This document shows, piece by piece, positions 1 to 64,000 of a DNA stretch of 64,000 nucleotides. Within the stretch, counting starts at the first letter, position 1. Each line of letters starts with the position of its first letter. Origin of the DNA: Pyrenula massariospora (Eukaryota > Ascomycota > Eurotiomycetes > Pyrenulales > Pyrenulaceae); assembly GCA_021030905.1 (NCBI GenBank), contig JAGFMI010000006.1:2046001-2110000 (forward strand), in the 5' to 3' direction. The notes beneath the pieces were generated by a model. It did not search any database. It was not told where the DNA came from and worked only from the letters and a program-made list of their open reading frames with translations. Both the position numbers and the translations under genes were made by a program.

Positions 1-4
1 TGCA

Positions 5-2116
5 TTAATTCCCAAAACCTTCAAAATCACTATCGCTCTCTTCGCTGCCAGGGCCTTTCATTTTCATCCGACTTGCCATCTTTGCCCCCTTTCTGTTATT
101 TTCCAACTTTCGTTCGTAGCCGCTCTTGGTGCTGATGCGAGATCTTCGCTTTGCTTTGGCATCCGCCTCGTTTTCTTGCTCTACAAACCTCCGCCGTGCT
201 TTCACTCCGTGCCGCTTTAGTTCTTTCTTCTCCTTCTTACTCAGGTCGGGAAGCGCGTCAAGAAGCCATTTCTGCACGCCGCCAGTGCCATCACCACCTT
301 GCACTTTGCCGGCTTTGGCGCTCATGGCGATAACATTAGCTACGTTCTTCACATACGGGATGTCTCCTTTGGTGTAGTATGTCACACATACACCGCCCTC
401 TCGGCCCGCTCTGCCTGTCCGTCCAGCACGATGGACGTATGCTGCACTACTGGTAGGGATGTCATAGTTCACGACGCCATTTACTCCACGGAAGTCAACG
501 CCCCGAGACAGAAGATCCGTTGTGATAAGTACCCAGATCTGACCTTTCCGGAAACGCGCCATAACATCAAAACGCTGTTGATCAGTAAGATCAGAATGAA
601 GAACAGCAATTCTAGATGAACTTCCGGCAGAGACTGGGATGTCATATAGCAGCTCTGAATGTAGAGCTATTGCACGAGGGATCGTCTGGGTGAAGACCAA
701 GAAAGGTGGCCGTAACGCCGGCACAATAGCGGCACCTGTGGAAGATGTGGGATGTAATAGCTGTCGCAGGCCAAGCAGTTTGCCTGCTTCGGTAGCTGCG
801 TATACTAGCTTGTGAGACACAGTAGGCAATGCTGAGTCTTTCAGACCCACGACAACTCGAATCAGCGGCCGGCTATCTGGAAGTGAGAGCTGTAGACAGC
901 GCTCAGCGATTTTTTCTTGCACGAAGGATTCAATGTTTGAGCCCATGGTGGCTGACCAGAAGGAGACCCTCAGGGCGGGATTGTTACACGCGTCCCAGAT
1001 AGCGAGAGTTTGATCGCGAAAAAGGGGGTCGAGAAGTACGTCAGCTTCATCGAGAACTAGATGTCGTATTGCACCCAGAGACTCGTGACTTGGGACATTC
1101 TCATTGAGAAGGTTTATTAGAGTCTGTGGAGTTGTTACTAAGATCGCGGCGGCATCATCTCCAGGAGACCCAAGCCTTTTGTAGGGAAGACATATTCGAA
1201 AAGGTGTGCCTGCAAGCAGCTTCTGACCTTCTATGACTGTTTGGTTTGCAAGCTCCTTTGTTGGAGCGACTATCAATGCCGATGGATAGTGTATTCCGTG
1301 CATCTTCGTGGCATCTGCAGGGGATTTGAGGACCTCGTGTATCAGCCCGATCAAAAAAGCCAGTGTCTTTCCAGAGCCAGTCGGAGCCACGGTGAGGAGA
1401 TCGATTTCCTGGGGCGTTAACTTTTGCAGACTTTGCTTATCGTCACTTCCTAGGAGAAGAGGCACTGTTGCAAGTTGTACTTCAGTCGGCACTTTGTACC
1501 CTTGCTCGGCAATGTTACTCAAGAGCCACTGAGGCATATCAATCCAATGCGTATGCAACTGAGCGAAATTCGTTAAGGGAGGCGGATAGATACGTGAAGC
1601 CTGTTTCTGCTTCTTTCGAGATGTCGGTATTGTCATCGACTTCGAAGATGCCGCTTTTCTCGACTTCTTCTGTGAAGCTCGAGACTCTGTCACCGTTTCC
1701 ATCGCTCTCAAGCTGCTGAGGTCCAGAATTTTGATTTTGTGATTATTCAGGATTCTCCTGCATTCTTCTTCAGGGGGAAATTGGCTAATTTTAAAGTCCA
1801 TATCATTAGACGCCGCGTCAGCGAAACTTTTTTTTCCGGGTGTTTGATCTGAAGTCATGGACTTGTCTTGTCTGTCCACCAGAGGCAACTGACCGAAAAG
1901 GGACAGTCCTCGGGATACATGACTTGGGAAAGGCGGGCCCTGGCTTTCCTCTGACCGCTTGCGCTTTTTCCCGGCTTGAGATCTGCTGGTTGTTTTGAAA
2001 AGCTGCGGGCTCTCGGCTTGGCCGGTTGAAGGAATGGACTCCTTGTGTTCATTCTTGATTTTTGCGCCGGACGACTTCAGCCCAGTAGACCTTGACAGAA
2101 GTTTAAAGGCTTCCAT
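5..2116 (-). CDS. ROK1: DEAD-box ATP-dependent RNA helicase, Rok1 type
   Basis: Single-exon gene of 703 residues, complete, with an ATG at 2116. Rok1/DDX52 helicases act in the nucleolus in 18S rRNA maturation within the small-subunit processome. The helicase motifs are all visible and in order: motif I APTGSGKT (about residue 245), the DEAD box in VLDEADVLL (about 355), motif III SAT, and motif VI HRAGRTGRAG near residue 575. The N-terminal 180 residues are charged and low in complexity, and carry the Rok1-like EECRRILNNHKIKIL segment just before the Q-motif region. The C-terminus is a basic tail rich in K and R. The assignment to Rok1 rather than another DEAD helicase rests on that N-terminal segment and on the opening MEAFKLLSRST, which resembles other fungal Rok1 proteins. 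The neighbours are unrelated in function. Confidence 0.9.
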   Translation of the reverse strand: MEAFKLLSRSTGLKSSGAKIKNEHKESIPSTGQAESPQLFKTTSRSQAGKKRKRSEESQGPPFPSHVSRGLSLFGQLPLVDRQDKSMTSDQTPGKKSFADAASNDMDFKISQFPPEEECRRILNNHKIKILDLSSLRAMETVTESRASQKKSRKAASSKSMTIPTSRKKQKQASRIYPPPLTNFAQLHTHWIDMPQWLLSNIAEQGYKVPTEVQLATVPLLLGSDDKQSLQKLTPQEIDLLTVAPTGSGKTLAFLIGLIHEVLKSPADATKMHGIHYPSALIVAPTKELANQTVIEGQKLLAGTPFRICLPYKRLGSPGDDAAAILVTTPQTLINLLNENVPSHESLGAIRHLVLDEADVLLDPLFRDQTLAIWDACNNPALRVSFWSATMGSNIESFVQEKIAERCLQLSLPDSRPLIRVVVGLKDSALPTVSHKLVYAATEAGKLLGLRQLLHPTSSTGAAIVPALRPPFLVFTQTIPRAIALHSELLYDIPVSAGSSSRIAVLHSDLTDQQRFDVMARFRKGQIWVLITTDLLSRGVDFRGVNGVVNYDIPTSSAAYVHRAGRTGRAGREGGVCVTYYTKGDIPYVKNVANVIAMSAKAGKVQGGDGTGGVQKWLLDALPDLSKKEKKELKRHGVKARRRFVEQENEADAKAKRRSRISTKSGYERKLENNRKGAKMASRMKMKGPGSEESDSDFEGFGN

Positions 2117-3694
2117 GAGTTATTTCAAAAGGGGATTTTATGATAATATCCATTTGCGGGGAGATATACAGCGTCGAGTAGTCGGCCTGGAAAATGTAAG
2201 GAAACCTCCGAGAAAAACTTGTGTTTCGCTGCCCTCTCCGCTCCGCTGGAAGTGCTTGGCGGTTTTACGCTCTCCTCCTCTGCGCTCTCTTGCGAGGATT
2301 AAGGCTCCACAGACAGGTGTTTCGAATGACCATCCGTGACTCACTACAAGAGACAGAAGCTCTGACGACTTGACTTCATGTGCCGCAGCTTGTTTTCTTC
2401 TCCTCTTCTTTATTCCTAACTATAAAAAGCGTCGGTATCTTACGATGGGTATCGAGCGGACTTCTAGGCAACTCCATCAACACATAATTCCAGGATCTTC
2501 GAATTTAGAGTCGATTGTCGCAATAGCCTCAGCAATCAATCTTTCGGGCGTTGCGGATATACTGTATTATCTAATTTTAGCCCTCTTAGAGCTCATTTCT
2601 TCGACAAGTTCCTCAATGTTCCTGTCTACATTCTAGTGATCTTAATACTTCTACTCATTGATCTTGAATTCTTCGAAGCCCACCGTTGATCCTAAGCAGA
2701 GATCACTTGGGCCATTATTTTCATTACTCTCCTTATGCATGTCATCCTTACTGTCGCCATGACTCCTGATCATCAACATGCTCCGCTTCTCAGGGAATGG
2801 TTCCAGATCGCAATCAACTTGTTGTTAAAATCGACAGGTAAGGAATGTTGGTTGCACGATAGAAGAATTTTGCTTGTTATTTCTAAGCAGAGACCCGATG
2901 GTCATTTCAATGCGCTATAAAAATATGCTAAATGTGCTCTAAGACTGCGGTTATCGATCAGGACTAAATTCAAAACAATGGTATTTCCAATTCAGGAGGT
3001 AAATACTTTAACATTCACTGGGGAATTGCTTTCTATTAGACACCAAGCCTATGAATTGGCCTTGATCAGAACTAGAAACAATCGAGATCTTCGCTCGCTG
3101 CAGAGTTCAAGTTCACTACTACTAGAGAGATGAACGGGTGCGGCTTTACTCCAGGATTCGACTAGGAATCGCCAAATTTGTAGTTCATTTTCATCGGAGG
3201 TAATATCCTCGCTAATAGCGTTTTAGATTGTAGAAAGGGTCCTGCGGCGATTCTTACGATTTTGAATGGAACGTTCTTGAAGAAGTCTTTGGCGGCGCGT
3301 CGTCTCCGCCAGTCCACTAGATTTTTGCAGGGCATTGCCTCAAATACGGAAAGGTGGATGTCATTGTATAGATTCCGAAGATCCTGATGAGCTAACGTGT
3401 CAAATGTTCAAGGTATCTTGCAGTCTGCGTCATTATCTGAGATGAGTGGGCAATAGTCGTCCTTATCGTAGTAGGCACATGTCTTCACGCCTCATCCATG
3501 AGTGGCATTTTGCTTTGTCTGAGATGACGAGCGTAGCAGATATAGTACGAATAGCGTACGAGATTGCCAAAACTAAAACGGAGGAAGACTTTTCAACAAA
3601 GGAAAGACGGTGATTCCGTCTAATACAATTAATGTTGCAGGCTCTTGGTCTATAATACATTTTTCAACTTGTCCTCCCTGCATCTCGGATTATC
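2117..3694. other. Intergenic, no gene seen
   Basis: Lies between the Rok1 start codon and the 3' end of the ATP synthase subunit g gene, so it must hold the Rok1 promoter and the ATP20 terminator. It is moderately AT-rich. The open frames are short and none resembles a known protein. I see no tRNA-like T-loop and no obvious repeat. Confidence 0.6.
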
Positions 3695-4446
3695 CTAGTG
3701 GTGTTCATGCTCTTTGTCTCCGCGGTATCCGATGACCTTAAATCTTCCAATCATTGTTCCTACGGTGAAGAAGCCAACGACTTCTGCACTCGTCACGCCA
3801 AAGTTCGCAAGCTGCTGTCTGTTGATACTCCTGATTCTGCTGAGAAGATTTGAGGGCGAGGCACTGCTGATGGCTGAGCTTGATGCGGAAGCGAGATTTT
3901 GAGGAGTGCGGAATGCGTTAAAAAGTGGTTGAAGGTAAGACTGAAAGGTTGAGAGATTCCTGAGAGCGCACATTAGTCAGGCTAGAGGACCAGCGGATTT
4001 GGGTGATCCGGGCGTACGGAGGGGACATCCTCTGTCCCTGGAACACAATCTTAGACAGCTCGAATCCAACTCTGCTATAATACACTGTAGGCGGTATGAT
4101 TGCTGGCAAACAGCCAGTCAGTACAAGTCACACAAAGTGTTGACATCGCTGCTTCGATTTTGGTTCAGGGCTCACATTCAACAAATGCAATCAGTCTTCC
4201 TGTCCTTCCGCCAATCCTCCCCAATGCATTCCTTGCCCCGGACACTGCACCGCTGATCGCCGGCCCTGCCGAACTTGTTACCCTCGATAAGCCTTGGGAC
4301 GCCTTGCTTGTAATCGTCGTGGTTGAATCTTTTGCCTTTGCCGCCGTTTCTGCAGCTGTGGAAGCTTGCCGAATGTTGTTGTTACGAGAGAAAAATTTCG
4401 AGTGCTGGCGCAGAAGTGCGCGGGAGCTGGCCAGCGATGTCGGCAT
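3695..4446 (-). CDS. ATP20: Mitochondrial F1Fo ATP synthase subunit g
   Basis: Three exons by my reading: 4446-4176, 4102-4018 and 3959-3695, giving 206 residues. Donors GTGAGC and GTACGC and acceptors CCAG and TCAG keep the frame. Subunit g sits in the Fo membrane sector and promotes dimerisation of ATP synthase and cristae shape. The N-terminus is rich in Ser, Arg and Ala (MPTSLASSRALLRQHSKFFS), as expected of a mitochondrial presequence. The family core is continuous across the splice joints: IIPPTVYYSRVGFELSKIVF, then MSPPNLSTFQSYLQPL, then the C-terminal membrane helix VTSAEVVGFFTVGTMIGRF with small residues spaced for helix packing. An upstream in-frame TTG at 4467 is not used here because the ATG at 4446 starts the likely presequence. 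The family call is firm. The start is the least certain point. Confidence 0.88.
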
Positions 4447-4864
4447 TGCGAGGCCAACCTCCAGCAATTGTGGGAACAGAGGCTATGCGAAAGAGAGGGA
4501 AGTAGCCTCTGTTTGAGGCTTCGCGGCGCCAATTGGCAGTGTTGGGAATGGCTCGTGAGAGAAAAAGGTACGTGCTGGAGCTGGGGAGCTTTCGGAAAAT
4601 TGAGGGAAGTAGCTCCGACGGCGCTATTCCACATTTGAGCGCCTTTATAAATTTCTGAGGACCTTACATGATCTACACTTCAGGGAAGATCGATCATTCT
4701 ACTGGTTCTACAGACTGACCATAGTAATGGATATCATGAATCAGATATATCTCACGCCGCATAAACAATTCCCCAAGAGACCCGCAGTTTCAAGTTCCCA
4801 CCGAACGCCATCGCTGTGAGAGACAGCATCCATTCAAACACACAGGACTGGCAAAGTGTCCTAT
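4447..4864. other. Intergenic between ATP20 and the AAA ATPase
   Basis: About 420 bp upstream of ATP20 and downstream of the AAA ATPase stop codon, both on the minus strand. It should hold the ATP20 promoter. No coding signal or repeat was found. Confidence 0.5.
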
Positions 4865-7267
4865 TTACCACTTATTGTAGATAGATTCTTTCTTCTTCTT
4901 TACGACCCCCTTTGCTTTATTTTCTTTGACGGACTTCGTGAAGTCCAACGTCTGCCGTAACACCATTTCTACATCCTCCGGTTCAACTCTACCAGATGCC
5001 CTGCCTATCACAAGGCTTTCGCAGATTTGGAGTACGTTTCGGATCTGCCGAGCATTAAGATCTTCTTCCGCCCAATCTGGTGCCATCTTTGATAGCTCAC
5101 GACGGTTCGCAATCGTAGGATCCATGCGATTAATAAAGTTCCGGAAGATCTTCGTTCTCGCAGAAACATCCAATTCAGGATATTCAATACCAATACTTAT
5201 CCGGCTTTGAAACGCTTCATCTATCACGTTGACCAGGTTCGTGGTTAAGACGAGAATGCCTTGGAAGTATTCGATTTTCCGGAGGAAGACCGATGCCCAG
5301 CGATTTTGAGTTCCTCCTTGTACCGAACGTTCTTCCAGAACGACTTCGGCTTCGTCGATTAGAAGGATAGCGTTCCATGCATGGGCACAGTGGAAGATGT
5401 GTTCAAGATTAGCCTCCCAATTTGACATTGCCGAAATCACACCAAGATTGACTCGGTATAGAGGTTTCGCGGTCAGCTCGGAAAGTGCCTCTGAATTTGG
5501 CTTATTAGCAACAGATTCTCAAAGGCTCGATCAGAATCGTCATACCTGCAGTGAGTGTCTTCCCTACCCCAGGGGGACCATAGAGCAATATGACAAGACC
5601 CTTCCCTTTGCCGCTTATCATGTCCTGGGAACGCTTTTCCGACTTCAGAGAATGCGCCTTTGTTAGACCTGCAAGCAATCTCTTCTGATCATCTGTAATT
5701 TCCAGCTTGTCAAAAGCTTCGACCTGCCAGTCCACATCGCTAAGGCACTCGATACCGACGTTGTACCATTCGTGCTCGTCAAGACTAAAAATCGGATACG
5801 TCGGAGGACAAAGCTTCAAATCAGGCACTTCGTGAGTCTTCTCATCCGTATCTTTATTCCGACGCATCCCAAGGTTTGTCCACATATTTGATTCTCCCTC
5901 GTCTGGCGGTACAGCTTTTGTAAGCAAGGAGCTCTGAAGATTCGCGAACTTAGCAGCGTTTATGAGAGCCGCTGGATCGACGATGACCCTACCACAAAGC
6001 TGCCGCTATCAGCTTCTGCAAGCAATTCAGCCAACGAGACCTACCTGAATTTGCTCCGGCTCTTTGGTCTTGTCCCAAGGCATTGACATTGAATAAAGGA
6101 AAGGCTTCGCAACGCCCTCGAACATCATCGTTTTTGGCTGACCCGTACAAAGCTCCGCATACTTGCGACCTCTGGCAAGCGCAGACTTCTCGATTCTTTC
6201 ACGATTAGGATGTAGACGCAATGGGACCACCCTAAGATCTGAGATCTTCTTGTTACCAGCAAAATATCGCATCTTTATCGTTTTCAACTCCTCGCTAAAC
6301 TTCGTCCCGTTCCACGCCATCTGAATGCACTGCAGAGTCCATCCTCGAGGTTTGCAATCATCTTCAAACATTGATTCTTTGTCACTGGTCTGAATTGATG
6401 AGAGTTTCATAATGGAAGAGAGACCACCAGGCCCCGAGTTGTTAACGACAACTAAGTCTTCGGGTTGGTACAATGCCCATAACTCAGGGTTTGAAACGTA
6501 ACCATCAGCTATTTCCTGTTTTGCGGTCTCAAAATGTCTGCTGATAAACCCAGTTGTCGCGAGATCCTCAATCGCGGCCCAGCGGGCTTTCTCGATTTGC
6601 GTTGCTTCAGGATCTTCATTGATGGCCTTTTTAATCGCGTCACAGCAGTGGAAGAGCGGACAATATGGCGAGGAAATGACCACAGAATTGCTCCATATCC
6701 GAACACCTTCGAATTTATGTGGGCCGGCGACCTGACGGAATATCTTCCGCAGATATGGAGACCAGAGGATCAGGTCCTTTGAGCCATTTTGACGCTTTAT
6801 GAGAAGAAGCTCGACGCCACTTTCGGTCTTGTCATAAAATAAGTCCTGTTCAATTTTCTTCCACGATCCCCAAATGTCGGTTTCCTTGCGAAATTCAAAA
6901 AGCTCGGTGGCATTTTCGGGCTTGCAAAGGCGCTCGATCTTCGCTTCGTCTGACTCGGTCTCTTCTTTCTTGTCTTCCTCTTTGCTGTCCTCATCTCCTT
7001 CATCCTTCTTCGGCTCATCTTGCTTCGGCTTGGGGTTACGACGGATACATAACTCTGCTATTCGGCTGTTGAATAGTTTTATTTCTTCTATGTCGCCATC
7101 TAAGTCGATCTCCTATAGACTCCGTCAGGACAAAAATAGTAAGAAAGAGGTTATTAATGGCGTACTTGACGCTTTTCGGATCTATCTCCATTACATGAGG
7201 CTGCAGAGGCTGGAGTAATCATGCTGTACTCAGAGCTATCATCGTTATTCACAGAAAGGCTACCCAT
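4865..7267 (-). CDS. AAA+ ATPase with DUF7025 domain
   Basis: Four exons: 7267-7166, 7112-6045, 5999-5546 and 5490-4865, giving 749 residues in one frame. The first half is the fungal DUF7025 type, recognised from WGSWKKIEQDLFYD, LILWSPYLRKIF and LRVVPLRLHPNRERIEKS followed by ARGRKYAEL. A highly acidic and basic stretch (PKKDEGDEDSKEEDKKEE) precedes it. The C-terminal AAA module has Walker A GPPGVGKTLTAEAL, built across the exon 3/4 joint. Walker B is ILLIDEAEVVLEER, the sensor-1 region LVLTTN and a downstream helical lid. The protein ends in a lysine-rich tail. Proteins of this build are common and multicopy in filamentous fungi; their substrate is unknown. Intron 2 is only 45 bp. An alternative upstream 5' exon cannot be excluded, because the N-terminus before DUF7025 is short. 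Confidence 0.82.
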
Positions 7268-7888
7268 TACGAAAGTACGTTGAAGCAACAGCTGTAAACG
7301 GGATTCTTGGAGTGGCTCGAATCCTCATCTATCGAGGCCCACATGTGCTACTTATGTGAAATCGAAGAGCCGCATATGCAGCGACCGCGTCTTAGGGTCG
7401 AGGCTGAGGTTTGCATCCGCGGGTTTGGTTGCTGCATTTTCTCTAGACCTACCGTAGTCGAAGAAGATCAATGCACCTTGAGCCTGCCAAAGGGTAGCGG
7501 CAAACGCTTCATTGGGGTCCATCAAGGGATCTGGACCGCCTCCCGGCCATTCAGAGACCACCATGGAGAAGAAATGGAAGGATTTTGGCTTGCCAACTCG
7601 CCGAGGCGCGCCGCCCGTGCTTTAGGTGGAGCTTTAGGAGCCGCCGTTTTTCCACTTTCCGTCGCACAGCCACAGCCACTGACCAATCGTATGGCCTTCT
7701 CTTTTCACAGCCACCTACTATCATGTACTGCGTTGAGCAGAGATAGCCTGTAGAGCCTCACGATCATCAGGCATCTGGAGTGACGAGTCTTGCATGATGA
7801 TATTCGCCCTATGCACCAGTATCGCAGACGGCGAAAATCACTCTTGTGACTCTGGAGTCTCCCGCGGAATGGGATCCCAAGACCAGAG
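7268..7888. other. Divergent intergenic region
   Basis: Separates the minus-strand AAA ATPase from the plus-strand NLR-like gene and so should carry both promoters. A 148-codon plus-strand frame (7307-7753) begins with a non-ATG codon and looks like no known protein. A 70-codon minus-strand frame at 7564-7352 could be a missed 5' exon of the ATPase, but no splice join supports it. I therefore leave the stretch unannotated. Confidence 0.45.
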
Positions 7889-9677
7889 ATGGATTCGGTT
7901 GCCTTGACTCGCAACGCGACTTGGTATCGCGGTGATCAGTCTCGAAAGTATGTTCGAGGATCTGAGGACCAAATGACACTCTTTACCTGACTTTCCACAG
8001 CTTCGATAATTCATCCAAACAACTTAGCCTCAAAATCTCCCAAAATGTGGATCTCTTCGATCTTTCCCAGGAGGAAATCGCACTCAGGAACAAGCAATGG
8101 ACGCCAGAGACTTTGATGGATTATATCCAGGAACTTAATGTGGCGGTGGATCGGAAACCTAAGGGCGAAGTTTACGAACGAGTGCGCTCATTCTTCTATT
8201 CTTCTTCCGACTTGGCATCGAGAATTTGCGGTGTCGTGCAATCTTCCTTGCCTTCAAATTCCGAGTATCAGATCGTATTAGCAGCCTTTGCTATTTTCTT
8301 CAAGGTTGGTATAGTTTTAACAAACATCATCAGCAAATTCTGACTTCCAGTATTTCAGACCTTCAGTTCGAAGCAGGACTTGGAACTGAAAATAGTTGAC
8401 CAGATTAATCAAATTCTTGCAATCCTTCCCACCGTTGAATATCTCAGATCAGCAGTCAAGAATGCTTACATGTCTGATGCGACGTCTGGCCTCTGCATCG
8501 AGATAGCCACCTATTTATACAGGGCAATCTCTTATTTTAAAAAGCCCCGTTTAGGTAAGTCACAATAGAGCAAGGCCATTCGCGACGTTGATCAATGTGC
8601 AGGTAAATTGGCGAGTGCTCTTCTCTTGACATTTGAGAAAAATTTCGCTCGACATTTGTCAGCTATAAAGGCGCACGCAGAGACCGTTAAAACGCTCCAA
8701 GGCACAGCAAATCTAGCAGTGAGCCTAGACACTATCGACAAGCTGGACCAGACCACGCAACGTGAGCCACCCTTTGTTGACTATAGGACCGCCGCTCATA
8801 AGCAATAGTACTTCTTCAAATGTTCAAAGAGTCACAAGCCGCCGTTGCGTCCCTGTCCAGCAAACTCTCCGAATGCCATATCGCGACACTTCAACAAACA
8901 AGCTTCACCGCCGAATTGCACCTCCAGACCGTTCTACAATCATTCCTACCAGAGCCTTATGATCTTCGCGACACTCTTACCACCATCGAAGGCCAGAGAG
9001 AACGACTGAAGCCCTCGGAGCGCTGGGAAAACCGCAACCTTGACTCAGATGTCCGGGAATGGTTCGCCTCCTCCCCACGCAACCGTCCCCTGTTATGGAT
9101 CTCCGGCCCCGTCAAGCACAACCGCATGTCCTTCCTCTCCCCCTTCACCGTCGACGTCGCCAACATCCTGGCCCTGGAAAACGACATCGGCCTCGCCTAC
9201 GTCCTCTGCGACACCTTCAACGGCGACTACCCACCCCCCGACTTCGTCCTCCGCTTCCTCATCTCCCAGCTCCTCCGCGCCCACCCAAAACTGCTCATGT
9301 CGCACGCCCAACTCCTCCCGCTCGCCCGCTTCCAACGCCTCGCCAAACCCGCCGTGTCCACCATCCCCGACCTGTTCGCCCTCCTCAGCGACGTCCTCTC
9401 CTGTCTCAAAACGCACCCGGACGAGTGGCCGCGCCTCGGGTACTTTGTGCTGATCGACCGCGTCGACGTGGTCGAGGACGTGAAGGCGTGCCGGGTGCGG
9501 ACGGAATTTGTGCGGGCGCTGCAGGGCCTGTGCGCCGGGTTTGAGGACGTGAACGTGGTGGTGACGAGCGCGGAGGCGGCGGAGGGGGTGGAGGCGCTGG
9601 ATCAGGAGGAGAGGGTGTTGAGGGCGGTGAGGGCGGAGGAGAGGCCGAGGTTTGGGGGGCCAATGAGGTTGGCGTGA
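7889..9677 (+). CDS. NLR/STAND-like protein without a canonical P-loop
   Basis: Five exons: 7889-7947, 8001-8304, 8359-8554, 8603-8761 and 8809-9677, giving 528 residues in one frame. The N-terminal half is helical and resembles the domain that precedes the NTPase in fungal NLR-like (STAND) proteins: IVLAAFAIFFKTFSSKQDLE, then ILAILPTVEYL, then ALLLTFEKNFARHL. A later segment, WFASSPRNRPLLWISGP, lies exactly where such proteins carry the Walker A loop. Here it continues KHNRMSFLSP, with no GxxxxGKS/T. The distal part (FLISQLLRAHPKLL, YFVLIDRVDVVED, VNVVVTSAEA) still looks like a NACHT-type fold with a Walker-B-like LIDRVD. The protein stops early, with no ankyrin, WD or TPR repeats. The last exon is much more GC-rich than the first four. 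It may be a non-nucleotide-binding relative or a decaying copy. Confidence 0.6.
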
Positions 9678-10494
9678 TGGGCGAGAAGGGTTGGTGGGTA
9701 GGTGATACTTCAAATGTGTGTTGGATTAAGGAATGGTTGTTAGGGTAGCCCTGCTCAAGTGGGTATGATATTCATATCATGTGTGATGAACAGCGCTGTA
9801 GCCCTTGGAGGATATTCTTTTGCGGACTGCGGAGGTATCGTTGCGTGGATTTCTGGTATACTACGTAAATTTATCTGCGGTGTGCCAGGGTTAGTAATGT
9901 CGGTCTAGACTCATCAGATCGATGGTGCCGATCTTGACATGATCTGTGATCGAATGTGATGCACAGCACTCGCGAATTCTACTAAAAATTGGAGGGTATA
10001 GCCTTCTCCTGGGTTTTGGACGGCAAAGTGCTCTGAGGCGCAACTACGTGAGCTGTACACAGTTGGGCAGAGTGGCTGCGCTTGTAATGACGCACTCTTG
10101 ATATATCATGCCTGGGAGTATCTAGCCGAACATCGAGTGTCGCTTAGATAGCTGTGTTTGCCCAATCATCAGAACTATGCTGAAAAGAGCAGTTCACCTA
10201 ACACGGATCTTTTAGCCTGAATTTCAAGGAGCGGCTCTTACTACTCAGATCTATACGTTGACAAATAAACGAGGATCAAAATTTTAGACATAGTCATGTG
10301 AAGGTATATTGTGGGTATGTACAAGAGGTCCCACTAACCCTCCTCAGACCCATCGAAGGGCTTAAGGAATGTGCCGTCTTTCCAGCCCGTAGCCAATTCT
10401 GAGCACATGTAGTGCTATTGTACTGTACATTGTCTGTTATACATGTGCCCCCCCTTTATCCCCCCTCACATTCCTTTGCCCACTAGTGACCAGT
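9678..10494. other. Intergenic between two convergent genes
   Basis: Lies downstream of both the NLR-like gene (+) and the hydrophobin (-), so it should hold two terminators and no promoter. No coding frame, RNA gene or repeat stands out. Confidence 0.5.
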
Positions 10495-10827
10495 TTAGAT
10501 GGGGGCGCTGCAGATCAAGCCTTGTTCGAGCTGTAAGTACAGATGTTAGCTATCGACCAAGTAATCTGGGGAAAGAAAACAGCGTACGATGGGGATGTCG
10601 CAGCACTGCGCCTGCTGGCCGATATCGGCGCAGATTTGGGTGAACTCGTCGATGGTCGATGGAATCTTGGGTGGGTTGGCGCAGTTGAGGTCGGCAAGAT
10701 TGAGGACGTTCGTCGCGCAGCATTGAGGAGTGCCGCTGGAGCAGAGGAGGGCAGATTGGCGCTTAGCCGGGACGGCCATGGCGACGGAGGTGAGGGCGAG
10801 CAGAGAGGCGACAATTGAGAATTGCAT
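10495..10827 (-). CDS. Class II hydrophobin
   Basis: Two exons, 10827-10588 and 10530-10495, encoding 91 residues. Hydrophobins are secreted amphipathic proteins that coat aerial hyphae and spores and assemble at air-water interfaces. A signal peptide covers roughly residues 1-18 (MQFSIVASLLALTSVAMA), followed by a short KR-containing propeptide. The eight cysteines sit at 29, 36, 37, 49, 66, 75, 76 and 87, the C-CC-C-C-CC-C pattern with class II spacing. The motifs CCATNVLNLADLNCANPP and GQQAQCC are typical of class II. The eighth cysteine lies in the small second exon (LEQGLICSAPI). Reading straight through the intron would give a protein whose last cysteine is misplaced. The intron has donor GTACGC, branch-like GCTAAC and acceptor TTACAG. 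A good TATA box lies upstream. Confidence 0.93.
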
Positions 10828-13800
10828 TTTGACGATTGTTTGGATTGAACTGAAAGTTCTTTTGGTGATGGATGAGTGTTTTGAATTGGTTGTATTGAAA
10901 TGTGGATTGATTGATTGAATGTTGTGATGAAGAGTCTGGATTCGTTGGGTTCTGGACGACTTCTTTATAGCTTTTTGAAGCCCATAGAGAGCGCCATCGT
11001 CATCGACGACATCTCTGTCTCGCAGACCCTAGCATCTCGAGATCGTCATCGGAATCAGGGAAATCTCACGCTTGCCATGGGCCAACGTAAGTGAGGTCAG
11101 GGTGCCTCGGGTTGGCATTCACGACAATCCGTCGGCTAGTAAGATATTTCAGCTCAGGAGCTCCCTTCATGCCCCCCTGTCTGAGGATGTGACTGGCCCA
11201 TGAGAGGATATGCCACAGGCTAGGGTCCAAAGCAAAGTTTTAGGCTCTTGAAGCCTCTGTGGCTTCGGCGATGGTCATTTTGGGCAGATACCAGAAGATG
11301 GAAAGCGATATGTCGATCTCTGATCACCGGCAGATTCAGGGGAGCAACACTGGCGGGAAAAAGGACACGAGACATGTGGAGAAGAGAAGGGATGAAAGTC
11401 GAGGATGAACGGGCGCCTAGCTCGAACTTAGGGGGATCTGGTATGTTTGACAAGGCTAAGAGAAAACAGGGAAGTGATTTGTGAGCTCCATGAGCGGTGG
11501 ATTCACGATCCAATCGTGAAATTCTGTATGACCAAAAGGAACAGACAGGCAGCCATACGCATTGAGAGGTCATCTCGGCGTACGGTAGAATACAGAAAGA
11601 ATTTTCAATAGCTCAACGGTCCAAACGGTGGATTCTCTTCAGCCGGTCGAATCATGAGAGCCGCGGCGTAATGCTGCGAAAGCTTTCAGAAAAGGAAACA
11701 CTTCATCACGGCGAGCAGTGAGCCCAAGCCTCCCCCATGAGCCGAATCATGTGAAATCAGGCTTTGTGGCAAAAAGCATTGACCATCTCCGCTCGCCAAC
11801 CCCTGGGGTATAACGAGCCAACGGCCATTAGCTTACAGCCTGGAGCCCCAAAGGAGAATCATGAGAAAGTCTAGACGAGGGATCCCGATGCCGGAAGTCG
11901 AGCGTCAGGAACATCCCCAAAATCGTAAAACGCATGTCGATGGACTTTCAGCATGTCGATCTTTCCAGCTGCTTGGTTCAGCAGGACAGGCATCCAAAAG
12001 GGCATCCGAAAACAAGCGCCGCTCTTTGCGATTTGCGCTGTCATGACAGATTCGGCGTTGATCTTCCATGTAGACAGGAAAGCCGGTAGTTGGCGGTGTA
12101 GAACGGCGCTTCAAGCCTCGTTCTGCGCAGAAAATTTCAACAAGATAGGAGAATTTGAGCAGATGACGTCCTTGGGTGGGCCATCCGGCCATCCCCTGTT
12201 GGACGCGGGGGGCGGGAAGGATTTGTTAAGGGGAGGCATTAAGAACGCGAGAGAGCATCCTCGTAGCCGCAAGAATAGAAGGCACAGCCTCAACGCTTAA
12301 AGGGCGTGCTTGATTCGAATCCATCCAATTTTGTAAGCGACGGCCAACATGTCCATTGCTGATGGGAAAACTCTTAGGATTCAGCATCGGACAAGGTGAG
12401 TGGATGCAATTGGATGAAAAGGCTAAGCGAAGCTGCCCGGCTCCGCCTTTTCTGGTGCCCTAAAGCCTCTGCCTTCTTCTATCCGCTTCGGCTCCTATAA
12501 ACGGTCTAATAGCCTGACTAGTCAGAACCTTAGTGGATGACGGCACCGCATTGACGCCAATTTCAACAGCAATTTTTCAGTCGCGTCGTCGTTTCGCGGC
12601 TGGTTGCCTTTCAGACGTCGCGCATGAGGATGAACGCAAGGTTTCGTACCAGATGCGAAATCAGCTGAGCCGCGTCCCCGTTTTTGTTGTGATCCAGACC
12701 AGACGTCAGGGCTGTCGTGAAACGGAGGAGAGGAGACTTACGCGAAGCAGCAATGTGGGCCGATGATCTCATACGGATATCCCTGGCAGCGCAGCCTTAG
12801 TGCGGCCAAGGGGTTGACAGCCACTGCACCAGACGATCTTTACCTTTCTGAACCCTTAACCCGCCTTGTTATTCATACCCTTAATCCAGCAACCAGAAAC
12901 GAACGCTGCCAACTCCTTTTCCAGAAGGCCAGCCGCCGTGAGTCCGTGGCGCTGTCATGGTGGAAAGCCACAGTCACACAAGCCACTGCAATAAATGGAT
13001 GGCGCCCTTCCTGAATGACGATCACCAGCCTAATGCATCATTCAGCCCTGCGCATACTTCTTCTGCGCCTCGACGGTCACGGGAAATTTCCGTGCAGAAG
13101 TGTCTATGTGTCATCGCTGCAGAGACTGAGACATGCGTTGAGCTTAACCCGAGCTCCTACATTGAAGTGCATTGAAACTCTGAGAGTGGTAAACAACACA
13201 TATGCATCTTCCGAAATCGACCGCTTGTGACGTACACTACTAAGGACTTGCCTTAATCGATAGAATCCGAGAAACCCTTCGGAAAGCCATTTGAGGATTC
13301 TTAATATGTGTCCCGCTCCAAGAAAGGGATATGATCGTGACGAGCCAGAATGAAACTTAGGAAATCGGCCGAAAGCATTTTCTACGTTGCAGCGACGTCT
13401 AGGGTTCTCTCTAAACGACTTTGTTTTAAAGACTCCACGGAGACTAATGCAGTACAGGCTGCATCTCACGGCAAAGACGGCTAATAGATCGTGTTATACA
13501 CTTTCTCTCGTAGTCTCTCGACTGCGACATTCCACTCACGTGATGAAATGGTTCTGCTCGAATAATCCCAATGTTCATGGTGTCATTACTGTTCGAATAG
13601 CCATAATGGATCCTAGGGCCTCAACCTGAAAGACACGTTCCAGTCGAATGGTTTCACGAGTATCAATTCGTCTTTGTTTGTGTCTCCCATTTGTTCTTTG
13701 TCTCTTACGCTCCTTATTGTCGTGTAGTAGAAATTTTCTTTCTTTTCAATGCACGTACATTTTGAGAAGTTTTCGTTCTGGCCGAAGCTGTGTTTCCCCC

Positions 13801-13836
13801 TCGTAATCGCAGATCTGGTCCTCAAATTCTTTCCTG
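10828..13836. other. 3 kb without a supportable gene
   Basis: The proximal part is the hydrophobin promoter; the distal end must hold the promoter of the 809-residue protein. In between, open frames up to about 120 codons occur on both strands (for example 11953-12300 + and 13469-13104 -). None has recognisable motifs or is extended by convincing splice sites. No terminal inverted repeats, LTRs or tRNA-like folds were seen by eye. It could hold a non-coding RNA, a decayed gene or a decayed element. Confidence 0.4.
10961..10970 (-). promoter_or_regulatory. TATA box of the hydrophobin gene
   Basis: On the minus strand this reads CTATAAAGAA, about 135-145 bp upstream of the hydrophobin ATG. The leader between it and the ATG contains a CAATCAATCAATC run. 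Hydrophobin genes are strongly expressed, and a canonical TATA element fits that. The transcription start was not measured. Confidence 0.6.
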
Positions 13837-16266
13837 ATGGACCGTACAAGTCAATGGCTGGATGATAATCAAGCTATTAGAGACAGCCTCAAGAAAGCGC
13901 TGGCCCCGGTTAGACGCAGACAAAAAAAGCAACCTCACCATGAACCTGCAATTTTCGTTGACCATACTAATGATTCAGCAACTACGTTGACTCCTTCCTC
14001 ACTTTCAAAATTTGTATCACCCCATTTCGATGATAGTATAGGGAGTAGATCGACATCGAGATTTTCGTCAATATCTCCAAAGTCTAGCGCAACAACACTA
14101 AACGAAGCAGTTCTGCCCGCTAGAAGTCTTGGTCATTTTGAACTCTACAAAGCCTACATTAATGATCATCTTCTGGCGGCTTCCAAGCCGCCCAGCAGAT
14201 CAATCCTCGCTTATAGAGAAGCTGAAGAACAAATTGTTCCACCACATAAACAACATCCAGCATCTGTCAACGTTCAAAGACCAGCACTGAACCATGCTCC
14301 ATCCGTCAAGAGTGTGCATCCTGATCGTGAAGTTGCCTCAAATCCAGAACTGATCAGGAGAACACATACCTCGAAAGCGCAAATGCGCCCCACAGACCCG
14401 CCAAATGGGCCACGACCCATGCCTCCCACAAGACCCAAGGCACGAGGGCCAGACTCGCGATCTACTCAATCTCTCTTTGGCCAAGATATCCAATGGAATA
14501 TGTCCAACGCAGCTTTGCGCCGAGCATTCGGTTCTCCAACATCCAAAGACCCCGGACGGCTCACCGAAAAAGCTGCCGCAGAAGGCTTGGTCGATCAAGA
14601 GGTCCCTCCCAGTCCAGGCCTCAGGAAGCTCAACTCTTCTCAAGATCTCCGTGGACAATCAGCAATGGAGGTATTACGTAGCCACGACAACACTCCGGTG
14701 CAAGAAAGCTCTTACCCTGATGTGAAGACACAAATTGAGAGGTCGTCAAAAATGTCGCAAGTAAGCCCTGCTCCGACTGTTCCACCGCACAACAAAATAG
14801 TAGATCAGCTATCTGCAGCTCCTAGGAAGCATATTCGCGGCCGAAGCGTCCGAGCGACAACAAAGACACACCATCCTTCTGCTGCGGCCGTTCCATCAAA
14901 GCCTCTTCCGCCGCCTCCCTCATCCCTCGTGGCTCCTGTAGCTGCATCTTCTCCTCCACCTTCGGCTTCTATATATTCAATAGGCCACTTCGGCTCTTTC
15001 TGCATCCTTGACACCTTCGCTCCCGGCTGCCCTGTCTCTGCGGTCTCTGAAGACCTCCGCCACAATCTCGACATCAGTGATCGTTTTCACTTGAACATGC
15101 AAGAGATCGAGGGAGCGGCCATGGACATGGTGACCTCATACGACCGTGAAGGTAAAGAAATTACACAGCTTGTCCTCTTCAACCCACTTATTGCACCTTC
15201 GACGGGAAGCAGCCGGTTCATGGTCGCTTGTCTCATCAACATCACTGGTTTCATCTCCGATGCTGTACAAGACCAAGAGCTTGACTCTGGCGCGGCAGAA
15301 GTGCAGGGAGACTCACACTCTTCGCTGCTAAACGTTGTGGAGCAGATATATAAGAATAAAGCAATTTCTTCGCGTCCAGGACCTGCAATTATCGAAACAG
15401 ACACCCAAGGCCGCCCAAGGCAATGGGACGCCAGCAAAATCCATCCACCTCCAGATGACCTCTCACCCGATGAGCTCTTGCCATCCGGGCTCGAAGACGA
15501 TCTCCTGAATGTCGACGCTCCATCCGACGATGAGAGCTACATCTCCGACGCGACCTCCCGGCGCGAGATCGTAAACCTCGGCGTAAATGGCGGCTACGCA
15601 TATGAGATCGACCGCGCAAAGAGCCCAGGCCAGTGGACGACCATACCCCTGATCGGCACCAACAAATCTGCCACGCACAGCACCATAACCCTCCGCTCTT
15701 CCACGCCATCCGGCCCACCTCCGCCCGTCCCCACGCCGAGCAATGATCTGGACATCTGGGAGCAGCTCGCCAACGAGGAGGCAGAACCCGAGCGTGAGCC
15801 CTCGCGCGGAGTCGCGTCCCCACTCGCCTCCGCCATGGACTCGCTCTCCCTCACTGCCTCCCGCTCCCCAACCCCAACCCCTCAAGCTTTAAACCCCCTC
15901 GACGCCACCCTAAACTCCTTCATAACCTCCCTCCAAAACCTCTACTCCCCTCTCCTCATCCTCTCCCATGACCCTCTCAGCAAATCCTTCTACACTGTCT
16001 CGCACCTATCCCCCTCCCTCTTCACCTCCGCCGACGCCTACGCGCGGCTGGAAAACCTACCCGCGGAGACGGTAGCCGAGTTGGGTCGGAAACTGGATGC
16101 TGGGGAGAGGTTTCGGATCGGGGTTGGGGTTTGGGGGGCTGGGGAGGAGGGAGAGAGTGAGATGTTCTGCGTACCTGTTATTGGAAAAGAGGGTGGGACG
16201 AGCTGGATCTGTGTGGTTGTTGGGGAGCAGGAGGGGGGTGGGAGGGTAAGGTTTGCGGGGGAGTAA
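13837..16266 (+). CDS. Uncharacterised conserved fungal protein, 809 aa
   Basis: One intact exon from an ATG at 13837. I do not recognise the family. Residues 1-380 are low in complexity and rich in Ser, Pro and Thr, with poly-proline pieces (PLPPPPSS, PPPVP). This suggests a disordered, possibly phosphorylated region. A folded segment begins about residue 385 (IGHFGSFCILDTFAPGCPVS) and runs to about 490. It contains LVLFNPLIAPSTGSSRFMVACLINITGFI, whose alternating strands and helices recall a PAS/GAF-like sensor fold; that is only an impression. A second folded segment fills residues 690-809 (FITSLQNLYSPLLILSHDPL, then FYTVSHLSPSLFTSADAYARL). Base composition climbs steeply towards the 3' end. 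No signal peptide or membrane helix is seen. Confidence 0.75.
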   Translation: MDRTSQWLDDNQAIRDSLKKALAPVRRRQKKQPHHEPAIFVDHTNDSATTLTPSSLSKFVSPHFDDSIGSRSTSRFSSISPKSSATTLNEAVLPARSLGHFELYKAYINDHLLAASKPPSRSILAYREAEEQIVPPHKQHPASVNVQRPALNHAPSVKSVHPDREVASNPELIRRTHTSKAQMRPTDPPNGPRPMPPTRPKARGPDSRSTQSLFGQDIQWNMSNAALRRAFGSPTSKDPGRLTEKAAAEGLVDQEVPPSPGLRKLNSSQDLRGQSAMEVLRSHDNTPVQESSYPDVKTQIERSSKMSQVSPAPTVPPHNKIVDQLSAAPRKHIRGRSVRATTKTHHPSAAAVPSKPLPPPPSSLVAPVAASSPPPSASIYSIGHFGSFCILDTFAPGCPVSAVSEDLRHNLDISDRFHLNMQEIEGAAMDMVTSYDREGKEITQLVLFNPLIAPSTGSSRFMVACLINITGFISDAVQDQELDSGAAEVQGDSHSSLLNVVEQIYKNKAISSRPGPAIIETDTQGRPRQWDASKIHPPPDDLSPDELLPSGLEDDLLNVDAPSDDESYISDATSRREIVNLGVNGGYAYEIDRAKSPGQWTTIPLIGTNKSATHSTITLRSSTPSGPPPPVPTPSNDLDIWEQLANEEAEPEREPSRGVASPLASAMDSLSLTASRSPTPTPQALNPLDATLNSFITSLQNLYSPLLILSHDPLSKSFYTVSHLSPSLFTSADAYARLENLPAETVAELGRKLDAGERFRIGVGVWGAGEEGESEMFCVPVIGKEGGTSWICVVVGEQEGGGRVRFAGE

Positions 16267-17428
16267 AGTCAATAGTCGCCGGAGCAGGTAAGTTTATTTT
16301 GCAGCGCTGGGATGGCTTTTGATCGCGATGCTCAGCACTGGTATGAAATTAAGTATGTAGGCTCCTCATTAGCTGATAGAACCGAGATATTTTAGTTTGC
16401 AGCACGTAGGAGCTAGAAAACATTTCTTAGAGGCTTGATAAAGGTACACCTTCAACCCGCCCTTTGACTTTCCAGATCAAAGCGGCCGGGCATCTGGCTG
16501 GCTTGTCTAGACAGCGGACATATAGATACAGTATGAGAAGTGAAATTCATGGTAATACAGGCAGTGGAGCGATTGAATCTGAAAACCAGAATCTATAGAC
16601 TTTCCAAAAACACTACTACCTCGAGCTAAACCTACGTCGTCGCTCTGGTCTCCTCCGGCTAGGTCAGAAAATCGTCCCAAGATTATCACGTGCCGCAAGC
16701 ATCGTGAGTGTGATTCATTCATGGTACTGGGTACTGTGACTCCAGTGGTCATCAGACCTCCACATTATTGTGTTATTGTGTAATTGTGTAATTGTAAAAG
16801 TGAAGGCAGGCGCGTCTGCCTTCCTACAATCAAACAATCAAACAATCAAAATGAGCGAGCAAACCAAGCAAACATCATTTAGGTGGTCCAGGCAGCAGAC
16901 TCGCCGAATTTTAGCGTCTTGGCAGTGACTATATGAACCTCTCCCTCCCCCAACCTCTCTTCCTCTCACCATCCGAGTGCAGGGGTTTGACCAGCAGCAG
17001 TGAAGATTCGTCTGAGCTCTGGTTTTTGCTAGTTGAAAACTATAAACCTTTGACCGCTCCAGTTGGTCTTCGTGATCGGCTGGGAATTTTTGAACTGAGA
17101 ACACCAAAAGACATGTGTGTCATTCTTTTCATCATGATCGCTCGGCTTGTCTGAGGGCTTGGAGAAAAGATGCCGCACGTATAACAATGTCGATGAATGA
17201 TAGGATAGCTGAAGGGACTTCAAGTAGCTTAATAATTTGTAGGTAGATCTACACTCTGCACTAACTACAATGAGATACGGATATTTGTTCCAAGTTCATA
17301 TTCAAATTTTATCATACCCCGTCGCCCCTGGTCTACGCTCTATCAATCATCGGCTCCCCGGCGTGATCCAACGCGTCCCTGTGAGTTCTACACTGCCTCC
17401 CCTCTGAGCGCCACGATACTTCATCACA
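16267..17428. other. Intergenic with simple repeats
   Basis: Contains two short low-complexity tracts and then the promoter of the MAT2B-like gene. No coding frame looks real; the 89- and 73-codon frames around 16838-17154 have no homology I recognise. Confidence 0.5.
16764..16850. repeat. Simple repeats: ATTGTGT-rich tract and (CAATCAAA)x3
   Basis: Positions 16764-16796 are an imperfect run of TTATTGTG and TAATTGTG units. Positions 16827-16850 are exactly three copies of CAATCAAA in tandem. Such tracts are likely to vary in length between strains. Confidence 0.8.
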
Positions 17429-18551
17429 ATGTCTGAAAAGACCGTCCTCATCACCGGCGGCGCTGGCTTTCTTGGCCGGGCTGTAATGCAAGCCTTCACC
17501 CGCGCCGGTTGGAACGTCGTCGGAACTGGACTAAGTCGCGCAGAGCCACCAGCGTATAGGAAAGTGGATCTGCTGGACGAAGACGCTGTGGAAAAATGCT
17601 TGGATGAGGTCAGGTAGGTCCTTACCCACGTGTAGCGTTTCAACAGGTAGGTGAAGGATACTCGAGGTAGAGGATCGCGTGCGAATCTGTTGGACAGGCT
17701 AACACCTCATTAATACGGGAACAGACCACAAGTCGTCGTCCACTGTACGTCCCATCCTCCTCGCAATCCTCCAAAAGACTAACCTCTCTGAAGGTGCCGC
17801 CGACCGCTCCCCAGATTCCGTCTCCAGAAACCCCACCGCCGCCCGTTCCATCAACGTAACTGCCCCCTCCACCCTCGCAACCCTCACATACACCCGCAAA
17901 ATCCTCCTCCTCTACATCAGCACCGACTACGTCTTCCCCGGGCCCCCCGGCGCCGCCCCTTACAGCGCCACCTCCCCCCCCTCCCCACCCAACCTCTACG
18001 GCCAGACCAAGCTCGACGGCGAACACGCCGTCCTCACCGCAACGCAGCACACCGGCTGGGCCGTCGCGCTGCGCGTCCCCGTCCTCTACGGCCACAGCAA
18101 CCCTCGTGACAACTGGGGCGAGAGCGCGATCAACACGCTCGTCAGCGCCGTCTGGAAGGCGCAGGAACCCGGCGCGAAGGTCAACATGGACGACTGGGCC
18201 GTGCGCTACCCGACCTGTACTGAGGACGTGGGGAGCGTCTGCGAGAAGATCAGCGAGCTATACCTCACCCGCCTCAAGTCACCAGACGACAGCAAGATGC
18301 CAACGATCCTCCAGTTCAGCGCAGAGGACAGGTACACAAAGTACCAGATCTGCGAGGTGATGGCGGAGATCCTGGGCCTGCCGCTGGACGGGATGGTGGC
18401 GAATCGGGAGGGGAATGATCCGAAGGCGGAGGTGCAGAGGCCGTTCGATACGCATCTGAGTACGAAGGAGTTGAGGGATTTGGAGATCGAGGTGCCCACG
18501 ATGGATTTTGTGGGGTGGTGGAGGAGGGAGTTGGGTGCTTTTCGGCATTGA
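17429..18551 (+). CDS. MAT2B-like SDR / dTDP-4-dehydrorhamnose reductase family protein
   Basis: Three exons: 17429-17613, a 20-nt micro-exon 17725-17744, and 17794-18551, giving 320 residues. The family comprises extended short-chain dehydrogenases; in animals the MAT2B member is the regulatory subunit of S-adenosylmethionine synthetase, and fungal relatives are usually annotated the same way. The N-terminal NADP-binding motif is VLITGGAGFLGRAV (residues about 6-19). The micro-exon restores VVVHCAADRSPD, the conserved strand after the nucleotide fold. The catalytic region reads YISTDYVFPG and then NLYGQTKLDGE with the YxxxK pair. The C-terminus (FDTHLSTKELRDLEIE) is also typical of the family. 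The gene converges on a cysteine synthase gene 270 bp away. Whether it regulates SAM synthetase or is a free reductase cannot be told from sequence. Confidence 0.82.
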
Positions 18552-18821
18552 GGAAGATCTGTGCGAGAGGGTACGAGCAGCAAGAAGGTTCGCTAGCTCA
18601 GGTGATTGGTATGAGATATTAATACTTCGAAGCAATAACCTAGAATGGGTAAGAAGAGAACACGAAGTTGGTCATCAACGTAGAGGGCTTTGTGTTATTG
18701 CTTTTGATATCGGCCTATATACAGCGAGAGCCATGCTCCATAACAGACAATGACATGAGCCATCCCAACTCCTTATAAATGCCCGCTTGAACAACAAAAC
18801 TAGTCCAACTACCTCCCCTCT

Positions 18822-20083
18822 TCATGGCAATACAATATACTTCTCCAGCCTCTTCGGAATCGCGCCTCTCAACCCCTTGCTCTCCAACCACTTCTGACTG
18901 AACAACCGGTCCGCATACCGATACGCCCCATCACACAACACCGTCACCACAGTGTGCCCCTCCCCAAGCATCTCCGCCACCTCCTTCGCCGCCACCACAT
19001 TCAACGCGCTGCTCGCCCCCAGATACAGCCCCTCCTCGTCCAGACACCGGTACACCATCTCGATGCTCTTTTCATCGCTGATATGCAGCGCGCCATCCAG
19101 CACCCCGATCTCCTTCACCAGATTGTCCGTCACCCGCCCCTGCCCGATGCCCTCCGTGATGCTGCTCCCCGTACGCTCCTTCAGCTTCCCCCCGCTCGTC
19201 ACATAGCTGTGCAGCACGCTCCCGGGCGGATCCGCCAGATAGCACTTGACCCTCCCATCACTAACATCCTTCAAATACCTCGTGACCCCCGCGAGCGTGC
19301 CCCCCGTCCCCGTCGCGCACGTAAACGCATCCAAACTCCCATCCGTCTGCGTCCAGATCTCCGGGCCCGTGCTCTCAATATGCCCGCGCCGATTCGCCAC
19401 GTTGTCAAACTGATTCGTCCAGCACGCGCCCCTCTGCAGCGGATCCTCCCCCCTCACCCGCTCCGCGTGCCGCTTCGCCTGCCAGTTGTAGTTCTGCGGA
19501 TCTTCAAACGGCACGGCCGGCACGGGGTGCACCTCCGCGCCCAGCAACTTCAACAACTCGACCTTGCCCCGGCTCTGCGTGTCCGGCATGTAGATGACGA
19601 GCCGGTAGCCGCGGGCGCGGCACACGTGCGCGAGCCCGATGCCCGTGTTGCCCGCCGTGCCCTCGACCACGGTGCCCCCGGGCCGCAGCTGGCCGCGCTG
19701 CTCGGCGTCTTTGACGAGGTACAGGGCGGCGCGGTCCTTGACGCTGCCGCCTGGGTTTTGGAATTCGGCTTTGCCGAGGATGTCGCATTTTGTTTCGCGG
19801 GAGAGGGTTTGGAGCTTGATGAGGGGGGTGTTGGCGATTGCTGGGCCGGGGGCGTTAGTCTGGCTGTTAAGGAATCAGGGTAGAGGGAGGATGGTTCTGA
19901 AGCTTGGAGAGCTCTTGAATAGAAATTATAAATTTTCATACCGCCGCTGAGCCCACTGACAACCCCCTGCGCCCGTGACACCCCCATGCCGTACACATTT
20001 ATATTCTCAACCTGCGCCGGAAGTTTCGTGAGGGCCGTGCGCCTTGACGTGGTTGCAAAGCGCCGTATGCCATTTCGTAGCAT
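18822..20083 (-). CDS. Mitochondrial cysteine synthase-like PLP enzyme (Mcy1/Cys12 type)
   Basis: Two exons, 20083-19942 and 19840-18822, giving 386 residues. The enzyme should convert O-acetylserine and sulfide to cysteine with pyridoxal phosphate. The first exon encodes a mitochondrial targeting-like sequence ([20 protein letters not shown]). The fold-type II PLP site is built just after the splice: NTPLIKL, then [11 protein letters not shown] with the Schiff-base lysine. The cofactor phosphate loop corresponds to the TGTGGTLAG region. [11 protein letters not shown] is the substrate loop (canonical SSGNTG-like). The segment [16 protein letters not shown] and the end [18 protein letters not shown] match the yeast Mcy1 and fission-yeast Cys12 branch rather than the CysK-like cytosolic enzymes. 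The second exon is strikingly C-rich at third codon positions. Confidence 0.87.
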
Positions 20084-20595
20084 GGCCGAAGCTCTGAAAA
20101 AAAGGTTCAGAATGATATAAGACAGGAGATCTTCCCGCCTGTAAAGAACATGGGGAAGGAAAAGTTATTGGTGAGCGGACGCTTTTGGTGATCGCGTCAT
20201 GGCTCGGCGGACCTGCAGGATCTTAACTTATCTTATCGCGGAAAATCTTTATGCATGCTTTCATCGGGGTCGACATCAGCTTTTCTTTCTTGCTGCTCGT
20301 GTTTAGTGCTGAAATGAGAAATCGCCAGATTGAGTCACTTAGAAAATCTGGCAGTGAGATATGATCATGACTCGAATGTAACACCCATCGTGACCAAGAT
20401 CATGGTGCAGAAAGTCGAATCAATTACCTTCGAAGCTATGACAGAAGCAATGACCTGCATTGGCTCCAGCCCCGAAATCTATCTAAATTAACAACCCTCC
20501 CGGGAGTACATCCACAATACAAGTCCCATTGTTAAGGTTAATGGGAAGTCCGTTCACCACAGCTGGCTTTCCCCGTAAAAGTCTTGCCTCCCAGC
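20084..20595. other. Intergenic
   Basis: Promoter of the cysteine synthase gene and 3' flank of the Fig1-like gene. Nothing else is seen. Confidence 0.5.
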
Positions 20596-21536
20596 CTAGA
20601 CTTCAAATCCACCAGCATCCGTTCTGAAAGTACGAGCTGTTAAACCAACCGATGCTGGCTTAGGCGGAACCTCAGGGCCATCCCTTGTAAGTATAAAGTG
20701 CACCCCAAACGCGAAGGTTATCGTGAACGCGAGGATCACCCAATGAAACGCCTGCGCCATCGTCTCAGCCTTGATCTGCATCCCGCTCCCCCCAGCATTA
20801 TGCGTCGCAATCTGTAGCCCCTTCGTCCCGAATGTGACCAGTATGGCGGCCGTCAGCATTGCAATAACAGAGAATATCACGAACAGGCCGGTTGCTTTCC
20901 TGAGCTTGGGGAGATGCCGGTCGAGCCTCGACGCAGGCTTTTTCTGCTTCCTTTGAAGCAACAATCGGTGCAGCAACAGCGTGGAGCAGCTTGAGAACAG
21001 AAAAAGTCCGGCCGCAGTCGGGATCACGGCGGTGAATGATTTCTGCTGTAGCTCCACTGCTACTTGTAGGGCATCCACGTTAACCCCTCCCTTGAGGATC
21101 GACTGGACTTGCTTGGGCGAATTGAAAAACGTGGAGACGCATTTCGATTTCTTTTGAGGACCTGCGCAGATTGCTAGCAGGAGCGTCGAGTTAGGTAAGA
21201 CTGCTGGATAAAAAATCTCGATCTTTGCGTACCAAAGTATCCAAAACCGACTGCGTTCTTCCCTGAGCCGAGAGTTCCCAACGCTAACTGGGATAGCAAG
21301 CTGGTGCTGTTTGGATGAGGAGGAACGCAACTACACAGTAGTAGAACTTGAGGTTGGACATCAGTGGCAGATCCTAAAATTTTGCAATGAAGGTAGGACG
21401 TACCGTAGAGCAGCAAAGTAAGACCCCCAAGACAGTAAATGAAAACATGGGCTATCTTTTTGTCTGCGCGAATCTAGTCAGCTTAGCAATCGCATAATAA
21501 ATCTAACATCTTACGAGGCAAGTTCTTGAGATTCAT
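20596..21536 (-). CDS. Fig1-like membrane protein (Ca2+ regulator / membrane fusion family)
   Basis: Three exons: 21536-21515 (22 nt), 21463-21233 and 21173-20596, giving 276 residues. Fig1 proteins are four-helix plasma membrane proteins that assist Ca2+ influx and cell fusion in mating and polarised growth. The evidence is the topology plus the loop motif. A first helix lies in exon 2 (HVFIYCLGGLTLLLY). It is followed by an outer loop ending VGFGYFAICAGP, which spans the exon 2/3 joint and matches the GYFxxC signature of the family. Three more helices follow (FTAVIPTAAGLFLF, ATGLFVIFSVIAMLTAAILV, FHWVILAFTITFAFGVHFIL). Two further cysteines flank the loop. The tiny first exon and an exonic 30-nt piece that could be read as a very short intron make the N-terminus less certain. 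Confidence 0.68.
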
Positions 21537-22711
21537 TGCGGTAGGATGAGAAGATCGCCGTAACCAACTAAATGCCAATATTCTTTTTGTAGGAAACGAT
21601 AAGATAGTTGTATAGCAAGAACAGATCTGCGAGAAGATCGCAGACCTTAATGACATAACTTGCCAAAGTCATCCTCAGCCTCGTGACTCTTTTTCTTTGT
21701 ACAGTGAAAGGTCGCCGTGAGCAAGACTTGACAGATTACAGATGCGTGCTCATCCATGTCATGGGAGGCTTTGTACCTGCACGACAACTGTCAGGTTTCT
21801 GGGGATGAAGTCATTTCTTAGGCTGGGCTCATTGAATATCCAGCGGGCTTTGTAGCATTTTTCCATTTTGACGCAGTGCTCCAGCGGATGCATGATTCTC
21901 TCACGTTGTTAAACTGAAGCGATGCCAGCGTGGGAAGCAGGGATCGGCAAAGAATATGTGCCAAAAGCCCATCCAAGTTTGTAGCAAGATTGGCCGAATC
22001 AGGCCCCATCGATGGAAATGCACACAGTACTGCGCAACATGATGCTGAACAGGAAAAGTGCAAGGAACGACACATGGATAAGTTTTACATGATGCAACGG
22101 AATAAGTCGCTGTATAAGAGAATGATTTCGCCGTCCAACGAATTCATTATTGACTCAGCTGAGTTGTGACTCCAACGAATCGATCCGGTCGAAATAAGAC
22201 TGCAGTAACTTCATATGCAGATAGTGATGTACTGGCCATTTCGTCTTAATCATAAAAGGCTCCCTCGTCCTACCTTGGCTGACAAAGCTGGCCTATTGTT
22301 GTTCTCAACTTTGACGTGCGTTGATATGCGTTGAGTGAACGGAAATGTTTGGACATTTATACCTAGTCAGACTTGGCGGATTTGAAACTCAAAAAGCTCG
22401 GCGTTCAAGAATTGTGAAAGGTGGACATTTCCCTAAACTTTCTGATCCTGCTATTGGAGGATTATACTAGCATAACTTCCATACCTCCAGGGCAGTGATG
22501 CCATATCTAGTGCATTCTTTTCATGCCCTATTCAAGGCTCGATGAATGCACATTTTAAAGTTTGTTCCCGACACTCAGCCCCCAACTCCACTTCAAGAAC
22601 CCTGAGCTCTACCAAACTCGTAAAACCATCATTACCACCTTCCCTTGCTTTCATGGAAACTATAGCACGGAATTTATACAGCCAGCGACGAGGATTATTC
22701 CCAACTTCCTC
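21537..22711. other. Intergenic
   Basis: Upstream of the Fig1-like gene and downstream of the GH16 gene, both minus strand. Short open frames only; none is supportable. Confidence 0.5.
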
Positions 22712-23936
22712 TCAGGTCGACTGGTACACCTTGAACGATTTAAATTCCCAAAAAGCAGTGCCCATATCCGCATTCGCCACGTAATCCGTGCAAAGCCCCG
22801 GACAGTTGGCCTGTTGCGTGTAATACTTTGGCTGTCCCGCCCAAGCTCCGCAAATGTCAATGTTGGCAATGATGCTCTGGTTTTTGAAGTGACTTGAGAT
22901 ATCGCAGTTCGTCGAAGGGAAATCGGCCACCGCTTCACTCCATGTCGATGGGTCAGGGTTAGTCGCGTTCTGGGATAGATCTGAGGGGACGGTCTCGCGG
23001 GGGAAAAACCACATCCGTATGCCAGCGTCTCGGTATTCAAGCGCATAGACGCCACCGCCATTATTGTTGAACGCCTCCCCGAAACTAGGGATGCTTCCTT
23101 GGACTCCGCACCCAGCGTTGTCGTTTGTCCCGTTGAAGCAATTACTTGTTAGGACGTTGCCCCATTCCTTGCGCTTGACATCCATTTTGCAGCCGTCTCT
23201 GGTATGTAGCGTCATCTGGTTACCGGTCGTGGCGGTGTTGACTGCTTCCATGACGTCGATTTCTCCACTGGCAGGCCAATTGGAGGGGTCGGTCAGCCAC
23301 CTGAGGCATGTTAGTATTTTAGCCGATAGTGGCACTTAGGGGATGCTCACAACGCGGGCCATGTCCCGCATCCATAGGGAGAGTGCACCACATCGAAGAC
23401 AAAAAGGCCGGAGTTATACTGTTTCTTTGATTCCAGACGAACGGAGTGGCGACCAGTGGTGGCTTGTCTCTCGGTGTTGTCCACACGAAGAATGGCTGAG
23501 GTGGCCGACGCAAAGGTCAGATTGGTAGCCACCGCGCCAGCTTGATCAACGTAGCTATATAACATTGTCAGCTGACGGTACCGTAGTCACGCCGGCATAC
23601 ATACTGCACCAAGCCTCCTGATGGATCGTACCCCGTGAAGTAATTGAAATTGTCGAAAAAGCCCGTTCCAGCGTATGTATCTTTGAGTTGATAATTGAGT
23701 TTCGAGTAATCCGGGTATGCGTTCTTCTTGGACTCCACCACCGCTACTGCAATGATGATGATCAGGACGATCACGATTCCAATTGCGGCATAAAGCCATG
23801 TCCGCTTGGTCAAGCCAGCATATTTTCTTGGCCCTGGTCTTGGTTGATATGGGTACTCATAAGCTGGTGGTGCCTCGAATTTGGACTCTTGCATCCGATT
23901 GCGGCCGAAGCGCTCATCAAGAGGAGCGAAAGACAT
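22712..23936 (-). CDS. Membrane-anchored GH16 endo-beta-1,3(4)-glucanase
   Basis: Three exons: 23936-23605, 23554-23351 and 23300-22712, giving 374 residues. GH16 enzymes cleave or remodel beta-glucans of the cell wall. A cytosolic tail of about 45 residues, rich in Pro and Tyr, precedes one membrane helix (WLYAAIGIVIVLIIIIAVAV). This makes a type II protein with the catalytic domain outside the cell. The domain starts with FFDNFNYFTGYDPSGGLVHY. Its active site is SGEIDVMEAVN, the ExDxxE pattern with the nucleophile and acid/base glutamates. PYGCGTWPALWLTDP just before it is a family hallmark. Several N-glycosylation sequons (NLT, NAT, NQS) and many cysteines agree with secretion. Joints at VHY and WPALW restore well-conserved strings, so the exon model is reliable. 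Confidence 0.9.
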
Positions 23937-24607
23937 ATTGGATGGAAGCGAAGGTACGAGAGAAATTTACGACAAAGTAATGCCTCCGAGAGATCCTCAG
24001 CCGAAGACTGCCGGCAGTATTACGGGAGGCACAGCAAGGGACTTGTAGCGAATGTATGGAGGGCGGTGCAAGGTACCAAGCGAAGGAAGAGAAGACGAAG
24101 ACGAAGATGAGGATGAAGATGGACGGATGACTGGGGGAGAATCAAGTAATGGAAGCAAGGAAAGGGCGATTGATAAGGAAGCAGTGAAGGCAGCCACCGA
24201 CCTGTCACGTCCGAGCGCGAAGGCGTGCTGGGTTCACCCGGATACGGTTCCTGTTGACTTACCGTGGAGCTGGTGAGAGACATTGTGGATTGGTGATTTG
24301 CCAGAAAATGATCATTGCAGCCGTGAAATGGGCAGCCTGAGCGTTTCGAGTGGCTACAGACAAACAGGGGTGGGGAGGGTGTTACGAGTCCTCCGACATG
24401 CATTGCCTCATTGCACCCAAGCGTCCAAAAAGCTTGTCTCACCCACTAGCTCGATGCGGTCTACAGCGAGCAGGTAGGCTGACATCCTACATGTACGCTT
24501 TTTAAATGCTATCCTGGCGCTTGTGGGAATATCTGTGACGATCGTGGCATGGAGCTTTATCTTATATTACTTTAACAGCATGATTTACACTTCATCGCTG
24601 TGGTTTC
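23937..24607. other. Intergenic with a GAAGAC/GAAGAT-rich tract
   Basis: Promoter of the GH16 gene (minus strand). Positions 24091-24120 form a purine-rich imperfect repeat of GAAGAC/GAAGAT/GAGGAT units. No gene was seen. Confidence 0.55.
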
Positions 24608-25680
24608 TCACTTCCGGCCTGCTCCTCCAACTAAGCTGACCGGCTTGGACACATGGACCTTGTAATCCCCAGTCCCGTCGTTGCGAAAGGCAACGTCAAG
24701 TCCAAAATGTTTCCGTCCGTCGCTACCTGTATAGAGGCACATACTGAAAAGTTCTTCCTGCAAGAACAGCCTGGGTTCCAAATGTCTCTGCGTGACATTC
24801 GCAGCGCTGAAATCCAATGCCGTATTCTCAAGCATGCTGCTTGCATAACAGAGGGACATTAAATCCGCGATCTATTGCAGAAGCGAGGCAGCCTGCGGTT
24901 CTGCCTTGGCCATGCCAACGGGAGACTGGCAGAGTATACGATCAAGAAGACCAGAACCAGGTAAAACGAAAGGTCATCTACCTTGAAGACGATGTTTGGG
25001 CCAGTGTTGGCCATGATAAAAAGACCGCCGACCAGGATTGGGAACAGTGGGTTACAAAGGTTGAGGAAAGAAGATTAGGCTGCCTTCCTGTTTTCGTTCT
25101 TGATCGCCTAGATGCTGACGTCTCCTGGGATACCCCAAATATAATTCAGCAACAGCGTGTCCTTGGACGAAGATTGCTTCTTGAACATGTTTGTAAAGGT
25201 TTGGCTGAACCAAGTTCCCACATCCACCAGCTGCATGTACCCCACGGTGAAGAGCGACGCGAAGTATACCGGGACTGACCTGAAGACAAGGACGTAGAGC
25301 CCCAAGTTATGCGTTGCATCAGGTCGGACGGAACCGATGTCAGGAAATGCGGGGCCGTTATCTGGATCATCTGCTCGGCACTGATGGAGGTGGAGCAATG
25401 CTATTAGATTGGGCGAAGAGTTTGTTCTAGCCATTCTTAGTGGAAATATCATACAAATCGACGCGCTTTTTGAAGCCGTACACACAGCATGCCAGAGTCA
25501 ACAATACCAGGACGGACCAGAACCAAATCGGCTAAGGGATATAGATCGAATTGTGCCAATGCGGATATCTTGTGCCGCGGTACCGCTGCAGGAATGAACA
25601 GTATGGGACATGTTCGTCCCAGCAGTCCTTCCTACCCATACTCGTTGTGTTCCGCGTCTAGGATCCCATCCTAACCAGTA
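24608..25680 (-). pseudogene. Decayed C-terminal part of a large multi-pass membrane protein
   Basis: The minus strand carries a readable but broken protein. From upstream to downstream it shows a helix next to CCVYGFKKRVDLYDIS (about 25520-25440), LIALLHLHQCRADDPDNGPA, then GLYVLVFRSVPVYFASLFTV and LLLNYIWGIPGD. Next comes NPLFPILVGGLFIM plus another helix, and finally MSLCYASSMLENTALDF and RLFLQEELFSM (24859-24608). The same family order is seen in large fungal membrane proteins of unknown function (DUF3433-like; not certain). At least two in-frame stops lie between 25115 and 25070, a third near 25530, a fourth near 25430, and frame changes occur near 25430 and 24865. The stops look like C-to-T or G-to-A changes (an expected CAG read as TAG, an expected TGG read as TAA). 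This host gene therefore appears dead; an unusual intron pattern is the alternative. Confidence 0.5.
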
Positions 25681-25719
25681 TCAAGTACTATAGCTCTGAC
25701 TGTATCCTTAAGTGGCAAC

Positions 25720-25977
25720 CTAATTAGTAGGCAACTCGTCTGTAGCATCTCTGCCACTATACATGGAATAATAATCTGAACCGAATTCTTCATCCACGAC
25801 AAGTTTATTCTCTTCTAACACTTCTCCAATGCATTCATAAGCAGTGATTACAGCCGCAAAAATTATTCTCTGCGCCTTCCAAGCGGGTACCTCAGCCTGA
25901 CGAGCTTCAAGATGGGATTGTTTCCGTGGATGATCCAGGACGATCCGTATCTCATACTGGTTTCGTTCCTGCCCTAA
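25720..25977 (-). other. Unassigned open frame upstream of the decayed gene
   Basis: An 85-codon minus-strand frame reading YEIRIVLDHPRKQSHLEA, then AWKAQRIIFAAVITAYECI and VVDEEFGSDYYSMYSG. The residue use is protein-like, with an amphipathic helix, and an acceptor-like GGGCAG sits just before it. No start codon and no partner exon was found. It may be the last exon of a missing gene or more debris of the neighbouring pseudogene. I do not recognise it. Confidence 0.3.
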
Positions 25978-26149
25978 TCACTGATCTTAATTCTAGAATA
26001 CCGACCCAAGTGATACAGTCTATCCATGACCGAGACACACCAAACCCCAATGCAGCCTAATATCATGACCACCTGGATCGACCAACTCCTCGCTAAAATA
26101 CCTGCATGGTGATCGAATAAAGTCGTGAACCCTGTCTCCAAGTGTTTCG

Positions 26150-28334
26150 CTACTCCCCAGCATGTTTTCGATCAAGTCGTAGTGGCCGCCATCGTAGACC
26201 CGACCAGCCAATGACGAGATTAAAAATCTCATCGCGCTCCTGCTCCTGCGCATCCACGCGTAGCTTAGTCTCAGCTCCATTGTTATGAGTGTGAGAAAAT
26301 TCAATGCCCTCCAGCGCAGAACGTAGCACGATCAGTTTCGATGTCCGCAAAGCTGGCACTTTCTTCATTTCTACCAGCTCAGAATAGGCAACGGTCCAAA
26401 GCGGGCCTCGAGAGTGGCAGAAGAAGCGGATTGCTGCTTGATCGACGGCGATCTTCCCTGGAACCCCGTCCGATGCCACATGGAAGGTGAAGCAGACCTC
26501 TGACTTGACAGGCTCAGGAGACGACCTCGGCGATGAAGGTGGCGTCAAAAGCTCGCCATCGCTCAAATCAACAGAGGCGTCTCCGCTGCCCAAGGACTTC
26601 GACCGCCCATTCTCAATTGTCTTGGAACGTCTCCGAAGACTTGCCAGGAAAGAGAGACTTTTTGAACTTTTGCGCCGCGTTGATTGGAGAGATTTGTCTG
26701 CTTCATAGTCGGTCTGATGCTTGGCGGCTTTAGTTTGTAGATAGCGAACCGCCCATTCCGCGTTTGTTGGAATATCCCACAATATCCACATGAAGGGATC
26801 TAGCAGGAAACGATACTTTGGATAATGACTCGACAGTGGCCAACAAAGGAAGAATGATCCTCCAACTATGAACCAGACGATCTTCATACAGTACCTCATG
26901 TCACTCAGCAACGTCACCAGCAAACAGCAAGAGAAGAAGAATAGAGTTGCTCCTGTCTTACTCGGAACCTTCCAGGAATAGAAACTGCACGAAAGATTAG
27001 ATTTGCAACACGGCGGAGAGAGAAACTCACTTTGCAAGCACCTCAAAGAAGTCGGCCAGATCCCCGAGCTGAAGTATAATCTGGGGACCGACTTTCTCCA
27101 TCAATGGATCTATCCAATCTCTGCGACCGTGCTGCTCAACGAACTCGCCCCACGCTCGAGCTTGCGCCGTATGGTCTAGCGCTCTATCCAAAGATTCTCG
27201 GATCTCATACACCGAGGAAGGGAAGAAGCGTTCCTTAAGAGTAATGTAGATGACATAAGCATAGAAAAACCCAACTACATGATCTGTGTACCAGAGGTAG
27301 ATGTATAGTGTAAGCCATCTTGCCGTCCTGAGCGGGTCTTGCCAACGGTAGACAGCTCGAGACGATATCCACCAGGCTTGCCATGGCGCACTGGCCATTG
27401 CAAGGCGCTCCACAGTTCTGGCTAGCAAGTCAAGGTCGTACTGCACTTCATCGAACTCGTCGATATATTGCCTGGTAAATCCTCGCGTATAGTACAAGGC
27501 GATCTGATCTCTTTATTAGCCACGACACTGGTTAAAAGGTTGGGGCAGATTTACGTATCCCACATATTTCTCCCATTTGAGACGTATGACATTACCGCCA
27601 TCATCTCTCTCTTCGAAAGAAGCTTTGTCGGGGAAAGCTGATACTTTGTTCCTAACAACCCGGACACGATCGACGTGTCTTCCAACATTCCAGGCGGCCT
27701 TCAAGCTTGACCTGTGATCTTCAAGATCTTCCAGCTGCATTCGTAACTTCGCCTCCTGTTGGATCTGTTCTTCTCCCGAATGTTGTGCCCCAGACGAACG
27801 TGAAGATGCTGCCCTAGACAGCTCCTCATGCTTTGCGAGAAATTGACGGTCATCCTCCGGCGAAAGGAATGGCCGTTGAACCTTGGATATCTTGCTTGCG
27901 GCAGTCTTTGTTGCAAGTTCCTTGATATTTTCCTTTGGGTGGACGACAGCAGAGGCAACAGACTTTAGGTTATCTTTCACGCCGCCTTGCTGCCCACCGA
28001 GTGGAGGTGGAGGATGAGAAAGAACATGTGCTGGATTGAAAGCAGGATCATGGCTGACTTTGGATTCCAAAGTCAGATGCTGCAACGACTTCGATCCGCC
28101 GCTATCAAGCGAACTGAGACTGTCGCTCTCCTCATGATGAGGCTGGGGGAGGCTTAACTTCCTCTTTGCCTTTTGTGTTAATTTCCGAGTTAACGAGCGA
28201 GCGTGTGACCTTTTGGACGGACGGTAGGCTGAGCCATAAGCCTTGCTATTTTCATGAGAGGGAATTGAGTCCGCCGGTGTCTTGCTGATGTCGCCAGGCA
28301 CTAAGCCGTCGACAGCCTTTTCCGGAGTTATCAT
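26150..28334 (-). CDS. DUF3292 family protein
   Basis: Three exons: 28334-27555, 27503-27031 and 26984-26150, giving 695 residues. The function of the family is unknown. The first exon (260 residues) is mainly disordered, with RSHARSLTRKLTQKAKRKLS, poly-proline and a short coiled region (QEAKLRMQLEDLEDHRSSLK). The conserved core begins where exons 1 and 2 join: KWEKYVGYIALYYTRGFTRQ. It includes DLLARTVERLAMASAPWQAW, a pair of hydrophobic helices (LTLYIYLWYTDHVVGFFYAYVIYI), then two more after the second splice (TLFFFSCCLLVTLLSD and IVWFIVGGSFFLCWPL). The last part is a soluble domain ending in NLVIGWSGLRWRPL. It is probably an integral membrane protein. All three joints keep the frame, and the start is an ATG. 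Confidence 0.85.
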
Positions 28335-29033
28335 AGGAGCTGTGGTAGGATATAGTCGTGAGAGGACTGCAGTCGCGGCTTAGCAGATGATGTGGCTACC
28401 GAGAACATTCATGTATCGAGATAAGACACTGGAACAGTGCACGAGGTGTACAGATTGGATCCATCTGAACAAGGCCGGAACGAGGCCCAGCGTTCAGGAG
28501 GCAGTTGCTGTGGGCGGCGTTCAATCAGGCTGGAGCGACCAGGAGCAGCGAGAAAGGCAAGATGGTAGGTCGGAAAGAGATCTAGAAAGGTAAGGAAGTG
28601 AATGTGTCTGTTGGCACATAGTTGACAGCCGCAACAAAGATCGAATCAAGGCAGAAGCTGCTACTAGTAAGATGGTTAGGTGAGTGGCTTCGGGCGAAAA
28701 TTTGACACAGAGGCGTCGATGGTCGCTGAGATCCGCCGGGAAGGCTGCAGATGGTGTCGCCAAGCATGACGCATACGACATGTGAATCTCAACACCAAGA
28801 TCGCGCCCAGGGGCTCCCTGTGCAGATCTCGCATAGAGGATGATCATCTCATAATGGGATGAGAAACGATTTCCACGAACGATTGTATTTAATCCGTAAT
28901 GCTCTTTTTAAACCTATACATATCAGAAGAAAGGGTGTTGGCCCAAAAGTCACCCAAAAACCCCCAACGCCTTCGCTAAACATGAAGATGACGCCAATCA
29001 CGCAGATTCGTGATACGATTACACAAACAAGGC
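28335..29033. other. Intergenic
   Basis: Promoter of the DUF3292 gene and 3' flank of the TRK gene. Nothing else is seen. Confidence 0.5.
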
Positions 29034-31601
29034 TCATCCGTGGCTCGTGGACCCGAAAGTTCTCTTCACGCTCTCCATTCTCGGATGCGCAGCTAGCCTA
29101 GCCATTGTACTGCCCAAACCCCCTCGTAATGGTGCCGACCCGTTGTGGATTTGATCTCCACCATTTTGTGGCTCGGTAGCAGTGGATATACCGATGTCTG
29201 CTCGACGAAGGCCACTCACCCCAGACATGTCACTCATGGCCGACCCTCGTCGCCGTAATCGTTTCTCCCCTTCCTTCTCTTCCTTTCTGTGCTGACCTTC
29301 CGAGGGCAGGATAATGGCGCGGTCTACAGCATATGGTAGTCCTCTATGCCGTCCACGGATCTGCATTGCAATGATAACGAGCTTCGAAAGCACCGCGAAC
29401 TGTGCGGAAAACGAGGTGTTGGTATTGGGATAGCCCAAAGAGAGGCCCACGGTCCCATAGGCCGAAACTATCTCGAATAGGACGGAGAAGAGCGTGAATG
29501 CAACCTCTTTCGTATTTTGCAAATGGCCACCTTCAACAATGGCGATGATGAAGAGACCTAGAAAAACATACCATAGATCAAAGCTGAGTTGTTTCCGCAA
29601 GTGCGCTCCAACGTAGCTCGGCTCTCGGTCATCATCGGACTCCTCGTTTGTAGACCCATATATACCCAGACTCTTCTCCTCGTAGACATTCGTTCGCCGC
29701 ATCGAAATGGCGATTGGAAATACTGAAATATACATCATGATGAGGTAGGATACTTGAATCGCCGGGTGTAGGTCTGCCAAGTTCACCGCAGCAAATCCGG
29801 CTGTTCTTGTGGAAGACGCTTGAAATAGCCCGTCCAGGAAGCGAATTCCGACGGGAAAATCAGTCACAGTAGGATCATTCAACTATAATAAGTATCAGCT
29901 CTGAATGAGATATGAAGGGAAATACTTGCGTACATCGAGAATGATATAGAAAATGAGGTCAACTCCATTGAGAATGACAAGGATTGCGAATAGCCACCAA
30001 GTTGCAGCCTTTGGAAATAGGAGCGTGAAGCACCGCCGGGGGTGATCTAGGAGAAACCTCAACTCTTCCCACAGGCCAGTTCCTCGTGGCGTGAATTTGG
30101 ATGCTACCCAGATCACAAATCGGAGCATGCACGGGAAACCGGTATTTCCGATGATGATCAGGAAAGACATGAGAAGTAGAGGCCATACGGCCGTTGCAAA
30201 AGAAACCATGGAATCCGGGGTCAAAGTAAAACCAAGATCATTGAATGCAGAGGCAGCGGTGAAAATACCCCACCATGGCCTGCCGATACCGTCAGCTCGG
30301 ACGATATTTCCGTATGTCTTCGAATGCATGATCCATGGCGCTAGAGAAATAACAGCGAAGAGGTGAAAGGCAAAGAAATAGATAGTTAAGGTAAGAGCGA
30401 GAGTCTTCAATGCACGATATTCAATGCCACCCAACTCCTCTCGTTGCTCTTCAGTCAAATTGACGAACATTGAATTTCGCCCAATTGTAGGTTCCCAGCT
30501 CAGATATGGCATCGGCTCTTCGTTTCTTTCTGTCGCTGACCTCAACATGTTGGAAAACGTCGACCGTCGAGACCGGGAGCGTGAAAACATTGGTGCTGGG
30601 TCACTATCTTTCGTCCTGTCCTCTGCTGTAGCTGTGCGAGACTGCATTCGAGAGAATGTTGTGGTTTTGGCTCGAGCACGCGGAGGATTCGGTTCGTCAA
30701 TGGTGATATGCTGCCGCATTGGCAGGTTTGATCGCAACCTCGAATCCATATCCATAGTGTTGGCGGTCTGCGGCTCAACTGGAGTGCTTGAATTCAGGTA
30801 CTGTACTCCTGCTTCCTCCTCATCTTGAACAGCTTCAGGCTTGCCGCCACGGTCAAATTCGCGGGGGCTTGGGATCCTAAGAGCCAACTTGTCTTTTGGA
30901 TTCCTTTGGTTCTCCAAAAAGGCAATGTGCTGGTCAGGACTCAACTGCTGTGGCAGACGTGGAGTATCGGAGTCCCGGCGTGCTACGCCATTCGCATTGT
31001 GGTTAGACTCTTCGTATTCTTCACCACTATTGCGGCGCGTCTTTGAAGAAGACGACGCACTTTGCTCGTGAACCGGGGACTCGTCCTTCTCACGGGGCGA
31101 TTCCACCATGTGCGACTGCTCCTGGCGAAGGAGCACTATGTTCCGTCCACGAATACTCTTAGCTTCCAAGTTTGCCTCCAAGTCATCCTTGGCCTGTGTG
31201 TTGTTTCGAGACTTGGTCTTTGTTCGCCGGAGGGCTCTTGCTTCTTGAACGACATGTTGGAATCGCTTTTCGAACCAGTAAAGGCGGACAAACACGACAA
31301 AAGAGTGGATTACGATTGGGTTGCAAAGCATAGCCTCAAAATAGAGGACGATTTGTTGCGCCGTATTGATCTTGTTAATGTCGATTGTGTTGAGCCCACT
31401 CTGGGTTGCAGCACCGGACGCGAAGAAGAGGGCATCGATATATGGCATGTTACCCGCGGCGAATACAATGATAGAAGCAATGATAGTCATTGATATGATA
31501 TACAAATAGTGGGCCGATATGAAGTTCAGCCGCCGCTTCCTGATGGAGATGGGTAATTGATCTTTGATCCGTGCCCAAGCGAGCACCCAGAATGTTCTCA
31601 T
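29034..31601 (-). CDS. TRK-type high-affinity potassium transporter
   Basis: Two exons, 31601-29934 and 29882-29034, giving 838 residues. TRK proteins import K+ across the plasma membrane and have four M1-P-M2 repeats that each supply one pore loop. All four loops can be read: ASGAATQSGLNTI, AASAFNDLGFTL, ASSTRTAGFAAV and VSAYGTVGLSLGYP. Each contains the selectivity-filter glycine. A long charged cytosolic loop (about residues 130-400) separates the first repeat from the others and holds many Ser and Arg residues, as in yeast Trk1. Helices near the start (FISAHYLYIISMTIIASIIVFA) and VLFEIVSAYGTVG near the end agree. The frame extends upstream to a GTG at 31631, but the first ATG is at 31601. 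The intron (51 bp) has donor GTACGC and acceptor ATTATAG. Confidence 0.93.
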
Positions 31602-32506
31602 GTTTGCGGTTGGTAGACGATCGAACCACACTTGTCGAGAGGATCGGGAGATTTCAATTGAAGTCGCTCGCTTTGGGTGCCTGTCGATTGGCCTGTAACT
31701 TGGCTACAGTCTCATGGAAGGGCTGAGGGTTAGCTGGATAGAAGGATGGAATTGATGGCTCGCAGCGGCATCATCGGCGCGAAGATTGACATCTTCTTCC
31801 CATGCGAGGTGCCCACCGTCACCAGAAGAAGCGACGAGTGTCAGAGATTGCAGGTGCAGCGGTTGTGCCGTCGTGAAGATGACAAGACGTGGACAGTGCA
31901 GCCCATCATCCACAAATCCTACTTTTCTGAAGCGAGTAAAAGCCTGCTGAGGGGATGCGGTCGGGCCAATCGGGCGAGTTGCCAGCCTCTCCAAGCCTCT
32001 GACCCTTACGATCCAACTGCGCCTCCGCCCCCATCTTCGTCAAACCATCTCTCCATTTTAAGCACCAACGGGTGTACGACCCCAGCGAGGCTGTCCACTA
32101 AAGTCTGCCGATGGCGGTCCGCTAGAGGCTCTCAAGTTTGAGAGGTTGAGCCTGACTTGTCCGATTTCGAGCCTGGGAATGAATGGTTGTTGAGCATCAA
32201 CTGTCTACAAAGAAGTGTTTGGATATCGTACACGCAACAATTCCTGACGTCTCTGGGACAGTGCTACACGAGATTTGTTGCAGAATAAAGAATATACAAT
32301 GCAAGGGCTCTTGTAGCTATAACCGTCGAAATGACGGTGGGCATCCTGCGACCAGATTGCGGTCGGCGTGTTTTACTCGTGCCGCGAGTACAGGTTTATA
32401 GTGTCCATGCAAGCACCTTGTCTTTACTAGCCGCTACTACCTGCGACTGAACGGCAAATTTTCAAATATCAGAGAGCACATGCGCGTTCTCCTGATGTGG
32501 ATTGAC
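31602..32506. other. Intergenic; left border of the metabolite cluster
   Basis: Contains the TRK promoter and the 3' flank of the MFS gene. It separates an ordinary transport gene from the cluster genes. The open frames (131 and 72 codons) have no recognisable content. Confidence 0.45.
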
Positions 32507-34635
32507 TCAAGTTCTACCCTTCTTGCTCTCCGGAGCTTCAGTCGCTGTCTTCTTTGTAAATGGCATGCATAGCACGAAGACTAGAGCCGTGAGCGCTGCC
32601 GCTATCGGGAGCCAAAATGTTCTCTGAAAAGACATAACATACTGCGCGAGAAGCGCATCATGACCCCCAGACGTTCCCAGCAAAGGCTCGCTTTTTGCTA
32701 ACGAGCTCGGGTCGGCAATTAGCTTGACGGCTTCAATGGAGGGTATTTTTAAATTATGGATCAGGTGATAACGAAGTGTGTTGATAAAGATAAGAGTTGC
32801 TATTTGAGTAGACAAGGCTCTATGGATTGACGTAAGCTTGGGCCTATCATTGAATCAAGAGATTCGAAATCAAATATTTGGTACGTACCCGCCAAAGATT
32901 TGGAACATCGTAACGATACCCTGTGCATAGGGAATATCGTTACCTTTTAGGATTGCCTGCGGGCATTCGACTATGGACAAAACGCATAAGCCAAATCCAA
33001 GGCCGGCGAGGCATTGGAAGCCCTCGAGCTGTGCTAGGGATGCCTGCCGGTCGAACGTCGTGAACAGGCCGGAGGCAACGGCATATATCGAACTTCCTAT
33101 TATGAAGTAGACATTAAGAATTTTCAGAAATGACAGAGACACCAGCATGATGACGGATCCCGCAAATATGGATAGCACGTATGCGACCGTATGTGATCCG
33201 CTAGATACTGGAGATTTGCCCAAAACAATCTATCGATTGTCAGTAATGGAATATTACAGCGGGGTTCGACCAAGTACCTGCAGGAATAATGGAAGAAAAT
33301 TGATGTGAGTCGCTAGTCCCGCGGACAAGCTGAACATAAGTCCACAACAGGCCCAGATCAATCGGTGACCAAAGATTCGCATTGGTAGCAGCGCTTCAGT
33401 CGTGGACAACTTTTGTTGGACTAGTAACATAACTCCACCGAGCCCGGCAATGCTCCAAACGATGGCAATTGTCGATCTTCGGGAACCATCATTTTGAACC
33501 AGATGAAGGCCAAAGAGGACGCAGAAACTCGTACCCGTGAGCAAAAAAGTCCCGAGGATATCAAGCTCTAAAATCCGATCTTTCAACCGCTGGCCGACTC
33601 GAGAGCTGGTACTTTCTGGAATCCTAAGGAAAAACACCATTGCACTGGCAATAACCGTACCAATTGGCACATTGACACCGAAACACCACCTCCAGCTCAC
33701 GTATTCGGTGATCACCCCTCCCAATAAAGGTCCCGAGGCACTACTAATAACTTTATGGCACTTAGCGGGAGCCGCAGCTTGAAGTGAAGAACCTACCTAG
33801 GATAGCAGAAACTGCATTGAGTAAGGCATTTCGCGCTTTTGGTGAGAAGCAGGCGGAGAATATTTGAAAGTGACCAGCAGACACTCCTGCAGTACCGATC
33901 CCGGAAATAGCACGGGCTGTGATCAAGAACCAGGAGGCATTCGACAATGCAGCCATGAGAGAGCCAGCTATGGTATTTAGGGAGAGAGTCAAAGGAAATC
34001 GAGGATATGGTCTCACCTTCAAAGAGCGCAAGGCTCCCAAGATACACTGGCTTGATGTTCCATCGAGAGTAGATTTGCCCAAAGATTGGCTGAAGCACAG
34101 CTTGAGGCAAGTAGTACGCAGACGCATACCAACCAACATCTCCGAGCGAGTGGAATCGTGCTGCGATCTTGGGCAATGCTGTCGCAATGATAGATTCATC
34201 AAGTTGAGTTATAAAACATGCAAGCAGGGCGGCAGCAGCAACAATGCCACTTGACCTTGACCATCCGGTTCCCTTGATAACATGTTCTTCGGGGGAAACG
34301 ATCGCATCGGACTGATTTGGTGCAATGACTGCCGCTGGGGCGTGAACAATGGACCATCTTTTCGGCAATTGAAGTGAAGTTGTGGCGTCATAGTCTGATA
34401 GGCGCCTCCATGTTTTCGAGCTGGGACGCTCTGGAAGTGGTGGGAGTGGTTTGAATAGATTCAGATCTTTGCGAGGTGCGGATTGGCCTTTTGGAACATA
34501 TGATACGGTCTTAGGCTTTCTTTTTGACCTACTTCCTTTGCTGCTTGTTCTGGAAGAGAGGGCATCGGCTCGCAGTGTGGCGGTTTTGTAATTAATCTGC
34601 TCGAATTCTTCACCATTGATCATTTCATAAGCCAT
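32507..34635 (-). CDS. DHA2-type MFS exporter (14 helices)
   Basis: Five exons by my reading: 34635-34017, 33967-33797, 33750-33278, 33229-32889 and 32843-32507, giving 646 residues. These are proton antiporters that export drugs or the host's own metabolites. A cytosolic tail of about 140 residues comes first. The membrane part opens IVAAAALLACFITQLDESII, with the DE pair typical of fungal DHA2 proteins. It continues GDVGWYASAYYLPQAVLQPIFGQIY, then the motif C-like GPLLGGVITEYVSWRWCFGVNVPIG. Later helices include FLPLFLQIVLGKSPVSSGSH. The exon 2/3 boundary could be drawn two ways (GTAGGT with an AAAG acceptor is preferred) and the exon 4/5 acceptor also has an alternative. An in-frame TTG at 34704 is not used. 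Its place beside the PKS suggests that it exports the cluster product or protects the host. Confidence 0.85.
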
Positions 34636-35480
34636 TATACTCCGCGGAGGTGAGCCACATCGCGTCACAGACGGCCAGCACCTGTGAACGTCTGGCGAAG
34701 GCAAGCAGAGTTTCTGGAGGCTCCGGTACCGTCCTTCGAAGCTTCAAACGAGTCCCTAGCGAAATCGAAAGGGATAGCTGATCTACCGCAAGGCTGGAGT
34801 CGACGCGACGATCGAATTGACGCTTCGAAGCCATTTTGCAGACCTGCAATCGAGACCAGGGCGGGAATTAGTTCTTGAAAAGCCCCCACATACCACATCA
34901 GCGAGATTATAACTCTTGCACTGCCACAGCGATGGAGGAGACTTGTTTAGGCGCAGTGTATCGAGTTTACGGTACCGTCAGTACCGTCAGCTGTATCGCA
35001 TTCATTAGTTACCAACACTTGGGGGCTGTTTGATCCTCATGCTACCAATTCTTTTGATTTCTGCTTTTGTGATCGATGACCCCGATGCCGAGACCTGATT
35101 TATTCACTAAGCTGCTTTTTGAAAGTGCTCTATGCGTTTCAGTACGCGATGCCCAATCGGATTAACCTGCATAGTAGGTGTAGCCGCAATCCCATACCTT
35201 CAACGCGCAGGAGTCAAGACCCTGTCATCGAACCAGGAGCCAGCAGCCTGCGTACACAATTGGAGAACTGGTATTTGGTATCGGGAGTTGTAGTTGAATA
35301 TTGCTTAACCCCTAATGGTCGCCCGCTAATCATCAGGCAAATTCTGCCTCGTAAATTAAATTTCCAATTGTAGTAAAAAATAGTAGTCGGTCTTAGATCT
35401 ATCCCTGAACGCCGGCTCCATCAAGGTGTGTGTGCTTGGGTCAGCTCCGACGATGGCAGACCCTGAGATTATCCTTCCAT
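34636..35480. promoter_or_regulatory. MFS promoter region and PKS 3' flank
   Basis: About 840 bp between two minus-strand cluster genes. It holds three copies of the core GTACCGTC (at 34726, 34972 and 34981), two of them in tandem. No coding frame is supportable. Confidence 0.4.
34972..34989. repeat. Tandem 9-bp element GTACCGTCA x2
   Basis: Two exact copies of GTACCGTCA abut each other about 340 bp upstream of the MFS start codon. A third, shorter copy (GTACCGTC) lies at 34726-34733. They could be a transcription-factor site; there is no direct evidence. Confidence 0.5.
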
Positions 35481-38400
35481 TTACACTACCTTCATATCGA
35501 GATATTTCTTGGCGCGATCCTCGTCTTCCACCGCGCGAGCCAAGAGTCCTTTCGCGCATAGCTCTCCGAGATCAAGAATACTGCCCGCGCCCAGCAATTC
35601 GAGAATGGTGATGTCAAGTCCAAACGTCTGCTTCCACCAGCTCCGGATCTCGATGGCCACTAGAGAATCAACCCCAGCATCTTTGAGCGAAACAGAAAGG
35701 TCGATTTCCTCCTCTGGTGGTTTGAGCAGGAATTTGAGCAGCTTTCTTGCAATTTGGTCGGCAAGAAGCTGCGATGTAGATTCTTCCTTGAGGATGTCGC
35801 GGTTCGCTGTGGCGCTCTGAAGCAAGTGCCTCAGTGTCTCATCGTCCGCACTTCTGCCTATGACCGCGCTTTCTGCTGTCTTTTCGACATTGTGGTAGAT
35901 GGCCATGCGACGATCTTTCCTCCACAGAGCCCTATTGTTCGAGTCGTTGAGATGATCGGCTAAGCGCATTGCGAGCACTATTTGCGACTTCTCCACGAAT
36001 GGTTCGCCGGCCCCTTGAACTGGTCGAGAGGTTCTGATTGCCAGTTGAAGGCCATCAAGTAGTTCCGGTTCGCGGATTCCGTAGCCATTGCCGGATCGCC
36101 ACCTTGCTAACTGACCAGGAGTTCTGGCAATATACCCAATATCTTCAATGACCCCAATGTCAAGAACTGATGCCGGCATGCCTCGGTCATGGCGATATTG
36201 TACGAATGCATCCATGAAGGAGTTGGCACTTGCATAATTCGCTTGTCCGGGGAAACCAACGATACCGGACATCGACGCAAGTAGGACAAAGAAGTTAAGG
36301 TCTGCCGCCTTTAGCGCTTCATGTAGATTCCAAGTTCCAGCCACTTTAGGAGCAACAGCCTTGTTCCACGCTTCGAAAGTCATTTCGCGAAAAGCCTGGT
36401 CTTCGAGCACCATAGACAATTGGATCACTCCGCGAATAGGAGTCGGCGCAGCTTCCACCGCTTCTCGCACGGACTGGGGACTAATGACGCTCCCTGCAAT
36501 GAATCGCACACTGCAGCCCTGACTTTGAAAATCTTCGAGTAGACGTTTGTCGGTGGTTGTTCGGCCAGCGCTGCGAGAAAGGAAAATTAATGATCGTGCC
36601 CCATGGTCGATCATCCACGACGCCATCGCGCTTCCGAGCCCTCCAAGTCCTCCTACAAGCAGGTATGACGACTCTGGATGAAAAGAAATAGGGCTGCGTG
36701 GTAAAGATATCAAGTTTGTCTTGGGGCTTGGAAGGTCATCAGAGATTGCAATCACGATTTTGCCGAGATGTTGGCCTTTCTGCATGTATCGAACACCATT
36801 TGCGAAGTCGCCGGCTTTGAATACATGCACTGGACGGATCGGATTGATATAGCCGGTTTCGCAGAGATTAAAGGTTTCTTGTAAAAGCCTGTTCCAGGAT
36901 TAGGACTTCGAAGTTCTCAAAGGCTGTTGACTAACCTCTTTGCAAGATCCTTTTTCTTGGTAACAACATGGTTGAGATCCACGCAGCAGTAAGATCGGTT
37001 TGCCTCAAAAAGATTCATTGCCAGTTTAGCATGGCCATGCAAGTCCCGTTTACCAATTTCAATCAACTTTCCAAACTCCGCGACGCACTCCCAGGAGGCA
37101 TGAAGTAGTTCGCCCGAGAGGGAGTTAAGTACCAGATCAACGCCGCGGCCACCGGTCTTTTTAAGAAGACGTTCCCGGAAGGATTGGTCTCTTGAAGTAA
37201 ATATGTGATCTCTTGGTATTCCGTAATTCGAGACTAGGTAGTCAATCTTCTCCTGACTGCCCACTGTTGCGTAAATATTTGCACCAATCATGCGGCTCAG
37301 CTCAATGGCTGCGATACCAACTCCACCGCAAGCAGAATGGACGAGTATTGTCTTGGAATATGTTAGTAACTCTAGGCTTTAGCAAAAACGTTCCGTCTTA
37401 CCTGGTCTTTTTCCAGACGACCTACGTGGATCAAGGAATATATCACGGTTCCGTAAACACATGGCATCGTTGCACCATCCTCAAAGCTGAGTGTATCGGG
37501 GAGTCTGACGCAATATTTGGGATCCGTTCTAACAACTGTAGCAAAACAGTCGGCGGCGAACGCAGCTACACGTTCGCCAATGACGATGTCATTGACATTC
37601 TTCCCAACGTTTCGAACAACTCCAGTGACTTCACCCCCCAGACCTTTTGCGTAAGCATCAATGATGCCTAAGGAAACAACCACATGCTAACATCGTTAGC
37701 CTAGTCAGCTTCAATTAGCTCTTTAAACTCACCGTGAAATTGAGACCCGCTGCGGAAACTTCAATTTCCACCTCATCATCGCCAATTATACCGAATGAGG
37801 CATTGTTCCACTGCACGGTATTTAGACGACCCTTTTGAGCTATATTCATGACCTTATGAGTGCTAGGGCCGTCTTCCGCAATTTCGCCGTCAACAGAGAA
37901 AGGGTAAAAGCGACCAAGATGAACAGTGCCTGAGGAAATGACAAATTCAAAGTCTTGTAGTAAGGTCCTATCCATAGGGGCAGCCCGCACCTTCCCAAGT
38001 AACCCAACAATCTGTCTTGAGTGGCATGCGGAATTGTCTTCGATCTCACATGTGGCGATGTTCACCAACAACTCTGACCGAAATGTTCGGATGGCCCCGA
38101 TTGACTGCGCAAAGCGCGGGTCTGTGCAACCGAATTGACTCGCACGAGTGACCCAGACAACTCGCGCATCGCCTAACGTCGTGATGAACTTCTGTAGGTG
38201 GTGGAAATCAACGGCAGACATTTCATGGAAGAACGGGCGATCGACATCGAGCAATGAAACGACATCTTCGCCAGTAGGTGTCCATTCATTTAGGTTTTGT
38301 ACCGTCACAGCGAGACCAACGTCAAGCAACTGGTCTCTAACAGCTCTGAAAAGGGGCGTATCATTCGTAGACAGTAGTGTGACAGGTTTCTTTGAAACCT

Positions 38401-41400
38401 CCTGTTTAGGCCTTGCAATCATCGTAGCATTGAGCTGGTATGGCTCCTCGCCATCCAGAAGAACGGAATCCAAGCTGAAATTGGAAAGCGTCATTTGTGT
38501 TTCCCAAATCTGTGGAGACACGTATGGTTCTGTTTTACGACCATCGGCTTCACCCATCCACCAACCGGGCAGAGTTCCCCAGATGTAATTCGAGAACTTA
38601 TTTTCGGACCACAGTTCTTGAAGCAAGAGTCTTCCATCAGGTCTCAGAAGTTTGTGGACATGAGCCAATGACTCCCGAAGGCTAGGAGTTGCATGAAGCA
38701 CATTTGTTGCGACGATCAGATCGTAAGAATGGGCCGCAAAGCCTTGAGCTAAAGGGTCTTTGCTTATGTCGAGGGTTCGATATTCCATGTTTGGCCATTC
38801 TTCGAAACGCTCTGCGGCAGCTGAAAAGAAGCCGGTGGAAATATCCGTATAAGTATACTTAGAATATGTTCTGTGACCTGCAGAAGTCCGAAGACCAGAA
38901 AGAATGGTGTTCGTCGTGCCTCCAGTCCCAGCACCGACCTCTAAAATAGTAAGATTGGGCTTGCTATGGCCCAGGAGGGAAAGGAAAGCCGAACGATCCC
39001 ATGAGTCGATTGTGGTATATATTTTCGTCAGGTTGTCATCCTTCATCAGAAGCTCTAAAGGATCCGCTACACCCTTGAAGACTTTTTCGCAGTTCTCGAG
39101 AATATCAGTCATGACGACCGCGATTTCTCGGAAGTCTGTCCTCAAGAGCTCAGTCTTCAGCGAAAGTATCGTTTCGTTAATGTCGGTCGGTAGCGTTCCT
39201 ACGTTTTTAGAACGTTCGGAAATCCAGTTATGGTATTTGGTGAGATGTAAACTATCAGAGGCGAACCCGCTTAGTCGTCTTTCTGTCTCGAAAACACAAA
39301 GATTGGTAAGCTCATTGAGCTTTTGAAAAGAAGCAATTCTATTTTCCATGACAGGTGGCGAAAAGAGTGGCTTCATCTCAAGCATATCAATATCAGGCAT
39401 CCAATTCAAGCGGGCGGCCGCATGCTTGTCATGGTTCTTGACCAATTCTTCTTCTACCTGGGATAGCTTTAGCCCGCGGATATGGAGGACGGTCTTGCCA
39501 GCTGAAGAAACCTCTCCTCGACCTTCGATCGAGCCCGATGGAGTTGAGGTGGCGGCTACGGAAAGATCCATGTCGGACTCACAGTTCCAGATGTCAATTG
39601 CTTCGAGTCTCGTTGGGAGAGCGAGCTTAGAAAATTTGCGCGGTGTTCCTTTAGTCATGGCGACGCCGAAAAGCTGAAGAGTGAAATCAATCGCTGTAGG
39701 GTGCATTGGGTAGGATTCTTCTTCCCGTGGTGTTGTTGAAATTGGCACCTTCGCAGTGGCGAAATTGTCGCTCGTGGAAGACCGAATGTCCTCCAAGCCA
39801 TTGAATGCTGGTCCGTAGTTAAGTCCCACGTGTCGCATCTGCTCATACCATCTTGTGGGCTCGACGTATCTAGGCGTGGTGCAACTCTCGATGCTAGAAA
39901 GCAATACATTTCGCTGACATCGAACTTGGCCTGTGCAGTGCTTGATCCAGGACCGGCCCCCGTAGGACGATACAGTGAACTCCCACCAGTCAGAATCTTG
40001 GATCTCTGTCCATGTATGCCGCCGGAAAGAAGTAATTATCTCGACCGGACGCTCTTCGTCAAGAACCATTGCTGTGCTTACGACTACGTTGGCGAGACTG
40101 TATCCTTCACTCGGTCCGTCGAGCTGTTGAGCCGCAGCTCCAACCATAGCAATGTATCCAGCCAGAGGGAAGACAACGTCATGTCGGACCTTGTGATCAC
40201 GGATCCATGGAGCATTTCGAATATGGAAGACGTTTCTCCAGCTTGGATTAAGATCAGTGCTCTCAGCAAGTCGAAGACCGAGGAGGTCATGGTGCGGATG
40301 CTTGCGCAAACGCCAGTCGCGGCTTAGCCTGCTCTCATACCAATAAGCCGCTCCATGGTCCCAAGAATAGATGGGAAGATCGACTAGGACAGAGCCTTCC
40401 GGGACAACCTTTTTGAAATCAACTCGGATCCCTTGGCTGTGTAGGCTACCGACTGAGTTGAGAAAAGTGTCAACACTATCTTGTCCCCGAACCAGTCCAG
40501 AGTTGTAACGTAAAGATTTGCCTAATTGACCCAGTATCTGTCGCAAAGGTCCTTTTAATGTTTCATGAGGGCCAATCTCGAGGTACTGAGTAGTTCGCTT
40601 CTCAGCTTGCACGAGATTACTGACTGCGCCTTTGAAGCGAACCGGAGAGAGAAGGTTCTCAACCCAGTACTTCGCATCCAGGGCTTCGTGTTCCCTTAGA
40701 GCGCGGCCTTTGACGCTTGAGATGAACAGTGTTCTTGGCGGTTTAGGGTGTATTGTGTTTGCCATCATTTCAAGGTACTTTTCGCCGACTACCGTCATCA
40801 GCGGGGAGTGGTAAGCAACGCTAACCTTTAGAAGTTTTGCAGCACATTCGGGGTTCGCATGCTTAACTGCCTTGACAACGTTTTCGACTGCTGCTCGGCT
40901 CCCAGATATGGTTACAGATGTCGGAGAGTTCTCACAGGCTACAACAGTGTCAGGAACGAGATAGACAGCAACCGCATCCCAGCTGAGACCAATAGCTGCC
41001 ATAGCGCCTTCCGGAGCATACATGGATGTAGCGATTCCCCGGTAATATGCGGCTTTGATTGCCTCTGTTGCTGTAAGTGCTCCTGCTGCAAAAGCGGCAG
41101 CAATCTCTCCACTTGAATGCCCAATCACTGCATTCGGCTTGACGCCAACGGCAGCAAAAGCTTCAACCATGGCGATTTGAAGAGCAGTACAGATAGGCTG
41201 CGAGTACTCGGCCTGATGGATCTTGCTCGTTTCAGCCGGTTGCAACACCTCGTTCTCAATGGACCATAGAGGTTTCTCTGGAAGGGTTTGGAGAGCAATA
41301 TCCATCGCCCGAATACTTTGGTAGAAGACATCGTTTGATTTGAGCATAGACCGACCCATCTCGGGCCATTGTGCTCCTTGTCCGGTAAATATCATAGTAA

Positions 41401-43029
41401 GTTCTGTATCCGTCATGGCTTTGTTGCTGACAAAACCGGCTGGAATTCCATCATTTTGTGCGAGGGAAAATGCTCGGCATGGCAGGTGCTCCCTTCTCAA
41501 GGCGAGCGTATAAGCGAGATCATGAACGCGCTCCGGATGCTTTTTCAGATATTCTTGAATTTTCTGAATTTGGCCTTGTAATGAAGCCTGAGTATTTGCG
41601 GAGCATAAGAGAAGATACGAGTTGTCTTCTGATCTCGTTAATTCTCTCTCAACTCCATGGGTTGCAGCGGATTCGAGAACAATATGCGCATTTGCGCCTC
41701 CGACTCCAAATGAGTTCAAACTAGCTCGTTCGCTTCTATCCTTCGGCCATGAAAGAGGAACTGTAGGCACTTTTAATTTCTTTTCAGCAAAAGGTATTTT
41801 AGGGTTGGGATTCGTAAACTTGATGTTTGGGGGAATGGTTCGGTTTTCAAGAGCGAGGGCTATCTTGATAAGTGATGATAGGCCGCTCGCACCCTCAGAA
41901 TGTCCGACGTTGGGCTTTATGGATCCAATATAGACTCCTTTCTCGCCAAATACGTTTCCGATAGCATTTGTCTCTAGGGGATCGCCAACTGGAGTACCTG
42001 TGCCGTGGCATTCGACGAAACCGGTCTCAGAGTAGTCCTTAATCTGGGCGCTTTCATAAGCACGCCTAATAAGCACCTCATGTGCGGCAGAGCTAGGAGT
42101 AGCTAGGCCAGGAGTCTTTCCATCACAATTGGTAGCCGTAGCTCTGATAATCGCTCTTATCGGATTTCTGTCTCTTATAGCGTCCGACAGGGGTTTGATG
42201 AAGACCATGTTAATAGCCTCCCCGCGTCCATAACCGTTCGCTGCTGCATCAAATGTCTTGCAAGATCCATCAGGTGACAAGACACCTTGTTCCATCATGG
42301 CTGATGTCATTGCTGGAGTCATAATTAGATTTGAGCCACCAATAAGTGCCGAAATGCAGTCGCCCCTCTGTATGGCTTGGCATGCTTCGTGCAAGCATAC
42401 CATGGCCGAGGAACATCCAGTTCGGATTGTCATACTGGGACCTAGTCACATGAATAAATTGGAAACGAGAAGGGCCTGCTTAACTAACCTGTCAGGTCCC
42501 ATTCGTAAGAGATTCGATTTGATAGAACAAAATCTCCTGTGCCAGAGATTCGATAGAGCCCATACTGTTGAGGGTCTTTGGCCATCATTTCGCACCAGTC
42601 CTCGCCAAAACTCCCTATATAGCATCCGATCTGTTTCCCACGCCAATTCACTTCGCCTGCGCTCTCCAGACACTCCCTTGCCACTTCTAAGAGCTGCCTT
42701 TGTTGGGGATCAACCTTCTCCAGCTCGCTCTTTGTCATGCTGAAGAAGCTGGCGTCTAAGGATCCCAAATCCACGTCATCTAGGAAATACCCTTGTTCGG
42801 CTTCGATTGTCCCGGACTTTTTTGATTTTGATAAGAATGCTGCGCTGTTATATCTGGATGCTGGAACTGGACCGATACTGTCTCCCTTTGCGAGAAGAAA
42901 CTCCCATAGATCTTGCGGCGATCTTAAGCCTCCTGGAAGGCGCAACGCCATGCCGCATATTGCAATTGGAAACGAGCCGACACCGGCAGAATCGCTGCCA
43001 GCCTCAGAAGGAGGCCACAACTCTCCCAT
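35481..43029 (-). CDS. Highly reducing type I polyketide synthase (KS-AT-DH-cMT-ER-KR-ACP)
   Basis: Five exons: 43029-42489, 42441-37733, 37686-37402, 37351-36936 and 36888-35481, giving 2,452 residues. It should build a reduced, C-methylated fatty acid by iterative use of one module. KS: active-site TIRTGCSSAM, with ECHGTGTPVGDP and NVGHSEGASG. AT: TGQGAQWPEMG and GHSSGEIAAAF. DH: IRDHKVRHDVVFPLAGY and DFTLQ. Methyltransferase: ILEVGAGTGGTTNTIL. ER: spread over exons 2-4, with GLNFTHVVVSLGIID and the NADPH loop HSACGGVGIAAIE. KR: LLVGGLGGLGSAMA and QANYASANSF. ACP: KDAGVDSLVAIEIR near the end. No thioesterase, reductase or C domain follows, so another protein must take the chain. All catalytic residues I looked for are present, and the ER looks functional. 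The frame extends to a TTG at 43050; the ATG at 43029 is preferred. Confidence 0.95.
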
Positions 43030-43936
43030 CGTATATTCGTCTCTGAACAAGCGTCGGCCGTCGCGTCGGTGGTGAAGGTCACGTTCGGCTCACTCCCTCC
43101 CTGCTCGTTCAGTGCAAGACAAAATGTTCTTTAAGCCTTCGAGTTAAGGGTCCACTGAGGAACGTTGGTGCCAGACCCGTGGCTCATACGAGCCCCAATA
43201 ATCTGTCACGGGTCTAGCACTGATGCTGCTTACCTTCGACAAGACGAGTTGCCAAATTTCAGGTTCCTGCCCCGGAAGATCACAGCGTAACGAATGGGAA
43301 CGTCTCGGATATCTTATTGAGACCAACCAAAACCGTGTATCAAGCGTTCGTGCCATCGTTCCGCATGCCAACCTTCTGGACCATGCGCGAAAGATGGGGC
43401 TGGGGGAGAAGTGTCGGGAACTTGACAAATTAGACAATAGCCTTCCTTGGAAACCGGGCTTTGAAGCCATAATTGGTAGCAACACATGTACTTTCGGCTT
43501 GAAACGCGAAATTAACAAGCTGAAGAAGCAGAAATAGTAAGAGTCGGTGGATCCCAAAGGCTCGTGAGCGTGAGGCGACGCATTAAGGCTGAAAGTGATA
43601 CTAGTGCGGTAACGGTTTCGGTCGCAATACAGAACATGAAATTTTCGGGTAAATCTGTAAAATTTCTATTGAGTACGGTTCACTGTATTAAGTGGCATAG
43701 ATGACGGATGATCGGCGCTTAGTGATCGCAGCCTTGCACAAGCTCCTAGTTCAATTCATCAAACATGTCACTGCTGTAAAGGGCTTGCGGTTACCTGCAT
43801 GAGATATTCCTAAATCAATCGCAACTTAACGATATCTCAACACCTACTCTAATGAAACCCCTAATCTAGATATTAAAGGTAATAGCTTAATATTACTTAG
43901 CACCTCAGCAGGCTCTAGCTAATAGCCAGGTATCTC
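43030..43936. promoter_or_regulatory. PKS upstream region
   Basis: About 900 bp upstream of the PKS. Frames of 104 and 137 codons overlap here on opposite strands (43223-43537 + and 43557-43144 -). Neither shows a known motif. The part near 43,640-43,930 is AT-rich. Confidence 0.4.
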
Positions 43937-43956
43937 ATGACTTCTGATATTCAGCC
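43935..43956 (+). repeat. 22-nt direct repeat, copy 1 (3' side of the P450 gene)
   Basis: Matches 46034-46055 at 21 of 22 positions in the same orientation; both copies contain TGATATTCAGCC. The pair encloses the P450 gene. A matching CCAGGTA occurs just upstream of each copy (43926 and 46014). Confidence 0.65.
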
Positions 43957-44083
43957 CCGACCTCTATCTCCCAACTACCATCAAGCTCTTTATGAAGGCC
44001 TTATTAGGAAAAAAGGCCGTGTGGTTTTAGCGAATCTATTGGGAACTGCTAAGCGCAGCAATGTCGGCATAAAATTACAATAA
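43937..44083 (+). other. 48-codon open frame, possible fragment of a mobile element
   Basis: Starts with ATG and reads MTSDIQPRPLSPNYHQALYE and on to a stop 7 bp before the 3' end of the P450 gene. The related copy near 46036 starts the same way (MTYDIQP) and soon ends. The string vaguely recalls the N-terminus of fungal Tc1/mariner-like transposases, which is weak evidence. It may be a relic; I would not call it a gene. Confidence 0.25.
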
Positions 44084-44090
44084 TAAATCT

Positions 44091-45772
44091 TCACGATATC
44101 CTTCTGACCTGCGCCAGTACCGCCTGATCTGGCAGGCCGACTCCCATCCCCTGCCCGATAGCTTTCGGATCCTCAGTAGCAGCTTTTCCGTTTGAGTCCA
44201 CGAATCGAGGCTCCTTTATCTCCAGAATCGCCAACACCAAAGCCGTTGCAGCCAGTATTGCAGACTTGGCGTAAATACGTCCAGGACATCCAATCGATCC
44301 CGTTCCGTACGGGAAGAAGTTGCTCGACTTGACATCTTTGACGTGGAGGAATCTTTCAGGCCAGAACTCTGTTTCCGGACGGTCCGGCTGTGCCCATACG
44401 GCTGGATCTCGGTGAGCGGTCCAGGTGGGTGCCACTACGAGATTCCCGGCTTTGAGGAGTCGGCCGTTGAGGTCCACGTCGTTTTTAAGTTGCCTGACTA
44501 GTTGTGCCGAGAGATGGTAGCGGAGGCACTCTGAGTAGAGAGAGTTGAGGTAGGGCATCCCATGAAGTCTGGTGACATCGAGACAGAGGTCGCGCTCGTT
44601 CGGACCAACACGCTTTAGCGCATCTTGGATCTCATCGGTGATACACTTTCGGAGATCTGGCCTTCGAAGTATCTCTATTAGCATCCAAGTTGTTGTGGGA
44701 ACAGTGTTGTCGTTTATGGCGAATGCTAAGCCGAGTTCAACTGAAGCTCGGCCCGACAGACTGAAACCCTCTCTCTTTAAAAGATCGTTCATTTCCGTGA
44801 CCACCCGGGAAGGCATGTCGTTACTCTCATACCATGTCTGACCTTTCTCTCTGATGACCGAATCCTTGGCTTCGTGTCTTTGAAGCTCTTGGACGACAGC
44901 TGCGAGCAGTCGGTCTCTCCCGCGGATACCTCTTCCGCAAAGCCATTTAGGCATTCCATAGAGGAGACCTTGGCATATTTAGCTTGACGAAGAATGTACT
45001 GACAGATAGAAACCCACGCTTGAAAGAACCCGAGAACAGCCAATAATCTTCGGCGAAACCCTGATTATTCTCGATGAAATGCGGACCAAAGAGCACTGCT
45101 CCTGAAGCACATGTCATCACGTGCTGAACTAGCTTGTTGATGTCCATGCTCATCCAGTGCTTCTCAGTTGACGCTTGGAGTCCTCTCTCGAACATCCTGA
45201 TGAATTGCTCAACCATCGAGGAAGTGCAACGCTGCGCTGCTAAATCTGTATGATACATCTGATCCAACTTGCGCACCAGATCGGTCGCTTTCTGCGGGTC
45301 TTTCTTGAACGGCGCAGCATCCTTCGAAGGCATTCTGTACACGGTCTCCATGATTTGGATGGCTCTGGCATCGAAAGTGAGATTCTTCGAGCTATTGAAT
45401 ACTGCTTTCACATTCTCGGGTCCGTGTAGGATGTACATGTGTGTCGAAGCAAGCCGTATCAGCACAACATCTTTTGTTGACCTTCGGTTCTTTTGTCAGC
45501 AATCATCGCCGATGTCATTCTCGATATTGGTCCTACCGCGCGCACTCATACAAGGCGTGCGGATTGATAGCAAACTGAAGTCCATTGCCAATCCATGGAA
45601 GGAAATACGGTAGAGATACTGGGCGTCTGCTGTGTACCCACAGTTGGACTTTGTATCGAATAAATGTTGAGATATATGTGACTATGCATAGTGCAAGGAC
45701 ACACAAAACGCCTTTGAAAGTCCAGCTCAGCACCTCTTGCGCTGCAGGCTGCGCGACATCTATCATATTCAT
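44091..45772 (-). CDS. Cytochrome P450 monooxygenase
   Basis: Three exons: 45772-45537, 45481-45018 and 44968-44091, giving 525 residues. An N-terminal membrane anchor (GVLCVLALCIVTYISTFI) is followed by a proline hinge (RRPVSLPYFLPWIGNGLQF). The I-helix reads AFAINDNTVPTTTW, which resembles CYP7/CYP8-like and related fungal enzymes rather than the canonical AGxDTT. The ExxR motif is SECLRY. The heme loop FFPYGTGSIGCPGR supplies the cysteine ligand at residue 461. Its place between the PKS and the ligase suggests hydroxylation of the polyketide chain or of an amino-acid residue of the product. Both introns restore conserved strings (DVVLIRLAS and LLYGMPKWL). A pair of 22-nt repeats flanks the gene. 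Confidence 0.92.
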
Positions 45773-46401
45773 TTCGACCGCCAGACCTTCCTCATTTCTT
45801 CACTTGATGATGTAGCTTTCTCAAGTAGCCAGACCGGCTGCAGCGTGATGGGTGATGAGTCTGCTTGGTTTCCTGATGGCCCCTTGGAATGGCTAAGGCT
45901 GATTTTCCTTGTTGGCATGTATTGCAGGATTCCGGTAACAACACTGGTATCGCTGAAAAACGGAAATAGGTATTATAAGTCGTCTTTTACCAGTTTGATG
46001 TGTCTCGGCGGCCCCAGGTAATAAATGGGTGGGTCATGACTTATGATATTCAGCCTTGTGTACTTATTTGCGCGTTTATTAACTTTTCATAGAGGTAAGC
46101 ATCATCAAGGTCCCCAATCCGCCTTAAGGCTCACTTGGTCCCAGCTAGCGGACCCTAACGTGCTCTATGGCTTCCAACCGGCCCCCACGAAAAGAATAAA
46201 ACTTCTTTATCTATCAAAGTACCCATTATTCATGCAGACTTAGCCCCGCATTCACATAACCATGTAGCCCCATCCGGCCCCATACTAATTTAGCGCATAG
46301 TTCACGCATCCGAGACCGAACTATATGCCCCGTCTACTTGCTTATCTCATCTCATCTCAAAAGATCTCAAGATTTCAAAGAGGCAGGCACACACATTCTA
46401 T
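45773..46401. promoter_or_regulatory. P450 upstream region
   Basis: About 630 bp between the P450 start and the ligase stop codon, both minus strand. Contains copy 2 of the 22-nt repeat. No gene was seen. Confidence 0.45.
46034..46055 (+). repeat. 22-nt direct repeat, copy 2 (5' side of the P450 gene)
   Basis: Same orientation as copy 1 at 43935-43956, with one mismatch at the tenth base. Confidence 0.65.
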
Positions 46402-48306
46402 TCATTTTTTGTTCCTCAGCAGCCTTCGCATTGGCTTTCCGTTGCCAGCTTTTGGTATTTCGTCGATGAGCTCAATCCCACCTCTCAACCACTGATGCTG
46501 AGCCGTGTGTTGCTGCATGTATGTATTCACGGTATCCTTCAGGGATTCTGCGTCAGTCCCCGCCACAGCATCGGGTTTGCATACAAGGAACGCTTTTGGA
46601 GCTTCTCCAAGCACATCATCGGAAACTGCAATCACTGCAGCCTCTGAAATGGAAGGATGTGCGACGAGCAAGGATTCCAACTCCGATGGCGCAACCTGAA
46701 GGCCCTTGACCTTGATGACATCTTTAAGGCGGTCGATGATGAAGATGTGATCTGTACCGTCGTCTGCCTTTCTGACCTCTGCCAGATCCCCGGTTCTCAA
46801 CCAGTGATCCTGTGTAAATGTAGCTGCGTCTGCCTCCGGATCATTAAGATAACCGAGGACTACGCTCGGAGAAGATACAGTAAGCTCTCCCGGCTGATTG
46901 TGATCCGCAAGTTCCTCTCCAGTTTCTGAGATTAGACGGGCTTTGACATCTGGTAGAAGGCAACCTGCTGAGCCTGGTAAATTGTGATAGGGATTTGTGT
47001 AAGACAAAACAGTGAAGCTCTCTGAGAGACCTGTGAGCAGTATAGTATTAGTGTTGAAGGGCAATTTTGCAAGGTAAAGAGCCCTACCGTAGGCAGTGTG
47101 AAGGTCGATATTGGGATATTGGCTTTTGAACGCGATGGCCAGTTTAGGGTCAAGAGAGATGGCGCCTACTACAATGGCTCTGAGGCTCGAGAGATCAAAT
47201 GACGAGAACATTGATGGATAAGCAATCAATGGCGCTAGTACAGGCGGAATCTAAGCAAGTGTTAGCTAATGACGGAGGCAGTTCGTGGAAACTAACTAAG
47301 ATCAAACGATTGACCTGATGTTGTTGAACTAGTCTCAACATCTGCATCATATCAAACTTTGGAAGAAGAAGGATAGAATCTCCCCGAAAAGCCCAGACGT
47401 GGCAGAGTACAAGCCCTGAGCAATGACTTTGGGGTAAGATGCATAGACACTTGTCCACGCCCAGGTCTTGCTTGTATGGGGTCTCGAAAGCGGCAAGCTG
47501 GCAGATATTTGCGATGACATTGCGATGGCTGACTTTGACTTGTTTCTGCCGCAAAGAATTAGCTTGTATCATCAACAGTCAGAACCGGGCGCCATTTTAC
47601 TTGCTGACCAGATGTGCCGCTTGAAGACACAAGGTACGCTGTACGTGAAGCTCCTTCCCCTTGCTCAAGTCTTAGAGGTTCTATAGACTCAAGGTCTTTT
47701 CCACGTGATACAAGAGATTCAACGCTCTGATAAGGCATTACGGCGCCCGTTGAACCGAGCTGGTCGTCTAGAAGGAAAATATCCTGATCGCCAAGACCCG
47801 CTCGATGAGTAGCAGCGGTAGAAGTCGGTAACAATGGCAAGCATGTGAAAAGAGCTTTACAGCCAGACGAGTGAAGCTGTCGAGCAACTTGATCTTCGGT
47901 ATTAGTGGGATGTACAAACATGCAAATCCCACCGAGTCGGTGTATCGCCCAAGCCAGCGTCATCGTGTCGACCTTCAAGAACATCTTTCTTAGTCCTGCA
48001 CAAATTCACACAGAGGTCTGAACTTACGGTATTGAGGCAGTAGACAGCAGCAACCTTGTCCCATTCCGATCCTTCATTTGGTCGCCATTGGAGTCGTTGA
48101 CTTAAAGCTCGAGAAAGCCAGTCGCATCGCCGTTGGACTTCTGCGCTGGTGTGGGACTTTCCAGACAACCCATCAATGAAAGGGTCGCTCGATTCAGCGA
48201 CCTTTCTGGGTCTAACGCCATCATCAAAGAGGAACTGTTCAATTGTCAAAGTGTCGGGAATAGGCGAGGGGAGGGAGGGCACCCAGGCGGGAGGGAGGAA
48301 TGGCAT
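46402..48306 (-). CDS. Acyl-AMP / acyl-CoA ligase (ANL superfamily)
   Basis: Five exons: 48306-48028, 47972-47601, 47545-47297, 47250-47088 and 47030-46402, giving 563 residues. The enzyme activates a carboxylic acid as an adenylate and hands it to CoA or to a carrier domain. The phosphate loop is split by an intron: LVSSSGTSGQQ at the end of exon 2 and KQVKVSHRN after it. Further core motifs are LHTAYGLSESFTVLSYTNP, GELTVSSPSVVLGY, LRTGDLAEV and IDRLKDVIKVKGLQVAPSELE. The catalytic lysine of the C-terminal domain is in PKAGNGKPMRRLL (residue 553). The C-terminus (RNKK) is not a peroxisomal SKL signal, so the protein may be cytosolic. Its place next to an NRPS that starts with T0 makes loading of the PKS-derived acid the likely job, as EcdI does in the echinocandin pathway. 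Confidence 0.92.
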
Positions 48307-49506
48307 TTTGGCGTATCTGTTGCACTGGAAGCAAAGAGTGCAAGGTTATCTGCGACTAAACGAGATCGATTTGGATCAAGTTCAGCAGTGCAGCAGCAGA
48401 ATGCGATAAACACAATAATAAAGATACACCCATTCACTTAGGGACGACCCATTGTAGTCAGATTCTGGGCCATTACTACTTGCCAACCAAAATTGACTAG
48501 GTTTGCTCATGGCTGTCTCATTGGATGCGCAGCAGTACTTCAGCTTTGTCGTTTTCTTAGGATTCGAGGCTCATGGAGCCTTGCCCCCATCAGCTCTCAT
48601 TAAGTTTGGTTTGATCCTGCGGAGGACCAACAACGACGGGGTGGGGATGGTGGCGAGAAAGTCGAAATGTTGCGTATCGTCATTGCCCATGTCAACCGTC
48701 ACAAGGGCCGAGATAGGGATGGAAGGATGTCTCCACTCCGCGCAGAGAAAGAGTTCTACCTGGTCGGGGACTGACAGGAGACCGTAGTTACACGTTTCGA
48801 AGCTGTAATTAGAGGCGGAGTTGGCCCCCTTCTTCTTGTCGAAGGCCCCGCTGGACCTTTGGACCTGTAGACCCCGCCAAGAGGCCCCGCCGGCCTCGAG
48901 ACGAAATTAGCATGAACGCGCCGCCTCCAACAAAACATTCGGCCTTTTGCTTTTTTCACGAGAGCGAAACGCATCATTACATACCCAGGATTACATGGTC
49001 GTCAATTTCATACTCCTGGACCCCAGTCACCTCGAATAGAGGAGAAGAGACGAATGAGACCTAGAATCCAATATGGCAAAGTTCCAGGGTCTTGCCGCAA
49101 CACACGGTTGTCGGTCGAGGCTCAGAACTTTAGCATATTGCATAGGCAAAGAAGAATCTTCAAGGTGTTTGCGATAGACCAGGAGAGAACTGCGGCGAAA
49201 GCATGACCATTCAATGCTTTTCCTGCGCGCCTCGGCCCTACATGAGACTGGCAAAATACCTTCAATAATTCCCCATCGCTACCCAAAAAAATCCTAGGTG
49301 CACGGCTAGCATCCGTAACAGAAGAAATGTGGGCACATCTACTTCTCGACTGGTACGATTTAAGCTAGATAACCGAGGATTGCCGCGATCGCACCAATAT
49401 CATCAAAGACGGCGTTGAAAGAGTAACGTCCAGGAGGGTGTCTGATGTGGAAACGCACCACACCGCGAAACTAATATCTATCGAAATACTCGGTTCAAAA
49501 GGAACA
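48307..49506. promoter_or_regulatory. Shared divergent promoter of the ligase and the NRPS
   Basis: 1.2 kb between the divergent start codons of two genes that should be needed together. It includes a GC-rich patch at 48,842-48,895 with three CCCCGC elements (about 48846, 48872 and 48885), two of them as AGGCCCCGC, and GGACCT twice. CCCCGC fits the reverse of a CreA-type site; this is only a pattern match. No gene is supportable, although frames near 94 codons exist. Confidence 0.5.
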
Positions 49507-52500
49507 ATGGCAGCCAACGAAATAGACCCGGAGTCTACGGCTCTCGAAGCAGAGCAAGAACTTCAAAGAATTTGTGCCGATATACTGCGACTACCTTTAC
49601 ACAGCATACGAATGAGTGAATCCTTTTTAGATAATGGTGGTGATAGCCTTACCGCTATCCAGTTAATGGGACGTTGTCAAGCTGTCTTCACCATGGAAGA
49701 CTTTATTTCTATGAGCCTTTCGGAGTTGTCTCGCAAAATCCGGCCTGAAGAACAAAGCGAAGATGATAGTTGCGATGGATCCTCAAGTTCGGCTCTCTCA
49801 CGCGGCGATGGTTCTACAACGTCGAGCACGTCCGCCGTCAGCCCTTCTCCGATCGCTATTTCGTCGGCAAGTATCAGCGAGGAGACCTATTCTTGCACGC
49901 CAATGCAGGAGGGAATAGAGCTTAGTTCAAGGATCTCACCGCCTGCATATAATCTTTCATATGCTGCTAGACTCAAGGCTTCAAATGGAGCAGTCGATAT
50001 CCACCGTCTTGAACAAGCATGGCGAGACGTGGTGGCCAGACACGATATCTTACGGACAGTGATCATGGAGAAAAGGGGGAATAGGGGCCGCTATATCCAA
50101 AGGACCCTTGTTTCTCCTGAAATCCAAGTGGTTCACATAAAAGGCAAGGAAGAAGTTGAAGAGTTTTTCCGAGCCCAGCAAAAATGCATGTTCAAAACAG
50201 ATTCACCGCCTCACATATTCTCAATCCTACAGAAGCCAGAAAGCGGCGAGGTATATTGCCAACTCGACATTAGTCATACCATTATAGATGCGACTTCCCT
50301 GTTCATTTTGATGAAAGATCTTGGCAGACACTACCTCCAGGAGCCACCAATAGAATCAGCATGTCGCTTTAGAAGTTATGTGGACTTTCTCGATACTGCG
50401 CTTGAAAACGCGGATGGCGCACCCTATGATGAGCATTTTGCGGAGGTTGAACCATGTTGGCTCCCAATTGATGGCGAGACTAGATCTCAAGAATCTCTAA
50501 AGACCTTTACGATACCGCTTGATCTACCCTGGGAGACAGTGCAAGGCGTGTGCAGAAGCAATCGCGTAACGTTCTCCACAATCTGTCAAGCTGCTTGGGC
50601 GCTGGTACTTAGCTCCTTTAGCGGAGAAAGCCGGATATGCTTCTCTTATGTTTCCTCTGGCAGAGATATTACGCTCCCTAAAATTAATGACGCCGTCGGT
50701 ATATTCATCCAAAATCTCCTTTGTCACGTGAACTTGGCCACGCTCAGAACAGTCTCAGAGCTCTTTGACGCTTTACAATCCCAGCTCTTGTTCTCTATGC
50801 GACACCAGCTTCATATGACGCCAGCTCTTCAAAGATTATCTCGACGATCGGGCAAACACCCTGCAAACACCATGATGTCATTTCAAGGCAGAGAGAGCCT
50901 TCAGGACATGTGCGGCCTGTCTATGGACGTTTGCAAAATTTATAATCCCACAGATGTAAGCGCTCCAATAAGATCCAATCCTTTCAGTATTGCAACAACT
51001 GACAGTGAACCAGTATGACCTCACAATACGAATCGAGACAAGCGATCAAAAGGTTTCAATCCACATGGACCACTGGCTAGCCCGCATATCCTCAGCCTAC
51101 GTTCGAAGCCTGGGATTAAGCTTTCATCAGGCCCTGGTTAGCGTTATGAGCAGTGTCGGCTGCGCGATCGAGAAGGTTGAAATGCTACATCCTTTGGAGC
51201 GTCTCAAAATTCTTCAAGATTGGAATCCCCATGTTCCCGAGACTGTTAGCTCATGCATTCACGATATTATCCATGGACGCGCCCTCGCACAACCTGGAGC
51301 CCCTGCGGTCTGCTCGTCTGATGGGAACCTTACATATGCAGAATTGGACGACGCAGCGTCCAGACTCGCTGCTTACCTTATTGAAATGGGGGTCGGTCCA
51401 GAGTCAATGATTCCTCTTTGTCTAGATAAGTCAAAATGGGCTATTGTGTCAATGCTCTCTGTCCTCAAAGCGGGAGGTGCGTGCGTTCCGGTGAGCTCAG
51501 AGCATCCGATTGGTAGGCTCCAGAATATTATTCAAAATACAAGGACGCCGCTCCTTCTTCTCTCTCGGCGGCATTTGTCCCTCTTTGAATGGTTTCCTGG
51601 TCCTATCATTCCTGTAGACGATTTGTCGAGCGAGCTCTGGACAAACGTGCCTTGTGCTCATGTCTCTGTGACCCCAGAGAATGCTGCATTTGTCATCTAC
51701 ACATCTGGAAGTACAGGTACACCAAAGGGCGTTGTTTTGGAACACTCTGCAATATGTACCAGCTCTGAGGCACATGGTTCAGCATTCCAGATCGATCACA
51801 CTTCTCGAGTCGCAAATTTCTCAGCTTACATCTTTGACGTAGCTATACAGGACGTCTTCACCACACTACAACGAGGAGGCTGCGTTTGCGTCCTTTCCGA
51901 ACATGAGCGCTTGAACGACTTGGGAGGCGCTATTACTCGGTACCGAGCAAATTGGATTGATCTAACACCAACTGTGGCAAGATTTCTCTCTCCATCAGAC
52001 GTGCCTAGCATCAAGACTCTGGTGCTCGCCGGGGAAGCTGCTACTCCAGATGTTATCGAAACTTGGGCTCAGGACGGCGTAATGGTCTTGAACTCTTATG
52101 GACCCGCAGAATGCTCCATCAATACGACTTGCAGCAAACCATTGAGGAGACCGGAGCATTGCGCAAATGTTGGCCGTGCTCTCCCATGCTGTCGGACATG
52201 GCTAGTCTATCCAAACAATCGCAATGCATTGTGTCCTATTGGAGCGGTCGGAGAGCTTGTGATAGAAGGTCCAACGTTATCTCGGGGCTACCTCCATAAT
52301 GATGCGCTGACTGCAGAGGCATTCTTCTGGGATCCAGCCTGGGCTGAATCCGGCTCAAAGCGGCGGATGTATCGGACAGGCGACCTTGTGCGATTAACAT
52401 ACGACGGATCTATGAATTATGTTGGCCGCAAAGACTCTCAACTTAAGATCAGAGGACAGAGGGTCGAAATTGGTGAGATTGAATATAATGTCTGTGCTCA

Positions 52501-55500
52501 GGATGGAGTCAAAATTGCCGGTGTCGTCCTACCACACAGCGGTGCATACAAAAATCGCTTAACTGCATTCGTTGTGCTGAGCGACTATGCCATTCCTGAA
52601 GACATGCATGATCTCAAGACATTTCCTGGGCGCAACACTCTTCCTATCGTTTCAAGAATATCCGCCGTCAAAGACCGTGTCTCTGGGCAGCTTGCTGAGT
52701 ATATGGTACCTACTCTTTGGATTCCAGTTCAGTCTCTACCATTGACGATATCGCGAAAAGTTAACAGAAGGCGCTTGCAAGAATGGGCTGAGTCGATGGA
52801 CTTAGATCAGTACACGACGGTTCTTGACGACGCAACAAGCTTCGAGGCTGAATCTGAGATGTCATACCCGGCAATGGTCTTACAGGAAGCAGTCTCCGAA
52901 TCATTGGGAACGCCAAAATCCATGGTGTTACTTCATCGATCATTCGTTGGGTTAGGTGGCGATTCAATTTCCGGGATGCGAGTCATTTCCTCCTGTCGGC
53001 GGAAAGGACTCTCTCTGAGCGTCAGAGATCTTCTGCAAGGTCGCTCTATCCAACACGTAGCGTTAAGTGCGCAGCAAGATCGAAATCAGACGGACTTGGT
53101 CGAGGAGAGTTTCGAAGAGTGGTTCCCACTCTCTCCTATTCAGAAATACTATTTCGCATCAATTGCGGCCACAGAAGCCTCACCTCCCCACTTACGTCAA
53201 TTCAATCAAACCTTCATAGTTGACCTGACACGGAACGTCGAGGAAGATGCCCTTGCTGCTGCCATCAGGACCGTTCTAGAGCGGCATTCTATGCTCCGTG
53301 CTCGATTCCAGCGCAATGCAAACAATGAATGGATGCAGATGGTCTTAAAACCAAGTCACGCCCCGGAAATGCAAATTGCTCCTCTGAATTCCGTTGATGG
53401 CATCAATGAAGTCATTTGTCGTACAGAGTCTCAGATCGACATTGAATATGGTCCAGTGTTCCTCGCTGTTCTAATGCGACACTCTGGAGATCGACTGTCT
53501 CTCTTACTCTGTGCTCACCACTTAGTGGTCGACCTGGTCTCATGGCAGATTATTCTCGAGGATGTAGATGCATTACTAACACGAGGATCTCTGGCACATT
53601 TACAGTCTATGTCGTTCTCAAACTGGTGCCGGCTGCAAGCCCGGAAAGCCCAACATACAAGTCAGGGTGAGGTTGTTCAAGAGACGGAAATTGGTTTCGC
53701 GGTCGGCAAGTATTGGGGTATTGAAAACGAGAACTGCTACGGCGATGAAATCGATAAGCATATCACCATCGATTCCAACATTTCCGCAATGTTGCTTGGG
53801 AGATGCAATGAGCCTCTGCGGACTGAGCCTTTAGATATTTTCCTCACTGCTCTCCTCCATTCTTTCCACAAGACGTTCCGCGGACGGCATTTTCCAATCA
53901 TTTTCACCGAAGGTCATGGCCGCGGATCCACAGGGCTCGACGTAGATCTCACGAATACTGTGGGCTGGTTTACGAGGTTACTACCTATCCAGCCGCGCCT
54001 AGACAACCAAGATGGCATTCTAGATGTTCTTCGTAAGACGAAGGATTTTCGGAGAATGCCTGACGCAGACATATCCTCCTTTCCGTCACCAGCCTCAAGG
54101 AGCACTGACGACTCTGAGCCACCAGGCGACAATAACATGGAGATCTTGTTAAATTTCATTGGCAACGCCAAATTGTCCCATGCACCAGACTCTGTGTTTT
54201 CTATGCGAGAGGACGCCGCATGTCGCAAATCATTTGGCGGAAGCGTTCGCCGCTTTGCACTCTTCGAGATCACGATTCAGATTATCAGTGGCCGGATCCA
54301 TACTGTCTTCTCCTTTCATCGAGGCATGAAGTATCAAGGCAAGATCCAGCAGTGGATTCGAACGTATGAACAATCAATGACGGAAATGGAAGAAGCATTA
54401 GAGGTACTACAGCCATCCCTAACACTTAGTGACATTCACATGCCCTTAACGACCTATGATCAACTTGACGAAATGGTCGGTCAAGAGCTGAGGGTCATCG
54501 CACCACGATTAGACAACATAGAAGACGTCTACACATGTTCTCCAATGCAGCAAGGGATCCTCATGAGCCAGAAAAGAGATCCAAACGCTTACATTATCAA
54601 TAGTGTTTGCAAGATACGGCCGACAGATACCAAGTCTATAGAAGTCAATCAGCTGATCCAAGCCTGGGCGACCGTGATCGAGAGACACAAGGTTCTTCGT
54701 ACTGTATTCACGAGTTCTACCAATGTTAGTGGTTGCTATCAGCAGGTTGTTCTGAAATCTATACCTCCGAACGTCGTTCTTACGAATGGTTATGAGGATT
54801 CCGATGCACAAGATTTATTTGAGGACTGTTCTCCTTGTCATAGACTCACTCTCTCCACCGAAAATCCCTCAGAAATTTATTTCAAGCTGCAAATCAGCCA
54901 TGCGCTTGTAGATGCGACCTCCATCTCAATCTTGCTACGAGATTTCGCATGCGCTTATCGCGGACGCCGGTTCGACTCTGTACCGATGCCGTACCTTTCT
55001 TATGTGTCATACGTTGAGCAGCATGCAACTGAGCAGAGCATTACCTACTGGAAAGACTACCTATGCCATTCGCAACCAACACATTTCCCACGCCTTGGAA
55101 CAAGCTCAGTTTTTAATGGCCAAGTTGAACGTGTCGAGTTCAGAGAGAGTCGCCTGCTTTCAGAGTATTGTCGCAAGACTTCAGTGACACCGGCCAGCGT
55201 CTTTAAAGCCGCTTGGATGCTCGTTCTTCGCGTTTATACGGGCCAGAATGACGTATGTTTTGGTTATCTGACCTCTGGCAGAGATGCACAACTTAGTGGT
55301 ATTGATGATGCTGTCGGGCTATTCATCAACATGATGGTATGCCGGCAGACCATGGAAAGGTCGACAAAGATTATCGATATTGTGGAGAAAGTGCAGCAAG
55401 AAAATCTTTCAGGTCTCGAACATCAGTATCTATCATTAGCTGATATCTTGGCAAACGCGTCCCTGCCTGTGGATGCATTTAATACTGTCATGTCTTATCG

Positions 55501-58500
55501 AAACGATTTATCTCATGATTTGCCCGAAGGTGGACCATTAGAGTTTGGGGATTTCGATGGGCAGGATCCCACTGAGGTATGTTGGTTCAAGAATTCTCCG
55601 AAATTTTTCTAAGAACTACAGTACGACATTGTAGTGAACATCGAAGCAGCTCTTCACAAATATGATATGTCATTACGCTATCGCCGTTCTGTTCTCTCGC
55701 CCTTAGCAGCAGCAAGTTTGGCAGCAACATTTGTGACAGCTGTCAAGTCGATCACTAGCGAGCGCCATCACTCTGTATCCGACTTGTCCTTGATGGCTGA
55801 AAGCAATTGCACATTAATCGACGGATTCAACGCTTCACGCCTAGACTTGGTGTGCGCAACTGTTCATGATCTTATTGCGAAGCAAGCGCTCATCACTCCG
55901 AAAGCCGAAGCAGTATGTTCTTGGGACGGCAGCTTAAATTATGAAGACGTTGACTTGCTGTCCTCGAACTTTGCAAAGTACCTGATTTTGCAAGGGGTAG
56001 GAAGCTCAATTAAGATCGTTCCTCTCTTATTTGAAAAATCTCTACCAGTGGTCATTTGCATGCTAGGCGTCTTGAAAGCCGGCGCTGCCTTTGTCTTCCT
56101 TTCGGTCAGTCACCCCGCGCAACGTCTCCAGACCATGATGTCGCGCATTAATGCTACACTTCTTCTTGCTAGTCCGAAGCAGACAGATCTTGTTCGTAGC
56201 TTCGGTTGTCAGGTTCTAACGGTTGACCTCAATCTTCTACTTTCGTTCCAAAATAGCGAGACGCCTCTCCCACGAGTCGAGCCAGACGCTACGGCATTCC
56301 TGATGTTCACCAGCGGAAGCACAGGAAATCCGAAGGGAATTCTTATATCTCATCAGTCAATCTGTTCAAGCGCTGTTGCTCACGGAAACGAATGGGGAAT
56401 TGAGCCTGGCACCCGAGTATTTCAATACAGTGCCTATACACACGATGTAAGCAAAACGGATACATTCACGACTTTGATTAGGGGGGCCTGCATTTGCATA
56501 CCATCTGAACACTCCCGTCTTAACGATATTGCAGCTTCTATCAGAGAACTGCGCGCCAACTGGTCCTTTATGACTCCAAGCGTTGCTGGTCTTATCCTAC
56601 CCAATGAAGTTCCAAGCCTGAAAACTCTTATCCTAGGCGGCGAGGCGCCTACCAGAGAGAATGTGCGTCGCTGGGCCGATCAATTGAAGTTAATAATTTG
56701 TTACGGGCCTGCAGAATGCTCAGTCTATGCATCAGGAACCAAGGCACTAAATATTACGTCTGATCCGTCAAATATTGGTCAGCCTATTGGATGCAGAATC
56801 TGGATCACTGATCCCTTAGACTATAAAATTCTTGTCCCGCTTGGAGCTCTCGGTGAGGTCCTCATCGAGGGCCCTGGAGTTGGTCAGGGCTATTTTCAAG
56901 ATACAGAAAGGACACAAAATGCTTTCGTACAAGGCGTCCCGTGGGGGCAAAGCCAACGCAACCGATACTATAGATCTGGAGACTTAGCACGATGGCTGCC
57001 AAACGGAACCATTTCGTTTGTCGGCCGCCGTGACAAACAGATCAAGCTGCACGGGCAACGGTTGGAGCTTACAGAAGTTGAAGGTCATATCCTTTCCCTC
57101 ATGCCAAGCATTGAGCGTGTGGCGGTTGAGCTTGTTTCACTCAATAGCAAGCATGTGCTTGCCGCATTCCTTATCCCGACCTTTCCCCCCGCTACAGACG
57201 CCAATAGCATTCTCCTGCCGGTGAATGAGTCAGAAACGGCTGTGCTCAGAAATATCCGAGCGTCACTCGTCGATCTCCTACCGCAATACATGGTCCCCGC
57301 AATGTATGTGCCCGTAAGAATGCTTCCGATCACGCACAACGGTAAACTTGATCATGAAGCACTGCAGAGCCTGATTTCTAGCATGGATGACCACGTGTTG
57401 ATGCAATATATGCTTGCTGATCATTCGAACAAACAAGCCGGCTTATCCAGAAGCCAGAAAGAGCTCCGTGGTCTCTGGGCAGCTTATTTGGGTCTTCATG
57501 AGCAGTCAATTCGTGCGAATGACAGCTTTTTTAATCTGGGAGGCGACTCGGTATCAGCAATTAAATTGGCTGGTGTTGCCCGCTCAGAAGGTTCTAATCT
57601 CACCGTTTCTGACATCTTCCGTTTTCCTATTCTTGCTGACATGGCCGTTCTCTTCCACAAAGGAAGCGAAGGGAGCGAAATCCAGAGAGCGCCAGAGCCC
57701 TTTTCACTGTCTGGCCTCGAGACAGACCGGCTACAATCCGATCTAGATACTATATGCAAGACATGTAGCATCGCCAAGTGTGATATCGAGGATGTTCTAC
57801 CATGCACTTCTCTTCAGGAAGGGTTGATTGCTCTCACTGCTCGATCCCAATCTGCCTATGTATCACGCAAGATTTTCCGTCTTGGTCCAATCATAGATCT
57901 GGAAAGATTTCAGGCAGCTTGGGATATGATGGAACAGTCCTTACCGATCTTGAGAACCCGAATAGTTAGCCACGAGTCTGGGTCCCTGCAAGTCGTCGTT
58001 AGACAATCATATGGCATTTTACAAGATATCGGCCCCCTAACAGCCGCGCTTGAAAGAGACCAAAAGCTGCCTATGACTTATGGTACTCCATTACATCGCC
58101 TGAGGTTAAACACTGAAGGTTCGGGCGCACGATTCTTTATTTGGACCGTTCATCATGCTCTTTTTGATGCATGGAGTGCTGCTAAGGTGCTTGAATGCGT
58201 AACCCAAGCCTATAAGCAGAAAACGACACCAGATGTGGCTCCCTTTTCTTTGTTCATTGCGCATATACAGAGCCAAGACAAGTCTATTCAAAGATCTTAT
58301 TGGCATTCACAATTCACTGGAGGACATCCTCAATCCTTTCCACCGACAAGCACCTCACAGGGTCCAATAGATTGCCCTACTTTTAAGGCGCATAAAGAGA
58401 TCTCTTTACACGGCAAACACGCTTCTGATATTACGCTATCCACTATCATCAGGGCAGCTTGGTCGATGCTCATCGCTAAGTATGCCGATTCCGATGACGT

Positions 58501-61500
58501 TGTATTTGGCGCTACACTATCCGGGCGAAATGCTCCAGTCTCTAGAATCAGCGATATGGTTGGACCCACAATTGCAACCGTTCCTGTTCGAACTCAGATC
58601 AAATGGAATGAGAAAGTATCGCTTTTTTTGCAGAAGGTCCAAGACCAAGCCACAGACATGATTCCATTTGAGCATTTCGGCCTACAGAACATTCAGCGAA
58701 TCTCGGCTGATTTTCGGCAGCTGCTCAATTTGCAGAACCTCCTTCTTATTCAACCGCTGGGGGACGACGACGTGCAGCTGATCCCTGGTATGTCTGTGTG
58801 TGTCTCTGGTGGAGACGAGGGATTCGATACATACCAGCTTATAATGGAATGCCGAATTTCTCGCGACTCATCGAAAGTTGTAATTGAAGCGCGCTCTAAC
58901 TCTTCAATCCTCACTCCGAGGCAAACGCAGAGGATGATTGATCAATTTGTTAACATCCTCCGCCAATTGTGCTCCGCCGGTATGAAAGAGACCGTCGCTG
59001 ACATTACACTTGCTAGTCCGGAAGACGTAGAGTCCATGATCGAATGGAACAGTGCAGAACCAGAAAAATTGCAAGAATATGTTCATCATATGGTGTCAAG
59101 ACAAGCTCAGAAACATCCGCAAAGGATAGCGCTATGCTCTCGTAAAGGGAATCTTACGTACAAGGATCTAGATGTGCTCTCCGATCGCCTCTCGCATCAT
59201 TTAATTAGCAACGGTGTTGGATCAGGAAGTCTGGTCCCCTTCTGTTTTGACAAGAGCAGATGGGCTATAGTTGGGATATTGTCTATTCTCAAGACGGGTG
59301 CTGCAGCAGTTCCTATTGGGTCTCAGTCTCCATACCACAGGATTGATGCACAAATAAGAATGCTCAATGCTAGTATAATTCTTGTCGATGAGAAGAACAA
59401 AGAAAAGGCACAACATCTAGGTCTATATCCGGTTCTCGTCAACGAATCGATAGAAGACTTTCTTGAAAGCTCGTACCATCTACCAACGTCGAACGTCATT
59501 GCAAATGAACTTGCATTTGTGGTTTTCACTTCTGGCAGTACGGGTGACCCGAAGGCTATCATGCTTCAGCACGACTCAATCTGCACAAGCGCCAGGGCTC
59601 ATGGAGCGGCCCTTGGTCTTGGACCCGAGTCACGTGTGCTACAGTATGCAGCCTACACATTCGACGTTATGATCCAGGACATATTTACAACTCTTATTCG
59701 AGGAGGGTGCGTGTGCATTGTATCTGAGAACGATAGATTGGATATCCCAAACCTGATGACATCGATCAACGATCTACGAGTCAATTGGGCTTGCCTTACT
59801 TCAACTGTTGCGAGCCTCTTAAAGCCGTCCGAACTCCCAACTCTCAAGACTCTAGTGCTTGGTGGTGAGCCCGCCAGTCAGGAGGTGATTTCGAATTGGC
59901 AAGAGCATGTCACCCTCCACAATGTCTATGGACCCGCTGAAGCGTCAATATGGTGCTCTTGTAACCAGGATCTTAGAAGCAGCAGTCATTATTTGAACAT
60001 TGGCAAGGGCCTTGCTAGCAAACTATGGGTCGTTGACGCCAAAAATCATCATCAACTCTCACCTGTTGGCTGTGTTGGAGAGCTACTGATCGAAGGCCCT
60101 CTTCTTGCTCAAGGCTATCTACATAATCCAAGGCTTACAGAACAACATTTCATTGCGGAGCCTGAATGGGCAGCCAAGCATCCTTCTTGCAACGGTCTAA
60201 GAAGATTCTACAAAACAGGAGACTTGGTGAAACAACTAGAAGATGGCTCTTTGTCATTTGTGTGCCGGAAAGACTCTGAAGTCAAAATATCCGGGCAGCG
60301 CGTCCATCTCGGAGACATAATCCATCACCTAAAACTTTCTTCTAACCCGAGCCTAATATCTCAGGTAGCTGTTGAATTATTCAGTCCGGAGAGAGAGAAC
60401 AGCGTTGTACTAGTTGCGTTTCTTGAGATTGAAAGTCATGAAGAAAATGCTATTACGACCGAATTAAGGAAGGAGCTTGTGCAGTCAAGAGATCGTCTAC
60501 GAAATCATCTGCCCAGTTACATGATACCTTCTATCTTTATCCCTTTGAAGTGTTTACCGCGAAACATGTCCGGAAAACTTGACCGCAAGCAGCTCTACAA
60601 TCGCTTTCAGGATCTCTCGAGCGCAGATTTGAGTGCCTGTAGACTTATTATTGACCACAGGACGCCTCCAAGATCACAAATGGAAGCAGACTTGGCGAGT
60701 CTCTGGTCAGGGGAGCTGGGCATCAGCAACCCGATCGGAAGAGAAGACAACTTCTTCGAGCTGGGTGGCGACTCTATCCGTGCAATGCGCCTCGTCGCTG
60801 GTGCGCGAGCCAAATCGATCCACATCACTGTAACGGATGTCTTCCAGGTTCCGGCGCTAGCAGACCTTGCGGCAAGGGCAGAAAAACCTATGTCTAAGCG
60901 GGAATCACCATACAAACCGTTCAGCTTGTTCGAGCGAGTAGATCAGGAAGGCATCGATGAGATTGCCGAGATCTGCCAGCTCCCACAAATTGACATCGAT
61001 GACATATTTCCCACCACTGCGCTTCAAGAAGGACTGATCGCTGCTTCGAAGCGACGTAAAGGAGCATACGTTTCGCAGAGGGTTTTCAAGCTCGCAGAGC
61101 GTACATCAACCGAGCATCTAAGGTCAGCTTGGAACCAAGCTGTCGAAGATCTGCCCATCTTGAGGACCCGGATTGTAACAACAAGCTCCGGAACATATCA
61201 GGTAGTTGTGAAGCAGCGACCAGTATGGAACGCAGGTCCTTCACTCGAGCTCTATTTAGCTGAAGATATGAACGAAGATTTTTTAAATGGTGCACCGCTA
61301 GTACGTCTTGCTATTATTGAAGACTGGAGACCAGGTTGCAATATCGACAGGTACTTCGTTCTCACTTCTCATCACGCAGTCTACGATGCGTGGAGTGCAG
61401 GCAAACTCCTCGAGTACGCAACTGCTGTACTCCAGAAGAGTTCCACACCAGAGACTGTGCCGTTTTCCCATTTTCTACACTATCTGGATAAGAGAGACCG

Positions 61501-64000
61501 TCCGGCCCAGGAAACCTACTGGAGAAATCAATTGAAAAATGCACCCGAAAATAGTCTATTCGTGACGGCTTCGGACTCTTCAACGACTTGCATGAAGAAT
61601 ATCTCCTGTCAAATTAGAACCCGGCGCAATTCAACATCGGGAGTCACGTTGGCCACGGTGCTGCGTGCTGCATGGGCATTAGCGTTGGGAAAGCAATCAA
61701 AAGCTAGGGAGGTACTATTTGCAGTAACCTTATCAGGAAGAGAAGCTCCTGTCGATGGCATTGAAAGTATCATCGGTCCCCTCATCACCACGGTTCCTGT
61801 CCGGATAGAAATGGATTTAGAACTACCTGTTCAACAGTATCTTCTAAACATTCAAGGTCAATCTACTGGGATGATACCTTACGAGCATTTTGGGATGCAA
61901 AATATTCGCAGACTGGGCTCTGAAATTCAAAGTTCTATCGATAGCATAAGCCATTTGCTTGTGATCCAGTCTAACGGTGGACAAGAAACGCCTGCAACCT
62001 TCTTTGACGGAGAATTTACCAGAGTAGCATCCTCGGGTTTTACCACATTCCCTTTCGTGCTCGAAGCTGGCCTTGACGCTGACAGCGACATCACCAATCT
62101 TGTTGCAACTTACGACAGCTCCGTCGCGACCGATTCGGAAGTGCAGAAGCTAGTCAAGACTTACATGCACATAACAGAACGCATACTTGACGCGCCTTCC
62201 GCTGCCATTCTGACTAAACTTCTTGTCCAGCATGATGAGTGTACGGAAAATTCTGTAAACAATACAGAACATAGCCATCAAGCAGGGCTGTATCAGCAAG
62301 TCTCACGGGGTCCATTTAGTCAGGATATACCCCAGGTATCGCTACAGTCACCAGTTGAACTGAAATTACAGAGTTTATGGGCTGATGAATTTGGCGTGGA
62401 TCCTGAGCGAATTGGAGCTCGCAATGACTTCTTTCACCTTGGAGGTGATTCTGTTGCTGCGATGCGACTCGTGGCAGCTTTGCGATCCCAAGGCCTCCGA
62501 CTGAGCGTTGCCGATGTATTCCAACATCCTAAGTTCTCAGAAATGGCAAAGACAATCGCATCTATACGGAAGGATGAATCACCGCCTATACAGCCATTTG
62601 ACCTTTGGATTGAGGATCGTTCCAAAAGAGATGAAGCTTTGCTGAACATCTCGCGTCAGTATGGAATCTTACCTACAGACATTGAGGATATATATCCATG
62701 CATCCCCCTTCAAGAAGCGACAATCACACCCCAGCAAGCTTCCACCCACGTCGTACGCAAAGTTTTCAGGATTCCCCACGATCTCCATCTTGAACACTTC
62801 AAGGTAGCATGGCAACGAACAGCGGATTCGTCTCCAATCCTAAGAACCAGGATTATCCCGTCAGACGACAATGCTATGCAACTAGTCGTCAAGGAGAAGT
62901 TGGAATGGATGTCATCCACGTCACTGGCTCACTACCTGGAAACTGACACAAGAGCTCAATTTACTTATAACACTCGCCTTGCAAGGTACGCTCTGATCCA
63001 GGATGCTTCTGGTTCCTATTTTGTTTGGACACTCCACCATTCAATATACGACGGCTTCAGCATGACTTTAGTACTGAAGCAGGTATCTCGCATGTACACA
63101 CATGGGCACCTAAAAGCTGCTTTACCTTTCAATCGCTTTGTCGGTCACTTAGTCTCGAAGCCACTAGAGTCAATGGGTCCTTACTGGCGCTCACAGCTTG
63201 CGGGTTACTCATACAGAGCATTCCCACAGTCTCAACTTGCAAGGTCGCCTACTAACGAACCTCCGCGTCATTTCACAAGAAAGGTGGGTATGAGCGGCTT
63301 CAGGTCCTCAGCGCCCATTGCAGCAGTGCTAAGAGCAGCATGGGCTCTTCTTATAGGCCAATACTCTTCCGCAGATGACGTTCTATTTGGAGCAGTCCTG
63401 TCTGGCAGGGACATACCCTTAGACGGGATCATGAATGTTGTGGGACCGACCGTAACTACTGTTCCGGTAAGGATCAGGATTGACTCCCAGAACGGGACTG
63501 TCGCAGAACTCCTGAAATCCACACATCTGCAAGCAGTTGATATGATACCCTACGCTCACGCTGGAATTCAGAACATCCGTCAGTTATGTCGTGGCGAGTG
63601 TGATACAGTCAACGTCGACAGTCTGCTGGTCATTCAGCCTTCCGGGCCTGAGCCAACAAATTTCTTAGGTCTGGAAGAGCTTAAGTCACCTTCACGGAAG
63701 CTGGGGACTTTCCCACTGGTGGTGGAAATTTTCCTGGGAACTTCTCGATGTCATGTCAATATGTATGTCGAAAATTCGGTCCTTTCCGCCGTTGAGTGTG
63801 AAAGAATTCTGAATCAATACACTCATCTAATTCAGCAACTTGCAACCGCCGATCCCGATACGACATTGACTAATATGAGTTTCATGTGCCCTGAAGATAT
63901 GGAACAAATTAAAGAATGGAATAAGGACCTTAGGAATCCTGTGGCGTCATGCATTCATGAGATTGTCATTGCGCAGGCTCTTAAATTCCCTGAGCTTCCC
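49507..64000 (+). CDS. Nonribosomal peptide synthetase, T0-C-A-T-E-C-A-T-C-A-T-C-T-C-A..., 3' end beyond window
   Basis: Exons 49507-50955, 51014-55576 and 55622 onward, open to the window edge; at least 4,797 residues. Domains by position: T0 (LDNGGDSLTAI, Ser47), C1 from 49,890 (SHTIIDATS), A1 51,240-52,800, T1 (LGGDSISGM), E1 53,110-54,390 (HHLVVDLVSW, EGHGRG). Then C2 54,510-55,770 (SHALVDATS), A2 55,850-57,400, T2 (LGGDSVSAI), C3 57,770-59,030 (HHALFDAWS), A3 59,080-60,600, T3 (LGGDSIRAM), C4 60,990-62,200 (HHAVYDAWS), T4 at 62,350-62,550 (LGGDSVAAM) with no A domain before it, C5 62,670-63,890 (HHSIYDGFS), and the start of another A domain. Both introns split the same spot of their C domains (PTD|YDL and PTE|YDI). 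All A domains keep the SGSTGxPK loop and the C-terminal lysine. The ATG at 49507 is preferred to a GTG at 49438. Releasing domains lie outside. Confidence 0.95.

What the first reader, a model, noticed from the sequence alone, without database searches (positions are those of the whole stretch)
32507..64000. Candidate lipopeptide gene cluster: reducing PKS, acyl ligase and an NRPS that starts with a carrier domain
The five genes together fit one assembly line: a PKS with ACP but no release domain, a stand-alone adenylating ligase, and an NRPS opening T0-C1. In the echinocandin/pneumocandin and emericellamide pathways this layout produces N-acylated peptides. Here the downstream domain order (E after the first module, then an A-less module) does not match any pathway I can name. 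The product may be new.
Basis: partly seen in the sequence, partly recalled or inferred. Interest (0 to 1): 0.85.

Follow-up and report, generated by a model that had tools for sequence, protein, structure and literature searches.

The report
Fungal lipopeptide cluster, one A-less module
A fungal gene cluster probably makes a small ring-shaped fatty peptide in the way already known for emericellamide-type compounds, but one of the five stations of its assembly line lacks the part that picks its amino acid, so a neighbouring part must probably do that job.

Summary
Five adjacent genes (MFS transporter, highly reducing PKS, P450, acyl ligase, NRPS) lie between a TrkH transporter gene and a bZIP/CRM1 pair. 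The NRPS runs 3.3 kb past the window. Complete, it is a predicted 5,892 aa: T0-C1-A1-T1-E-C2-A2-T2-C3-A3-T3-C4-T4-C5-A4-T5-CT.

E directly after module 1 is not unmatched: published passages report it for the emericellamide, scopularide and W493-B synthetases, and EasA's reported 18 domains in five modules would equal this order plus one A domain. The departure is the A-less fourth module: about 511 aa shorter than modules 2, 3 and 5, C and T motifs intact, no A remnant by Pfam. C4 groups with C3 and C5 of the same protein, which favours excision in place. A-less modules have precedent (AM-toxin AMT1, siderophore synthetases, SNOG_09081).

Best reading: a cyclic lipodepsipeptide, probably with five residues, T4 being charged by a neighbouring A domain. 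Product, loading domain and orthology to EasA-D were not testable here; no fungal protein collection or MIBiG was available. New variant of a known kind.

The parts
32507..34636 (-). MFS transporter, probable product exporter; several predicted introns, exact splice sites not settled
   Evidence: MFS_1 on two exon frames (3.7e-10; 1.7e-9; TRI12 there is below its cut-off); junction candidates; DNA read by eye
35481..43029 (-). Highly reducing PKS, 2,452 aa in five predicted exons, KS-AT-DH-MT-ER-KR-ACP, no release domain
   Evidence: Pfam; splice junctions; spliced model open, with KS Cys, AT GHSSGE, MT LEVGAGTGG, ER GGVG, KR GGLGGLG, ACP GVDSL
44091..45772 (-). Cytochrome P450, about 520-525 aa by two intron choices; tailoring step unknown
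   Evidence: Pfam p450 1.6e-30 on the main exon; gene model; best PDB matches ferruginol synthase, CYP3A5, CYP51, then CYP7A1
46402..48306 (-). Stand-alone adenylate-forming acyl ligase, 567 aa in five predicted exons
   Evidence: Pfam AMP-binding and AMP-binding_C; gene model; best PDB matches 4-coumarate-CoA ligases, over residues 211-566
48307..49506 (.). Divergent intergenic region between ligase and NRPS
   Evidence: Start codons at 48306 (-) and 49507 (+)
49507..64000 (+). NRPS, part inside the window; gene continues to 67288 (5,892 aa, predicted introns 50956-51013 and 55577-55621)
49510..49720 (+). T0: N-terminal carrier domain, Ser47 at 49645 (approximate bounds)
   Evidence: Pfam PP-binding 2.6e-6
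49879..51247 (+). C1, starter condensation domain, SHTIIDA motif; contains intron 1
   Evidence: Pfam Condensation
51248..53110 (+). A1-T1, A code DVQDVASINK (approximate bounds)
   Evidence: Pfam; code by alignment
53114..54500 (+). E domain: HHLVVDLVSW and EGHGR motifs intact
   Evidence: Motifs; Pfam calls it only Condensation; no E-specific NCBIfam match; in the tree it lies apart from the window's other C domains on a long branch
54521..57680 (+). Module 2: C2-A2-T2, code DVTFIGCVYK; C2 spans predicted intron 2, which holds the in-frame TAA
57788..60900 (+). Module 3: C3-A3-T3, code DVQCVGVIWK
60998..62560 (+). Module 4: C4-T4 without A; C start to carrier serine 484 aa, against 994, 995 and 996 aa in modules 2, 3 and 5
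   Evidence: Pfam up to E=1 finds only Condensation and PP-binding in C4-T4-C5
62684..64000 (+). Module 5: C5 and the first codons of A4; A4-T5-CT continue outside the window to 67288 (A4 code DAQNVAGINK; CT motif SHAQYDG)

Best explanation
A fungal lipodepsipeptide assembly line of the emericellamide/scopularide type. The PKS makes a reduced, C-methylated, probably 3-hydroxy acyl chain. The ligase activates it and, directly or through CoA, it is placed on T0. C1 joins it to residue 1, which E may epimerise; modules 2 and 3 add two residues. T4, with no A domain of its own, is charged by a neighbouring A domain of the same protein (A3, or the A of module 5), so residue 4 repeats residue 3 or 5. 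Module 5 adds the last residue and CT closes the ring, probably on the acyl hydroxyl. The P450 oxidises chain or ring; the MFS protein exports the product. Shown: genes, domain order, motifs, absence of A in module 4. Inferred: substrate flow, loading of T4, ring closure, product. Not shown: expression.
For: Gene set and order. Complete NRPS frame and domain order. Same T-C opening with E for residue 1 in three synthetases, and 18 domains for EasA (passages of PMC4515620 and PMC3901194). Same PKS layout as PKS2 and EasB. For a working module 4: C4 HHAVYDAWS and T4 LGGDS intact, frame open through 3,891 codons, no Ns, C4-to-C5 gap of 448 nt like three gaps of 421-469 nt in another synthetase of this genome on contig C29 (my subtraction of match coordinates), and the AMT1 precedent. 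For loading without an acyltransferase: the rafflesfungin paper proposes transfer by the AMP-ligase to the first carrier, the fusaristatin cluster is said to lack acyltransferases, and a besC mutant still made beauveriolides in reduced amount; all from passages.
Against: No EasC-like acyltransferase or thioesterase was found in the frames scanned (all 26 window ORFs of at least 200 aa plus smaller ones), although emericellamide and scopularide clusters have an acyltransferase and the W493 B cluster a thioesterase. The scopularide paper calls the function of the EasA E domain unclear, since glycine is achiral, so E here may also be idle. No expression or metabolite data. Orthology to EasA-D not testable. 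Module 4 could be skipped or dead. Substrates cannot be predicted: the four codes equal none of the eight rows (six distinct codes) in PMC6518819, and a text search for them found 0 papers.
Confidence: 0.75

Rival explanations
1. Module 4 is bypassed: C4-T4 is a structural spacer, the chain passes from T3 to C5, and the product is an acylated tetrapeptide.
For: Only four A domains. Shorter fungal lipodepsipeptide synthetases exist: BesA lacks two modules compared with EasA (passage of PMC7471007).
Against: C4 and T4 motifs are complete, and C4 is as similar to C3 and C5 as these are to each other (33-34%), with no sign of decay.
Confidence: 0.2
2. The missing A domain is an assembly error, and the real gene has a complete module 4 (an ordinary 18-domain EasA-like synthetase).
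For: The gap corresponds to almost exactly one A domain (about 511 aa); repeats in NRPS genes can be collapsed by assemblers.
Against: C3, C4 and C5 are 33-34% identical, T2-T5 38-42% and the A domains 39-46%, too diverged for collapse; no Ns and an open frame across the joint.
Confidence: 0.07
3. The NRPS is a pseudogene: the in-frame TAA at 55610 is real rather than intronic.
For: The TAA exists in the genomic frame.
Against: A 45-nt intron with GTATGT donor and CAG acceptor removes it and restores a YDI junction in C2, as intron 1 restores YDL in C1; the spliced model has no other internal stop.
Confidence: 0.05

Closest known systems
Emericellamide cluster easA-D, Aspergillus nidulans (PMC3901194, PMC4515620; passages)
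   Same: HR-PKS of the same domain set, separate ligase, NRPS opening T-C with E for residue 1, five modules, no TE
   Different: easC acyltransferase has no counterpart found here; 18 domains against 17, one A fewer here; P450 and MFS genes here. Sequence identity not testable.
Scopularide cluster NRPS1/PKS2, Scopulariopsis brevicaulis (PMC4515620; passages)
   Same: Same opening, E for residue 1, five modules, same PKS layout, ligase
   Different: Second E in module 3; acyltransferase and transcription factor in the cluster; five A domains
W493-B cluster NRPS32/PKS40, Fusarium pseudograminearum (PMC10967133, PMC4515620; passages)
   Same: T-C opening, E for residue 1, acyl-CoA ligase
   Different: Six residues; thioesterase in the cluster
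Fusaristatin A cluster PKS6/NRPS7, Fusarium graminearum (PMC10967133; passages)
   Same: PKS plus NRPS plus P450, no acyltransferase
   Different: Three modules; no ligase named in the passage; P450 proposed to serve precursor supply
BII-Rafflesfungin cluster, Phoma sp. F3723 (PMC6518819; passages)
   Same: HR-PKS of the same layout, AMP-ligase proposed to load the first carrier of the NRPS, CT end
   Different: Eight A domains, E domains in late modules, type II thioesterase
AM-toxin synthetase AMT1, Alternaria alternata (PMC8102738; passage)
   Same: Fungal cyclodepsipeptide synthetase with a C-T module lacking A; the preceding A is predicted to charge two carriers
   Different: The A-less module is the last one; no acyl starter described in that passage
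SNOG_09081, Parastagonospora nodorum (PMC4205913; passage)
   Same: Listed as A-T-C-T-C-A-..., an internal A-less module in a multimodular NRPS
   Different: No N-terminal T-C opening; product unknown

Membership tests
Emericellamide/scopularide-type lipodepsipeptide cluster | HR-PKS KS-AT-DH-MT-ER-KR-ACP without release domain | tested here: met
Emericellamide/scopularide-type lipodepsipeptide cluster | Stand-alone acyl ligase | tested here: met
Emericellamide/scopularide-type lipodepsipeptide cluster | Acyltransferase (EasC-like) in the cluster | tested here: not met
   No such Pfam match in 26 of 26 window ORFs of at least 200 aa, nor in the smaller window and flank frames scanned; many frames under 200 aa were not scanned
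Emericellamide/scopularide-type lipodepsipeptide cluster | NRPS opening T0-C1 with E after T1 | tested here: met
Emericellamide/scopularide-type lipodepsipeptide cluster | Five complete C-A-T modules | tested here: not met
   Module 4 has no A domain
Emericellamide/scopularide-type lipodepsipeptide cluster | Terminal C domain, no TE | tested here: met
   CT with SHAQYDG, stop at 67288
Emericellamide/scopularide-type lipodepsipeptide cluster | Sequence orthology to EasA-D | not testable with these tools
   No fungal protein or MIBiG collection held
Synthetases with A-less C-T modules (AMT1, siderophore type) | C-T module without A, motifs intact | tested here: met
Synthetases with A-less C-T modules (AMT1, siderophore type) | C domain descended from siderophore-type C-T modules | tested here: not met
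   C4 groups with C3, C5 and C domains of contigs C5 and C18 (fork 97/99), not with the six C domains of the contig C29 synthetase; that C29 is siderophore-type is inferred from spacing only
Synthetases with A-less C-T modules (AMT1, siderophore type) | A neighbouring A domain charges the extra T | not testable with these tools
   Needs biochemistry

The most novel reading that the evidence does not exclude
An acyl-starter synthetase of emericellamide layout lost one internal A domain cleanly and still works, because an A domain of an adjacent module charges the orphan carrier. It would be a natural single-domain excision in mid-line that leaves four specificities for five residues, one of them repeated, and the product would be a new lipodepsipeptide.
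Probability: 0.45. Interest if true: 0.5.

Novelty: new variant of a known kind. Interest (0 to 1): 0.36.

Why it matters
Engineers of peptide assembly lines want to know which domains can be removed or shared. An A-less module in the middle of an otherwise standard lipopeptide line would be a natural test of A-domain sharing between neighbouring modules, with a simple readout (a repeated residue). If expressed, it also points to an acylated cyclic peptide that may be uncharacterised.

Tried and rejected
Species: the 5.8S rRNA family gave 0 matches in the assembly; a CRM1 exon matched one PDB sequence over the threshold (4fgv/4hzk, recalled to be Chaetomium thermophilum) in two stretches, too little to name a class. 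The genome has no relatives in the collection. A thought that it might be a lichen fungus, from its many ketosynthase matches (115 exon-level matches, not genes), has no test behind it; a paper search on lichen lipopeptides gave nothing usable (listing only).

Considered and rejected: repeat collapse by the assembler; origin of module 4 from a siderophore-type C-T module (tree). That tree is partly weak: 7 of 18 inner branches are open, C3+C4 has 82/85, E and CT sit on long branches. Its 21 rows are the seven C-like domains of this NRPS and 14 of the 20 other matches; six (L002, L004, L005, L007, L015, L031) were left out beforehand, and L013 bears a misleading row name (it lies on contig C29, away from the synthetase). 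Remnant of an A domain between C4 and T4: none at E up to 1.

Without result: text search for the four A codes cut to seven letters, 0 papers; domain-string search listed 10 of 18,497 papers, one holding the string, and its ranking is capped; NCBIfam gave 2 families for E and 5 for C4-T4, all far under their cut-offs, and no E-specific model; CGG-N-CCG motifs showed nothing shared among the five stretches examined. L012 duplicates part of the window.

Full report
What is there. The window is G000:C30:2046001-2110000 of a 37.8-Mb assembly in 33 contigs. Short introns, gene content and genome size suggest a filamentous fungus, whose name I could not establish. Pfam scans of stop-to-stop frames identify, from left to right, an MFS transporter, a PKS, a P450, an adenylate-forming ligase and an NRPS. 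Left of them lies a TrkH cation transporter (29.0-31.7 kb), right of them a bZIP protein (L009) and CRM1/exportin (L010). These neighbours appear to bound the cluster at five genes; all 26 window ORFs of at least 200 aa were scanned (20, six), but many smaller frames were not.

The NRPS is cut by the window. Its frame ends at window coordinate 67288. Two predicted introns, 50956-51013 and 55577-55621, join the frames; the second removes an in-frame TAA. The predicted protein has 5,892 residues. Motif positions and Pfam matches give T0-C1-A1-T1-E-C2-A2-T2-C3-A3-T3-C4-T4-C5-A4-T5-CT. E carries HHLVVDLVSW and EGHGR, CT carries SHAQYDG. That these mark E and terminal C domains is recalled, except that HHxxxDxVSW for E stands in a passage of PMC6518819. 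No library used here has an E-specific match: Pfam calls the domain Condensation and NCBIfam gives only partial, sub-threshold matches.

The PKS is complete: 2,452 aa, KS-AT-DH-MT-ER-KR-ACP, with no release domain. The ligase (567 aa) is closest, among solved structures, to 4-coumarate-CoA ligases over residues 211-566. The P450's best matches are ferruginol synthase, CYP3A5, CYP51 and CYP7A1, which does not tell its reaction.

Module 4. The distance from the start of C to the carrier serine is 994, 995 and 996 aa in modules 2, 3 and 5 but 484 aa in module 4 (one search counts one more for the first three), so about 511 aa are missing. A Pfam scan of C4-T4-C5 up to E=1 finds only Condensation and PP-binding. 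C3, C4 and C5 are 33-34% identical to each other, which argues against a collapsed repeat, and there are no Ns. A tree of 21 C-type domains of this genome puts C4 with C3 (82/85) inside a group with C5 and three C domains from contigs C5 and C18 (97/99), and not with the six C domains of a second synthetase on contig C29 that also has closely spaced C domains (14 of the 20 other matches were used). Excision of the A domain in place is therefore more likely than import of a siderophore-type module. Seven of the tree's 18 inner branches are open, so this is support, not proof.

Against the literature. Only passages found by search terms were read, in 12 papers. PMC4515620: the emericellamide, W493-B and scopularide synthetases open with T and C and have E for the first loaded amino acid; it adds that the role of this E in EasA is unclear because glycine is achiral. 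PMC3901194: EasA has 18 domains in five modules. My arithmetic: T + five C-A-T + E + C = 18; the present enzyme is that minus one A. So the statement that E after module 1 matches no pathway is wrong, while the A-less module is the true departure. PMC8102738: AMT1 has A3-T3-C4-T4-Ct and A3 is predicted to load both carriers. PMC4205913: T-C partial modules are the norm in such siderophore synthetases, and SNOG_09081 is listed with an internal one. PMC10967133: fusahexin's last module is reused for two leucines, and the fusaristatin cluster has a P450 and no acyltransferase. Hence each feature is known; the combination was not found in those passages or in searches, which cover open-licence papers only and cannot show absence.

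Substrates. By alignment of the four A domains the codes are DVQDVASINK, DVTFIGCVYK, DVQCVGVIWK and DAQNVAGINK, anchored on core motifs with GrsA numbering as I recall it. None equals one of the eight rows (six distinct codes, eight positions) in PMC6518819. A1 and the A of module 5 are the most alike (45.9%). I make no amino-acid prediction.

What I conclude. A cyclic lipodepsipeptide line of emericellamide type is the best reading (0.75). It should not be filed as a member of the emericellamide family: two features tested here were not met (complete module 4, acyltransferase in the cluster) and orthology was not testable. It works like one.

Noticed in passing
G000 contig C29:739767-751922 (L033, L034): A second large synthetase with six C-domain matches, three of whose C-to-C gaps are only 421-469 nt, the size of A-less modules; spacing resembles siderophore synthetases.
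   Followed up: partly
G000, whole genome: 115 exon-level ketosynthase matches, and ten C-domain matches that lie within about 10 kb of a ketosynthase match: a genome rich in PKS and PKS-NRPS genes.
   Followed up: no
window 13807-16266 (+): 819-codon open frame with strong GC skew (-0.246 at 14-16 kb) and no Pfam match.
   Followed up: no
window 18822-19874 (-) and 18804-19883 (+): Overlapping open frames on opposite strands in the most GC-rich stretch (0.60); the minus one is a PLP-dependent enzyme (PALP 5.9e-70), the plus one has no Pfam match.
   Followed up: yes
window 17703-18551 (+): RmlD-type NAD-dependent epimerase/dehydratase (1.6e-30).
   Followed up: no
window 4865-7112 (-) and 8802-9677 (+): AAA ATPase and DUF7025 matches on adjacent frames, probably one gene, and a weak NPHP3_N match below cut-off.
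   Followed up: no
window 34724 and 34970: CGGTACCG palindrome twice upstream of the MFS gene, not in the other four stretches examined.
   Followed up: no
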